Source: Halichondria panicea (taxonomy: Eukaryota; Porifera; Demospongiae; Suberitida; Halichondriidae). Taken from it: a DNA stretch of 64,000 bases. Below are positions 1-64,000 of the stretch, in pieces. Where the stretch lies: the NCBI RefSeq assembly GCF_963675165.1, contig NC_087377.1, positions 13,946,198-14,010,197 of the forward strand, written 5' to 3'. The position numbers and the translations under genes are program-made. The notes beneath the pieces were generated by a model. The model was not told the DNA's origin. It saw only the letters and a list, made by a program, of their open reading frames with translations, and searched no databases. The stretch's first letter is position 1. Each line of letters starts with the position of its first letter.

Positions 1-1705
1 AGTTGATTATCCTCGGGCAGTTCATGATGTATTCCCAGAAACCTTTCACGACGAGGTTGCTTGCATTGTTGGTGTGTTTATTGATATGGGGAGGGATTAT
101 CGAGCTGGAGTTGAACCTACCTGAGTCTAAAGAAAAGATTCAATGGATAGCTATCTCCCTGTGGTCTATTGAGACGTTTCCTCAGGTACATATGTATACA
201 TAAAGATTCTGTGGTTCTGCCTCATTTGATCACTAAAAGCTTTTGAATACCTCGGTTTGGAAAGCTTTTAGAATTGACTGCATGTGATTAGAGCATGCAT
301 GTGGGTTGGCTGAAACCTCAGACCATCACTACTCCAAACAGCTGTTCCCACATTGTGGTGTACATTTTATGGAGGTTCCACTGTAACAGTAATAATTATT
401 ACTTGTAACATTGAATGTTGATAAGGATGTTGATTCCCAATATAAGATGGGAATTGAGTGAACCAACTATACACTCACCTAGTAGGTAATCACTACTCAC
501 TATGACACTGCATGTATACTAGCTGTCATCCAATCTATAGGTGATACTGAACATGAAATTGCAGTCAACCGAAGGCCAGTCGACGATTTCGGTCATTATC
601 ACAGTTTTTGGGAAGACGACAGACTTTCTGGTTACGTATGGACTCAACATGCCTCTTCCTTACGTTGTCATGCGCTACTATTCTAGCTCTGTTGCTTTCA
701 TTAACGGATTCCAAGTAAGCAAATGAGCCGTAAAATTGAATCAGTGATTTGAGTACTGGAGCATTTTCTACATTTTAATCGGGATAATCTCACCAGAACT
801 TTACAAAAGGAGTGGCTCTAAGATATGTGAAGATGTGTACATGTGCCTCACCTTATGTTTGCTACCTTAATGGTTTGCCATGGTAATCTATAGCTAGACC
901 TTTGGTGACTATCTTTTGATAACGTTGCCTAGGAAAACACAAGGTAAAGTTGTTTACGTAAAAATCATACCGTATAGCGGGTAATTTTCGGGGACAAAAT
1001 ATTCGTGGTTCAGCAATATTGAGACATTTCGTGGGTAATATTTTCGTGGTTGTTGCTTGGATTGTAGGTAAAGGTATGGCAAGGTCGCTTCATTCGTGGG
1101 TAAAATATTCGTGGTCAGACCTCCAACCACGAAAACCACGAATATTTTGCCCCACGAAAATTACCCGCTATACGGTATCTGGTTAGATGTATGATTTCAC
1201 CGTGGGTAGCTATGAAAGCTTTCATGGTGTGTACATGTACTGGGGTATGTACTGTGCACTGTACTCATTAGCCTGTGGTCAACTACACATGTTTTGATGC
1301 CACCATGGTAACGTTTCATAATATTTACAGGTGGTATGGTACGGTCAAGACAGCTGGTTTTCCAATCACCCACTCACCTCTGTTAAAACGAGTGGTGAAT
1401 CGTCCACCGATGAAAGCACCAAACTTCTCAAAGACAGAGTATCGGATATGATGCTTGACCACCAAATCAACGCCAGTAAGAGAGAACTAAGTGAGACAAA
1501 CAGAACATGCAGATCCTGTTGTGTTAGCGTAACTCGTTTTATTAGTCTAAGCTATATTGTATTGGGGCTATTTGTATTCGCAGTGGGATTTTTCTTGAGG
1601 ACAATATCATTTTTTTCTCTGTTAGGACCTCTGTCCTGTTTCTGTGTGGTGTTTTGTGCAAACGAGTACTTTCGTCTTAGGCAAAGTAAAAAATGCTTTC
1701 AATAA
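1..1705 (+). CDS. 3' end of a multi-pass membrane protein with a PQ-loop-like segment
   Basis: Three exons can be joined in phase 0: up to 185 (ends CAG|gt), 541-714, and 1331-1705 (stop TAA). The 5' part lies outside the window. The joined protein shows a helix, then SLWSIETFPQVILNMK, in which the Pro-Gln pair followed by N, K and STEGQS fits a PQ-loop repeat. Such repeats are known from lysosomal amino-acid transporters, sugar transporters and related seven-helix proteins. Further helices follow, then a hydrophilic loop, then two more helices near the C-terminus (TRFISLSYIVLGLFVFAVGF and the following stretch). PQ-loop membership is inferred from this one motif; the exact protein is not recognised. 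The long loop before the last helices is unusual for the family. An AATAAA at 1701-1706 overlaps the stop codon. Confidence 0.5.
967..1178. mobile_element. MITE-like element, TACCGTATAGCG family, GGG subtype
   Basis: This element of about 212 bp lies in the second intron of the first gene. It starts ATACCGTATAGCGGGTAA and ends with the inverse, TTACCCGCTATACGGTAT. Internal sequence is rich in CGTGG/CCACG words. No coding capacity is seen. Confidence 0.8.
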
Positions 1706-1874
1706 AACTTGTGATAATAATTAATGTGATGATATAATGAAAGTATACGTATACATGCACAAATAGAAAACTACTGGGAAAAATTGGTACTGTGATACAC
1801 TTCGAGATTTTACGCTGATACTAAGTTTTTTTGTAAACTGCAGTCCCTAAGGGATTAATTGTTACGTGATAAGT

Positions 1875-2675
1875 TTATAATTTTTGAGTGTCGACGTAGT
1901 CATATTCGTGTAGTGGTTCTTGTGCCCCTAGCTGACCCATACTAGCCGTTAGCTGACCATACGACTGGTTAGACTCTAGCAGTACTTTATCATGGTCGAT
2001 AGCAGGGTGCTCGCTCATTCTCTTTGCTTTCGGTTTCAGTTTGATGTTACTGTACTGACGAGTTAACAAATCTTGTTGGCTTTTGCTCTCTGGAGTAGAA
2101 TATAGCGGGCAAGCAGTCATATTGCTCTTGGCAGTTGAAGACCTCTTGTCTGTGTGCCCGTAAGACTCGTTAGCTTTCAACTCAACTTCTGTCATACCCG
2201 AGACATTGCCTTTGACTTTCGCTAGATCCACCACATCATAGGAGACACTGTTGCTGCGCTGAACTGGTTCCGTTCGTTTAGTGGGTGTAGGTGGTAGACT
2301 CTTTCTGCTGTGCGTTCTCGTTAGCTGACCGCCGTGGGATAAGTTTTTCTCAATCTGTATTAAATTTTGCATTTGAGCTGTTTCAGCAAATGTTTCAGAG
2401 AGTGCTGGTTTTAAATTCTTGCTCGCTCGATGTTTGAGTTGTTGCTGAATTGTATCAGCTCTCGCTTTTTCATTACTCTCTGGAGATGACTGCTTCGGAT
2501 GTTCTTTGCAGCATTTCTTTTGATGCAGACATGCTCCTATTATCATTCCGAGCGGACATGAGAGTATCAATGTCACTACGAAGCAGGTGACGGCAGTAAT
2601 TGCAACCTCTGTGCTTCCAAAAGTCTCTCCACAAATGCAGTTAGTATAGTTAGTATAATTTGTAGTAGAGTACAT
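1875..2675 (-). CDS. Single-pass membrane protein with minimal ectodomain and tyrosine-motif tail
   Basis: A 266-residue single-exon ORF. An in-frame TAA lies 12 nt upstream of the ATG, so this is the first usable start unless an upstream exon is spliced in. The first ~22 residues carry N-glycosylation sequons (NYT, NYT). A helix follows (about 24-49, AITAVTCFVVTLILSC), then KKCCK, marking the cytoplasmic side. The ~210-residue tail holds many tyrosines: VSYDVV (fits the ITIM consensus), CPLYSTP, RQYSNI, two related repeats ANESYGHT and SNQSYGQL, and HEYDYV near the end. A proline-rich SLPPTPTKR could be an SH3 ligand. No catalytic domain is seen. It lies 0.8 kb from receptor A on the opposite strand. 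The layout resembles a phosphotyrosine adaptor such as the vertebrate LAT type, but that is analogy, not homology. Confidence 0.7.
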   Translation of the reverse strand: MYSTTNYTNYTNCICGETFGSTEVAITAVTCFVVTLILSCPLGMIIGACLHQKKCCKEHPKQSSPESNEKARADTIQQQLKHRASKNLKPALSETFAETAQMQNLIQIEKNLSHGGQLTRTHSRKSLPPTPTKRTEPVQRSNSVSYDVVDLAKVKGNVSGMTEVELKANESYGHTDKRSSTAKSNMTACPLYSTPESKSQQDLLTRQYSNIKLKPKAKRMSEHPAIDHDKVLLESNQSYGQLTASMGQLGAQEPLHEYDYVDTQKL

Positions 2676-2699
2676 ATTCTTTCCGGATTATAGGTCTTG

Positions 2700-3490
2700 C
2701 AATTGAGTAACCAAGCGCTCGAAAATAGCAAGTACTACACTGAGTGCATGCATTTTGAAGTGTTGATGTATTATATAAATATCACGAAGTTGATAAGGTT
2801 ATGATTATAATTATTAAGGAGTTTCATTTTCTATGCATTGTGTTGTCTGCTGGTGGCACTTAGTGTGGCGTGTTTTCTTCTAATTATTAATTGAATTCCA
2901 CGAAGCTATATATAGCTGCATGCATGTGAATTGGAGATACTAAAGGAAGAGTAGATGAGTGGAATTCAATTGAAGCAGCTTTATAAGACCTTTTGACCCT
3001 GACGATTCTCCTCTGACCTTGGTGTTGATCTTAATCTATTTGGGACTAAAAGACTGAAGTAAAAACTAAAGCTGAAAGCTTACGCTTCTAAGACTGTTTA
3101 TACTACAGACATACATGCAGATTAGATTATTACATCTCTTATAGTGTGACACGAAAATAATTTTTTCCACTTGTGGAATTCCATTAGGTTAATTCTTAAA
3201 GTTGCATGCTTATGCACTTACTGGAAGAACTGCTAATTTTTTTGCAGCACATCATATATACCATGCAGATGATCCATACAATTACAAACAGACTACTTGC
3301 ATTTCTAGCATGCATGATTATCTTTGGCAGCCAGTGGTAACATAATATTTGTGTGCACATGTATGTACATCCTCCCACACCATGAATATCGAATAATAGA
3401 CAGTCAATGCTTAATAGGCCACACACAAGTGAATCGTTGTGAAACTGTAGCTGTGTAGCTAGATCTATAACTACTATAACTGACACTGTC
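2700..3490. other. Intergenic, no gene seen
   Basis: AT-rich spacer between two divergently transcribed genes (1875-2675 on minus, 3498 onward on plus). Both promoters must lie here, but no clear TATA or initiator element could be assigned. Confidence 0.5.
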
Positions 3491-3497
3491 TCTGAAG

Positions 3498-6306
3498 ATG
3501 GTCAAGTACCACCAATGTCCCAAGAGAAGGATTGTAAGTCTCATGCATTCATTCTGTTGTGTGTGCTATAATTATGATAGATCTACATTGATTAATGAGC
3601 TGCATGTAATTTATAATAGTCTAAGGGTATTATAAATCTAACTGTTTTTATAAACAATATTTCTTTTTGAGATGAGATATAAATCACAGTGTGATGGCAG
3701 CTAGTGTACTGTATGCAAAAGAATATTGGGCTGTTTATGTTCCATAGACCTACTAGCTTGCTCAAGAAAATTCAACATTAATTTGTCCCAACATGAAACT
3801 CAATCCTAGCCCTATATGAATCGAACATATATAATTATATACAGGAGTCATTGATTAACAATTCAAAATCTGCTTGATACTTAGTACATATAATTATAAT
3901 TATTATACATGTACATGTATTATTATGTAACTTGACAAATGGTGAAAGTTAATGTTGTTGTAGCTTCCTACCAGTGTAGTATTTCCCCACTTAGCTATAA
4001 TTAGTATAATCATAACAAGCACTGGCAAGGTTAATAGCACTCGGCTACGCCTCGTGCAATTAGTATCCTTGCCATTGCTTGTTACTCGCGCTATTAATCC
4101 CATATGCATGCATGCATGATATTCGCTATACAAATCTGTATAATTTATGTGTGTTCTTGTTTCCTATAGCTGCCCTCACTCATAATTGCCATCTTCTGGT
4201 TGCACCTATCTCAAGGCACGTTATCTGTATAGAAAAAGACAAGATACATAAATTACACTAATAAGCAATAATTATCTTTAATTGTTGTGCCTACTGGCAA
4301 TAAAGTATAACGTATACAGAGTATACGTGTAATAACAGACACATTTTCACAATAATTTATTGCTATAATTGTTTTTCACTGATTTCCAACATAATTTATT
4401 TTAGAAGCCAGTGTCAACCTAACTGTTGAGGGAGGTATCAATCTACTGGATGAGAACTGTCCTGGAATTGTCACACTGTTCTGTGAGGGGGTGGATATTA
4501 ATCAACTGCGCTGGAGATACAATGAAGTTATTAATATCGTCATATATTCTTCCGACAGTTCCCCGTCTCAAAGTCAGCCTTCACAAACTGCATTTTTATC
4601 TGTCGAATTGGTTGCAATATCACAGAACACAGTGGATACAAATCGAGCGAATTTCACTTCCATTCTCACTGCAAATTTATCTCGACTCCAATCTGATAAT
4701 GTAATGAATATTGAATGTGGTGATGCGGCTACATTTCAAATCGAACCAGTTAATGTGCAAATTATTGATCGAAGCAGACCCAGGGATCCAAGATTCTCTA
4801 TGGTGACAACAGAATATCAATCTGAGAGATTAAACAGTGTGCAAGTACAATGGAGAAAATCTGTAAGTTGACTCGATTTTGATGCATGCAGTAACTGTTA
4901 AGGTCTTACTGCTCATAAATTATGTTCTTCCAGGAAAACTTTTGTCCTGATTACGGTTTGATCTTTTTTTATCAAGTTAACCTTACGGCTGAGAGGTCAA
5001 TTTCTGAGTCAGTAAATCACAATGACTGCCCAAACAATTTCTGCAATGTTACTTTCAGTGAGGGTATTACCGAAGATAATAGAACAATAAAAGTTTCTAT
5101 TTTGGCAACAAGCGAGCTGGGGCCTAGTGAACTTATTTGTTACCCCTATAGTATTGGTAAGTTCATTCTACTGTCTATAATTATAACAACTGTAATTCTG
5201 ATCGATGTCTCATCTATTTTCACAGATTCTTCGGCTCAACAGTATTTTGTACCCCAGGTTTCCTTTATTAATAATCAGTTCCAAGTCCAGTGCATATCTA
5301 CAGCTCTAACCACTAGTAGTCAGAACTGCGGGGTGCGTTATACGACTGATCCACTTTTTAGAGAACTGTCAGATGAGATTACACCAATGTTGGACAAACC
5401 ATTCCACCTACCAGGACTTAGTGCTGATACCACGTACTTCTTTGAGTTTACACTGCTGGTTAATGGTAGCCTGCAAGTTGTGGACCGTATCGGTTTCACT
5501 GCTCAAACAAGTAATTAAAAATTTATGTCCTCACATTGTTTACGTATTTTTTTCAGGCACTGGACTACCAGACTGGGGGATCGCACTGATTGTGCTATTT
5601 GCGATATTTCTGGTTGCTTTAGTTATTATAATAATCGTTGTTGTTGTTGTGCTTTTGATTAAGACAAAAAAAGGTGAGTGAAATAACTGTATAATTATAC
5701 TGCTTTGTAATAACATTTCAGGTACAACAGATTTTGGCAATTTACATATGAGGTAATTTTGCTATAACCATGCATGCTATACTTACTTTCTGTATATATA
5801 CAAGCACTGTATTGCTTTTATTTGTGCAGGCTACCTGATCAGAAAGGTATGTAGATATTCACGATACCTTATATAGTACTACTATTCTGAAGGTAAATTA
5901 AATATGTAGCCTTGCTTTTGGTGGTTTTCACTTGTGTAATGACAATGTATCGATCAAAAACCGAATGTTTGTACACTGATAATTATAAGCTATCTTCACA
6001 GGACACTCCCTGGATGAAATTAAATCTAATGAAGACGTACAAAGTAATTGATATAAGCCTCAGGTATTACAGATATACATGCATATCCAAAAAACTTGTT
6101 CCTGTTAATTGTTATAATTATATAATTATATATACATTTGAGAATTTTAAGTTTGTTGTTAGATCAGCAGATGAACTGCAAAACTTACGTTGCCTGCATG
6201 TTATCATTATGATCGGGCTTTTAATAAGTTAATTTTCCCCTATATAGACGTAAAAAAGAAAATACCTGTATCGAATGACCTATTTTTATTTTTATTATTG
6301 CCATAA
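3498..6306 (+). CDS. Receptor A: Ig-like domain, two further domains, one TM helix, short tail
   Basis: Ten exons join in frame to 437 aa: 3498-3533, 4170-4215, 4405-4862, 4934-5156, 5226-5510, 5557-5673, 5722-5752, 5830-5846, 6002-6043, 6248-6306. The signal peptide is split over exons 1-2 (LPSLIIAIFWLHLSQ). Exon 3 encodes an Ig-like domain: C54 in TLFCEGVD, W64 in LRWRYN, C132 in NIECGD. It also starts a second domain finished by exon 4; exon 5 is a third domain with an SADTTYFFEF strand like a fibronectin-III F strand. Exon 6 is the TM helix (about 358-384) followed by KTKK. The tail has no tyrosine. Start and exon borders were set by comparison with gene B, whose exons match in length and phase. 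The intron after exon 2 begins with GC, not GT. The last four small exons are the least certain. The function is not recognised; a cell-surface receptor is inferred. Confidence 0.8.
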
Positions 6307-6600
6307 ATAATCTTAATTGCTGCATAATTATAAAATAATCACACTCACGCTAGATACAAGTGTTTTATGGTTACGATATAGTGTTTCCACCCACTCATTA
6401 AATGCTCTATGCATGAATATCATTATTTTGTGCATATTGGCATATTGTGTACATGCAGTTAAAAATCACAAAGCTAGCTCTGTCGGCAAATTTTAGCGTC
6501 AGTGCATGGGCCAGGAAAATGTTAAACTGAAATTTCTATCTATTTATACGAATGAATGGGTAGGGCGACACAAAGAGAAATAGTGCCCGCTACAGTACAC

Positions 6601-6805
6601 TACCGTATAGCGGGTAAGTTTCGTGGGGTAAAAAATTCGTTCAACTCGAGAAATTGTAGTTTTCGTGTGTAAAAATTTCGTTTAGTCTCGTGGCTGCACG
6701 GCATTCCTACGTTCAGATAAGCCACGCCTACGATAAAATTTCGTGGAGGTCAGCCTGCCCACGAAAATAACGAATATTTTACCCCACGAAAATTACCCGC
6801 TATAG
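6601..6805. mobile_element. MITE-like element, TACCGTATAGCG family, GGG subtype
   Basis: Begins TACCGTATAGCGGGTAAG and ends ACGAAAATTACCCGCTATA. The right end is slightly eroded. Internal CGTGG/CCACG words match the copy at 967-1178. Confidence 0.75.
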
Positions 6806-6991
6806 ACCTACCTACGGTAGTCGGTATTTTGTGTGCGGTCTTGCAGCTCTCTTTCTAGGCTTGGAGATGTAGATAAATATACCTTTCAGAGGGCGACACG
6901 ATGAATCAGCTTGTAAACTTCATACGGAAGAGCTAAAGCTGTAGTCTAAGAACTAGACTATAGGTAATTAAACAATTTTCACAGTGCCTAT

Positions 6992-7174
6992 TACAGTGGA
7001 ACCCCTCTATATAACGGACACCTTTGGGGAACAATGTTTTGGTCTTTATACAGAGGTGGCCTTTGTTGAGAGGTTGTTTTGTACACAAACTGTTCATTTG
7101 AGACCTGGGTGTCTGGCCATTATATAGCAACCCGCCTTTATTCAGAGGTGGTTGTTAACAGAGGTTCCACTGTA
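6992..7174. mobile_element. MITE with TACAGTGGAACC ends (pogo/Tc1-mariner-like)
   Basis: 183 bp, TACAGTGGAACCCCTC at the left and GAGGTTCCACTGTA at the right. TA at each end is consistent with a TA target duplication. A related copy in the opposite orientation is at 21214-21396. Confidence 0.75.
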
Positions 7175-8689
7175 CGTACAGTGAAGTCATAGATAGTAGA
7201 GGGGAGGGATTGGAAACACAGGGATTTCACGCGGCCCATGCGTGTCGCACCGGAAATTGACAGGAAGTTAATTTAATGGGAAGAGATTGGGGGAAAAGCT
7301 GGATGCTGATCAACTACTTATAGCTACTGTAGTTGCTCTGGTTGTACATCCGAATGACTGACACTTTTCTCTTTGCAAATACTTGAGTGGAGATTACACA
7401 TTCTCAACAAACCTTGAAAATAACAAGGCATGCATTTACAAAAGAAATTAAATCTAGGAACTCGATAATTATTTATACTTATGGTACTAGTACTAGGCAC
7501 TGTTTATTATTATAGACTGCTTCATAACATTATGGCTTTCACACAATCACACAATTTTGATGTTTACATAAAAATGTTTACAAACACAAAACATAATTTT
7601 TATGAGCCTGACGCCCTTTTAGGCAATGGTGTATTCTTGTCATCGGTCACTGCATGTTTAGCTCTTGCAAAAGAATTTACTAATCATAATACATAACAGT
7701 GGGGTTATCATGTGTCCCTCCCCTCTGCCGTTGGCATACAAAATACAAAAGGGTCTTGGCAGATTTTCAGATTTTCTGAGTACCCCTGGGAAAAAGTATG
7801 GGTAAGTTTGAATTAGTATAATTATTTCCAAAACGATAAACGTTAGCAAGGAAAATCTTTTCTTACTGCACATCGGGATCATTAAGCAACATGTAGAACT
7901 AAACAATAGTGATGTACAATTTATTGTTAACCAGTAGCTCCCCCGCAAAACAAGTTACTTTTGAATCCTTGTTTTCACACTTAAAAGCAAAATTTAATAT
8001 TGAACATTAAACAGCATAATGCTCAACTTGGCTATGCCTACTGCATATTTCAATGCTCCCTCTACACTCTGATCACTCTCAAGCAACCATGACTACTTCC
8101 TAGCTCAAGATATCCCCCCACAAAGTTTCTTACTTACCAATTCTTAGCTAAATACATGTAAAACAGTGTAACATGGAGCTCTGATGATCAAATAAATTTA
8201 GGTAAATGATGTAAACCATACATTTACTATGGATAATGTACATACAGACTAGCTCTGCCAGTGCTTACTGCAGTTTTCTTCACTTTCTTCTCTTTTGTTT
8301 TTGCATCTGGCTCGCAATCAATCGCAATCAATACTTGCGGAATGCAACACGCATGATTTTTTTTTATTTTATTTTTTATTTAAGAAATTTTTATGCAAAA
8401 CCAGGGTATGCATAAGGGTAGGTCAGGTAGCTCAGATGGCTAGTGTGAAGACTTCCCCTGGACAACACAAAAACAGAGAAATAAAACAGGAGCTACGGCT
8501 AATTATAATAATTATTACACAAAAAGCTACTGAGGTTCGATTTAAATGATGAATCAGAGGAGCTGTTGATAACTTCTGGTGGTAAAGAATTCCATTTTGG
8601 TATTACATCCAGGAAAAAGGAATGTTTGTGGGATGAGGTGCCCACATGTAGTATAAAGAGTATTTGGCTGTGCGGATGACGGGGGGAAG

Positions 8690-9110
8690 GGGATGGGTGG
8701 GGTGAGAAGACAGTGGGAGGAATACAGGATTTGTTGTTGATGATTTTAAATCATACTTTAAGTTTTAGAAGACAGTGGGAGGAATACAGGATTTGTTGTT
8801 GATGATTTTGAATCATACTTTAAGTTTTTGGATATTCCTGCGGTCTTTAAGTGATTTGAGTTGGAGTTTGTAAAGTAGAGAAGTCTAGTCAGATTTCCAT
8901 TCTTTGGTTATGATTTTGCAGGCAAATGATTGGGTGTTCTCCAGTTTCTTGGTGAGTGTTGATTGATGGGGGTCCCATACTGCAGCGCAGTATTCAAGTT
9001 TGGGCAGTAAAGTGCTCCAGGACCTGTAAATTGTATGCTTTGATTGCTGCATGTGATGCATCTTTTAACTTCCTGTGGAGCAATCCCAATTGTTGTTTGG
9101 ATGTCCTCAC
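8690..9110 (-). pseudogene. Non-LTR retrotransposon (LINE) C-terminal fragment
   Basis: Reading the minus strand gives LHRKLKDASHAAIKAY, then after a frameshift LPKLEYCAAVWDPHQ, KKLENTQ and LLYKLQLKSLKDRR. This is the typical region C-terminal to the reverse transcriptase core in Jockey/CR1-type LINEs. A TAG interrupts it after ITKEWKSD. It carries the tandem duplication at 8706-8829, so it is dead. Confidence 0.75.
8706..8829. repeat. 62-bp tandem duplication
   Basis: Two head-to-tail copies (8706-8767, 8768-8829) beginning GAAGACAGTGGGAGGAATAC and differing at one or two bases. Confidence 0.9.
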
Positions 9111-9312
9111 AGTGTTGGTAATGTGCTGAGATCAGGACAGATTCTTAGAGATGGTGTCAGAATTCTCTAGGGCAATACATTGGTCACCTGAGATCGATGT
9201 TTCCAATCCCTCCCCTCTACTATCTATGGTGAAGTAGTCAAGTGACTGCATGCATTAATTTTGATGATTGATGACTGTACATAGCTCACATGATCAGCAA
9301 TACATTATTATA

Positions 9313-9586
9313 AGGCCACTCCAAGTGACACTCTGGTTTCTGGTCCTGAAGTTTTTCTAATTGCATGCGGGTGGGCGGCTTTTTTTATTTATGTCATTAT
9401 CATTTCACCTTATGAATCTCATTATTAATTTTTGGAAATGAATATCATTATCACACTATTTTGTGCCACATGGAACATTCTGCGCATGTGTAGTAGATAG
9501 AAATCCAATAGAAATCCAATAGAAATCCAAGAATAAATATGATGCGGGCGGTGGACCAGAAACCAGAGTATAACTTGGAGTGGCCT
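9313..9586. mobile_element. MITE with AGGCCACTCCAAGT ends
   Basis: The left end AGGCCACTCCAAGTGACACT is matched by the inverted right end ACTTGGAGTGGCCT. The complementarity continues through GGTTTCTGGTCC. A short triplicated AATAGAAATCC lies near 9505-9530. It sits immediately upstream of gene C. Confidence 0.7.
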
Positions 9587-9666
9587 AACTGCATGCATGT
9601 TGTTAGTATTATATAATTATTGCAAAGGAAAAAAGCAGCCTGCAAAATACTAATAACTATATAGCT

Positions 9667-12600
9667 ATGATTCTTATCTGTCTTTTCTTCATTTGTTCTG
9701 CTGTTTACAGTCTTCCTGTTAAAGGTAAGTTGTGTAATTTTTCTGTGAGGCTCTATATAGACATGCTTATGTACAGCTAGTTATTTTCAGGGGCTAACGT
9801 GAGCCTATTTGTCAACAATAAAGTGAACATGGCTTGTTCGGTTAATGTCAGTGTGATGCTGATTTGTGAAGGAGTGAATCTTGCACAATTGCAATGGAGC
9901 TATAGGAGCTCTAATTCTCCTGAAATGATTAAACTCGGTATTCCGTTCCTTCCTGATTATCGTGCTAATATTACTGCTGTTGAGGCTATCAATAATCCTG
10001 CTGTTTTGGCAGTTCAACTAGTCACTGTTTCTAAATATGCTGATCAATCACGTGCAAATTTTTCATCCCTTCTTTTTGTTGATCTGTTGAAACTAGAAAA
10101 TCAGGAAATTACTAGCATAATATGTGGTGATGTTAGTACCTATGAGGAAAAGTTGGTATCTGATATTATAGTGTGGGATCTTGTTAATACGAAGATTACT
10201 GCCATGTACTGGCTAGGGGCTCTGACTAGTGTAGAAGTACATCTGAGGAGTTTAGTAAGTTGTTCATAAATACTGAATGCATACAATTTATGTAATCTCT
10301 TTAGTTAATGTGTTCTTCAGTTCTTGTGTACACCATGTCGATTAATGGATCAGATGAGATCAAAATTGTGAAGAGTTGTGTCGGTCCGTTCTGTGAGGTC
10401 AGATTTTCCTCCATAAGAACCATTGTGAGAGAGTACAACATTGAACTGAGTTTGTTTACTACTAGATTGTCTAGGAATAATACAAACCTGTACACATTTC
10501 TAATAGGTGAGACATAAATTATTATTACATCGTACTCTCTTATAATACAGCTATTTATATATAGGGCTCAAAAGTGCAGATTACTTTCATAATCAAGTTA
10601 ATTCAACTAACTGTCTCTATTCAGTCAGTTGTGCAGTTATTCAAAACGACTCTACTTGTACTATACGACACACAACACTGAGTAATCAGCCTATTAATAG
10701 CACGGGAATGTTGAAAATTCCACATTCAAATCCTGGTACAGTCCACACATTTGCGTTTTCAATGGAGGCAAACAAAAATTTACGTATCAAAGAAAACATA
10801 TCTGTTACAGGTATAATTATAGGTTTGGTTCATTTAATTGTTCTATAATTATCATGTTATTTACAGATGGAATCCCTTTTGGGACAAAACCAATTGCCAT
10901 TGTTATCACAACTTCACTGTTCCTCCTTTTGACAGCCATTCATTTCTTGTTACTACTTATAGGAGGTGAGTTACCATTGACTACACATGACCAATTCATC
11001 TCTAATATAATTGCCCGTGCAGCTTGTTGTAAGGTGAAGGCATTTGTCTATAGGAAGAAATATCTTGTTGCTTCCTTGGTGATCCTACTTGTGCTGCTTT
11101 TCATTTGCATTTCTTCATTATTTGCCTTTGGAATCATTTCGTATGGTAAATGTAGATAGTCTTAGTAGAATACGTCTTATTAGATCATGTTTGTCATAAA
11201 TACTGCAATCTGATTGGTTAGAGGAAATGTTCTATCCAATTTAGAAAATCATGTACTTCAATAGAAAATCATGTACTCCACTTAGAAAATCATGTAGCAA
11301 AGATTAGATAAGAACTTTCAAATCTGATTGGCTAAATACTCACAGTTGCTATGGTCTAAAATGCTTAGACACTGTTTAGGAAGTTTCCACATGATTTGGA
11401 AGTCCTCAGGGCTAGTAGAACCCTCACTGCGTTCGGGATACTACAACCAGCCCTTTGGGCTTCTAAATCATATGGAAACTTCCTAAACAGTGTCTAACTA
11501 TTATGTAGAATACTTTTATGCTATATAGCCAGTTGTCCTTACACATTTTCCCATAGGTACACAATGCAGTCAGATTAGGTTGACACTTCACAACAGTATG
11601 CTTGTTACAATGCTGATAATATCGTGTTTGGGAATAACAATTTTGATTACTATTTGGAGTTTTATTGGACACGGGGTGTACAAACATTGCAGTAAGTTTC
11701 ACTTTCTTTTTCCTAACTTGACTATAATACCTATTACGACTGGATATCATGGTATAACTTTATCCCATGTATGTGATTTCTTATTCAGAATCCACATTAC
11801 GATCAGAAAACAGAGATCTTAGGTATGCTCAAAGGAAACGTTTTGGTGCTTCATTATTTTTTCAAAACTACTTAGTAATTGTATATACCAAACTTGTATA
11901 GGAACACACAGCTGGATCATGACTCTAAAACGGATGCTTATTGCACAACACAAGGCAGGAATGCCTATCTTAATCAGGTTCAATGTCTTACTGATATTTT
12001 ACGCCATTTTTTATACAAGCTTGTGATTTAACAGACGGCAGCCAGCTCTAAATACCCTGGAAGGGATGTGAAGTCTAGAGACTGTCAAAAGGTAAAATAC
12101 TCAAACTGCTACTAATGTTTTAATTCCTTTGTGTTATAGAAAAGTCAGTATGATATGCTGGAGCACCCGTTGACAAACAGATTTTCATCCTATAGTTGTG
12201 ATGTAAAGAACGACTTTTATGGGACCCTAAATGAGGTAATTATTGCATGCGTAAGCAATTGAGCATGGCATGCATGCACTTGTGTTGTTAATGTGCATTA
12301 TTGCTATATATAGCTTTATATATTTGCAGGAAGCATTGATTGAGCTGAAGTTGGGAGGTGATCCCTATGAACAGCTGAGACCTGGTGAAAAGTCAAGACC
12401 CGTGCCAAACCTGACAGACACTAGCTACTCCCACAATCCAAAGAGAAAGTCCAAACAAATTTTAACTGCAGCACCTGATGTTGTTTTCAGAAGTAGAAGT
12501 GAGGTAAATAGTTAGTCTTATTGTGCCATTGGGTTTTGTGAAATTTCTTTCTTTTAGGATGAATATGATGTTCTTAGTCGGCAAAGCATTAACTTTCAAG

Positions 12601-12862
12601 ATGCAACCAACGGCAGCAGACTTCACTCCTTTTATGGAGAGCTCAGTCAGGTAAGCACAAACATTGTGTTGTAAATTTCAATCGCATCATCATGCATGCG
12701 CTGTAACAATTACAGGCATCCATTGAGCCTTCTGGAGCTGGACTCTATCTCCAGCTGCGCCATGGTGAGAAGTCAAAGCCAGTGCCCAATATGGACGATC
12801 CTACCTACTCACATGTGCATATCGAACCTGAAGTAGAAGGGTCGCAAGCGAAACCTAATTAA
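9667..12862 (+). CDS. Receptor C: Ig-like ectodomain, three TM helices, multi-YxxL tail
   Basis: Fourteen exons join in frame to 667 aa: 9667-9724, 9791-10254, 10305-10506, 10565-10810, 10867-10965, 11023-11145, 11557-11691, 11789-11822, 11902-11977, 12035-12091, 12140-12235, 12330-12503, 12558-12650, 12716-12862. The signal peptide is MILICLFFICSAVYS. The Ig-like domain has C45 (LICEGVN) and W55 (LQWSY). Two more domains follow, the second with four cysteines. Exons 5, 6 and 7 each encode one hydrophobic helix (about 332-354, 371-394, 412-434). Basic VYRKK before the second helix and VYKHC after the third put the tail in the cytosol. The ~230-residue tail has six YxxL motifs: YDML, YGTL, YEQL, YDVL, YGEL, YLQL. 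YGEL and YLQL are 12 residues apart, within the loose ITAM spacing. The segment GEKSRPVPN occurs again as GEKSKPVPN. Receptor signalling is inferred; no known family is recognised. Confidence 0.85.
11345..11502. repeat. Hairpin inside an intron of gene C
   Basis: TTAGACACTGTTTAGGAAGT near 11365 is matched by its reverse complement ending near 11500 (ACTTCCTAAACAGTGTCTAA), with more pairing inward. Just upstream, TAGAAAATCATGTA occurs three times (about 11230-11300). This is probably a foldback MITE, 50 nt upstream of the third-helix exon. Confidence 0.75.
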
Positions 12863-13622
12863 GAGATCCAAGACAACAAAGACTGCACAACATTAGTTTT
12901 GTTAAGACTATTATTGTACTCACAGTGTATAGTTTTCGTTATGTATAGCTATTATGTCTTGTATATAGTTATACTTAGTCTGTCAAATAACCCATGACCC
13001 TGCTGCGATGAAATGATCAACCCCATGTAGAATTTTGCTGCATGCATAGTTGAGTAATGACTTTCATAATGGGTCTTGCATGCGTGGATCATTCTTGTGG
13101 GGATTCTGGTGAACCCTCATGAATTCATATGAGTACCACCCTTTTCTAGGAAAACAAATCATGTGTTTGAGCTCATCAAAATTCCCTAGAGCTATACTGC
13201 TATAGGTGAATATCGTTGTCACTTGCATGTGCTTTGTACGTGTGTTTCATGCATGGGCATCCAATGTCATGTACATCTATCCATATATTATATCTACAAA
13301 CAATTACGGCATTGAATGATGTGAATTAGTTTGCTATACTTCTATAATTATATAGGTGAATATTAATAATTGCTTTCACATGCATGATTGTGTACTAAGG
13401 GGTAAAACACTGTTACAGTAACTACGGAACTCTGATGCTTATACACTGAACTTGCATATTCTCTTTGTTAGGTGGGTGTGGTGTGGGGGCTGGCATTTTT
13501 GCTTTGAGCTCCATGCAGTGCTTCCAAAATTGTCATAATTCTTTGAAAACACAGCTTACATCATTTGAAATAGCTATAGAAACTTTCATTTCCAAGTTCG
13601 TAAATTAGAAATAAATTATTAC
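12863..13622. other. 3' flank of gene C, no gene seen
   Basis: AT-rich sequence after the stop of gene C. No clear AATAAA could be assigned, and no open frame or recognised element. Confidence 0.5.
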
Positions 13623-13869
13623 ATACCGTATAGCGCGAAATTTTCGAGGCACTTATATTTCGTGGATTAGCCTCTAAAAGCATTTTGTTGCACAATGTTC
13701 GCGGAATGACTGCTTACCGGAAGCCACGCCTTTAAATTAAAATCTTTGCACGTTATAGCAGGTAATTCTAATTAAAGAACAATTTTCGTAGACTTTATTT
13801 TCGTGTAGGATTGCTAACCCACGAAATCCGCGAAAAATTAAGCCCCTCGAAAGTTTCGCGCTATACGGT
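13623..13869. mobile_element. MITE-like element, TACCGTATAGCG family, GCG subtype
   Basis: Starts ATACCGTATAGCGCGAAATT and ends TTTCGCGCTATACGGT. The interior (TTCGCGGAATGACTGCTTA, CCGGAAGCCACGCCTT) is shared with the copies at 14688 and 28935. Confidence 0.85.
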
Positions 13870-14687
13870 CGGTATAACTGCTTAACGATTGAGTTTGAAG
13901 TGTTGGATCATGGTTGGATTATTATACTAACACAATATTTGATAATTAGCATTATTGTGTACGAGTTAATATACAGTTGTAATGGTGCTATAATTATATG
14001 CACCACACAATATTGATCTATAGATGTCACTGGCCTTTAACTTTTTATCTGCCATTGACTAATATTGGGTCAAACACGGTGCCCTGCACTACATACACCA
14101 GAAAATAATGTCACAGAGAGAGCACACTGTCAACAACTATAATCGACCCATGTATAGTAAGCATAATTATTTGGGGCGTTCCCCCTCCCTCGCCCAAGTA
14201 TACGTATATGCATGGAACAAAAGCCCCCTTAACCGGGGTTCACGGGCCCCTCGCCTTAATTGATTCGGTCCTTTTAAGCAGCTCGAGACGTCATTTGGTG
14301 GGTAGCCGAGGCCAGGGTGTATGCTACTGTACACGTTGGTATACGAACCTCATCATGTTCTGCTGTATAAATGTCATCCTGCAGTTCCAGGAGTACTTTG
14401 AGGCCACCGAAAACACCAAGAATCCCCTGCACAGCAGCACATTCCGGCCATTATGTGGGAAAAGGGGATAGGTTTCACGGGGGCATTTGATGTGGCTGGA
14501 TTGGGTTACCAATGGGAAAAAGTGAATATCTGCACATGAATTAATCGGGCGAGGTAGCAGATATTGAAATTTTTGCCAGAATCATTCGGCAGATAAAATT
14601 AATGGTTAACCCATCCTAACAATACAACACCCTCCTTGGTGTGATGACCATGAATCTTTTTGGGACTATAAAAGTGTAGCAAAAGTA

Positions 14688-14918
14688 ATACCGTATAGCG
14701 CGAAATTTTCGAGGCACTTATATTTCGTGGATTGGCCTCTAAAAGCCATTTCGTTGCACAATGTTCGCGGAATGACTGCTATAACCGGAAGCCACGCCTT
14801 AAATCTTTGCACGTTATAGCAGGTAATTTAACAATTTTCGTGGACTTATTTTCATGTAGAATTCTAACCCACGAAATCCGCGAAAATTAAGCCCCTCGAA
14901 AATTTCGCGCTATACGGT
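14688..14918. mobile_element. MITE-like element, TACCGTATAGCG family, GCG subtype
   Basis: Second GCG-subtype copy, same orientation as 13623-13869 and about 0.8 kb from it. Both ends are intact (ATACCGTATAGCGCG ... CGCGCTATACGGT). Confidence 0.85.
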
Positions 14919-15322
14919 AACTGGATGGATAATAATTATACACTTTCGAGATTTAATGTGCATGCAGGCATGCAAATCAAACAAGTAATTATTATCGTTT
15001 ACAACATTTTACTCTTGACAGTAGCTATAGGTTTGTAGCACATTATACATTAATAGTCATGAACTCATGAATTCAATAGTCAATTGCAAACGCAACATTT
15101 CCCTCAACCAGATGTTATAGACTACAATCTGCTAGCTAGCTATGAATATTCATGAATGCATGGAAGTACATATAGTAGATATGATCTAGTCATGCATCCT
15201 CCTACCCACCCATGAATACATAATCATAATTATAGAGTCACAATACTATCATTATGACACACCCATCTAGTAGATCTCTCTACTGCATATAGTGCCTCTG
15301 TACTGTGTCACTGGCTCAAAAG

Positions 15323-18300
15323 ATGGTCAAGTGCCCTATGTCCCACCAATGTCCCACTAAAAGGATTGTAAGTATCATACATGCATGCATGCATGTATAT
15401 GCTGACTCCATGGCTGTTGTCATGCACTTCTCCTGCTATAATTACAGAGTATTCTACTTTACAAACTTATACTCCAACTATTATAGATGAAACTGAGCGA
15501 TCATCACGTACAGACCTAATATTAATGTGTACCATAATTATAAGTAACTGTTCTAGGTTGATGTATATACTTTAATGGAGCTATAATAATATAGATAATT
15601 ATATATACTGGGTAGTGAAAGTGGATTCTTATATAGCTAGCTGCGTCTACCTGCCATCGATCACATGCACGTATACAGTCATAATTATGTAAATACTTAT
15701 ATTGAAAGTAAATGTACTATAATATACCAGTGGTGGATCCAGGGGAGTTTCAGTGGTTTCAAATGAACCCCCTTAAGAGATCTAATCAGCAACTTACTAG
15801 TCACTGCTATAGCCTGCTGATGTGTGGTTTTAACGCAGATGCGTGACTATTGTGGCAAATATCAATAAAAAACACACATTTTGCCACAATCTCAAGCACT
15901 CTGCGTCAAAACCACACAGCACTTGTGACAGTGCTACATATTAAAACGCTGAGTTAGCAAAGAAACAGGATTTACACACACTCAAGTTCTTGCCACTGTG
16001 CGTGGATGTAAACACATTTTTTAAACTCCCTTTCTTATTTTAGATATGCCACACATTTTTGAAACCCCCTTTCTTATTTTAGATATGCCACTGTATTATA
16101 CTATAATTATGAAGCCATGCAGGGACTTATCCCAGGGTTTTCTACACTTACACGTAGGTATAGCTATACACGCACGTATACACGCTTTTATTTTATTGTT
16201 GCGGTTTTTGGTTAAAGTATAATATACATTCTTCTTGTATCCTGATAGCTGGCCTCGCTCATTGTGGTCACCTTCTGGTTGCAGTTATCTCAAGGTACGT
16301 TACATACTCGAGCAGTACTACTAATATTGCATTCGCTTTACTGTAGTGGTTTGTCAGCAATTAATTTCACTGATTTCCAAATGATTACAGGAGCCAGTGT
16401 CAACCTAACTGTTGAGGGAGGTGTTGATCTAGTGGATGAGATTTGCCCTGGAATTGTAACACTGTTCTGTGAGGGGGTGGACATTAATCAACTGCGCTGG
16501 AGATACAATGGAGATACTAACATTTTCATGTACTCTTCTGATAGTTCCCCATCCCAAAGTCAGCCTTCACAAACATTTTTATCAGTCGAATTGGTTGCAA
16601 TATCACAGAACACGGTGGATCCAGATCGAGCGAATTTCACTTCAATTCTCACTGCAGATTTGTCTCGACTCCAATCTGATAATGTAATGAATATTGAATG
16701 TGGTGATGCGGCTATATTTCAAATCGAATCAGTTAATGTGCAAATTATTGATCGAAGTAGACCCAGGGATCCAAGATTCTCTATGGTGACAACCGAATAT
16801 CAATCTAAGAGATTAAACAGTGTTCAAGTACAATGGAGAAAATCTGTAAGTTGATTTTGATGCCGTATTTGCAATTATTAATTTCTTGCAGGAAAACTTT
16901 TGCCCTGATTACGGTTTAACCTTTGTTTATCGTGTTAACCTTACGGCTGAAAGGTCAATTTCAATAAACCATGATAACTGTTCAAACAATTTTTGCAAAG
17001 CAACTTTTGTGGAGATGGACGGAGAAATTGGAACAATAAAACTTTCCGTTTTGGCAGCAAATGAGTTGGGATCTAGTGCACTCATTTGTTACCCCTATAC
17101 TATTGGTAAGTTTACTAACAACTGTAATTCTGATGGCTCATCTGTATTCTACAGATTCTTCGGCACAACAATACTTCACACCTCAGGTGTCCTTTACCAA
17201 TGATCAGTTCGAGGTTGAGTGCATATCTACAGTTCTAAGCGCTAGTGGGCAGTCCTGCAGTGTACGTTATACAACTAACCCACTATTTACTGGATTGTCG
17301 GATGAGATTACATCAATGCTTGACACACCATTTAGCATACCAGGACTTAGTGCTGATACTATATACTACTTTAAGTTCTCTCTGCTGGTCAATAGCAGCC
17401 TCCAAATCGTGGACCGTATCAGCTTTATTGCTCAAACAAGTATGTAAATTACGATAGTGTTGTTGTTATTACATTATTGTAGGCACTGGGCTACCAGGCT
17501 GGGGAATCGCCCTCATTGCAATTGTAGTGATTTTTTTTGGCATTTCTACTGTCATAATCTTTTCAATATGTGTCCTCCATGCCGTCAGAAAAAAACGTAA
17601 AGGTGAGTATATACTTGTTTAAATCAGTTCCTGCAGTTTGTTAATTTACACAGGAAACATACACTCTACGGATAATAATAATGGGTATGTAGCCAACTAT
17701 ACGGTATAGATCGTATAATTATATTCATGATATCATTCTCTCTTAACTGCAGATGCAAGGATAGTCAGCAGGATGAATCTGAAGTTAGTATAATTATAGT
17801 GCACTGACTATTTGCAGATAAAAGTGTCTTTCTATATACTAGCTGGTATATCTTAATTTCTCAGAAATGTACAGATGTACTCTTCAATGATGACCCTGCT
17901 CGTCGTTCATGTAATACCGAAGAAGTTGACCTTGAACCTGATCAGGTATAATGAATTTAGTCATGCAGTAACTTGAATTGTACACCATTGTTTCCAATGA
18001 AAGACGTTCATTATACCTTTAATTTTCAGCTTGTAACACGTTGTATTACGAGAAATCACAACCTAGCAAACGATATGACTATAAAAGAAGCAAGGGAAGA
18101 GGTATGGTTATAATTATTTTCTTACATATATACTTGCTCTGCGTGATCATAATCAGTGGATAATTCAGTATTTACCATCATGCAGAATTGCACAATTCTT
18201 GCCTGAACAAATTGAATATACCTGCCGTAGTTAATTCATGGCTTGACTTCGTGCATATAAATGTTGCTAGCAGCTATAGTGTCTTATAATTATAATAGGC

Positions 18301-18381
18301 CAGATTGTAATTATATCGGTCATTGACAATGTTCACTTTCACTGTCAAAATAATGTTGCCCCTATACAGACGGAATTTTAA
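15323..18381 (+). CDS. Receptor B: paralogue of A, one TM helix, longer tyrosine-free tail
   Basis: Eleven exons join in frame to 463 aa: 15323-15367, 16249-16294, 16391-16845, 16892-17105, 17155-17439, 17483-17602, 17654-17684, 17753-17783, 17865-17945, 18030-18101, 18370-18381. The signal peptide is split (MVKCPMSHQCPTKRI + LASLIVVTFWLQLSQ). The Ig-like domain keeps TLFCEGVD, LRWRYN and NIECGD and is nearly identical to A. Domains two and three also align with A; the 285-nt third-domain exon is the same length in both genes. The TM helix is about 357-381 (ALIAIVVIFFGISTVIIF), then RKKRK. The tail differs from A: acidic and polar, no tyrosine, ending EEVDLEPDQ ... TEF. The last 12-nt exon is the weakest call. 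The intron between exons 1 and 2 is ~0.9 kb and holds a repeat. Confidence 0.82.
15728..16095. repeat. Probable DNA-transposon remnant in the first intron of gene B
   Basis: Begins with AGTGGTGGATCCAGGGGAG, like the CAGGGGCGGATCCAG ends common in hAT-type elements. Inverted segments TGTGTGGTTTTAACGCAGA and its complement surround GTGGCAA/TTGCCAC. A duplicated CCCTTTCTTATTTTAGATAT lies near 16030 and 16070. No ORF. Confidence 0.5.
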
Positions 18382-19310
18382 AGAGAAAAGGACAATTAAG
18401 ACTTATTCGTGTTTTCTGTACAATTATTTTTGTAGAGACACTAGCGAATGTGCCGTGTAAATAATATTTAAATTGTAGACCTTCTAATAATAATTATATC
18501 CATTATATAGCAGCCATTAAACTGTAAATGATTTAGGGCAGGGGGGGTGCACTGGATTATAATTATAGATAATTACGTATAGATTACATATTTCCAGGTA
18601 AATAATAATATACTTCGAGTCATGCACATCTAAAATTTGATGATACCTGCATGGTAATGCAATGTGAAATGTTGCTAGGATTGTCTGGGGGAAACGCCAA
18701 AAAGGGTAGAAACAAGAAATCCGGCGAGAGAATAACTCCAATCCGTTACAACATCATTCACACGTGCCCCAGACGAACCAGTTTGAGAGAAGAGATCCCA
18801 GATTTACTTTGACCTTTGATTGCATTCTTCGAAACTACAATAATTATACGGAAAATTAGCCTTCTGTAGCTAGGGTAACGATAGCTGCTATAATCCAAGC
18901 AAAGGCAAGAAACCAGGACAAGATGATTAATGTTTTCGTAGCCCTGTTGACCTTGGCTTTCCTCCTCTGGTTAAAGCCTATTGGTGGCTTTCACAATGAG
19001 CATATTATACATCCATAGCACAAATTATAAGACTATAGTATTGTAACACACCCATTAATTATGCACGCATAGACTTTGAATCCTTTTTAGCAACAATCAT
19101 GCATGCATGCATGGTTGATCGTTTCCAAGCATAATTATAATTATACCCTGCATGCGAATGTAAAACTTTACTTCGTTTATGACATAGAGGCAAAAAAACA
19201 GTAACAACAATTTGAACACAAATTTCCTGTCTTTTGCTGGGCTATATATATTTGCAGTTTTGATCAATATTTTGGAGATTTATTATGTTCTATTTTAGAC
19301 TAGTTAAATA

Positions 19311-22300
19311 ATGTTTGCTACTTTTATATATATATTATCCATTGCCCTTTATATTAAAGGTAAGCTAGTCTTATTAAGAGTATTTTGCAGATTATAGCTC
19401 TAGCTATACTATTTTTTGTAGCAGCAGAAGTTTACCTCACTGTCAAAACTGAAGCAAACACGGTTTGCTCGGATAGTTCCAGTGTGATGCTCGTTTGTGA
19501 AGGAGTGGATCTCGAAGTATTACGGTGGAGTTACAGTAGTCCCAACTCTACTAAAGATATGGATTTGAAGTCGTTCCTTGCAGATGATTCTCCAGAACAT
19601 TATAGCATTGATAACAATCCTGCTTTCTTGACTGTTCAATTGATCGCTGTTTCTCGTTACCCTGATTCAAATGATTCCGCAAATTTTTCCTCTATTCTCA
19701 CCTTTGATCTGTTGGAGCTAGATAATCAAGGCATTACTAGCATAACATGTGGTTATGTTAGTACCTTTGAAGAAAAACAGGTAACTGATATAATAATGGA
19801 TCTTGTCAACACGAAGATCACTGCCAATTACCATATTGGGGCTCTGACTAGCATAGACGTACAACTGAGGAATTTAGTGAGTTTTTAAACCCATGCCTTA
19901 TTATTAGCACTATGGTATTTTCTTTTAGCTGACGTGCTCTTCAATTATCATGTACACACTAATAATCAGTGGACTAGAAGAGGTCAAAACTATGAGGAAT
20001 TGTGTCGGTCCATTCTGTGAAGCCAGATTTTCCTCCATAAGAATCTCTACGAAAGAATACACTGAGTTAACTTTGCTTACTACTATCACTGGAAATAAAA
20101 TAATATCCCGCACATTTCCAATAGGTATATAATTATATAGGATCCCTAGTTAACACATGCATGGTATTCCATTCTACTACTACTATTATAGGTCTCAGAA
20201 GTGACAACTACATTTTTACTCAAGTTAATTCAACTAACTGTGTCTACTCGGTTGGTTGTACAGTCATACAAGAAGATTCTACATGCTCTATACAACATAC
20301 AGTCCCTAGTGAGCAGCCTATAAATGGCATGGAAATGCTAAAAATTCCACATTCAATTCCTGGTACTGTTCATAAATTTAAGTTTTCAGCGATGGAAAAT
20401 AGAAATTTCCATATCAGAGACAATACCTCATTTACAGGTTAGGTTTGATTCATGCACTAATCAATAATGTTGTATCCGTTCTTATGCAGATGAAATTCTT
20501 TTTGGTTTAAGGTCAACTGCTATTCTTAGCACAACTTCACTGTACCTTATCTTTATGGTCATTCACTTCTTACTACTACTTATAGGAGGTAAGTTATATA
20601 CCGTCAACTCAAAATAATGACCAATTCTTCTCTGATAATAATGGAAATACAGCTTTTTGTAAGGTGAAGGTGTTGGTCTATAGAAAGAAATCTCTTGTTG
20701 TTTCTATGGTGATTCTACTCGTACTGCTTGTCATTTGCATTTCTTCATTATTTGCCTTTGGGATCATTTCGTATGGTAAACAGATCAGATAATTTATTCT
20801 TTTCATAGTAAAGTTATTCTTACAAACTTCTTTATTTAGGTACACAATGCAGTCAGGTTAGGATGACACTTCACGACAGTATGCTTGATACAATGTTGGT
20901 CATTTCATGTTTGGGAATAACAATTTTGATTACTATTTGGAGCTTTATCGGATACGGAGTGTATAAAAATCGCAGTAAGTTTCACTTTTATTATAGCCTT
21001 GGAAAATGTTTATTATCCCGAACATACACACCTTGTATTACCCTTCAGAATTCACATTGCGATCAGATATTAGGTAAGTCCTGAGATATGCATTCTGCTA
21101 GCCTCCTTCACACATGCCTCTAATGAAGAAATGCGGCCTGAGATCGAGGCTAGCATTCTGCATGCATGCATTCTTTAATAATGCAACTTTTGTACATACC
21201 TATACCGTAATACTACAGTGGAACCTCTGTTAATAACCATCTCCGAATAAAGGCTGCTATATAACGGCCAGGGCACCCAGGTCCCAAATGAACAGGTTGT
21301 GTATAAAACAACCCCTCAACAAAGGCCACCTCTGTATAAAGGCCAAAACATTGTTCCCCAAAGGTGACCGTTATAGAGGGGTAAGGTTCCACTGTATAAT
21401 GTTTTTGCAAGCTAGTGAGTGCATGGTATAATGGCTTTGCAAAATAAGATTGAAAAGACCTATACCATGCAGTACTTGTATGGCATCATGATCCTTTGCC
21501 TGATCGCAAAGTTAAATCACCAAGTGTCAAAATTAATTTTCTACTGATTTGGCTCAATTTGCAAATGTTTTCACTTGCCTTAATGTGGTAGTTAATTTTG
21601 CCATCTAATTCTATGTTTTTATAGGAACACTGAGCCCAACCATGATCTTAAGGACGCCTATTGCGAAACACAACACAAGAATGTGCATCTCCGTCAGGTT
21701 AAATTTCATATTTATCATTGATATACAAGCCTGCATGTGATTTTACAGACGGCAGCCAACTCTTCAAGTGAAGTTCCTGGGGTGAATATGAGATCTAGAG
21801 ATGGTCAAAAGGTATAATAATTATCATTGAAACAAACTACAGTACTATACTTTTAGTGACTCCATATCATTTCTATCCCTTTGCATTGTAGAAAAGTCAG
21901 TATAATATGCTGGAGCGCCCATTGACAACTAGATTTTCACATAGTTGCGATGTACGGAATGATTGTTATTCGACCGTTAATGAGGTAATTTTATTGTTAC
22001 GCTTGCATGCATTTGTGCTGGTAATGACATTATTGCTACCTTAATTCATGCTGTATAATTTTATAGGGAACATTGATAGAGCTGAAGTTAAGAGATGCTC
22101 CCTACAAACACGAATCAAGATCTGTGCCAAACCTGACAGATCCCAGTTACACTCATATTGCAAAGAGAAATTCACAGTCAATTTCAACTGTACCTGATGT
22201 TGTTTTCAGAAGTAAAAGTGAAAACACGAGGGTAAATATAGGCTTTGTGCTGTTGTACCATTGGGTTTTGTGTTCTTTTATATAGGATAATTATGATGTT

Positions 22301-22619
22301 CTTAGTCAGCAGAGCATTAACTTTCAAGATGCAACAAATGGCAGCAGGTTTCACTCCTGTTATGAAGACATCAGTGAGGTATATAGTAATAAAACTACGT
22401 TGCATCATCGCGCAGTATAGCTAACAATTTTTACAGGCATCCATTGAGCCTCTTGGAGCTGGACTCTACCTACATCTGTACCATGGTGAGAAGTCAAAGC
22501 CAGTGCCCAGTATGGACGATCCTACCTACTCACATGGGCATATCGAACCTGAAGTAGAAGAGCCGCAAGTGAAACCTAAAAGGTTTTCCTTGAAGAAGAC
22601 TGGACAATGCATGAACTAA
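19311..22619 (+). CDS. Receptor D: paralogue of C, three TM helices, multi-YxxL tail
   Basis: Fourteen exons join in frame to 665 aa: 19311-19359, 19422-19876, 19929-20124, 20192-20437, 20490-20588, 20653-20775, 20840-20974, 21049-21073, 21625-21697, 21749-21811, 21892-21984, 22067-22231, 22286-22378, 22437-22619. Exon number, phases and several exon lengths (246, 99, 123, 135, 93) equal those of C. Exon 2 is taken from the acceptor TTTTTTGTAG|CA because this restores the phase; a CAG at 19388-19390 is an alternative. The Ig-like domain has LVCEGVD and LRWSY. Three helices follow, one per exon. The tail motifs are YNML, YSTV, YTHI, YDVL, YEDI and YLHL; YEDI and YLHL keep the 12-residue ITAM-like spacing. 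Two C motifs changed: YEQL became YKHE and YGTL became YSTV. The C-terminus is extended by a basic stretch (KPKRFSLKK). Confidence 0.85.
21214..21396. mobile_element. MITE with TACAGTGGAACC ends in an intron of gene D
   Basis: TACAGTGGAACCTCTG at the left, GGTTCCACTGTA at the right, 183 bp. The interior is the reverse complement of 6992-7174 (for example CACCTCTGTATAAAGGCCAA). TA flanks are consistent with Tc1-mariner-type insertion. Confidence 0.78.
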
Positions 22620-22894
22620 ACAGCAGCTTACAGTATAGCTAGTGTGTGTTGGTACTAACATTTTACTTGCTTATAATTATTGAGTGTGACTATAGCTAGC
22701 TGAGACCAGTTTCTGGAGTGATGTATGTGGTGAATATACCCTTATGATGAACCCCACCCTCTCCAGGAAGGCCAAGTTTAAATTATAGTATTGGAACATT
22801 TATATGTACGAACATATAAACTTGCTCATTGAGCCTAGAGTTCATGAAGGTTGAAACAGCATTTTCATCGTTCTGAAGTATAGCATGTATATAT

Positions 22895-23240
22895 ATAGCT
22901 AGTCATTATTAGGCTTAATGACTCTATACAGGGCCATATCATCGGCAAACATAATTATGTTGTCCTGTGAAATAACTTCTGTTACTTGGTTGATATAAGA
23001 GATGAATAGTAGGGGCCCGGGGCCTAAGACCGAGCCCTGAGGAACTCCAGAAAGGACTCGTAGACTAGTGTATTCCAACAATTGCTCTCTGCCCAGTAGA
23101 TAACTTTTTATCCACTTTACAATGTACTCATTGACGTGCAGATACTGAAGGTGCTTCCGGCGAAAGAGCAACATGTGGGACAGAGTCAAAAGCTTTTTTG
23201 ACATCGAAAAATAATTTATGTCGACAGCCCAGGGACAGAG
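22895..23240 (-). pseudogene. Non-LTR retrotransposon reverse transcriptase fragment
   Basis: On the minus strand FFDVKKAFDSVPH is followed, after a frameshift, by WIKSYLLGREQ, LSGVPQGSVLGP and the catalytic IMFADDMALY. These are reverse transcriptase motifs of a Jockey/CR1-type LINE. No 5' or 3' part is present. Confidence 0.85.
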
Positions 23241-23346
23241 ATCAGTAGTGAGAATTGTTGAAGCATTAATCCGCCACTGTTTTTGTGTGCATTGACCTGT
23301 GTTAGCTGGAAATTAAGTGAAAATGCCTTAATTAAAGATATCATGA

Positions 23347-23718
23347 TCAAATCGAAATGTACATGCACTGATCGGCACCGTTCATCACAAAAAGAAAGAC
23401 TTTGGTAACATTGCAGATTAGTTTAACAGTAGGACAGTATGGACCAGGAATTGTGTCTTTTTCATCATCTGTAATTGCACTTACAGACATTCCTATATAA
23501 TTTTGTTGTCGATGTATTCCTTTACTTGAGTACATGACTCCATAAAATAAACCCCATTTACTAACCTTGAGAAGCATACAAGGCTTACCTCGATCTGGAC
23601 AACAACCTGAGAGACGCTTGCCCTGAATGCTTATACTTGACTCAGCTGGACAACCCGCAGATCGCTTTTGGCGTGCAACAGAGGACACCTGCAAACCTGA
23701 ACGCCTCTGTTTCTGCAA
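23347..23718 (-). other. Unassigned 123-codon open frame with a weak Ig-like signature
   Basis: An open frame on the minus strand ends with GPYCPTVKLICNVTKVF. This is reminiscent of the CPGTVRLFC start of the Ig-like exons nearby, but the tryptophan that should follow is missing. It could be a decayed receptor exon, retroelement sequence or chance. No promoter, splice partner or TM segment was found. Confidence 0.2.
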
Positions 23719-23739
23719 CCCTTGAGCTGGAGTCCCACC

Positions 23740-25785
23740 TGAGTCCCAGGGCCGCGATCACTGGAGCAGAGCTGGAGGAGGAAGCAACCATGGGTCAAGT
23801 TGGAGCTATATGAGTCCTAATAATTATGTCTGACCCAAAATTGATTACTCTGGTAGAAAAGCTTATTGACTGAGTGAAAAAACTGGAAGCAAATATAGCC
23901 GGATGCAGGGTTCTGGAACCACATAAGATTCCCATGTTTGGTGGGAGAGAACAGCAAAGAGATGTCCCTAATCGTGAAATTGTCAGTTGGAACTGTGGAA
24001 AGACAGGCCATGTGTCTATAGAGTATGTAGTGCCCCCCCAAAAGACAGCTCAGGAAATTTTCTACCCCCTGTGTGATGGCTCGCACGCAGGAGAGTAGAT
24101 GTACTGAAAATACTACTCACATGCATAAATGTGAGTTGTACATTTACAAAACACTCAATTGATAAACTATATAAACACCTACAGGCGGGTTTTGTGTCGG
24201 AGGCGAGGTGAAGGAAAAAGCACTATATATTCTTTCTTATCGACACAGGTACAACAGTCACCCTGATTCACGGGACGCCTGAGATGACATGCAATACGGA
24301 CAATTGGAGCCATGGGCTGAAGTACGACAGGTAGGAGTCGATGGGAGCCCGTTGACAGTGCATGGGCACGGGCACAGTTATCCAACAAGAGTTGTTTTGG
24401 TAAGTCTACTAACACAGAAACCATTTTTGGGTCTCAATTTTTGCAAGAATGTATAAGGTAAGCATCGATTTTGAGAAGGCATCTGTCAACAACCCCATGC
24501 ACGCAATTCCTTTGGAAAACCACAAGCAATAGGAAAGCCATGCGAAATTAATGACGAGAACTGCAGTTACACTATTATACATCTCGAGCCACTCTTGTTA
24601 ATTGATGTAAGCCAAGAGTAGGGCTTGGCAAATTATGCTAGCATAATTTTTGGAATAATAGGGAGACTTCTAGCAACAAGTATAATCAAGAATAATAGGG
24701 AGACTTCTAGCAACAAGTATAATCAAGAATAATAGGGAGACTTCTAGCAACTAGAATAATTGAGAATAATAGGGCACTAAATTAGCATTATTTGACCCTC
24801 AGAGTCTGATAGACCTAATTTCACATCTTATAATTATAATGTATAGCTAGATAGACATCTATTACTGTGCTGTAAGCACTAGCCACTATAGGCAGGCATG
24901 GAGGAGTATTTTATCTTTCGGCACTAGAGGATTATATTTCACTTTGAATTCTGTAATGCTACCTCAGGTATAGCCTTGGTCCTAGGCCGATTTTTTTTTT
25001 AATAGAACGAAGTTGAAAAATACTAGCTAGAGACAACGAGGCTGGGAACCGTCAGGTGTATAGTGCTATCAATACAACTACAAATAAATTGATGTCTTTA
25101 CACTGGAATATAATGGGTACATCAAACTGGAATAATATAGGCTGACTTTTTGAGAAAGAAATTAAAAAGCATAAGTTGCCAAGCCCTATAACCAAGAGCA
25201 GCTTCAGGACCCCATTATATTGGACCTGTATTACGGGCTAAACAAGAAATCAACTATTAAGTCACTGAGCAAATCGACAATACTTTTTTTTTAGATATGG
25301 ATGCAACAATATCTAAAAGAGACCTTGGATTGTTCACCTAGTCATTCCAACTAGCATCAAACGAGCTCAAAGAAGCACACGCAGGTGTACAAAGTAGACA
25401 TCTGGGGAGAATATGTTCTCAAGAGTACGTGATCGTTTCTACTAGCCTGGCTATCCCAACAATATTTGCAAATGGTGCAAGACGTGTCCGGATTGTGCAA
25501 CTACAGAAACTAAATCACAATCCAACCTCCAGGACAGACTCTACGAAGAGAAAGCACATGGAAACCGTATATGCCCAGGACGATCTTGTCTGGGTACAGT
25601 CCAAGGTAATTCCTCAGGGTGTCAGCAGAAAACTCCATGGACCATGCAAGACCGTACAGTATCCTCCGAAACAGCTTTCTGACTCAGTTCTCATCGATTG
25701 CAGAACCCATGCACGTTTACCTCGTCAATGTCCGATCATTCACTTTGATCGACTTAAACGATGTCCCCCAACCATTTGACTTGAA
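23740..25785 (+). pseudogene. Decayed Ty3/gypsy-type retrotransposon: zinc knuckle, protease, integrase tail
   Basis: Three landmarks lie in order on the plus strand. At about 23988-24030 the frame SWNCGKTGHVSIEY is a CCHC zinc knuckle that has lost its first and last cysteines. At 24236-24275 LIDTGTTVTLIHG is a retroviral-type aspartic protease active site (D-T-G codons at 24242-24250). At 25429-25779 an open frame contains DDLVWVQSKV, GVSRKLHGPCK, QLSDSVL and IIHFDRLK, the C-terminal region of a gypsy integrase. The reverse transcriptase, RNase H and integrase core that should lie between are absent, and many stops and frameshifts are present. LTRs were not identified. Confidence 0.75.
24653..24775. 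repeat. 37-bp tandem repeat, three copies plus a partial one
   Basis: Units start at 24653, 24690, 24727 and 24764 with GAATAATAGGGAGACTTCTA followed by GCAACAAGTATAATCAA. The third unit has diverged slightly and the fourth is cut after TAGGGC. It lies between the protease and integrase remnants. Confidence 0.92.
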
Positions 25786-25789
25786 CATG

Positions 25790-26507
25790 TCTGTAAAAGT
25801 AGATCGACCAGCCAATCCTCCCAGCAATACACCTGCCGGCACTCACTTATACAGTTGCTTGAGGACGATATGATGCTACAGCCTATAGCCGATAGCTCAT
25901 CACCGACGTTACCCTCACCGATCACGACAGCTCCCTGATCGATTCATGGGATATATATACCACATGAGAATTGTTTATATAATTTGGGACAAATTTTCTG
26001 TTTCGGAGGGGAACAATATATACAATTGTCACATGCCTGCATGTGAGCATACAGTATTAATTCACTATTATTCACTAGTGCAGACTTCTCGGCTTAACTC
26101 TCAAAGCAATTAAATGCAGTTTATTATTAGCGCAGACATAATTTAGTGTTAAACAATCGCAGATCTGTAGTACCTGTTTATAATAGTGTATATATACTCA
26201 TAATACTGTAACGTAATTTGTATTGTATTCTGACTGGCCACAGTAAATACTGTGTCAATCTCTAGGATTGTATAATAATTCAGTTTTGTCTCGTTGTGTG
26301 AGATAAGTTGTATATACAATGCTGAACTATGCATGGTGTTAAATGTAGCTGTTTGTGGAAACAATCAGAGGGCTATAGCACAGATAATTTGGGACTAAAT
26401 AATGTTGTGTAAACTGGATCCACACAGTCAATATAATTTGATTATAATAGCATCGAAAGTTAGTGAGAGTTATAAGTTGATTGTTTACTGTTACTACACT
26501 AATTAAA
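25790..26507. other. Spacer and probable 3' UTR of gene E
   Basis: No gene is seen. The part next to 26508 should contain the 3' UTR of the minus-strand gene E. Confidence 0.4.
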
Positions 26508-28888
26508 TTAGGAGCGAGTATTGTAGTACACAGCCTCTTGAGTATAGCGTGCATATGCTTCATTTCTATTCACTTCGATTTGTTTGAAACGTAACTCGTC
26601 AATCTCTTCATACACAGGGCTCGGACTCCTCTCTGAATTATTGATCACCATGGAGATACCAGTATCGTTGCTGATTGTCTTGTTTCCACTTATCTTCTGT
26701 CGTTTAAGTACCACAGCAATAACCACAATTATGGCTGTCAACAAAAGACAGACCAAGCTTGTTAACCCAATTGAAATACCAATAATTATTTCTTTACTAA
26801 AGACAATTCCATTCATAGTTGTAGTAACAAATTCGTCCATTCCTAAAAATATATAAAAATAGTTATAAGCAATTCACCATAATTGTACCTATATATGTAT
26901 ACCTTGTGAGCATATATGACGGGTGTTGTACACGAATTCTTCTTGCAACTGCAGTGTGTCACTAACGTTCCATTTCAGAAGGAAATAGTGTGATGTGGTG
27001 GTCTCTTGCAATGTTAAAACATTATTAGAAATGAGGTCCTGAGTTGACTGAATTTGCTGGTACAATGGATCTCCTCCATAGTAGTTGCTTACACAGTGTG
27101 TATCATTTCGTACTCTTATTGAGCTAAAGCAGTTAATTTGCAAAGCTGCACAGTTTAGAAACTTAATACTGGGTCGATAGTACAGTGCACTGAATTGATC
27201 TATGAGTGTGTACAATTTCAATGATTATACATAATAATTATGGACTTACGAATAGGACTGATGAATTCATGTGTACTTGTGCCTCCACTGTTAGTTGCTG
27301 TTAGGAAAATCCTGAGACTGGTAGTTAAGAATTCTGTAGCAATAACAATCTTTGCAGTGCATATTGCTGACATGCACTCATTTGATTGGATTTCAGCTGT
27401 CAATAGTATTTCCATCTCATTGTATCTGATACTCAGATCATATTGTATTGGGCTGTAACCACACACAGAGGCAACGTTAACCTGCATTGTGTTATTAGTT
27501 ATAAATGCTAAGTTACACTGGTTATAAAACTCTCACCCAATCAACTTGAATTACTTTCAACTCTCCTCTGTTTGAGTACAAGACAACAACACTCAAAATC
27601 TCGGGATAACTAGGTTCTGTAGAGTTAGGTTGACACAAATTAAATTGCATGCATGCATGCATGGGCTTACCAATAGTGAAATTTCTCCTATTACTAACTT
27701 GATCAACTTCTGAATCATTGATTTCTACCCAGGCTTCGTAAAAATTAATATTTGTTGATGTTAAGGTGTATTGCTCATCAAGACTAGCATTTATCCGAAG
27801 TAAAATTTCGTATAAACTGTTTAGATAAACAACGGAACAAAAGGCGATTGTTGATGCGCTCAGTGGTGATGTACAAAATCCTCTCAATTTGCAACCATCG
27901 TATGTATGTGTAATAGAGAAGTAGTAGTCACTGTTACGAGCTATATATACAGTGTGCATGCGTGATGACCAATTTACATATGAAATTTTAAACTCACCTA
28001 TATATTTCACTGTTTTGTACGAATCTATGATTTGTGAATCACCTGATGGATGTGTATTTGTGAGCACGAGCGTTAAGTTGTGTTCACGATCCTCAATATT
28101 ACGTGCAATGTTTTCAAAGATTCCTATGCAAAACAGACTCCCACATGTGCTGTAATTGACTTGAATGGATTGAGATCCTGTTAAGCCAACTATATATACT
28201 ATTGATTCTAGCATGTGTTCAGGACAAGCAGGTTGCTGTGGGGCACGAATAATGCTGATGAGTGATATCTACATGCATGTATACAACTTTGAATTACCAG
28301 TTTGATCCATGATATTTGCAAGCTGTTTAGTAGACCAGAATGGTAGCAAGCACTGATCGAAGATACTTTAGGATTGTCAGGAGTTGTTTCTTGGGTAATT
28401 ATAGGGTCCACTTGTATAGTCTCAAAGGTGATAACATCTCCGCATGAGATGTCAATAATCCCTTGTGTCTGCAGTTGCTCCACATCTACTGTTAGGACTG
28501 AAGAAAAATGTGTCTGCCCTCGAGCTAAAAACTGAGAAGAAACATTTGTGAGCTGCACAGACAGAAATGCAGGGTAGGATGATAACTGGATAGGTGTAGA
28601 AGATATATCTGAATCAGATACAAAACTACAAATAAAATTATTCCCGTTGTATATCCATCGAAGCTGGACAAGGTTCACTCCTTCACAGAACAGTCTGACA
28701 GTTCCAGGACAGTGTTCACCAACCAGACTCACTCCTCCTTCAACAGTCAGAGAGACTGATGAATTCTGTAATGCCAAAATGTTGCAGCCACCTGGAGGGT
28801 TTCCATAATCATGAGATCACTCATGCCATGAGCTAAGTCTAGACAGCTTACATTCAATAATGAAAAGAAAAAGGTACAGATTTTTCAT
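26508..28888 (-). CDS. Receptor E: Ig-like plus several further domains, one TM helix, YEEI tail
   Basis: Eight exons on the minus strand join in frame to 660 aa: 28888-28852, 28791-28298, 28235-27998, 27940-27671, 27616-27537, 27481-27250, 27199-26903, 26842-26508. The signal peptide is MKNLYLFLFIIECGCNILA, split by the first intron. The Ig-like domain has RLFCEGVN, LRWIYN and IDISCGD. Four more domain-sized units follow, with intron phases matching A-D (0 inside a domain, 1 between domains). The TM helix (IGLTSLVCLLLTAIIVVIAV) precedes KRQK. The tail has PVYEEIDEL, the preferred Src-family SH2 ligand type, then YARY and AVYYNTRS at the end. Compared with A-D it has about two extra ectodomain modules and lies on the opposite strand. 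Function inferred as a cell-surface receptor. Confidence 0.85.
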
Positions 28889-28933
28889 TTTTTAAATCTA
28901 GACATAATATAGATCTACAAGCTAGAAACATCG

Positions 28934-29167
28934 TATACCGTATAGCGCGAAATTTTCGAGGGGCTTAATTTTCGTGGATTTCGTGGGTTAGCAATCCTAC
29001 ACGAAAATTAAGTCCACGAAAATCGTTCTTTACCTGCTATAACGTGCAAGATCTAAAGGCGTGGCTTCCGGTAAGCAGTCATTCCGCGAACATTGTGCAA
29101 CGAAATGGCTTTTAGAGGCCAATCCACGAAATATAAGTGCCTCGAAAATTTCGCGCTATACGGTATA
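28934..29167. mobile_element. MITE-like element, TACCGTATAGCG family, GCG subtype
   Basis: TATACCGTATAGCGCGAAAT at the left, CGCGCTATACGGTATA at the right. The interior is in reverse orientation relative to the copies at 13623 and 14688. It lies within 50 bp upstream of the start codon of gene E, in its promoter region. Confidence 0.85.
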
Positions 29168-29205
29168 TAGCTTAGATGGGCGTGGCCCGCCCATCTATAT
29201 ATAGC

Positions 29206-29983
29206 TAGCCTCGATTCCACGGTATACCTTGTATGCGCATGCGCGAAATAATGACAACAATTTCATCATACAAATTGTAAAAAACCGGACAAAGTTACAA
29301 AAAGGAATAATACGTATGACAATGTGACCACTGATCATTGGCAGCTCAGTTTCAGAGACACTAATCAAAGTAGACAGTAGAATAATTATGCTGCAGCAGT
29401 GTTGCTTCTTCTAGCTCTGTTTATCAAAGAGACAGTTCAAGAAAGCCTCCCAGACAGCTAGAGCTGCCAGCTAGGAAGAGTGGTGGACTCTTTAATACAT
29501 CAGTAGATCTTGAGTGAATAACTTCCTGAGTGTCGAGTTAAAGCTTATTAAAAGCTTTCAGGAGTAATCATTAGCTTCTTTATCTTCAGCAATGACTTCT
29601 TGTCGAACATAAAGGCAAGATTTAGTAACAGAACACTTGCCTGGTCTATATTACCACAGCCTCATCAGGACACAAACGGCACCCCATACATCAGGGGACC
29701 CACAGGAACACATCATGCCTTTCCTATAACATCTGTAGCCTTACAGTGTAGGGTATCGTTAAGTAGAGCTTGGCTTGATACAATAAAGGGCGTAAGAACT
29801 CAGTCATCTTTGCACAATACTTCTATGTAACGGACTGTAAAATCAGAATACAAATAGTATACGGTTTATTTTACTGACAGTATCCACAAATACACGGATT
29901 ACCCCCTTTTTGGGGTAATGTACACGCATGCGCATACAAGGTATACCAGGCCGCCTTTTTCAAGCGGCCTGGAATCTAGGCTA
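29206..29983. mobile_element. TAGCCTCGAT hairpin-end element, copy 1
   Basis: 778 bp. The right end reads, inverted, TAGCCTAGATTCCAGGCCGC, then a stem-loop closing with GCGGCCTGG. The left end has the same start but has lost the stem. Both ends continue inward with GGTATACCTTGTATGCGCAT. ATATATAGC flanks both sides (29197-29205, 29984-29992), a perfect 9-bp target duplication. No ORF is supported. Confidence 0.85.
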
Positions 29984-29993
29984 ATATATAGCC

Positions 29994-30435
29994 ATGATTC
30001 AAGGCCGATTAAAATTAGTCTGGCCCCAGACCACTCCCATGCACGTGATCTGACTTCCTACTAGTCTGCTGGGTCTGCCCAGCTCTCCAGAGTACCAGGG
30101 AAATGCTACTATCAAGGGCCCCCCGCCCCATGCTGTCTGCCTACACCTCCTCTCCAAACCTGCTAATAAGCTACTTTCTCGGCACATCCTGGCTTGATGA
30201 CCTCCCAACCCAAAAATTCGCAGTGAATTACATATACACGGGCTCAGAAAAGCCCCTGTGCAGACCTGATTATGCAATAATGACATAACCACCATGTTGC
30301 CAAACAAGAATACTCTCCTATCAGTGGAGGCAAGAAATACAAAGAAGAAGATCTGACATGTGCGGGAGGAATCTGGCCTCGAGACTAGATTAAAATACGG
30401 CCTGGTACCTATTGCAAGGGTGATAGTGCGCATGC
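29994..30435. mobile_element. Degraded TAGCCTCGAT-family sequence
   Basis: TTCAAGGCCGATTAAAAT near 29998 and TTAAAATACGGCCTGGTACC near 30390 match the end hairpin of the copy at 51492. The flanking TAGCCTCG ends are missing or altered, so borders are uncertain. Confidence 0.5.
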
Positions 30436-31683
30436 GTATAGCGTGCCGTGTGTTTTAATAACAATGTCTGCATGTACATAGGCGTGTCCTGGTGTGAATA
30501 TACCGAGATAGCATGCACATACAATGATCACAGTGATCATGTCTGCACATGCATGCAACCATTAGTCTCTGCGTGTGCAGTGATCATGTTTGCACATGCA
30601 TGCTGTGATAATTATCTACCCCTCCATTAGCTAAGCTATACTCTGCATCTGAGACCGAGTTGCATGCATGGCAGACAAAGGATTATAGACAAGCACAAGG
30701 CCTAGAGGAATTAAATCTACTATGACTTGAGGGATAGGTTGAAGACCTTAATAGTCTCCTATCATCAGAGTCTCATCTCAAGCAAAGTCAAAGGCCATGC
30801 ACTGTTACTTGGTACACGTAGATATTCAAAAGCTTCTGGTAAGTGCAATTAATGCAGCAAGACAATAATTATGAGCACTATAAATCAAATAGAACCCTTA
30901 GAAAAGGGTTGAGGGAAGTTAGTTATTTGTGTACACAATAACACAGATATATACAGATGACAGTCGCCCACTAGAATCGTGGACAGATGGAACGGAATAA
31001 CATCACTATTATGCATTGCTGAAACTTGGCAGTTGAATTGTCAGTTTGGTCATATACTACAAAGAGAAAAACACTACATGGTAGTAGGAATTAGGGTATA
31101 CGTGTACATGCTATGCACAGATTACAATCAAAAAATGCAACTTCGAGTATAAAGTTGAGCGGTAACTCAAGTGTACGATTCGCGACAAGAAAATGTTTGA
31201 TGGAAACTGACAGTGTGTAACAACGTGTACCCTCTATTTTGTTTCACTGCCGACAGAAGAATGCCACACTGGTCGTCCTATACAGGGGTAAGAGAATAGA
31301 TAAAATGGTATAGCTGCAGAAATAGTGAGTATATAAAGAATCACAAAAGTTCAAAGAACGACATTTCAGACATTATAATATTATGTAATGAAAAATCTAT
31401 GACTGTAGAGAATGCCTTCCATGACCCCAATGACAGAGTTTTAATACTTTCCTATCGACAATGACCTATAAAGATTAATATTTACATGCATGGCTTCAAT
31501 TTATCCATACAGGCTTGAAGCTATAGTGTAGTGTATACATTTGTACACTACTTGTACACCAGGGGCGGATCCAGGATTTAAGGAAGGGGGTTCTTATAGT
31601 ACTTCTTGGCGCGCAGCGCCGAATTTTTGGCCACGCCCCTTTAAAAGTACCACGCCCACTAATTAACCCTCATGTTCTCCCTC
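30436..31683. other. Gene-free stretch
   Basis: No gene is supported. A ~26-bp word (CAGTGATCATGTCTGCACAT) occurs twice near 30530 and 30575. The end-like CAGGGGCGGATCCAGGAT at about 31560 is of a type seen in hAT elements, but no partner end was found. Confidence 0.5.
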
Positions 31684-32748
31684 TAGCCTCGATCCCAGGC
31701 CGAGTTTTCGCTTTTATAGCGGTTAGGCGAACAACTGGGCCTGGTACTAGTTGTCTGCGCATGCGTCAAAATTTTAATTGTATTTGTGGTCGGCAAAAAT
31801 ATTTGAAATGAAAATGCACAGAGTGAGTACACAAAAGATGCACATAGGGAGCTGCTTCACAAAGGCCAGTTGCCAGTTGTGCTGCAGCACAATTACAGTG
31901 ACCCAGGGCAACTTCAGGATGATTGAATGCCTTCAAATTACGTTTCAAAAAGATTTAGCAGGCTGCTGGACTTCTCTGATTCTAGCCAACTCGTGACTCA
32001 ATTAAATTTTGCTTGAGAAAACGTAGATTCTCTTGATGCCTCTGAGATACCCAGTAACGCTCGAACGAGCAGGTCATACTCAGTCCTGTGAGTATAGGAC
32101 AATATTAAAAGAAACCAAAGACGGTTAAACCCTTACCTCAAACTGTCCAGTCTCGTCCGTTAGTATAGCCAAGAGGAGCACCGTTGGGATAGCTGGATAG
32201 TAGCCATTGCTCCTGCACAGAGAAGTTGACATTCTAAATACGTGTAGATCTATATACATATTAAATTTCTCGTATTAAACAGGTTATAGTGCCATTGTCA
32301 ACAAGCTGATGATGGCAGCACCAAGTTCTCTAGCTCACACCCTTCACTTGATCCACCATATTAATAATTAAACTATATATAGTCTACCTAGATCTTGCCA
32401 AACATGAACAAGACTTGATAGCATGCATAGGGCACACAAAAATATCTGACCTTAATAAGCTTGACAAAGCTTTATACCTCTTCCCTTGTTGTTCAGTCTT
32501 CAGAATAATGTGTTTTCTAAGCTTCAGAGAAGACAGAAGCTTCAGCTAAGAGCCATTCCAATCGATTCCAATAATGATAAAACGGGAACTGACTTCGTAC
32601 ACGATAGTACACGAATATAAATGTCACAAAAGTGAACGAGAATACACTAATAGCCAGAAATGGGCTAATTGGTTGACGCAACTAGTACCGGGCCCAGTTG
32701 TTCACCTAACCGTTATAAAAGAGAAAACTCGACCTGGGATCGAGGCTA
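31684..32748. mobile_element. TAGCCTCGAT hairpin-end element, copy 2
   Basis: 1065 bp. Left end: TAGCCTCGATCCCAGGCC, stem GAGTTTTCGCTTTTATAGCG, closing GGGCCTGGTA. The right end is the inverted counterpart (ACCGTTATAAAAGAGAAAAC ... GGGATCGAGGCTA). GTTCTCCCTC flanks both sides, a perfect 10-bp duplication. No ORF is recognised inside. Confidence 0.85.
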
Positions 32749-33183
32749 GTTCTCCCTCATGATTTATAAACAGGAGATGGTTGTGACTGGAGGAGAGAAT
32801 AGTAGTGGTCTCCAGTGGAAAGACAGACGGTGGTGGCTGGTGAAGAGGAGACTTGTAGAACTTGACCATCAATAGATCTATATTAACGATTATAGCAATT
32901 ATACATGTAAGTATGCAGTGTCATTCAAGAATCAATATTGCAGTGTCACACTCTCCCTTACCTGAAACTTTCCTCTTCTTACACCAGGAGTCAAGGATTC
33001 ATGGCTAGATATAATTGGGGCGAGCGTAGCGAGCCCTATCTTAGTGACCTCGGTAGACAATTTCTCTGTATGTATGTATGTGTAATGGTACGTACGGTAC
33101 GGCCTGATAGCCGGTTTTTACACATGCACGCGGTCCTTACCAATTTCGTGTATTCGTGTATTTTGCACAACTTGGAGGCATAA

Positions 33184-33695
33184 GAAAAAGTTGCGAATCC
33201 TGACAACGAACGCAAACAAGAAAGACTTCGAATAAGGAGGGATCGAAACAGACAAGCAAGAGCCCAAGAAACACCTGAAGAGAAAGAAGTCAGGCTAGCC
33301 AAACGCAGAGAAAAGCACAGGGCACTCAAGATTCAAGGTAACCATTGCACTGGATGCCAATAGAGCATCCCAGCAACTGAGACGGGACACAGAGACTCCT
33401 GAGGCCAGGCAGGCACGCCTACAGCAAATGGCTGCTTCCACCCAAACCAGCAGAGCTTCAGGTAAGTACAGGCCGCGTACAGGTGATATAAGTCAGTGTA
33501 ATTTTCATTACAGATACTCCTGAGGCCAGACAGGCACGCCTACAGCAAATGGCTGCTTTAACTCAAACCAGCAGAGCCTCGGGTAAGTGCCACTGACAAG
33601 TGGCGTTCATGATGATAAGCCAGTGTTTTTTTTCTACAGAGACTCCTGAGGCCAGACAGGCACGCTTGGAACAAGATAATATTCACAACACATAG
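33184..33695 (+). CDS. Exons encoding TPE-x-R-x-A-R-L repeats (gene or element fragment)
   Basis: Open segments with splice sites: about 33184-33338 (RNRQARAQETPEEKEVRLAK), 33366-33461, 33514-33582 and 33640-33695 (ends TAG). The later exons begin with near-identical codons for ETPEARQARLQQMAA; all are bounded in phase 1, so they can be multiplied without breaking the frame. From memory, TPEQRxxRL-type repeats occur at the N-terminus of proteins encoded by Helitron-like and other transposons. No start codon or catalytic domain was found. A fourth related stretch lies at about 44290-44350 inside a foldback element, so this is more likely mobile DNA than a host gene. Confidence 0.45.
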
Positions 33696-33879
33696 ATGTG
33701 AACCACCTGTACTGCTAACACGCTCGCCCCATGACACCTTGTGTCACCCTAGTAATATTATCGCTTGACCACGGTGCAAATTATATCTCTCATGCGGATG
33801 GTGCTGAATCCTTCAGTTTTTAAAGTAGATGGAAACGAGGTACCCTCGAAGTACCATCCGTGTTTCCCCGCGGTTTTAA

Positions 33880-34080
33880 TCGAGGCTTACTTCCAACGTG
33901 GGGTCTAAACATGAATAATTCATGAGAATTGTTTTTGCTGTCTGTAAAAAGTCCATGACGAGCAGTTCTGCTGCTAAACATCAACTTCATCAAATACTTG
34001 TGGCCATTTGGGACACAGTGTACTACTTAGTGACACAACCTTAGCTATATCAGCTAAACTAACACAAGCATGAAGAATCG
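33880..34080. repeat. Dispersed repeat, inverted copy at about 42130-42320
   Basis: ATGAATAATTCATGAGAATT, GCAGTTCTGCTGCTAAACAT and ACTACTTAGTGACACAACCT here correspond in reverse complement to sequence near 42300, 42235 and 42175. About 200 bp is shared; the family is not recognised. Confidence 0.75.
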
Positions 34081-34595
34081 CTCTGTGTTAGACTAGCTAC
34101 TTCACGACAATCAAGATTGTATTTTCTTCGTTTCCAAATGATACTCACCATCAGGGGGCATTGGTCAGTGTACATTTTAGCCAAACATTTTTCTTTCAAT
34201 ATTGAGGGAGTAATTTTGAAAGAAAAACATAGTTTGATTCGGTAACCATGCAAATTGAATATTGAATATTTGTCTTGAATTCATTATAATATTTTATATT
34301 TTGTTTTAGTTTATTATGCTGTTATAAAATATTAGCATTGAATAGGCAGAAACCTTTTTCAAATTTCATTCACTGCATGCATGCATAGATTGAAGAGTTA
34401 GAGGGATAGGAAACGGTTGGTATCTCGAGTAACATCCGCGCTACGCTGCGGTTTAATCGAGGCCATCACAACAATATCTATTTCTACACTCAGTGCATAA
34501 TAAACTACAAGTAACTGTGCTTAGTCCGTGCAACTCACTTATATTTCAAGGTCTATACCTATTGTAGTAGTCATAACCAGCACGCTTACACGTTA

Positions 34596-35026
34596 TACAG
34601 TAGACTCTCGCTATTCCGGCTCTCTGAAGTACGGCCACCTCGATATACCGGCCATTTGGTTTGGCACGGAATGCTACCTCTATGTTTACTCATGGTTTAC
34701 TGCACAAAACTCACCCTGAAGTACGGCCATTCGCTATTCCGTTTACCGGCCAGTGCTGGCTGTCCCAAATAACGTTTTCAATGTAATTTTATGTGTATTA
34801 CGGCCGGATATGATGTTTTGGGTGTGGTTTAGTAAATAAAATTGGATTACACTTAAATAGAGAGCAGAATGATTCATTATCCTCAAGACAAGAACTGAAA
34901 TCAGTGATTAGATTCGAGGTAAGGTCGTTTTTAAGCCGCGGCTAATTATCTGAAGTACGGCCACCTCGCTATTCCGGCCAAGCTGCATGGTCCCAAGGGT
35001 GGCCGGATTAACGAGAGTCTACTGTA
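34596..35026. mobile_element. TACAGTAGACTCTCG element (pogo-like MITE)
   Basis: 431 bp with ends TACAGTAGACTCTCGCTATT and ACGAGAGTCTACTGTA. GTACGGCCACCTCG recurs near both ends. TA at the ends fits Tc1-mariner-type insertion. No transposase frame. Confidence 0.8.
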
Positions 35027-35852
35027 TGTTCCAATACTTCTAAAACAGCCTTGGGAACATATAACTTTATTGGAAAGTATCTTTTTACTGGGTGTGGTCA
35101 GTCTTAGCAAGTATTACACGTGGCTCATGGACTAGGCGTGTTATAAATTGCTGAAAGAGATGATGTCTCAAGGAAACACAGCTTTGGCCGGCAAAAATGT
35201 GCTTAATAGCCTCGTAATGCGGATAATTTTCGAGGCTCCACTGTGTAAAATCATCACGTGCACCACTTCGTTTCCTATCCCTCTACAGACCTTTGTAGAG
35301 TTCTTGCAACCCTCTGTATTGTATTGTTAGGTCTAGTTTTAGTAATAGGAGCTCAGGGGCGTAGCCAGGATTTGAGAGAGGGGGGTGCTGGATGAATGGA
35401 TTTCTGAATTACCAGTGCGCTCCGGCGATGCAAAATGTGCCCCAACGGGGGGTGGGGGTCTGGGGGCACTCCCCCCAGAAAATTTTTGTTGTTACATGCT
35501 CTGAGATTGATTCTAAAGCAATCTGGCTAAAGAAATGAGGGTACTGCTGCTTTGAGGGTACTGGTGGTTAAGCCACATCTTCATCTGAATATGTCCTATA
35601 AAATGCATTGTTTTGAGTTGTGACAATTAAATCATGCAGCTGCTAACCACGTTCTGCTTGTGAATTAGCAGGACAGGGTGGCAAGCCACTTGCAGTTTTG
35701 CAGTGCTGCATGCTCTGTGAACTGGGCTCAACTGAAAGAGTGACATGATGATGATGGTGATAGCTGCTGAACAGTCTGCAACTCTGTGGGATCCGGGACC
35801 TTGGTCTGCTCAGCCCACGTGGCTTTGCGCATGTACCCTCATTTCTTTTCAA

Positions 35853-37392
35853 ACTAGCGTCAAACTACCGTCCGATCTCATTTCTATCGTTACTATCAAA
35901 GGTGCTGGAACGCATTGTTCATAATGAGGTAGTGGAGTATCTTACTTCCAACAACCTTCTTTCAACACTTCAATTTGGCTTCAGGCGGGGCAGTTTTACC
36001 CAGGAGGCAATCCTCCATGCTACTCATGGCTGGCACCGCTCATTGGACAATGGCTCTAGTGTAGCTGCTGTTTTCTTTGACCTGAGCAAAGCCTTCGACA
36101 GAGTCCCTCACCAAGGCCTCCTGAAAACTCTCTGGTCAGCAGGCATCTCGGGCAGCCTACATAAGTGGTTTACTAGCTACCTCACAAACAGGAAGCAGAA
36201 GGTAGTCCTAGATGGTCACTCTTCGTCGACCGCCAATGACACTTCTGGAGTACCACAGGGGTCCAACTTAGGCCCCCTTCTGTTCAGCCTATACATTGAT
36301 CCCCTAACAAGAATTCCTCTTTCTCCGGGCTCTCAGCTGTTATTGTATGCGGATGACATACTCCTGTACAGCCCCATTAGAAATGAATTTGACGTCTTGG
36401 ATCTTCAAGAAGATATTGATGCCATCGCCAACTGGGTCAACACTGCGGATCTCACTCTCAATCAGTCAAAAACCAAACTGCTACTCCTCTCTAGAAAGAG
36501 ACAGCCCCCGTCCATCATACTCTCTACAAACTCAGGTCAAATTACACAAGTGGACTCCTTGTCCTACCTTGGAGTTACCATCACAAAAGACCTAAAATGG
36601 AATAGCCACATCTCCAACACCTGCGCTAAGGCAAAATCTAAACTTGGCTTGTTATACAGGCACTTCAACCAAGCAGATCAGTCCACACTTTCCTCCCTGT
36701 ACAAATCACTGGTGCTCCCACTCCTTGATTACTGCAGCAGTGTGTGGGACCCCTCTTCTTCTTGTGCCATCAATCAGTTGGAGTCGGTTCAGAAGTTTGG
36801 AGCGCGACTCTGTACCAAACGCTGGTCAGATCAATACTTACCTCTGCTAGCTAGTTTATCTTGGCCCTCTCTGAGCACAAGACGGTCTCAACAGAAAGTA
36901 ACTCTGTGCCGCAGGATCATCAGGGGGGAATCAATTCTCCACTCGTCAAGGTTCACACTCTCAATCCGAAACCTAACCCTCGGCATTACCATCATGACCA
37001 ACCTCTACTTATCCCCTTTGCCAAAACACTGTCATATCAATCATCATTCTTCGTAAATGTGGTTCCACTCTGGAATTCCCTACCAAGCAGTGCTGTCTCT
37101 GCAAGTAGTTTAATTAGTTTTAAGGCTCATGTGCGGAATTGTTTCAATTAATTACTTACTTATAACTAATTGTCTGCTTGCCCTTACTTACAGTCTTGTG
37201 CCTGTTAATTAATTTGTACTTCACTGTCCTTGTCACTGCCTGCACTTTTTAGTTACTTGTTTTGTTTTTTTGTTGTTTTTTTGTTTTGCCTTTTGCTGTT
37301 TTTGTTAGGGCTACCTTAATATTAGCTCTCAGTTGCTAGTTGGTACGCACCTATGCTCTGCATAAAATTTTATAAAGAAAAAAAAAAAAAAT
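35853..37392 (+). pseudogene. 5'-truncated LINE with nearly complete reverse transcriptase
   Basis: The reading frame begins without a start at about 35853 (SNYRPISFLSLLSKVLERIV) and runs to a stop at 37056. Counting from the internal Met at 35902, it has DLSKAFD at 60-66, GVPQGSNLGP about 117-126, and the catalytic YADD at 149-152, followed by the LLDYCSSVWDP region. A single frameshift near 36955 moves the true C-terminus into another frame (VVPLWNSLPSSAVSASS, stop at 37151). The endonuclease and ORF1 are missing. A tail of 14 A residues after ATAAAG ends the element near 37392. The copy is relatively young, since most of the frame is open. Confidence 0.9.
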
Positions 37393-37534
37393 GTGCACTG
37401 GCTGGAATGAAATTTGGAGGTGGAGCTAGCTAGTTGGAGGTGGAGTTTTGAGTTGAATGCTGATTCAGCAAATAATTATTAATTCCAGGCGCACGGTGTC
37501 ATAGGCGCGAGTGACTCCCCCAAAAAAATGACTC

Positions 37535-38702
37535 CCGGTGTCATAAAATTTTAGGCCCCCCATGAGATTGGGCCCCCCGGGCCTAGAATTTTAACATTTT
37601 AGGCCCCCTCTTAAAATTTTAGGCGCAACATTATGTGACAAATTAACAGCGCAACAGCGGTAACATTATGTGACAGTGCATTCTCAAAATACACAATACA
37701 GTCTTCTATGGTCTTCACAGTCTATGCAGTGCCAGTTACTGAATGCAGCTCTCCTCACACACACACATTTCATGCATGTACAGTAGTATACCACAGGGCA
37801 CTGGTCTCACAGCCATCACACTGGACCATGTCATTCTATGAATCAGGCCTCATGCAGCACAAAGCACATATAGGTGCCAACTGTCCCGAATTGGTCAGAA
37901 GTCTGGACTGTCCAAGATTACCCTTGTCTTGAAAGGAAACTGCTTGTGATTCTACCATAGATACAACAGTTTCTCTCTTGACTTCTATCTATGATTCCAC
38001 ATTATACTTGAGATCTGAGCCAGTGATGCTATTGGAGCATCGGATCCCCACAACAATTTACATCTTCTATGTAGGCAAACATGGAGGAAGATATGAATTG
38101 TTGTCTTTGCACTGAAAATTGTGTGCTTTATACTTTATAATAATTATGAATTCACAAATTTTGCCTCCTTTGGCGGCCAGCCGCTTGGGGATAACGCCGC
38201 CATGTTTTGTCCTGAAATTTGGCAGAGAAAGTAAGCACGAAGTTGCCAATATGGCGATAGCTATGCACAACATTGATTATCTTACAGGCAGATCCAAAAT
38301 TGCAGAGCTGCATCAAAGCATTTAACTCTTATAGCTATAAGCATGAGTAACTCGAGGCTAGAGTATAACTTGAAAGGTAAATCTTCCTTCACTTTGAATT
38401 CCATGATAGAATAATAATGCAAACATTTTTGCTACTTTGATACAGAGTCTTTGCATGCATGCAGTCTCTTTGATGCTTTGTCAACTAATAGAGCTAACCT
38501 TACCATATTATTATATCTCTTTGACTTCGTTCATCGTGCAGAAAAGGATAGCAGAAGAGGGGGGCCTAGAATTTTAACAGATTGGACCCCCTGGGGGGCC
38601 TAAACTGTTAACATTCTAGGCCCGGGGGTCTCAAAATTTTAAAATTCAGTCTAGGCCCTGGGGGGGCCTAACATGGGGGGGCCCAAAATTTTATGACACC
38701 GG
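37535..38702. mobile_element. 1.17-kb element with CCGGTGTCATAAAATTTT ends
   Basis: The left end CCGGTGTCATAAAATTTTAG and the inverted right end AAAATTTTATGACACCGG are followed inward by runs of GGCCCCCC and repeated AGAATTTTAACA words. Flanks contain repeats of TGACTCC/GTCACTCC on both sides. No ORF. Confidence 0.75.
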
Positions 38703-40825
38703 TCACTCCTACCTAGTCACCAGTGACCCCCGGTCGCTCATGCCTAGGTCACTGACTCCTAGTCACGAATGACTCCCCCTAACTCCCCCCACAAATTGAG
38801 ATTTCAGCAGATCGAGGGCTACTAAGTATATCCTCAAAAGACTGCTGCCCATGCAGTGACTATATACTAGTCTATATACAATCAAGTTCATCACTGTTAT
38901 CTATGAGAGGCCTGTTATACAAGTGGTAGTTTTTTTGTCTATAGCTGTTCCTTATTAAACTATCGTTACTTCACTTAGTCAGCAATATAATTTTGAAACA
39001 ACAACATCCATCACAATAATTAGCATGAAAAACAAAAAATAACACAGTGCAAATAATTATAGTGCATGAAAAACAAAAACAGTAGTGGAAGATAACGAAA
39101 ACCTAAAAATGCTACAACTAGCTATATATATTCTCCAACTGAGTGAGATACTATAATGATACCACGAGTTGCACGTATCACACTGTATCATTTCATCGTA
39201 GGAGTCAGGGTGGAGACAAGGGGCAGTATAATTATATTAATCACAATGCTGGAAAATCTCTCTGTTCTCTTGCGACTATTCAGTTCTTTTGACTTCGAAA
39301 ATCTTCTTCAGTTTCTCATTTCAAAATAACGTACAAGGTGGTGCCTCATTTTGCATTTAGGATGATGTGATTCGAATTGTCTCTTTGCAATTCGTGGTAT
39401 GCAGCGCAGTGGAGTAGGAACAGGGGGGGGCCAGGGGGCCAGTGGCCCCCAACAACATTGAATCAGCCCACCCTTCCTGAGTTGGATAGGTGTTTTAACC
39501 AACCAATTGACAAGGATAAAGCATGAATTTGTAAGCAGAAATGAAGAACCGCTTTTTTTACGCTTCTGAATGATAATACTCTTGTTTTACAGTAACATGT
39601 TTTAGCAATTCTGCTGTATTATTATTAGGCTGCAGCTAATTATGATGTCATAATGAGGGTGTAGTTTCCTGTCTTAAAATTTCCAGCGCAGGGAGCGCCA
39701 CTTGGGTAGTGCTTCGCCGCACCACCACCCAAGTGGCCCCTCCAACCTTTTAACTGTTCCTACTACTGCAGCGGCAACAGCAAATAAACCACAGTTGTTG
39801 CTGCCACTGCATGTTCTGCTGCTGAATACAGGCCACAGACAGTACAACCCATTGTGTGCTTGTATATTATATTTGGGCGATTTGCAGCTCAGCATTTAGC
39901 TCCAGTTCTTTCCCATATTAACCTTGCAACCTTGCTCTTCATTCACATGCATATGTCTAGTATACATTCCAGCTGTCACTTGCTGTCTACTACTTCTACT
40001 ACCTTGCTATTATAACCTTGCTCTTTATCCTGGCTCTTTATTCTACTAGACCTATAATAATACTAAATTGTTATTAGATAGAAACATGCAGGTCACATTG
40101 GCCGGAACAAACAAGCATGTGCGTAGGGAGTCATTCACTCCTGGGGGAGTCCGCCACACCTTAGGCAGGAATGACCGGGGAGTCATTCATTCCTCTGACA
40201 ACGGTCCTCTGACACAATCATGTCTAGCTATACATAATTAGATAATGATGCTTATAGAGTTTGCAACATGAAACACATAGACTGGGGGCCAGACCTTTTT
40301 CTCAGAGGGAAGAGAGAAAGAGGTCTGCTTACTCGAGGCTGTCTACTCCAACGTGGAAAGAAAATCCAGGCTGAAAACGGTTGAGGAGACAAACGATTGT
40401 CTTACTGTCTATTAAAAAAAAAAACTGATGCTAAACTTACACTTTATTTCCATACTTTAGGACATATATGATCCAGGAGTCTACTTAGCTAGGCAGTTAG
40501 CTATATGTAACAAATGTTATTGGTACATAGCCTATATGGCAGTCCATCTCAAACGGTGAAAAAAATGCTATGTACCTCTAGCTCTTTCCCAACAACTGAG
40601 AATTTTTGTGTGTGTTTTTCACATGATCCACCAATCAAGGGGTATGGAAATCAAGTTTTGGGGGACCTCAGGAAGGTCTGCATAAGGCCTCAAACAAGCT
40701 TATTGTGTCTAATGCCTACTTCTCAAAGACCCCTCCAACACTTAAACACATTCCCCTTCATGGTAGGTATATCATTTAGAAATGACTAAAAAATAATCTT
40801 GATTTTCGTGAAGTAGCTAGAGGTA
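38703..40825. other. Gene-free, repeat-rich stretch
   Basis: No gene is supported. It contains GACTCC/GTCACT-rich sequence (38700-38790 and 40125-40190) and a G/C-rich GGCCAGGGGGCCAGTGGCCC near 39430. The short open frames have no recognisable content. Confidence 0.5.
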
Positions 40826-40826
40826 G

Positions 40827-42092
40827 AGATGTCAGACCGGAAGTAGTGCGTGGGCGTATTTTCGTACAGTAATTCAATGGTAAAAAACGGGACCAGAAAG
40901 TGAGTGAACAAGAAGGGCTTTCCGCAAGCCCTGGAAGAGTCTAGCAAACAACAGCTGTTCCCAGGGGTAAAAAATAGCGTAGAATTTGATTTTTATAACA
41001 GTTTTTTATGATTTTAGCATTTGATGCTTGTTTTGTGTGTGATTTTTTCTCAAAGGTGATCATCATTTTGGCAACCAAACATGAAAATGAACAAAAACAC
41101 AAGTGAGCATGTCTTTCATCTCTAACTCTCTCCAGATTATGCAAAAAGTTGCTACAATAAGCTTTTATTTCTTGCGGAATCACATATTGCATGGATAGAT
41201 GGGTGGAGCTGAGAATAGAAATGCAGTAAAATCAAGCCAAGTGTACCAATAGCTGTATTTATTTCTTAGAAGTTCTTAGAAGTTACTGAAAGTAATTATT
41301 GAAGCAATCTGAAAGCCTCTGTTGAAAAGAAACAAGAAAGATTGGAGAGAATTCCAGGGACAACAATGTAATCTACCAAAACTATTAAATTGCAAGAACT
41401 GATTCAATTTGCACACAAAAAAAGACAAGAGTAATCTACTGTATTAATTAGAAGCTGTCAACAGAGTTGTATATCATAGATTTATAGTTGTATAGCCTTA
41501 AATCTACATCACACTAAAAACGAATTATTTAGACCAAATGAAATTGACAGAAAAGTTGCTTATAAAGATCAAGAAACAGATAGCGTAAGGTGGACATTGA
41601 TGAGAGTTCTGAAACATGATACAATAATATACTGAAAAGATAGCATTGTTACTTTAAATCCAAAAGAACTCTCTGAAGCAGGAGACATCATACTATTATA
41701 GGGACATCATAAAGATATACATTACAGAAACATTATAAACTTCATAATAGATATCAAATGGTTACAATGTTAACTCCTGAGTCCTGAGTGTCCATTTCAT
41801 ACTTTTTTAAAAGAGAATAGACCAAGCGGTTCAGCAGATATGCTAACTTTAAGACCATTTCCGGTATTAACAACAAATTTCATAAGTCCCGCCCAAGTAC
41901 ATTAAAATGCGGTAAATTTTTGTACGAATTTTTCCCTGGCTAATGTTCTTCACAACGCTGTATCTCTGCATTCGCTTGACCAAATCCAGTGCAGTAAAGT
42001 TTTTCTGGTTTGCCTTGAGTGTTCAAAAGAGATAGTAATACATAGGAGTTAGAAATAGCAAAAATGAAAATCGGTCTGACATCGCTACTAGA
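40827..42092. mobile_element. 1.27-kb inverted-repeat element
   Basis: The left end reads AGAGATGTCAGACCGG and the right end CGGTCTGACATCGCT. CTAGAGG lies just outside each end (left, before TAGAGATG; right, after CATCGCTA), suggesting a 7-8-bp target duplication. The interior is AT-rich with no coherent frame. Confidence 0.6.
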
Positions 42093-42320
42093 GGTACACA
42101 GATTGAGCCTCTGTCAGAGGCTTTTTCATGCTTGTGTTCCTATAGCACATAATTATGATAATTAGCTAAGGTTGTGTTACTAAGTAGTGTGCTATGTCCC
42201 AAATCGCCACACAAATGAGGTGAAGTTGATGTTTAGCAGTAGAACTGCTTGTAGAATTTTTTACAGCCGGCAAAAACAATTCTCATGAATTATTCATGTT
42301 TAGACTCCCACGTGGATGGT

Positions 42321-43892
42321 ACTGGAAGTGCACTCCGTTGCCAATCCCTTTCTCTTCTATCTATTGTTTAGGGACCCGCCCCCCAATGGAAAAATCACGT
42401 GCGTGGACTCCTGTTTCCTGTCATAAAGCTTTGGCGCCTCCACCGAGGCATCAGCACCGGGTGGTTTTGGTTAACGTTAATGGTTAAGAGTGCATTCAAT
42501 ATAATTATGGGATTAATAGCAAAAAGCAATGGCAAGGCTTTTAATTTGCCTCATGCACTATTAATCTCTTGTTGCAGGAGTAATGATACTAATTGTTACG
42601 ACAGTTTTATTAGTATTTTTAGCTGTGGCCGTTAATTATTTGAAAACATACGTTATTAATTGCACTGCTTCACTGTACAATTCTAGTGCACTAATTATTA
42701 CATCATACAATTATTATTACTGATACACAAATCTCCATATTTGTGGAAATTATAATAATGGTTTCTGTATTGTTTTCGATAATATGTAGGGCTCAAGTTC
42801 TGGAACTCACATCAAGGTGGGTAGCAGAAAAATTTATGCCGTCAAATCGTCAGACCTGGTCCACTTGCAAAAGGGAAAAGGCAAACAAAAATTCAAATTT
42901 TTTTGAATGGTGCTTGCTGGTGCATTCTGGTGCATTTTGAGTAATTATTTAATGAATTTGAAAATTGACATTTTAATTGAGACAATCACAAAAATTGATA
43001 TTGGTACAGGTATATGAGGTTGCACCTAAAACTTTCCTGAGACGGTGAATGATACCTTAGGGAAGGAGATGTTCTTCTGCTGGTTTGGAGAGGCGCATCA
43101 ATGTGAGGACACTGAAAGAAACTCGATTGCAGTTTGGAGAGAGACATTTTCTTCTGGGTTGCAGCTAGATCTGACACTGATCCTGCAGTACTACTAGTCT
43201 ATTACGTCTATTACTGTATCTAGCTATTACTGGAATTTAATGGTATATTAAATGGGGTTAACAGGGCGGAGCAGGTCAAAGGGGCTTGCACATGCGCAGA
43301 AATGGGCAGTCAGTTACCTTGTGGCTTGCGCTCACATGGGAACTTAGACACATGCGCAGTAACATTCGTTACCTCGTGGCTTAAGTCAGCAGCAACCAGG
43401 ACGAGTGTGCTATCTCTTTCCCCAACCCATGAGCTCCCACCCATGCATTAGCGCCACAGCTTGGCCCATCTCTTATGTTTAGTTTACCTCTTATTTTTAA
43501 TATATTTTTCGTTAAACATTTTACTTTAATTTTCTCCAGTGCCCTTCCCTGGCGGAGGGCACTGTGACGGGGGCAGCTGGTTAGGCTTTCGCCTCGGCTC
43601 GTCTCAACTATTTCACCTGTAAATCAAACATTTATAGGCAGAGATCGGTTTGAACGCTAGGGCGGGCGTCTGCAGAGCCAGCTTGCTCCCAAAAGCCAAA
43701 CCACCGTGGCATTAGGTCATACTGGTTAGGACAGAACAGTATAGTGCTAGGGCTGTTATAGCCCCGACTCCAGCCCCTTGAATAGTGGGCCTGGTATTTA
43801 CTGTTGGCGCGTGGGTGGAAAATTAATTTATTATTTACCGTATTTTATCTCATTGAACGTTAAAGTGATAAAGAACAGAAAAAAGAAAAAGA
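42321..43892. other. Gene-free stretch
   Basis: No gene is supported. 43540-43690 has a GC-rich block with a small hairpin (GTGCCCTTCCCTGGCGGAGG, pairing GTGCCC with GGGCAC). Two copies of a CACATGCGCAG word lie near 43290 and 43350. Confidence 0.4.
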
Positions 43893-44830
43893 AGAGGCTA
43901 CTATGGTGAGCCTTTTGTTTCAAAATGGCGATACAAGTTTTTCGCCTAACCGTTATAAAAGCGAAAACTCTGCCTGGGATCGAGGCTACAAAATACCATG
44001 TGTTGGTGTCCCAAAAATCAACTCGATTTGTTTTATCAACTCGATTTTATCGACTTTATCTGGTAGGGATCGACTCGATGTGTTATATCAACTCGATTTC
44101 AGATTTTATCCATTTCATCTGGTAAGGATCGACTCGATGTGCTTTATCCACTCGATTTCTTCTGGTGAGAGGATCGACTCGATTCCAGGCCGCTGGAGGA
44201 AAAGGCGAGTTTCGAGGGCGGCTTGATATCGAGGCTATCTATGGCTGTACTCTTGCAACAAAGGCGCTACTGCTAAGCTCAGACAAGGCACTGAGACTCT
44301 TGAGGCCACAGGCAGGCCTACAGCAGGTCAGAGTAGCTGACCTTCCAGGCACGCCTGCAGAAGGTCACAGCAGCTTACTTGTGCTGGATCACAGTAAATT
44401 AAATCACTAAATGCTTGTCTACTTGACTCTTGAGTTCATGACACATAGCAAGTAGCTGCTGTGTGATCTCAGGCTCAGAAGGTCCCCATCTGAGCTACTC
44501 TGAGCTGCTGTAGGCGTGCCTGTGGCCTCAAGAGTCTCAGTGTCTTGTCTGAGCCTAGCGCCTTCGTTGCACACTAGAGTGCAGCGACTACAGCCATATC
44601 AGGCCGCCCTCGAAACTCGCGTTTTCCCCGACCTGGAATCGAGTCGATCCTTACCAGAAGCAGTCGCCAAATCGAGTTGATAAAACACATCGAGTCGATC
44701 CTTACCAGATGAAGTCGATAAAATCGAGTTGATAAAACACATCGAGTCGATTTATCCTTCCAGTTTGGGACACCAACAGATGGTATTTTGTATCGCCATT
44801 TTGAAACAAAAGGCTCACCATAGGCTACCT
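43893..44830. mobile_element. Foldback element with ATCGACTCGAT repeats
   Basis: The left arm starts AGAGGCTACTATGGTGAGCC and the right arm ends, inverted, with GGCTCACCATAGGCTACC. Both arms contain several copies of GGATCGACTCGATGTG and ATCAACTCGATTT. The centre carries AGACTCTTGAGGCCACAGGC and its inverse, related to the repeat exons at 33.2-33.7 kb. A hairpin-end segment of the TAGCCTCGAT family lies in the left arm (about 43938-43988) and another near 44178-44230. Confidence 0.8.
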
Positions 44831-45176
44831 CTCTGTATATACTGTAGACAGAGACAGCTAAGTAAAACATCAGCTCTGTAGATTTATTCATTAACTTGAG
44901 GCTCGGATCGGATACACACTCAGGCGACAAGTTAATCTCATAAGAAATTAGTTAAACCTGTGGGTAAAAAATAAATGTGGATAAGTACAGTGGCTGTGAC
45001 GTAACATAATGTGAGGACTACTTATTGATTTACACAATAGATTTACCATTGAAAGCACTATCCATTAATACACACTCAAGCAACAAGTCCCTCGGATTGT
45101 AAACACATTCAGGCCACACAGTTCTCGGATCAGATACCACGTACTTACTCTGCATGTGACCAATTTTCGGCAAATG

Positions 45177-45560
45177 TCACAACAATACTTCCTTCCAGAG
45201 AGAATGGCACTGAACGTCGAACAGACACACCAACACTTTAAAGATGGCTTCACTCAGAGAAACAAGAGGAGAAATCACCATCACAACACTTCTTTCAGAG
45301 AGAGGTGCACTGGTCCTGTCAAGCTTCACATCAATCAAGAAAGGGAGCCGTCTGGAAAGCAGATGGACTTTCTCTGGGACTTGCCATAGCAGGTCGGTAC
45401 GGTACCCACATAAACACCAGCGTACAGACACTTCAACGCCTCCAGCTGCTTGTCTTTCAAGACTAGACCTGGTTTTCCAACACAGGATAACGCGTACGCG
45501 AGAGCAGAAGAGAAGGTAGCAGCATAGATACTGTACACTCCGTGGATGTGAAACACTTTC
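45177..45560 (-). pseudogene. RecQ-like DNA helicase fragment
   Basis: The minus strand reads LKDKQLEALKCLYAGV, then VPTCYGKS (Walker A, with the usual second Gly replaced by Cys), then after a frameshift LPFLIDVKLDRTSA and SVVMVISPLVSL, which fits helicase motif Ia. Motif order and content match the start of a superfamily II RecQ-type helicase. The Walker A change, the frameshift and the absence of the DEAH and later motifs show it is not functional. Its inverted 5' sequence recurs near 46760. Confidence 0.7.
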
Positions 45561-46793
45561 GCCCACTACCAAAAGTCTTGAAACACTCATTGCAACGGAT
45601 GACACGGACGAAGTATCCGGAATTCCGTATAGTATACGGAATCTACTGCATGGATACAATAATAACAGTAACTACGTGTGAGTGATTGGATAACTGAAGC
45701 TCCCAGTCCAAGTTCTTCCAGTGCTAACTGATTCTCTGCGCAGGGAGAGCCAAGAGAGATGTTCATGAATGAAAGTGGAAATGCAGAAATCATATTGGAA
45801 CCTGACAACTCTAGATCTAGCTACATGTACACTGCTGACTTAATTTTTGTGATGACATTGTATATAGCACAGCATGTATGCACACAGAATATTATATAGG
45901 CAGGCATCCATGCATGGAGATAGACCTTTAATAGACAACTAAATGGACAACTAAAACTGATTTAAAGTTGAAGGAGGATTCTTCTTTGTCTTATCGCTAC
46001 TTGTGCTCGTACACTTGTTTGTTAGTCTTGCATCAGGGAATAATTATGCTCCTTTCCGCTTCCTTTGGTGATAGAGCATTACCTAAATTAAAAAAGTATG
46101 TTAGAATGCACATAATAATTTACTCCGGCCGCTGTACGATCATGTATGCATTATCATCATACAGTATATTTGTATGAATAAACATGTTCACCACAAAAAG
46201 ACACGCTTTCCTGAAATAACAAAACATTTACTGAGGGTCAAAATAGATTCTCCCGGTATAAGGACATCTATATTATTGAATGACCACATCATTTAAGTGA
46301 TGGAGCTTTTTGTTGGCAAGATCGCCTAACCACAAGATAGGTACTGTTGAACACCTAATTTTGACCTATCATTCAGTTTACTGCTAGCCGTATACATTTC
46401 CTTAAGTGCTGAACACATTCTCCCGGTACTTCACTTCATAGACTAACAGAAAAGCAAAGCGAAATGTTCCAACTATAAACCCAACCAAAGATTGCCTAAC
46501 CACAAACTTGTCACCTAGTAAGTTACAGAAAAAAATGAGCTCCAAAAGGCTATCCACTAATGCAGGCTCAATATACATGCTCTATGATAGACTTACCTCC
46601 CACCTACGAGTACAGCAGACCTTCTCCTCAACTGAAGCCACAAGTGCGCAGCTGTACAAGAAAAACAACACTAAAAGTGGCCATTTCTGCAGCTGGGTGC
46701 CGTTGCAGTGAGTGAACACAAATACTCCGTAATCTACCCGTATACTACCTACGTTTCACATCCACGGAGTGTACAGTATCTATGGTAGCAGCC
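45515..46793. repeat. Inverted repeat pair around GTACACTCCGTGGATGTGAA
   Basis: ATAGATACTGTACACTCCGT near 45533 and its reverse complement ACGGAGTGTACAGTATCTAT near 46765 extend over about 40 bp. The left copy is the 5' end of the helicase fragment. No gene is supported between them. Confidence 0.7.
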
Positions 46794-46937
46794 ATTACAC
46801 AACTTGGACTAGATTTCTTTTTTCAATGACATCATTATAAATGAAACGGATATCAATGTTTTACAAGATACTGATAAATATACTGCAATTTACGATTACC
46901 CAGATTCTGGGTAATTCTGGCGCATGCGTAAACAGTG

Positions 46938-47188
46938 TACCGTATAGCGGGTATATTTCGAGGGTAGAAATGTTCGCGGTTTTTGCGGATTGAGCCTGTA
47001 CCGCGAAAATTTATACCCACGAAAATTTATGATGGATTCGAGGCTAACGGTGTGGAGGTACCTGCATGTTGATGTGCGCATGCGCCAGAAGGCTGGAACT
47101 CAGACCACGAAAATAAAATCCGCGAAATCCTTTGTAATGGTCCATCCGCGAAAATGTATACCCTCGAAATATACCCGCTATACGGTAT
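46938..47188. mobile_element. MITE-like element, TACCGTATAGCG family, GGG subtype
   Basis: Starts TACCGTATAGCGGGTATATT and ends AATATACCCGCTATACGGTA. It is inserted next to ATTACCCAGATTCTGGGTAA ... GCGCATGCG, which is subterminal sequence of the TAGCCTCGAT family. Confidence 0.85.
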
Positions 47189-47190
47189 AC

Positions 47191-47659
47191 TAGTCTCATG
47201 AATCAGCCGCCGTTCTTTTGGAACCACCGTCTGAGCACTCTTGTCATCGTTTTATGTGCCAAGACGGTATTCCGTCTTGACCAATAAAATTGCAGAAGTC
47301 CAGTCAGGTGATGAACTTGGAGGCAGCAAAGAACTGCACTTTGCTCAACGCATTTGGATAATCATTACGCATGCATTACGCATGGTAAACACTTCATACA
47401 TAGAAGCTGCTACGAAGCATAAGCAAGGCAAGCAGGGGTCCTTGGGCACAGATTTAGCACCACAGCAAAACACAAGTAGAGAGAGATGCCTTCGCTTGGC
47501 GATTTGTATAACAATTAGGAAATATGTGTGGGCGTAAGATCACGATTTAATTACATTCCATTGGTTTTGTGAGCAATCAACATTCCATTTTGAAATGACT
47601 TCATGACAAGAGTGCTCAGACGGTGGTTCCAAAAGAACGGCGGCTGATTCATGAGACTA
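47191..47659. mobile_element. TAGTCTCATGAATCAGCCG element, copy 1
   Basis: 469 bp. The ends TAGTCTCATGAATCAGCCGC and GCGGCTGATTCATGAGACTA extend to about 55 bp of near-perfect inverted repeat. Flanks ACGGTATAC and ACAGTATAC suggest a 9-bp duplication with one change. Confidence 0.8.
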
Positions 47660-47666
47660 ACAGTAT

Positions 47667-47706
47667 ACCAGGCCGCCTTTCTCAGCGGCTTGGAATCGAG
47701 GCTAGG
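47667..47706. mobile_element. Isolated right end of a TAGCCTCGAT element
   Basis: ACCAGGCCGCCTTTCTCAGC ... TTGGAATCGAGGCTA is a right end with its hairpin. The matching left end was not found. Subterminal sequence survives near 46890-46935, so two other elements appear to have inserted into this copy. Confidence 0.65.
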
Positions 47707-48723
47707 GCTGTTGTAGAGTAAGCTGTTATATAACGATTATTATTATTATTATTATGTCAGTAACGATTATTACCAAACTGATTAATTTTTCATTTTTAAT
47801 GTTAACGACCGTTACCAAATAAATAAGTGAACGCGAGAAAAGTGGTCTCAAACATGCGTGGCTACACTGGCAATACATTCACCGATTTCACAATCGGGTG
47901 GGCAAGTGATAGTCATTGACTCAATGGACTGGACTCAATGTGTCAACATCTACATGTAAGTAACAGCAAAGAAACTTCCAAAACTGTTTTGTCAAACCAA
48001 GCAAATTCTAATCTGCCAGTCCTGTCGTAAAGCTGCAGGAAGTAATGACATTAGTACACTGTACTGGTATCATATCCAATCTTGCTACAGGGTGAAGAAA
48101 GCAATTCCCATTACCATTCTCACAAGCAATGCCTAGTGAAAGCTGATGCTACCTTTAACGAAGAAAGCTCACTGTGCCATCTGTGTGTTTGACAACCTGT
48201 AGTGTGTCGAGGGGTCAGACACTCCTTTAAATCTTGTACACCCTTCGCCTAAATCTTTGGTAAATCTCTTTAAATCTTTTAAGTCTTGGGTAAATCTCTA
48301 AATCTCTATGAATCTTTATCTGACCTATGAACCTTCTCCATGAACCTTGCATCGAGGTGCATGCACTATCTGCATGCACTATCTATTACATTATGCATAG
48401 ATACTAGTATCTATGCATTGTGCATCACTTTATAGCTATACAAAGACTGTACTGAGTGACTGAATCAAGGTGAACCATTGCTTTTAGAGCCTTGTATAGC
48501 ACTGTTTATAATACTGTAACATTTCATCATTTCACAAGTGTCTATTGTGGAATTCTGACTGGCAGATCTATTGCTACTGACATAGATATTATTATCTTAA
48601 TACTATAGGCTCTGCAGTAAGTCTTATCATACTCATTGCATAGTCTGTCATTGTAGCTGCCAATAATAGTTTATAGTGTAAAGCCACATGACATGTATAA
48701 TAATTATATGATCTATAGGAAAG

Positions 48724-49505
48724 ATGGCTACATGTGATGTTCACCTGGACCCAGCTTTACTCAGCGACGAAGATTTTCTCGCTCTCATGCATGATAAACT
48801 TCCACCGTATGTTGTAAAGTGTATGCTTGCTGCTGGATTCGATGTTGTTGAGGTGGTTACATCAATGGATCTCAGTGACAAGCCTGGGAATTCAATTAAC
48901 ATAATTGAGAAATTTATAAACCAACATTTTTCTGGTAACAATGAGTACACACTATCTCTAAAACCTTTTGTTTTCCCACCTGGTCACCGGATACGATTAT
49001 GTACTTTTTTGTCAGATATACAAAGGCAGGTTGAAACCACCAAAAAGGCAGCGCTAAAAGTGTCCGATCTAAGGCTGAAAATACTAAGGCACTAGTAGTA
49101 CCTGCCCGACCAGCAAGAAAACCAGCCATGACTGACAGCAGTGATAGTGACAGCACCAACTCCATAAATCATGCTTCCAGCTAAATTAGGCGTGCCATTG
49201 CAAAGTGGGTACGAAAGCAGCAGTCGACCTGTCCTTACCACAAAATAAGAGAGAGCGTCCATTTTTCTGTAAAAGTATCACATGTAGCAAAGAGTCACTT
49301 GTTGTCTGCTTTCCTTGAGTGCCGTGCATGCAAAGTAAAAATTAAACTACAAACTCATCCTAAATCCACCACTTATTCAGTATCAAATTGGACCAGACAT
49401 GCCAAAACATGTGCATTCCTCGCAAACCAGCTGTCTGGTAGCAGATCACAGCAAACGTCTATGCTAAATAATTATGTTGTCGCCTCCCTCATCTTCTTCA
49501 TGTGA
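48724..49505 (+). pseudogene. Transposon N-terminal region with BED-like zinc finger
   Basis: The frame from ATG 48724 (MATCDVHLDPALLSDEDFLA) runs to a stop at 49095. A frameshift near 49065 continues it as ALVVPARPARKPAMTDSS, which meets a TAA near 49180. It resumes with IRRAIAKWVRKQQ and then a finger with ECRACK (cysteines at 49320 and 49329) and NWTRHAKTCAF (His 49398, Cys 49410). C-x2-C ... H-x3-C with a preceding Trp fits a BED-type DNA-binding finger. The first ~120 residues are not recognised. Confidence 0.6.
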
Positions 49506-51491
49506 AGCTGGTACACTCTCTAGAGCTAATGTGCATGCGAATGATCTTGCGCCAAGCGTATCTAACTATGAGGAGCAAACTCTCACAGATCACCCCAACA
49601 TTGATTTGGCTGGACCTGATAGCCATAACAATGAGACAGTAACTGCTGCAGTTGAGCCCGACTCGATCAAAGCACAAGCAGTCAATATGACTGAAAATAA
49701 CATGACACAAGAAGTGAGTATGTCGGAGGAATTGTCAATTGTAGAGCCAACTTTTGTCACAGAGCAACCAACTCCAGTAATTGAGCAGGCCAATACTAAG
49801 CAGGGTTTTCAAGGAGTCCCTCTCCACAGTGATCAGCAGAAACAAGATAGGAGAGGGGCTAACTTTTCTCTCTTCGACTATTCCCGTGATGCTCGACGAA
49901 AGCGCAAACTTGAAGCAGCCCAAAGTGACCCTGATCAAACAGCGATTACTGATTTCTTCTTTGTCATTGATGAGATTGACAGATTGACAAATGATAATAA
50001 GAAGCTACTTGATATGCTTCGACTACGTGACACCAGCGACTCTCAATCTACTCTGCAGTCATGTACTCCTATTCTACGACAGATTGTGGCAAATGCTGAA
50101 AGGAATGTATCCAGGTTACCACATGGTAGGAGACACTCAGAAATGTTGAAGAAGTTTGCAACTTCTCTGTTTATATATGCGCGTTCCTTAGCATATGACT
50201 TCCTCCAGAAAAACCTTTCCCAAGTTATGCCTTCTCTGCGAAGTGTACAGCGAATTGTTCACTCAGAATACAAGACTATCAATGAAGGTCAATTTCGTTT
50301 CGATGAACTTGCTGAATACATTGATCTTCACAATGCACCGAGATTGATATCTGTAGGAGAAGATGCCACAAGAGTCATTTCAAGAGTTGAATATGACCAT
50401 GAAACTGACAGGTGGCGTTGGTTTTGTACTACCTCTTAATGATTTTGGTCTACCTGAAGTTGACTCATTTCTAGCTGTTTTGTTTGAAGCAATTGAAAAA
50501 ATGTTCAGCAAACACAAAATGGCGAAGTACGCTTACGTGTATATGGCTAAACCTCTAGCACTTGGTGTGCCTGCATTCTGCTTGCATGGCATGTTTTGGT
50601 AGCGATTACTTGTTTAAGACATCTACCATAATGACTTGGTGGCAACATATTATAACGGAATGTCACAAAAGGAGTATTGTAGTGCTAAGTTTTGGCTCAG
50701 ACGGCGATTCTCGTCTCTTATCTGGTATGCAGATATGTGCAGGCCTACATGTGAGTGACTCTAGATACAAGGAAGAGATTAAACTGATTCCTAAGTATCC
50801 TTTAAGCAGCCCAAAGATCCCGTCAAAATGGACATGGTTTTGCTTAGAAAGACCATGCTCAGTAGCATACATTCAGGATATTGTCCATATCGCTGTAAAA
50901 TTGAAATGCAGGCTACTAAAACCATCAATTGTTTTGCCTATGGGCTCCTTTGTTGCAAGTGTTCAACATTTTAGACTATTGCAAGCTGCAGTTGGTAAAG
51001 ACTTACATGGGTTGAGGGAGAAGGATGTGGACCATAAGGATAAGCAAAACTATGATGCTGTGCTTAACCTTATAAAGGCTGCGAAACTACTTGCCAGTTT
51101 TCCTGATGCAACAGGCACAAGAATTTACATTCAAGTAATGCAATGCGTTATAGACAGCTATCTAAACAAATCTCTAACTCCTGTTGAGCGTATTGAGTGC
51201 ATTTGGTATGCGACATTTTTTGTCCGCTATTGGCGCAAATGGATCCAACTTCACCCTCACTATAACCTCACGAATAACTTTATCACATCAAATGCGTACA
51301 TGTGCATTGAACTCAATGCACACTCACTCATAACTCTTATTCTAACAATTCGAAACAAGTTAAACAAGCACAGCTCTGCCTTTCAACCATGGGTCTTTGG
51401 GTCACAAACATGCGAAGGATTGTTCAGAGCAGCTCGCAGTATGACTAGTATTTTCTCTACTGTTATCAGCTTTGGCATGCTTGGCCTGGTG
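49474..51491 (+). pseudogene. DDE-type transposase core (frameshifted, first part)
   Basis: A linker rich in Ser/Glu precedes FSLFDYSRDARRKRKLE and a helical region. Candidate catalytic residues follow: Asp in SVGEDATRV (50362-50364), Asp in FGSDGDSRLL (50700-50702 or 50706-50708), and Glu in SQTCEGLFRAAR (51414-51416). A long helical insertion (YIQDIVHIAVKLKCRLLK ... YATFFVRYWRKW) precedes the last acidic residue, as in hAT and P transposases. Frameshifts lie near 50415 (an extra G makes DRW from DRC) and near 50585. The frame stops at 51491 where another element is inserted. Catalytic roles are inferred from motif layout. Confidence 0.6.
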
Positions 51492-51996
51492 TAGCCTCGA
51501 TTCAAGGCCGATTAAAATACGGCCTGGTACCTATTGCAGGGGTGATAGTGCGCATGCGCTTCAAATTACCCAGAATATGGGTAATCGTACTACGAACGTA
51601 AAACCTTAGTAAATTATACCGGAAATTAGTCCGTTTACTAAAATAAAAGATGCTCTCATCTACGTCTAGGACTGTCCTATAGCTGGGTTGTCTTCGCGAG
51701 TAGCAGTTTGAGGCACCATACACTTCCCATAGCCTGTACAGATCCATGGTAAGACATCCTGACCATACAACCGTCATATAGGTAGATGAGAGCCTCTCCT
51801 GGCTTCAGACTAGTGTGAAAGCCTTCTGGAACAACGCAATAGAGAGCTAACCTGATGTTTACGAAAATAGATGAGGGAAGAAAAGGGGATTCCCCAGATT
51901 TTGGTGAATAAACTAACGCATGCGCACTATCACCCCTGCAATAGGTATATACCAGGCCGTATTTTAATCGGCCTGGAATCGAGGCTAGGCCTGGTG
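51483..51996. mobile_element. TAGCCTCGAT hairpin-end element, copy 3, inserted in the transposase
   Basis: The element is 51492-51987 (496 bp), flanked by the 9-bp duplication GGCCTGGTG (51483-51491, 51988-51996). Left end: TAGCCTCGATTCAAGGCCGA, loop, TACGGCCTGG; the right end is its inverse. Removing the element and one duplication joins FGMLGLV to RRVHRLQIQSQLQ in the same frame, confirming the insertion. Confidence 0.92.
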
Positions 51997-52514
51997 AGAC
52001 GTGTGCATCGACTGCAAATTCAGAGTCAACTACAGGCTGAGTCAGCAAAGACTAACATAATCTTCCCGCAATTGCAGAAGCATCTAGCTAAAGAGGGTAG
52101 CAATTTGTTTGTCCCTGCAGAGCTAGAAAAAACGACCGATGATGCTATTGTTTTAGCTGTACAGAGAGCTAAACAAAGGGCACAAATAACTGTCAAGGAG
52201 CTGGGCATGGCTGACCTTTTGAAGACAAGAAATGAGTGGGATGAAAACATTCCAACAATAGACTGTGATAAAACAGATATTTTTGGAGACTCCTCTGATG
52301 ACAGCGATTATGAAGACAATACTGACTTTTTGATTCCAGAAGAAGACACAAATATATCGGAAGTAGACGTTGCAAGAGACATCGATATTCTGTCCAAAAA
52401 CAAATTGATATCGACAGATTTAGAATGTAAACTAAACCATATACAGCAGTCCCTCCCAAGACTGATAAAAGTGTCAACAGCTGATTCATTGCCTGTGTAT
52501 GAGCCTGTCAGCTT
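51988..52514 (+). pseudogene. Transposase C-terminal part (after the insertion)
   Basis: The frame continues RRVHRLQIQSQLQAESAKTN, a helical segment, then acidic DSSDDSDYEDNTDF and ISEVDVARDID, ending at PVSL where the foldback element 52515-54704 is inserted. No catalytic motif lies here; the acidic stretch may be a linker between the transposase and the protease module. Confidence 0.6.
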
Positions 52515-54704
52515 GGTAGAGTAAAGCATGGAAATTCAAGCTACATGAAAATCCGGACGATTTAGCATGACGGCTAGCAAAAACAGAAAGAGCTATGCAG
52601 AAACTAACTTGACACATAAAGAGAAACATACCTTGTAATCGATCTGGTGCGGTATCAGCTTCACAGCTTTCTTCATAATGAGGTAATGAGCATGCAAAAT
52701 AAACGTGCGGATAATTGCATTTTCGGAGAATGCGATGCAATTTCGAGTTGAGCTACTTAGAACATCAATTAGCTAAATCTGAGTTTGCCATCAGCTTTTT
52801 CATGTCCACTTTACTCTGGATCAACCTTTAGCTGAGCAGAAACAGCTGCACTGCTGCACAAAACTTGCTGAGAAGTATTCGCACAAAAAGTGCTAGGTCA
52901 GCATTAATACCATAGCAACAGCAAGGGTGCGGCTAGCCCTCGATAATTGACTTGTAGGTATTAATGCTGACCTAGCAGTTTTGTGTGAATACTTCTCAGC
53001 AAGTTTTGTGCAGCAGTGCAGCTGTTTCTGCTCAGCTAAAGGTTGATCCAGAGTAAAGTGGACTAGCCTCGATCCCAGGCCGATCCGTCTCTAATTGAAC
53101 GCTAGGTCGCCTCCTCGGCCTGGTATTGATTGTATCTGGGCGTGACCGGAAACTGGTAAGTATCAGCTATGACTGTAAAATCTTCAGTTTATCACAGTTG
53201 GCTAAAAATACAGCGATATAATGATATAATGACATAATGACACTAGAAATTAATACTGTGCACAGCAGTACTGCGTCCATAATAAAATGCAGATGTTTAG
53301 AAGCGAAGATCTCAAACAAGAGCTTCCAGAAAGACTTAATAAATACTGCGTTGGATATGCCTGCTAAGCCTTCAGGTGGCATAACAAAGATTGTGTGTTC
53401 ACAGTGCATCAAGAGACAGTAGAATCCTGACGTCACTGGTCAGGATAGCAACCACAAGTGTTGAAAGAGCCATTCCACGTCCGTAGTTTTAGTGCAGGTA
53501 GTTCTATAAGATCGGACCCTTGGGAAGGACACGAGTGGCACTGGGGCATCCTCTTTCAATTAGTTGACACCCATCAGCTAGGAGGAGTACGACGGGGGTT
53601 GGAGGGGAAGGTTCCATTTTGCTCCTGTATACAAATTAGTATGAACTTAAATTCACCATTCCACTATACATTTTGTAACTCACAGTGATGGTCCACACAA
53701 ACTAGCCACGATCCCAGGCCGCACTTCCTTGAAGGTCGGTGAAGGAGGCTAACACAACACCAGTGTCAGTGCCGTAATGTCATATCTTGATCCAGATACC
53801 AAGGATTGGGCTATAGGCTATAGTGTACAATTTCCAATGATGAAAGGGGATTATTGATTTATATCGCTCACCTTGACAATACATCCCAGGCCCAGCCACT
53901 TGTGGACACCCCTGAGCATAGTATACAAGAGATCGATGGCCAGAGTCTGAGGATAGACTCTACCAAGTGTATCTGGCAATCAATGGTCTAATCAAGCGCT
54001 TGTATTAAATTGTGTAGTCAATCAAAGGTAGCCACTGATAGCAGAAACTTGAGAACCTAGGTCTGTTCTTTCACAAGAGTGATGCTCCTTCTTCCTTCGC
54101 ACAAGACAGCTCCTCACACTCTAGCTAGCTAAGCCTATATCTATGACAAACTAAATGAATAGACCTATGACACGGAGTTCTTTGTGATTTAACGGTGATT
54201 TTACGGAGTAAGTATGCTTACATACACTATTAGTGTTCTATTCGCTCCACCTTGCTCAGGTATTCGCTCTTTTTTAGCGAATACCTGAGCAACCACAGCA
54301 ACCACAGCACATGCCCAGATACACGCCCAGATACAATCAATACCAGGCCGAGGAGGCGACCTAGCGTTCAATTAGAGACGGATCGGCCTGGGATCGAGGC
54401 TAAAAGTGGACATGAAAAAAGCTGATGGCAAACTCAGATTTAGCTAATTGATGCTCTAAGTAGCTCAACTCGAAATTGCATCACATTCTCCGAAAATGCA
54501 ATTATCCGCACGTTTATTTTGCATGCTCATTACCTCATTATGAAGAAAGCTGTGAAGCTGATACCGCACCAGATCGATTACAAGGTATGTTTCTCTTTAT
54601 GTGTCAAGTTAGTTTTCTGCATAGCTCTTTCTGATTTTGCTAGCCGTCGTGCTAAATCGTCCGGATTTTTCATGTAGCTTGAATTTCCATGCTTTTACTC
54701 TACC
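52515..54704. mobile_element. Foldback (palindromic) element, itself interrupted
   Basis: The ends are GGTAGAGTAAAGCATGG and, inverted, CCATGCTTTTACTCTACC. Without the element at 53064-54402 it is about 842 bp and almost entirely one palindrome centred near 52935, with arms of ~400 bp (for example GCACCAGATCGATTACAAGG near 54580 pairs with CCTTGTAATCGATCTGGTGC near 52640). It interrupts the transposon frame: PVSL before, LEKRPKKYTYAATPF after. No ORF of its own. Confidence 0.88.
53055..54411. mobile_element. TAGCCTCGAT hairpin-end element, copy 4, nested in the foldback
   Basis: The element is 53064-54402 (1339 bp), with AAAGTGGAC on both sides (53055-53063, 54403-54411). Left end TAGCCTCGATCCCAGGCCGA, a 38-nt loop region, TCGGCCTGGTATT; the right end is the inverse. 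Inside are a solo end hairpin (53704-53752, TAGCCACGATCCCAGGCC) and a perfect stem GCTCAGGTATTCGCT / AGCGAATACCTGAGC at 54257-54293. The open frames are short and unrecognised. Confidence 0.9.
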
Positions 54705-55412
54705 TTTAGAGAAAAGACCCAAGAAATATACTTATGCTGCTACTCCATTTCTGAAAGTATCAGGTGAAGATGGCAAGTCCGTATTTATTAGAAAAACAAC
54801 AGCAGTTTGGCTTTTTCAAGAAGGTGAACGTGTTTCATCAGACAGGCTGTTTCGAGTAAGAAACAAGCAGCCTTTTCTTCTTTTATCAAAAAACCTAAAA
54901 GCACCATCGATGGAACTGAGAGCACACTACCACGGATAACTGACATGGTGAGTGTAGGAGATTTGTGTGTGTTTGAAACGGAAGAAGGCAAGTGGTCCAT
55001 TGGAAGAGTATTGCAGTTTGCTAAGCTAATCACCCATCACCCATACAAAGATATGTGTATCGATTTGTCTCTTGCTAAAGGGATGGGTGTTCTCTGCTCG
55101 TGGTTTCTGGCTCAAGAAGACTCAACGAGAGTGTTTAAACTGTTTCATAATCCAGGTGTAACACACACATACATTCCCCTTTCAAAGTATGTGTGCACAA
55201 TAACATTGCAGTGTGTTGATATTAAACAGTCCGTAGCTGATCCTACCTTACTTCAGAATGTAGTAAGCCATACTATCGGGGAGAGTAACTCTCATGAACG
55301 CAGACTCGCCTTGGCCCAGGAATTTCATCTTAAAGCTGAGAGTGAATCATTCATCAGCAGTAACCTAAAAACTGGCTCGACTAAGATAACGATATCCAGC
55401 AGTAGTGCATGA
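54705..55412 (+). pseudogene. Transposon middle region between transposase and protease
   Basis: After the foldback element the frame reads LEKRPKKYTYAATPFLKVSG and FIRKTTAVWLFQEGERVSSDR. A frameshift in an A-rich run near 54895 moves it to TDMVSVGDLCVFETEEGKWS, continuing to 55412. Segments such as DLCVFETEEGKWSIGRVLQF look like a small beta-barrel, possibly Tudor- or BAH-like, but this is not established. Confidence 0.5.
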
Positions 55413-56077
55413 TGAAGACACCGAACCTTGTTTAAAGGGTACAAGCATTTGGAAAAAAAATTGAGCAATTTCATTTGTACAAGGCTGATAAGGATGTACT
55501 CCTAAGCAGTAAAAAGTGGCTCAATGACAACCACTTGAACTGTGCACAAAAACTAATTCATAGCCAATTCCCTCAATATGGAGGGCTACGAAGTACACTA
55601 ACCCAAACCAAACCTCTAGAGCCTCTACCTCCAGATTCTCTCCAAGTTGTACACATTAATAGAAATCATTGGGCCACAGTCTCCACGATAGGAGTGGGAC
55701 AACTGCAAGACACTGACGTCTTCCTATATGACTCATTGTACTCTCATACAGAGATTAGTTTGACCACCAAGATTCTACTTGCAAAGTTGCTGAAATCAAG
55801 TGAACATTTCATTAGACTGTGTGTTCCACAAATGCCAAAGCAGTGGGGGGCATCAGATTGTGGGTTGTTTTCGATAGCCTATGCCACACACCTGGCATTT
55901 GGGAAGGACCCAAGTGGCGTCACATTCATACAACCTTCTATGAGAAACCATTTTCTTCATTGCATTGAAGATGAAAAGATGAAACCATTTCCAGTGGGAC
56001 CTGAGAGGAGGAAGAGAGGGGCTTCAAAGCAAATTATTATTAACATTGATCTATTGCTATTGTCGCTGCCCAGATGA
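55413..56077 (+). pseudogene. Ulp1/SENP-type cysteine protease domain (C48) of the transposon
   Basis: After another frameshift (EPCLKGTSIWKK then DKDVLLSSKKWLNDNHLN) the frame from 55475 shows the classic features of the ubiquitin-like-protein protease family: WLNDNHLNCAQKLI at the start, catalytic His in NRNHWATVS (55667-55669), Asp in LYDSLYS (55730-55732), Gln in PKQWGASDCG (55841-55843) and the nucleophile Cys (55859-55861). Gln-to-Cys spacing of six residues matches Ulp1. In functional relatives it would cleave SUMO- or ubiquitin-like modifiers. All catalytic residues are still encoded although the element is dead. Confidence 0.85.
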
Positions 56078-56204
56078 TGGAACCAAAATGATAGCTTGTG
56101 ATGGGACAAGTTGCCCACTTGGGGGTTGGTTTCACAGAAAATGCCTTGAAGTGAACACTAAAATTCCCGAGTTGTGGTATTGCAAACGATGCATCGTGCA
56201 CTGA
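56052..56204 (+). pseudogene. PHD finger at the C-terminus of the transposon protein
   Basis: A +1 frameshift after KRG moves the frame to YCYCRCPDDGTKMIACDG, then GGWFHRKCLEV and ELWYCKRCIVH, stop TGA at 56202. The Cys4-His-Cys3 pattern (C-x-C, ACD-x4-C, WFH-x2-C, WYC-x2-C) is that of a PHD finger, a module that usually reads histone H3 tails. It is the last domain before the right end. Confidence 0.85.
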
Positions 56205-56339
56205 AGTATGTATAATTATTATATAGCTAGAGGTATCTGTTTTTTATGAAAATAATGTTATATAGTTATAGTGATTATGCTTGACTGTATGTTGTCTATT
56301 ATACTTGCTATGTAAACCTTGTATAGACTATACTACAAG

Positions 56340-56550
56340 TTAGCTAGATTTACAGCACTAAATCTCGAGTAAATCTCTGCAAATCTTGCTAAATCTCTGT
56401 AAATCTTGCTAAATCTCTGCAAATCTTGCTAAATCTCGAGCAAATCTCCAAAATCTAGGTAAATCTGGGCAAAATCCGCAGTAAATCTGTAAATCTTGCT
56501 AAATCTGGGTAAATCCCGCTAAATCTTAGATCTTTGATAAATTTTCGGAT
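56340..56550. repeat. Subterminal TAAATCT repeats of the 8.4-kb transposon (right)
   Basis: More than ten TAAATCT/CAAATCT words at 9-20-bp spacing (TAAATCTCTGCAAATCTTGC repeated). A weaker cluster in the same orientation is at 48233-48325 near the left end. Confidence 0.85.
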
Positions 56551-56785
56551 CTTGTACACCATAATCCTAAGTGTCGGACCCCTCGGTATAGTGTGTGGAG
56601 GTGCCACTATAATTATATACTTGATAACTAAATACTTAGTCACCTACTAGCTTCTTGGCTGATACCAGTCATTACTTTTGTACATCTATATAATATTATT
56701 TAAACGATGTCATAATTACCATGGTGATTATCATAACCATAAATTATTCATTTCCTCATTTCCTATTTCTTCATTTCCTCATTTC

Positions 56786-57331
56786 ACAAGTGCAAAAAAC
56801 ATTTTGTGAAAAAATGGGAAGAGTAGGGTTGGAAGAGCATGTGCACTGAAATAACAAAAAGTTCGAAAACAAGATTGTGGGTTGGTATAGTCTTGCATGC
56901 TCCAACTAGTTGAGGGTGGGGCACGATCTTTAACAGTTGGGTCCAGCACTACTTCTCGTTACACCTCTTTCTTTATTTGAGACGCTCGATCACCTATTTT
57001 ACCATCAACTTGTATGTGTTTCTACATAATGACGCTTTGAATGAGGCTTTTTCAAACTAACGTTTCTTTCTGTTACAGCACCGAAACACTAGGTGTAAAA
57101 TTAATAAATTAATATTAAATTTGAGACTCTACAGATGAGCCCTGCCCACCCAAAACTCAAAGTAGTGCTGGACCCAACTGTTAAAGATCGTGCCCCACCC
57201 TCAACTAGTTGGAGCATGCAAGACTATACCAACCCACAATCTTGTTTTCGAACTTTTTGTTATTTCAGTGCACATGCTCTTCCAACCCTACTCTTTCCCA
57301 TTTTTTCACAAAATGTTTTTTGCACTTGTTT
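56786..57331. mobile_element. Foldback element with ~185-bp arms
   Basis: ACAAGTGCAAAAAACATTTT near 56786 pairs with its inverse near 57330. The arms continue through GAAGAGCATGTGCACTGAAA and CTCCAACTAGTTGAGGGTGG with few mismatches, leaving a ~190-bp centre. A partial relative follows at 57430-57570. Confidence 0.88.
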
Positions 57332-57571
57332 GTAAAATTTGTTCACTGCATGCATGCGTTATTTTATAAATAGTCCTGGGAAACCACGTACAATATTTTA
57401 AGTAATTACGTTTTGTTGTGTCTATTCTAATGGGCGTTCCTTTTAGGGTTACCCATCTTGTTCACATCCTTTTGAGCGGCTCATCCAACATGCAACCCTA
57501 CTTCTCACCATTATTTTTTCACAAATGTTTTTTTACACTTGTTTGTATCTACACTTTTTTCTTCACAGGTA

Positions 57572-58885
57572 CCATTTATCTATGGTGCTAGCTAGATCAA
57601 ATATCTTCAGAAGGTGGCAATCCACCTTTACTATGATAAAAAGAGCTAGATCTAGCTAACTGTACTGAATTTTTATTTGCACTGTTGCAGTTTGTGTCTG
57701 TTATGATAATTTTCATGAAGTTTTTTGGTCTTCAATAATTTATTATCACAAGCTAGCTCAGAGCAGGCGCGCTCAGAATGCAATGAAGAGCTTTACTTGC
57801 GAGCATTAATTAAGGTATAGCCAGCGATAGGCGAACTGACCTCTGCACCTAATAAAGAAGCCATATCATACACCCTAGCAAATTTAACTTCGAAGGAAAG
57901 CGATTAGTTCTGGACGTACCCAAGGCGACAGAGGACACTAATATGTGTCTAGTTTGTGCTGTGGAGCTACAGTTCTCTAGATTATCTCGCGGAAGAACGT
58001 GAGGAGAAGAATGACAAAAAGTTGTTGTTTTTTTACTTTTGCTGTTTTTATAACTTTTTCATACAATGTTCAATTCAGTTCATATTTCACACAAATGTCA
58101 CAAATGATATTGGCAACAGATATATAAACTCAAAATAACTTTGTCTTGCTTCTTGGGTGACATCCAGAGGGGGCCTTTTTGCTGTTTTCGACCCAACCCT
58201 ACTATTAGCACTACCGTGCTAATGATTTCCTTTCTCATTCCCTGTTTTATCACCACCCCACAAAGGCGGGGCAGCTCTGATGTACACGCCTATAATTATA
58301 ACTCCGTAAATAACACCGCCCACTTGTTCATCTCCGTATACTGGATTCTATTTTTAGTCTCTTGATACAAAGTCGGATGAGTACGTACGGTACATAGTAA
58401 TTTGCATGCCCTCTTCTCTTAGCTGTATACGCCCTTGGTAGAGTGGATAATTATATCAGAGTCACTATATGTTGCACTGTCCCAGATATAATTGTACCTC
58501 GATCTGAGCCAGGCCGTCTAAAAATGAAGGTGAGTTGAGAGGATGGCTCATAGACATGATAATGCCAGGTCTAAATGTAGCTAGCTAGCTTGGCTCTAAT
58601 AATAAGTCCAAAGTGCCTGGTCTAGAGATCTAGATTTTGTTACATGAAGAACAATAATCTAGCTTTGTCCTTTCATAGATATATGAAGAAAGAAAGGGGT
58701 TGGAAATGGAATTGGTGCACGTGACCATTTAACATTAATAGTTATACACAAAGGCCTCGAAAACTATCTGCTTTTCGTCCTATTTTTTGCCGAGTAATAA
58801 ACTCACTCGAAATAAGAAAGTAGATATTATTATCTTTTAGCAATTTTTAACACGCTTATTCAATGAGCCACGTGTAGTATGTTAA
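57572..58885. other. Gene-free stretch
   Basis: No gene is supported. Sequence is AT-rich with scattered open frames of 60-75 codons that have no recognised content or splice partners. Confidence 0.5.
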
Positions 58886-59205
58886 TAGTCTCATGAATCA
58901 GCCGTACCTTTGGTATCAGTCTGAGCACTCTTTACGTGAAGTCGTTTCACAATGGAATGTATTACGTCACTGTAAAAGCTAACAAAACCATAAAAATGCA
59001 ACCACATCCGCTATCTCTGCTCAGCCACATCACTGCTTGCTGCTCAACCGCATGTAAAGTTTCACTATTATTTGCTGCCTCCTATTCAAGCCACCTGATG
59101 CTTGTGAGCAATCTCATTGGTCACGTTGGAAATCCACCGTGGCCCATGAGTTCATGTAAAGAGTGCTCAGACGGACACCAAAGGTGCGGCTGATTCATGA
59201 GACTA
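58886..59205. mobile_element. TAGTCTCATGAATCAGCCG element, copy 2
   Basis: TAGTCTCATGAATCAGCCGT at the left and GGCTGATTCATGAGACTA at the right, with GTCTGAGCACTCTTTAC inverted further in. Flanks GTATGTTAA and GTACGTTAT resemble a worn 9-bp duplication. CCACGTG words on both sides extend the symmetry outward. Confidence 0.75.
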
Positions 59206-60960
59206 GTACGTTATAACACGTGGCTCAACTGACCACACCCATGACATGAAAGAAGCTTCATAGTGCTATTGGTCTTTAACATGTAAGCGTCCTGGTTCTA
59301 AAATAGGTATATGAGCACATTTACTAGACTAAGTGGTTTCTTCTCCACAGTGTGTAGAAATATAGGCATTAGCTTGGCTACCTTTCAAGCCACGCCCTTT
59401 ACAGATAAGGCAGCACAGCGGTTGTTCATTCGAGGGTACATCCGTTTTCAATTCCTCTCTTTTCTTTATCTCTGGTCTTTTTAATTACCCCGTGATCATG
59501 TATAATTTTGGTCACCTTATATCTATAAATGTGTACCGTAAAACCTCGATTTAAGGCGACACTTTTAAATAATTACGTTTTGTACCCTAGAGCAGTTCTA
59601 TGTGGGGTGTATATATATAGCTGTTGAATTTCAGTTATTTTGCTTGACTATTATGGTGCGCTTTCATAAGTTTTGGCTTGTTTATTGCGAAATATTCATT
59701 ATGCATGTGACTGTTGGCATGCAGGTGTTCATGTTAGTAATGCTATTCATTCATGTGCAGGTCGCTATGTTATAGTTAGATCCCATTTGAATGTATTTAT
59801 AGCTTATAGTACCGCAGTCTACACTAAGACTCCAAATTTGGCTTAAAATCATGTATTTGTGGTTATGTGTCATAATTTTTATAGTGAGTACTTGTTATGT
59901 AACAATCATGTTTGTGATTGTTCACTATAGTGTACAGAAATGCTCCGTAAACTTAATTATGGTTTATGTGATGTCACTGTTTACTGGATAAAGAAGCAAG
60001 TTTTTCAGCATATGTACCCAGAGTGCATCCCAGGTTCCAGAGTCACTGTATACTAGTAGCTATAGTGATCATGAGCTGACCACAGCAACCAGAACAGACA
60101 ACTAATTTTCCCAGAAATCAAAGTTGGACCAAACAGACAATATCCCATAAAAGTACTGATGTAAGTGCACAAGACTATCTATGAAAAAGGATTAGCAAGT
60201 GCTGGCTGCTTAGTTCTTAACTTCAAGTATGCTATTAGCTATCTATTTACTTTCAAGAAACTTTGGATACTCAAGTGGCAGGCAGGCAAGAATTTAAGTC
60301 ACTTATTTTTGTCAATGTCAATGTTTACTGTGTTTTATCTGATGTAAGCCTGAGTCATTGGTGCATGTTTTTAAGAGCTCTATATACTAGTTATACACAC
60401 ACGTACTCAGTGCACCATGCCATAATTATAGCTAGCTATTGCAGTGCAATATATGGTTGCTATGCAAGTGTTGTCTTATAGTCTAGCCTGTCTATACCTG
60501 TCCAGCACCCTCAGAACTATTTTGCTCAAAGTTGCTGTAAACAAAGAAATCATTTATTTTGTTTCTCTCTATTCTATAATGATCATTTTTAGAGCTTGAT
60601 TTCTGATCAGTAGCTTATTTATTGAGCATCAACTCTATATCATTCATTTCTTCTTGTTATAATTATTATTGTTGCATAGTAATTCTTCATAAAGAGACTA
60701 CCATTTTGTGTTACTACCGTTGACTATGAATATCATTAACGCCCATAAGGGCCTATATAAATTGTGATATGAAGTCATTATAATACCTTAGATCCCATGC
60801 ATTTGAGTGTATTTAGCAGGGAACTATGAGCTATAGTACCGGTACTATAGATTGCTCTGGGCTACAAACTACAACATTGTACATTGTATTGTGATTTACA
60901 AGAAGATACACATAAAAATTATTGTAGCTAGATGCTTTGTCTAGTAATAATTATAATAAC
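59206..60960. other. Gene-free stretch
   Basis: No gene is supported. An isolated CCGTAAAACCTCGATTTAAG at 59536 resembles a pogo-like element end without its partner. Confidence 0.5.
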
Positions 60961-60964
60961 AGAA

Positions 60965-62040
60965 GTAGAATGAAAGAGAGAAGCTCTAGTTTCTTTTTTT
61001 TGGCTTTGTTCGAGAGTAGTAGGAGACGCTCATTTTTTGGGCAGTGTGCTGTGCTTTTTTGCTGCAAGGCTGCATAGGGGAGGAGCTGGATGTATGGAAG
61101 TGCTGGGATTCTAGCTTTGGCTTCTTCCTATATAAAGTTCCTTTCGCTTTGTTCAAGAGTATAGTATAGGAGCTGCTCGTTTGCTGGGTGCAAATTATAG
61201 CTTAGGTGTCTTCCTTTCGCTTTGTGAGAGTAGTACGAGCCGCTCGTTTCTTGGGAAGTATGCTGGGCTTGTTTGCTGCAAAACTGGAGAAGGAGCTGGA
61301 TGTTTCCGTTTTGTGGGTGGAGCTAAGACTATAATTTTGTCCATCAAACTAAGGTGGAGGAACAGGGTTGACTTGAATAGAGACCACAGATTTAGTAGAC
61401 ACAGAGATGCCAACTTCAGATTTTTAGTTTTCAAAAGAATAATAATGCAGTTGCTAGGTTGGCTGTTTATATAGGTTGCATTTCTAGTAGCCAATAGGTT
61501 TTGGGATCTAAATCAGTTAGAACATGTGCATTCGGTATCTATGGTTATAGTGTCCCTCATCCCTCGGGCTAAAGCCCTCGAGCTTTGGGACACTATAACA
61601 CATAGATACCTCATGCCCATGGATGTTCTAACTATAACATAGATAAACGAACAGAAATACATACGCCCTTGACCGTTGTATTGTCATTTACAAGGAGATA
61701 CACATGTAAAACATAGCTAGATGCTTAGTCTAATAACATAATAACTTAACTAGGTTGGAAGAGAGAAGGTCTAGTTTCTTCTTTTGGCTTCATTCGAGAG
61801 CCGTTTGTTTCTTGCTGTGCTTGTTTGCTGTAAGGCTGCACGGGGGAGGAGCTGGATGTAGGGAAGTGCTGGGATTTTAACGAGCGGCTTCTATTTACTC
61901 ACGAAAAGAAGAAACCAAAGTAAAATCCCAGCGCTACATCCAGTTCCTACCCCCTAGTATTGCAGCAAACATGCAAGCAAGCTCAGCACACTGCCCAAGA
62001 AACGACTGGCTCCTACTCGAACAAAGCAAGCTGTCTATTA
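60965..62040. repeat. Cluster of direct and inverted repeats (GAGGAGCTGGATGTA family)
   Basis: A unit with TTTGGCTT...GTTCGAGAGTAGTA, TTGCTGCAAGGCTGCA and GAGGAGCTGGATGTA occurs near 60980-61130, 61140-61310 and 61770-61880, and inverted at 61900-62035. Between them 61533-61600 is a hairpin: GGTATCTATGGTTATAGTGT pairs with ACACTATAACACATAGATAC. Confidence 0.7.
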
Positions 62041-62049
62041 CGTTTTTTA

Positions 62050-63230
62050 TAATAATTTTTAGTTATAATAATTACATGACTGTGTATATAATTATATCCT
62101 TGTAAAATAAATAATTTAAGTTGATTGTAGTTTGTAGCCCAGATGGGGGGGATTTGAACATACATAATTCAACTGCTATATCAAATCCCTGTCCATACTG
62201 CAAGTGCAATGATCAGCACATGCATGAGCAATAATTATGTCAAGTCAGCCCGTACTAGAGTATAGGTGGGGCTTGCCTTAATAGTCTATAGGTGCTAACA
62301 GGAGTACATGAATAGGAGTAAGCAACTACTATACAGCCCATACAAACGTGTTGTTAATATCTCACTGTGTCATGCCACGTCATACTATGCATGTGTAAAA
62401 TGCCCACATCTCAAGTGGCCTACGTACAACCACTGTGTGGTTAATACATGCATTGTGCAAGCACACTTGGTAGAATAGGTCCAGGTGGCTAGCTCTTGCA
62501 CAAAAGGAAGAAAAGCAAAGAAACATGAACACAGCAAAGCAACTGTGATAGAAGTTGCCAAAAGCTTGCTATACTGAATAAAATAATCTAGCATTGGTGA
62601 GAAAATTAACTGAAGAAGTAGAGAAGCTACCACAACTAGAGATGTACCCTGAGAGAAAACAGGTTTTTAATATAATCTCTAAGGAACAGGATGATGGCTT
62701 GGTGAAGCTTGCAGGCTGCCTGTGCAATTAATTTTACATCAAGTGTAAAGGCAAATTTAAATGCATACTTAAATTTTCAAATTCAGTGGTACGATTTCCT
62801 ACGTTGCATTGCATCTGGGGTAGAAATAAAGCTCTCATAGACTCACAAGTAATCGACTCAGACTATGAAGAAACTCCTACTTTTAGTGCATGGGCATCCC
62901 TTGTTACTGCTGTGTCTCTCAAGGTTGACGTTGTTTCCTCAGACACACAACTTGCAATATTCCATGACATTGCAAGTAAGAGATGGAGCAACTTTAGCAG
63001 CTTGTCGCACCTCTAGTTTAGTTCTCTCTATACACGGTAACCCGGCACCACACACAATGCTAACTGCTTTGCATTGCATCAAACATGTTATTCAGCAAAG
63101 ATTAGTTACCAATTTCATGGTGAACAGCCAATTCCGTCTTTTTCTAAGGTTAAGCATTCTCTAGATGCTGAGTAGATCTAGATCTATGCTATTCTCTAAG
63201 TCTTGTATATAGTTTCAGCCTAGCCTGCAC
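62050..63230. other. Gene-free stretch
   Basis: Open frames near 62786-63164 were read in full and show no recognised domain, signal peptide or convincing splice structure. Confidence 0.5.
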
Positions 63231-63820
63231 TAGCCTCAATCCCAGGCCGCACTTCCCACTAGGGAAGTGGGCCTGGTATCGACTGCTTGCGCATGCGCTA
63301 ATATCCCCCCGGTATCTGGGGGCTTTGGATAACATCGTTTATGCTCAGTAAAACTATGACATCACAACGAAAGGAAGTGGATTGAAGGAAGTAGATAGAA
63401 AGTTCGATTGAAGGTTTCTAGCCCATCGGATAGCATTCTCTGATAGCTACCCTTAGCCTGCTATGTTAACAAAAGACTCACAGCCTGCAACAGTGTGGAT
63501 GACGATCGTCTGAAAGGAGTGACGGCTGATAAGAGCCTATATGGACAGACAGGCCACGCCCATTTAACACTAACTGTGGTGAAAGTCTACTATACTGCTA
63601 CTGATTCTATCAGAAGAAAATAGCAGTACAACAAACCTACACAGCTCTGTCTCTAGCTAGCTAGCTATATAGCTCTGTGTATGACTTTTAAGATATTTTC
63701 TCTGATGTATCCAGTATTATAGGAATATTTACGGGAAGAAAATCCAATAATTTGGCGCATGCGCAAGCAGTCGATAGCAGGCCTTCTTTCAAAGGCCAGT
63801 GAAGGAGGCTAAGCCTGCAC
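63222..63820. mobile_element. TAGCCTCGAT hairpin-end element, copy 5
   Basis: The element is 63231-63811 (581 bp), flanked by AGCCTGCAC on both sides (63222-63230, 63812-63820). The left end TAGCCTCAATCCCAGGCCGC carries stem CTTCCCACT/AAGTGG closing at GGCCTGGTATCGACTGCTTG. The right end has GCAAGCAGTCGATAGCAGGC, a different short stem (CCTTC/GAAGG type), then GGAGGCTA. Confidence 0.88.
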
Positions 63821-64000
63821 ATGCACTTTCACTCTTGTTCTAAGTGAGCCTACCATGCAGCCATACATGGTCATGTGTACTGTACACAAAGTAACCACAA
63901 TTTACACTACTACATGTGTTTGTGACGTAGTGAGATAATAACGAATTTATATGGTGTACATACCGTACCCTCGCGAAAATACGCCCACCCTTTTTTTGCA

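Follow-up and report, generated by a model that had tools for sequence, protein, structure and literature searches.

Which receptors are encoded at positions 3498-28888 of the 64,000-nucleotide stretch of sponge DNA analysed here (the window), how far does this gene group extend, and what might its members recognise? A preliminary description had proposed five complete genes with a common exon code, and five multi-exon genes (A to E, Table 1) could indeed be rebuilt from both strands with coherent splice sites and phases. Introns are of the GT-AG type throughout, the sole exception being one GC-AG intron after exon 2 of gene A. Every gene opens with a short signal-type exon (the signal was judged by eye) followed by a phase-1 intron. 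The next exon encodes the Ig module together with the first part of the following module and ends in phase 0, and phase 1 recurs at the later module boundaries, so that the proposed rule of phase 0 inside and phase 1 between domains holds in the rebuilt genes. The signal peptide, described as split in all genes, is distributed over two exons in A and C and is not split in B, D and E; exon 1 of gene A is similar to exon 1 of gene C. Hydrophobic stretches regarded by eye as membrane helices number one in A, C and E and three in B and D, and tails occur with and without tyrosine, as the variable helix number and tail types of the earlier account had it.

Ectodomain identity amounts to 79% between A and C, 55% between B and D, 32% between A and E (E-value 1e-41) and 27% between A and D (E-value 1e-21). 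Because these identities and the 85 genome matches of the Ig exon of gene E demonstrate paralogy, chance is excluded, and the five window genes are confirmed as real. A partial sixth member, in the following called the orphan, carries the motifs NESYG, NQSYG and EYDYV in its T2 tail; upstream on its strand (2688-9600) no match to the Ig or the third module was found.

Table 1. Genes, modules and tail exons of the receptor family in the window, with predicted folds and helices read by eye.
Feature	Position	Strand	Description
Gene A	3498..6051	+	9 exons, 420 aa; signal, Ig, Fn3-type, Fn3-like, 1 helix, short tyrosine-free tail
Gene A exons 1-5	3498-3533, 4170-4215, 4405-4862, 4934-5156, 5226-5510	+	
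Gene A exons 6-9	5557-5673, 5722-5752, 5830-5846, 6002-6051	+	
Gene B	9667..12862	+	14 exons, 667 aa; signal, Ig, Fn3-type, Fn3-like, 3 helices, long T1 tail rich in tyrosine
Gene C	15323..18206	+	11 exons, 466 aa; signal, Ig, Fn3-type, Fn3-like, 1 helix, tyrosine-free tail
Gene D	19311..22619	+	14 exons, 665 aa; layout as gene B, T1 tail
Gene E	26508..28888	-	8 exons, 660 aa; signal, Ig, two Fn3-type/Fn3-like pairs, 1 helix, short tail (motifs PVYEEI, NEAYA)
Partial sixth member (orphan)	1875..2687	-	one frame: membrane helix and T2 tail
Ig module, gene A	4405..4784	+	alignments A1, A2
Ig module, gene B	9791..10194	+	alignments A1, A2
Ig module, gene C	16391..16767	+	alignments A1, A2
Ig module, gene D	19422..19816	+	alignments A1, A2
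Ig module, gene E (folded stretch)	28376..28762	-	AF2 model, Ig fold matches
Third module, gene A	5226..5510	+	one exon, phase 1-1, Fn3-like; AF2, fold search
T1 tail exons, gene B	11789..12862	+	last-exon search: all 10 matches on C1
T1 tail exons, gene D	21049..22619	+	exon models, T1 search

The Pfam models for Ig, Fn3 and Sushi gave no match in the 10 window stretches scanned: Ig was missed in the Ig stretches of A, B, C and E, and PF00041 did not exceed its cut-off in any of the scanned stretches. The Ig model also found nothing in the loci L034 and L049 and in one frame of L073. As the window modules have no Pfam match, their folds were predicted instead, a check that the preliminary description had suggested. 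The AF2 model of the Ig module of gene E (pLDDT 83.9, pTM 0.80) retrieved nearly exclusively antibodies or other Ig proteins among its best 50 PDB rows. These matches are weak (Foldseek E-values 0.010-0.027, TM 0.34-0.44), and their Z-scores of 7.6-8.3 fall in a range that according to the tool may reflect a mere common arrangement. C26, W36 and C107 are invariant in 48 of 48 Ig modules aligned after removal of identical, short or duplicate rows, and they sit in strands of the model, corresponding to the strand B cysteine, strand C tryptophan and strand F cysteine of the immunoglobulin superfamily. The Tyr-corner D-x-G-x-Y-x-C, a motif common in Ig domains and not universal, is absent from the aligned modules, which mostly read I-x-x-I-x-C-G there. 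The module models as a probable, divergent Ig fold. A comparison of the alignment profile with PDB sequences returned one chance-like match, to HERC2 (E-value 0.03). Chains of fester, KIR and Alr were not prominent in the fold searches, which is uninformative either way.

The third module of gene A is predicted to adopt an Fn3 fold: its AF2 model (pLDDT 91.0, pTM 0.82) mostly hits Fn3 domains, with Z-scores of 8.8-10.1 among the 50 rows listed, Foldseek E-values of 0.002-0.024 and TM up to 0.70. Outside the window, a neighbour with a T3 tail in L073 passes PF00041 (25.7 versus 25 bits) and two others stay just below. In L072 and L074 a Sushi exon recognised by Pfam comes directly after the Ig exon of the family.

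To what extent the family reaches beyond the window was assessed in 131 Mb of genome sequence. All 85 matches of the gene E Ig exon lie on contig C1, where 0.6 Mb accommodate 75 of the matches; 8 of the 85 contain stops. C1 likewise holds 67 of 67 matches of the gene D Ig exon, 23 of 23 of tail T2 and 18 of 18 of tail T4. The neighbouring helix-plus-tail exon T3 has at least 150 copies (150 scored out of 274 candidates, 150 of 150 on C1) spanning 3.7 Mb. A close paralogue of gene E at C1:14279753 has 76% identity and the same tail type (86%). The tail of gene E gave two strong matches on C1 and eight weak ones, four of the latter on other contigs. The window forms the left border of a large, clustered and duplicating receptor complex on a single chromosome, and the preliminary description, apt in calling these clustered Ig-type receptors with modular ectodomains, covered only the edge of a far larger system.

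We considered a link between the Ig tip of the window genes and the N-terminal domain found in the larger family with T3 tails. The similar C...C...W spacing was seen by eye only, the profile comparison was not significant (E-value 0.11, probability 0.5%), the Ig profile of the family had no match in five T3-tailed loci, and the idea was dropped. As side observations from the same assembly, one cox1-like fragment, located in C1, was the only mtDNA-type sequence. Two silicatein genes with the active-site Cys replaced by Ser (CGASYAFS) lie about 9 kb apart on C2; silicatein is linked with siliceous sponges, and these genes mark the host as one of them. Four cathepsin-like matches from L062, L063 and L065 read CG.CW[AS]FS, unlike silicatein.

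The number of copies might be inflated by the assembly if haplotypes were left unmerged and many supposed paralogues were alleles. Three Ig exons identical in DNA over 151 codons (C1:14100554, 14169861, 14494844) and several other pairs differing by 1-2% in protein are arguments in this direction, and such near-identical copies may in part be unmerged haplotypes. As an account of the complex, inflation is nevertheless very unlikely: most listed pairs are far more diverged (dS 0.05-0.7 and up), members are interleaved on both strands, near-identical ectodomains carry differing tails, and the five window genes would remain in any case.

The combination of similar outer parts with dissimilar tails was found repeatedly. 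The paralogue of gene B at 11.456 Mb shares with it 88.6% DNA identity over the ectodomain and the first two helix exons and 84% over the third helix exon, and there is no match between the two tails. L044 and L041 are 82% identical over ectodomain and helices and differ in their tails; D and L042 are 73% identical up to the helices, again without a match between tails. Conversely, the tails of L041 and L042 are 80% alike in DNA with no DNA match between the ectodomains. When the two tail types are placed on a tree built from 20 Ig modules, five changes are the minimum, with tail labels assigned by position and not by transcripts, and T1 as one clade is rejected (p-AU 2.6e-36). The tree is restricted to genes whose Ig exon could be assigned and so uses 20 of the 63 Ig sequences. 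Lacking such an exon, T1 at 14271786, the orphan and the T2 tails at 14045032, 14274820, 14097467/14097777, 14139347 and 14411110 were left out. The weakest T1 label is that of L047 (E-value 2e-6, 4.9 kb downstream, compared to 1.7-3.0 kb for the other 19). Computation thus shows that tails were exchanged between ectodomain lineages. Two details were noted besides: the T2 tail of L043 contains a stop, and a third, 88-base piece links the end of the B Ig exon to a site beyond the tail of the B paralogue.

Tyrosines number 12 in the tail of B, 10 in that of D (70% identical to the B tail) and 5 in that of E; A and C have none. Phosphotyrosine tails, of which the preliminary description spoke, can therefore be attributed to at most three of the five genes. 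Y-x-x-[LIVM] occurs 7 times in the B tail compared to 1.8 expected, and N-x-x-Y-[GA] twice in the T2 tail of the orphan compared to 0.03 expected; 0 of 2000 shuffles reach either count. ITIM-type motifs, two each in B and D and one in the orphan, are not clearly above chance, being reached by 175, 178 and 623 of 2000 shuffles, respectively. Given this lack of a clear ITIM excess, the members are not divided here into activating and inhibitory forms.

Is the Ig tip under diversifying selection? Across 23 hand-chosen sister pairs of Ig exons (46 of 63 sequences) pN/pS is 0.45. Regionally it is highest in model residues 51-65 (0.79 [0.54-1.17]) and 110-120 (0.75 [0.47-1.61]), and between A and C none of the three domains is better conserved than the Ig module. 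Single pairs exceed one, namely L034/L037 (1.90, from 10 differences), L047/L057 (1.29), L010/L028 (1.14) and L010/L027 (1.09). Positive selection on the tip as a general claim was rejected, as dN/dS is below one overall with a few pairs above. The label "rapidly changing" suits copy number and tails and is not supported for the Ig exons. The purifying dN/dS would fit receptors for adhesion or developmental recognition whose expansion served to sort cells and form tissues and not immunity. Ig-Fn3 chains are classical adhesion modules, and a review ties the sponge Ig superfamily mainly to adhesion (PMC11999971). We regard this as decidedly unlikely, since so large a number of copies on a single chromosome, segmental duplicates of recent date, stop-bearing copies and repeated tail exchange are atypical of conserved adhesion genes.

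The anatomy of the complex, that is, clustered genes with near-identical ectodomains and differing tails, is that of paired receptors. KIR, LILR, FcR-like and Xenopus XFL receptors are described as clustered, with similar ectodomains and different membrane or tail regions, and as evolving by domain shuffling and birth and death, as is the case here (PMC2413239). In contrast to them, the complex keeps the helices in common and varies the tail, with no clear excess of ITIMs. The likeness to allorecognition loci drawn in the preliminary description is apt as a comparison, as the modules of Botryllus resemble those of this complex. There, fester consists of Ig, Sushi and three helices, and its co-receptors consist of Ig, Sushi and Ig with tails containing ITIM, hemITAM or Y-x-x-I/L/V (PMC12065747). 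Fester/FcoR of the Botryllus schlosseri fuhc locus and the complex share an Ig tip, stalk modules, three-helix forms (here B and D, from hydrophobicity judged by eye), Y-x-x-I/L/V-type tails and large clustered multigene sets, and fester and uncle fester likewise have one half in common while the other half differs (PMC12065747). The window genes, from a different phylum, have Fn3-type modules and no Sushi match and are likened by architecture only; the Ig-then-Sushi order was not found by Pfam in the window stretches, and the three-helix genes B and D themselves carry long tails. The Alr complex of Hydractinia is a large cluster of divergent Ig superfamily membrane proteins and pseudogenes in one interval (PMC11067881), and Podocoryna is described with a comparable cluster (PMC13119343). 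Alr1 and Alr2 are single-pass, as opposed to the three helices of B and D and the one helix of A, C and E, and the complex has Fn3-type and Sushi stalks; polymorphism and function are established for Alr1 and Alr2, whereas the complex is known from the sequence of one genome. Among sponges, Ig-type adhesion molecules and aggregation factors are surface or matrix molecules tied to recognition (PMC11999971, PMC5450542). A limited literature search gave, among the papers listed, no sponge family with Ig-Fn3-helix-tail architecture or a cluster of such size, and no sponge receptor system with the anatomy expected for graft rejection.

The rejection of foreign grafts by sponges is highly specific, which implies a polymorphic genetic system (PMC5450542). 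The complex could be this histocompatibility locus, its Ig receptors reading allelic differences on contact and triggering fusion or rejection. We consider this rather unlikely: pathogen recognition elsewhere uses the same anatomy, the Ig tip shows no selection in excess of neutrality, and the words "immunoglobulin", "fibronectin" and "receptor" do not occur in the main text of one sponge graft transcriptome. A still less likely extension, on which we place little weight, is a histocompatibility-type super-complex of far more than 150 Ig-Fn3-(Sushi) receptors over about 3.7 Mb, in which exchangeable tyrosine tails would set up opposing pairs and which would account for the specificity of graft rejection. 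Receptors for microbes or symbionts, diversified as innate sensors through bacterial contact, are conceivable though not what we would expect first. Gene number and the birth-and-death pattern are consistent with this function, and microbial stimuli are described to alter the expression of Ig, Sushi and Fn3 genes in one sponge and of Ig genes in a second (PMC6208332); Sushi and Ig genes are among the LPS responders in a third (PMC8242945). The responding genes are, however, known by domain name only and may not belong to this family.

We therefore favour, as probable, a receptor complex with tail exchange that would serve self/non-self or microbial recognition in the manner of paired immune receptors; self/non-self recognition is our best inference for its role. 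Computation supplies the gene structures, the predicted folds of two domains, the clustering of the genes, their duplication and the exchange of tails, and the interpretation of the preliminary description is in this sense partly supported. Each complete window gene is predicted to encode a signal peptide, a divergent Ig tip, an Fn3-type stalk, one or three helices and one tail type, with Sushi domains in some neighbours. The complex expands through duplication, both local and segmental, and ectodomains of different lineages trade their tail exons; outer parts that are almost identical thereby become wired to different inner parts. The Ig tip may bind a ligand on cell surfaces or microbes. Tyrosines in Y-x-x-hydrophobic, YEE[IV] and N-x-x-Y-G contexts could become phosphorylated sites for the recruitment of SH2 or PTB proteins. 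Different tails might then yield different or opposed outputs, the balance of which could set the response to self/non-self or microbes.

A clustered and duplicating set of receptors with exchangeable tails represents a concrete candidate locus for recognition in sponges. If the role in self/non-self recognition is true, the logic of paired receptors is either very ancient or has evolved repeatedly. Should the super-complex reading be true, sponges, which stand close to the base of the animals, would possess receptor logic of the NK/KIR and fester type.

When both strands of the window were read and exons were joined one by one, all five genes of the preliminary description could be rebuilt, reading through with coherent phases and with GT-AG introns, the sole exception being one GC-AG intron in gene A. 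A short ninth exon (6002-6051) closes this gene, and the first exon of gene C was recognised at 15323 because of its similarity to the first exon of A. The shared exon code described earlier holds in the rebuilt genes: a phase-1 intron follows the signal, the Ig exon extends into the next module and ends in phase 0, and later modules are separated by phase 1. The ectodomains are homologous, with identities of 79% (A/C), 55% (B/D), 32% (A/E, E 1e-41) and 28% (B/C, E 8e-24).

None of the modules in the scanned window stretches was named by Pfam. The Ig module of E, folded with 48 sequences from window and genome, gave a model with pLDDT 83.9 and pTM 0.80. Antibodies and other Ig proteins made up nearly all of its best 50 PDB rows, at modest scores (Foldseek E 0.010-0.027, TM 0.34-0.44; VIA-align Z 7.6-8.3). 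The cysteines of strands B and F and the tryptophan of strand C are invariant in 48 of 48 Ig rows. The Tyr corner usual in Ig domains is absent from the aligned modules. The single-exon third module of A (pLDDT 91.0) matched mostly Fn3 structures among the 50 rows listed (Z 8.8-10.1), with Foldseek TM up to 0.70 and no E below 0.001. The middle module is interrupted by an intron, and its W/Y pattern suggests Fn3. A neighbour with the T3 tail type carries a one-exon Fn3 above the Pfam cut-off.

Tyrosine motifs were judged against 2000 shuffles per tail. The B tail, with 12 tyrosines, contains seven Y-x-x-[LIVM] motifs (1.8 expected; 0/2000 shuffles as high), the D tail six (1.7; 2/2000), the orphan T2 tail four (1.25; 44/2000) and the E tail one, equal to chance expectation. 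The orphan tail also shows an excess of N-x-x-Y-[GA] (0/2000), which is marginal in E (78/2000) and B (139/2000); the strict ITIM showed no clear excess in the tails tested. Since the tails of A and C contain no tyrosine, the phosphotyrosine tails claimed for the cluster can hold for three of its five genes.

Features of the window and genome, and tail types (C1, contig NC_087377.1; C2, a second contig; Mb values refer to C1)
Feature	Position	Strand	Observation
Gene A	3498-6051	+	
Gene B	9667-12862	+	tail T1
Gene C	15323-18206	+	
Gene D	19311-22619	+	tail T1
Gene E	26508-28888	-	own tail: two strong C1 matches and eight weak ones, four of the latter on other contigs
Orphan frame	1875-2687	-	membrane helix and T2 tail
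Tail T1			last exon, at least 10 matches, all C1
Tail T2			orphan frame and many relatives, at least 23 matches, all C1
Tail T3	11.25-14.93 Mb		Sushi-bearing neighbours, at least 150 copies (150/150 scored, of 274 candidates), all C1
Tail T4			at least 18 matches
Reverse-transcriptase frame	22899-23312	-	between D and E; PF00078, E 2e-7
Reverse-transcriptase frame	35764-37056	+	PF00078, E 4e-39
Long frames	48712 to 51494		near the protease frame
Ulp1-type protease frame	55436-56077	+	PF02902, E 2e-7
Repeated tail-like frames	C1:14123500-14130500		SLGPLKFGRSEDTT-type repeats, downstream of a single-helix member
cox1-like fragment	C1:5280527-5280718		on a nuclear contig; in-frame TGA; only cox1 match in the genome
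Two silicatein genes	C2:659038-668135		about 9 kb apart; active site CGASYAFS (Cys to Ser)

The complex extends well beyond the window, which lies at C1:13946198-14010197 in this genome of 131 Mb, and all match counts are lower bounds. The Ig exon of E has at least 85 matches, 85/85 on C1 and 75 between 13.95 and 14.54 Mb; 59 are free of stops and span 100 or more of the 154 residues, 51 of them in the same interval, and stops are present in eight of the 85. The D Ig exon has at least 67 matches, all on C1, with eight full-length ones, from 11.46 to 13.97 Mb, representing the B/D type. Multi-gene cassettes seem to recur, e.g. at about 14.09-14.11, 14.16-14.18 and 14.485-14.51 Mb. Inside them, the Ig exons at C1:14100554, 14169861 and 14494844 are identical in DNA, being either recent segmental copies or unmerged haplotypes.

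The T3 exon, which encodes membrane helix and tail (PIYEEV...NQAYG; P[IV]YEEV in copies), has a median spacing of 8.3 kb, and its set far outnumbers the reported receptor cluster. Sushi and Fn3-type exons occur in its genes where sampled: in five loci elsewhere in its range, four of them Pfam-scanned (L080, L081, L082, L084), Sushi was found in 4/4, and Fn3 lay slightly under the cut-off in both frames with an Fn3 match.

Sequence comparison shows the architecture of these receptors, their clustering and an exchange of tails. A gene at 11.456 Mb shares 88.6% DNA identity with gene B over the stretch that begins with the signal and ends with the second helix exon, and 84% over the third helix exon, and their tails (T1 in B, T2 in the other) do not match; a third match of 88 bases joins the end of the B Ig exon to a site beyond the paralogue's tail. 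The same pattern is seen for the adjoining genes at 14.250 (T1) and 14.255 Mb (T2), whose Ig exons share 97% protein identity and whose DNA is 82% identical through the helices, and for D and a gene at 13.739 Mb (73%). Conversely, T2 tails with 80% DNA identity are found at 14.255 and 13.739 Mb in two genes whose ectodomains do not match. When 20 Ig modules from genes with a T1 tail (five genes) or a T2 tail were placed in a tree, well-supported branches forced at least five tail changes, and the label clustered no more than shuffled labels (mean 4.6-4.7); the five T1 genes as one group were rejected (p-AU 2.6e-36). Labels were assigned by position, not from splicing, as the downstream same-strand tail match, whose distance to the Ig match is 1.7-3.0 kb for 19/20 genes and 4.9 kb for locus L047. 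Upstream of the orphan frame, its strand has no match to an Ig exon or a third module; the frame may be a member of the complex that has decayed or is very short. The repeat frames are perhaps a further tail type.

For A/C, dN/dS is 0.21 (Ig), 0.35 (second module) and 0.26 (third); for B/D it is 0.47, 0.65 and 0.36, while their helices give 0.32 and their tails 0.45. Over 23 sister pairs, pN/pS of the Ig exons is 0.45 and peaks at 0.75-0.79 in two regions with intervals including 1. The family changes via duplication, loss and tail exchange, with no detectable positive selection on the Ig tip.

Among the other elements, the Ulp1-type protease frame and the nearby long frames, two of which were scanned with no Pfam match, perhaps form a DNA transposon. 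Mitochondrial DNA may be absent from the assembly. Cathepsin-like genes retain CG.CW[AS]FS at the silicatein-equivalent active site. A silicatein site with this Cys-to-Ser change is a mark of siliceous sponges, and the host is most likely a demosponge.

In anatomy the complex is closest to Botryllus fester/FcoR, which in excerpts from PMC12065747 has Ig, Sushi, three helices and co-receptor tails with Y-x-x-I/L/V, and, from excerpts likewise, to the vertebrate paired receptors (PMC2413239) and the Hydractinia Alr complex (PMC11067881). The three helices of B and D differ from Alr, and the window genes, unlike fester, are without Sushi. Because such single defining features fail and the likeness seen is one of anatomy, we assign the complex to none of these systems, although it most likely works like them. 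No such cluster in a sponge appeared in titles or abstract beginnings among the listed matches from the sponge recognition and immune-receptor literature, a set with subscription papers mostly outside it.

The Ig tips would act by binding ligands carried by other cells or by microbes, and the tails would be phosphorylated; different tails could lead to different outputs, the balance of which might decide a response. Excerpts from sponge transcriptome studies (PMC6208332, PMC8242945) describe Ig, Fn3 and Sushi genes that respond to microbes, and these may include members of the receptor family in the window.
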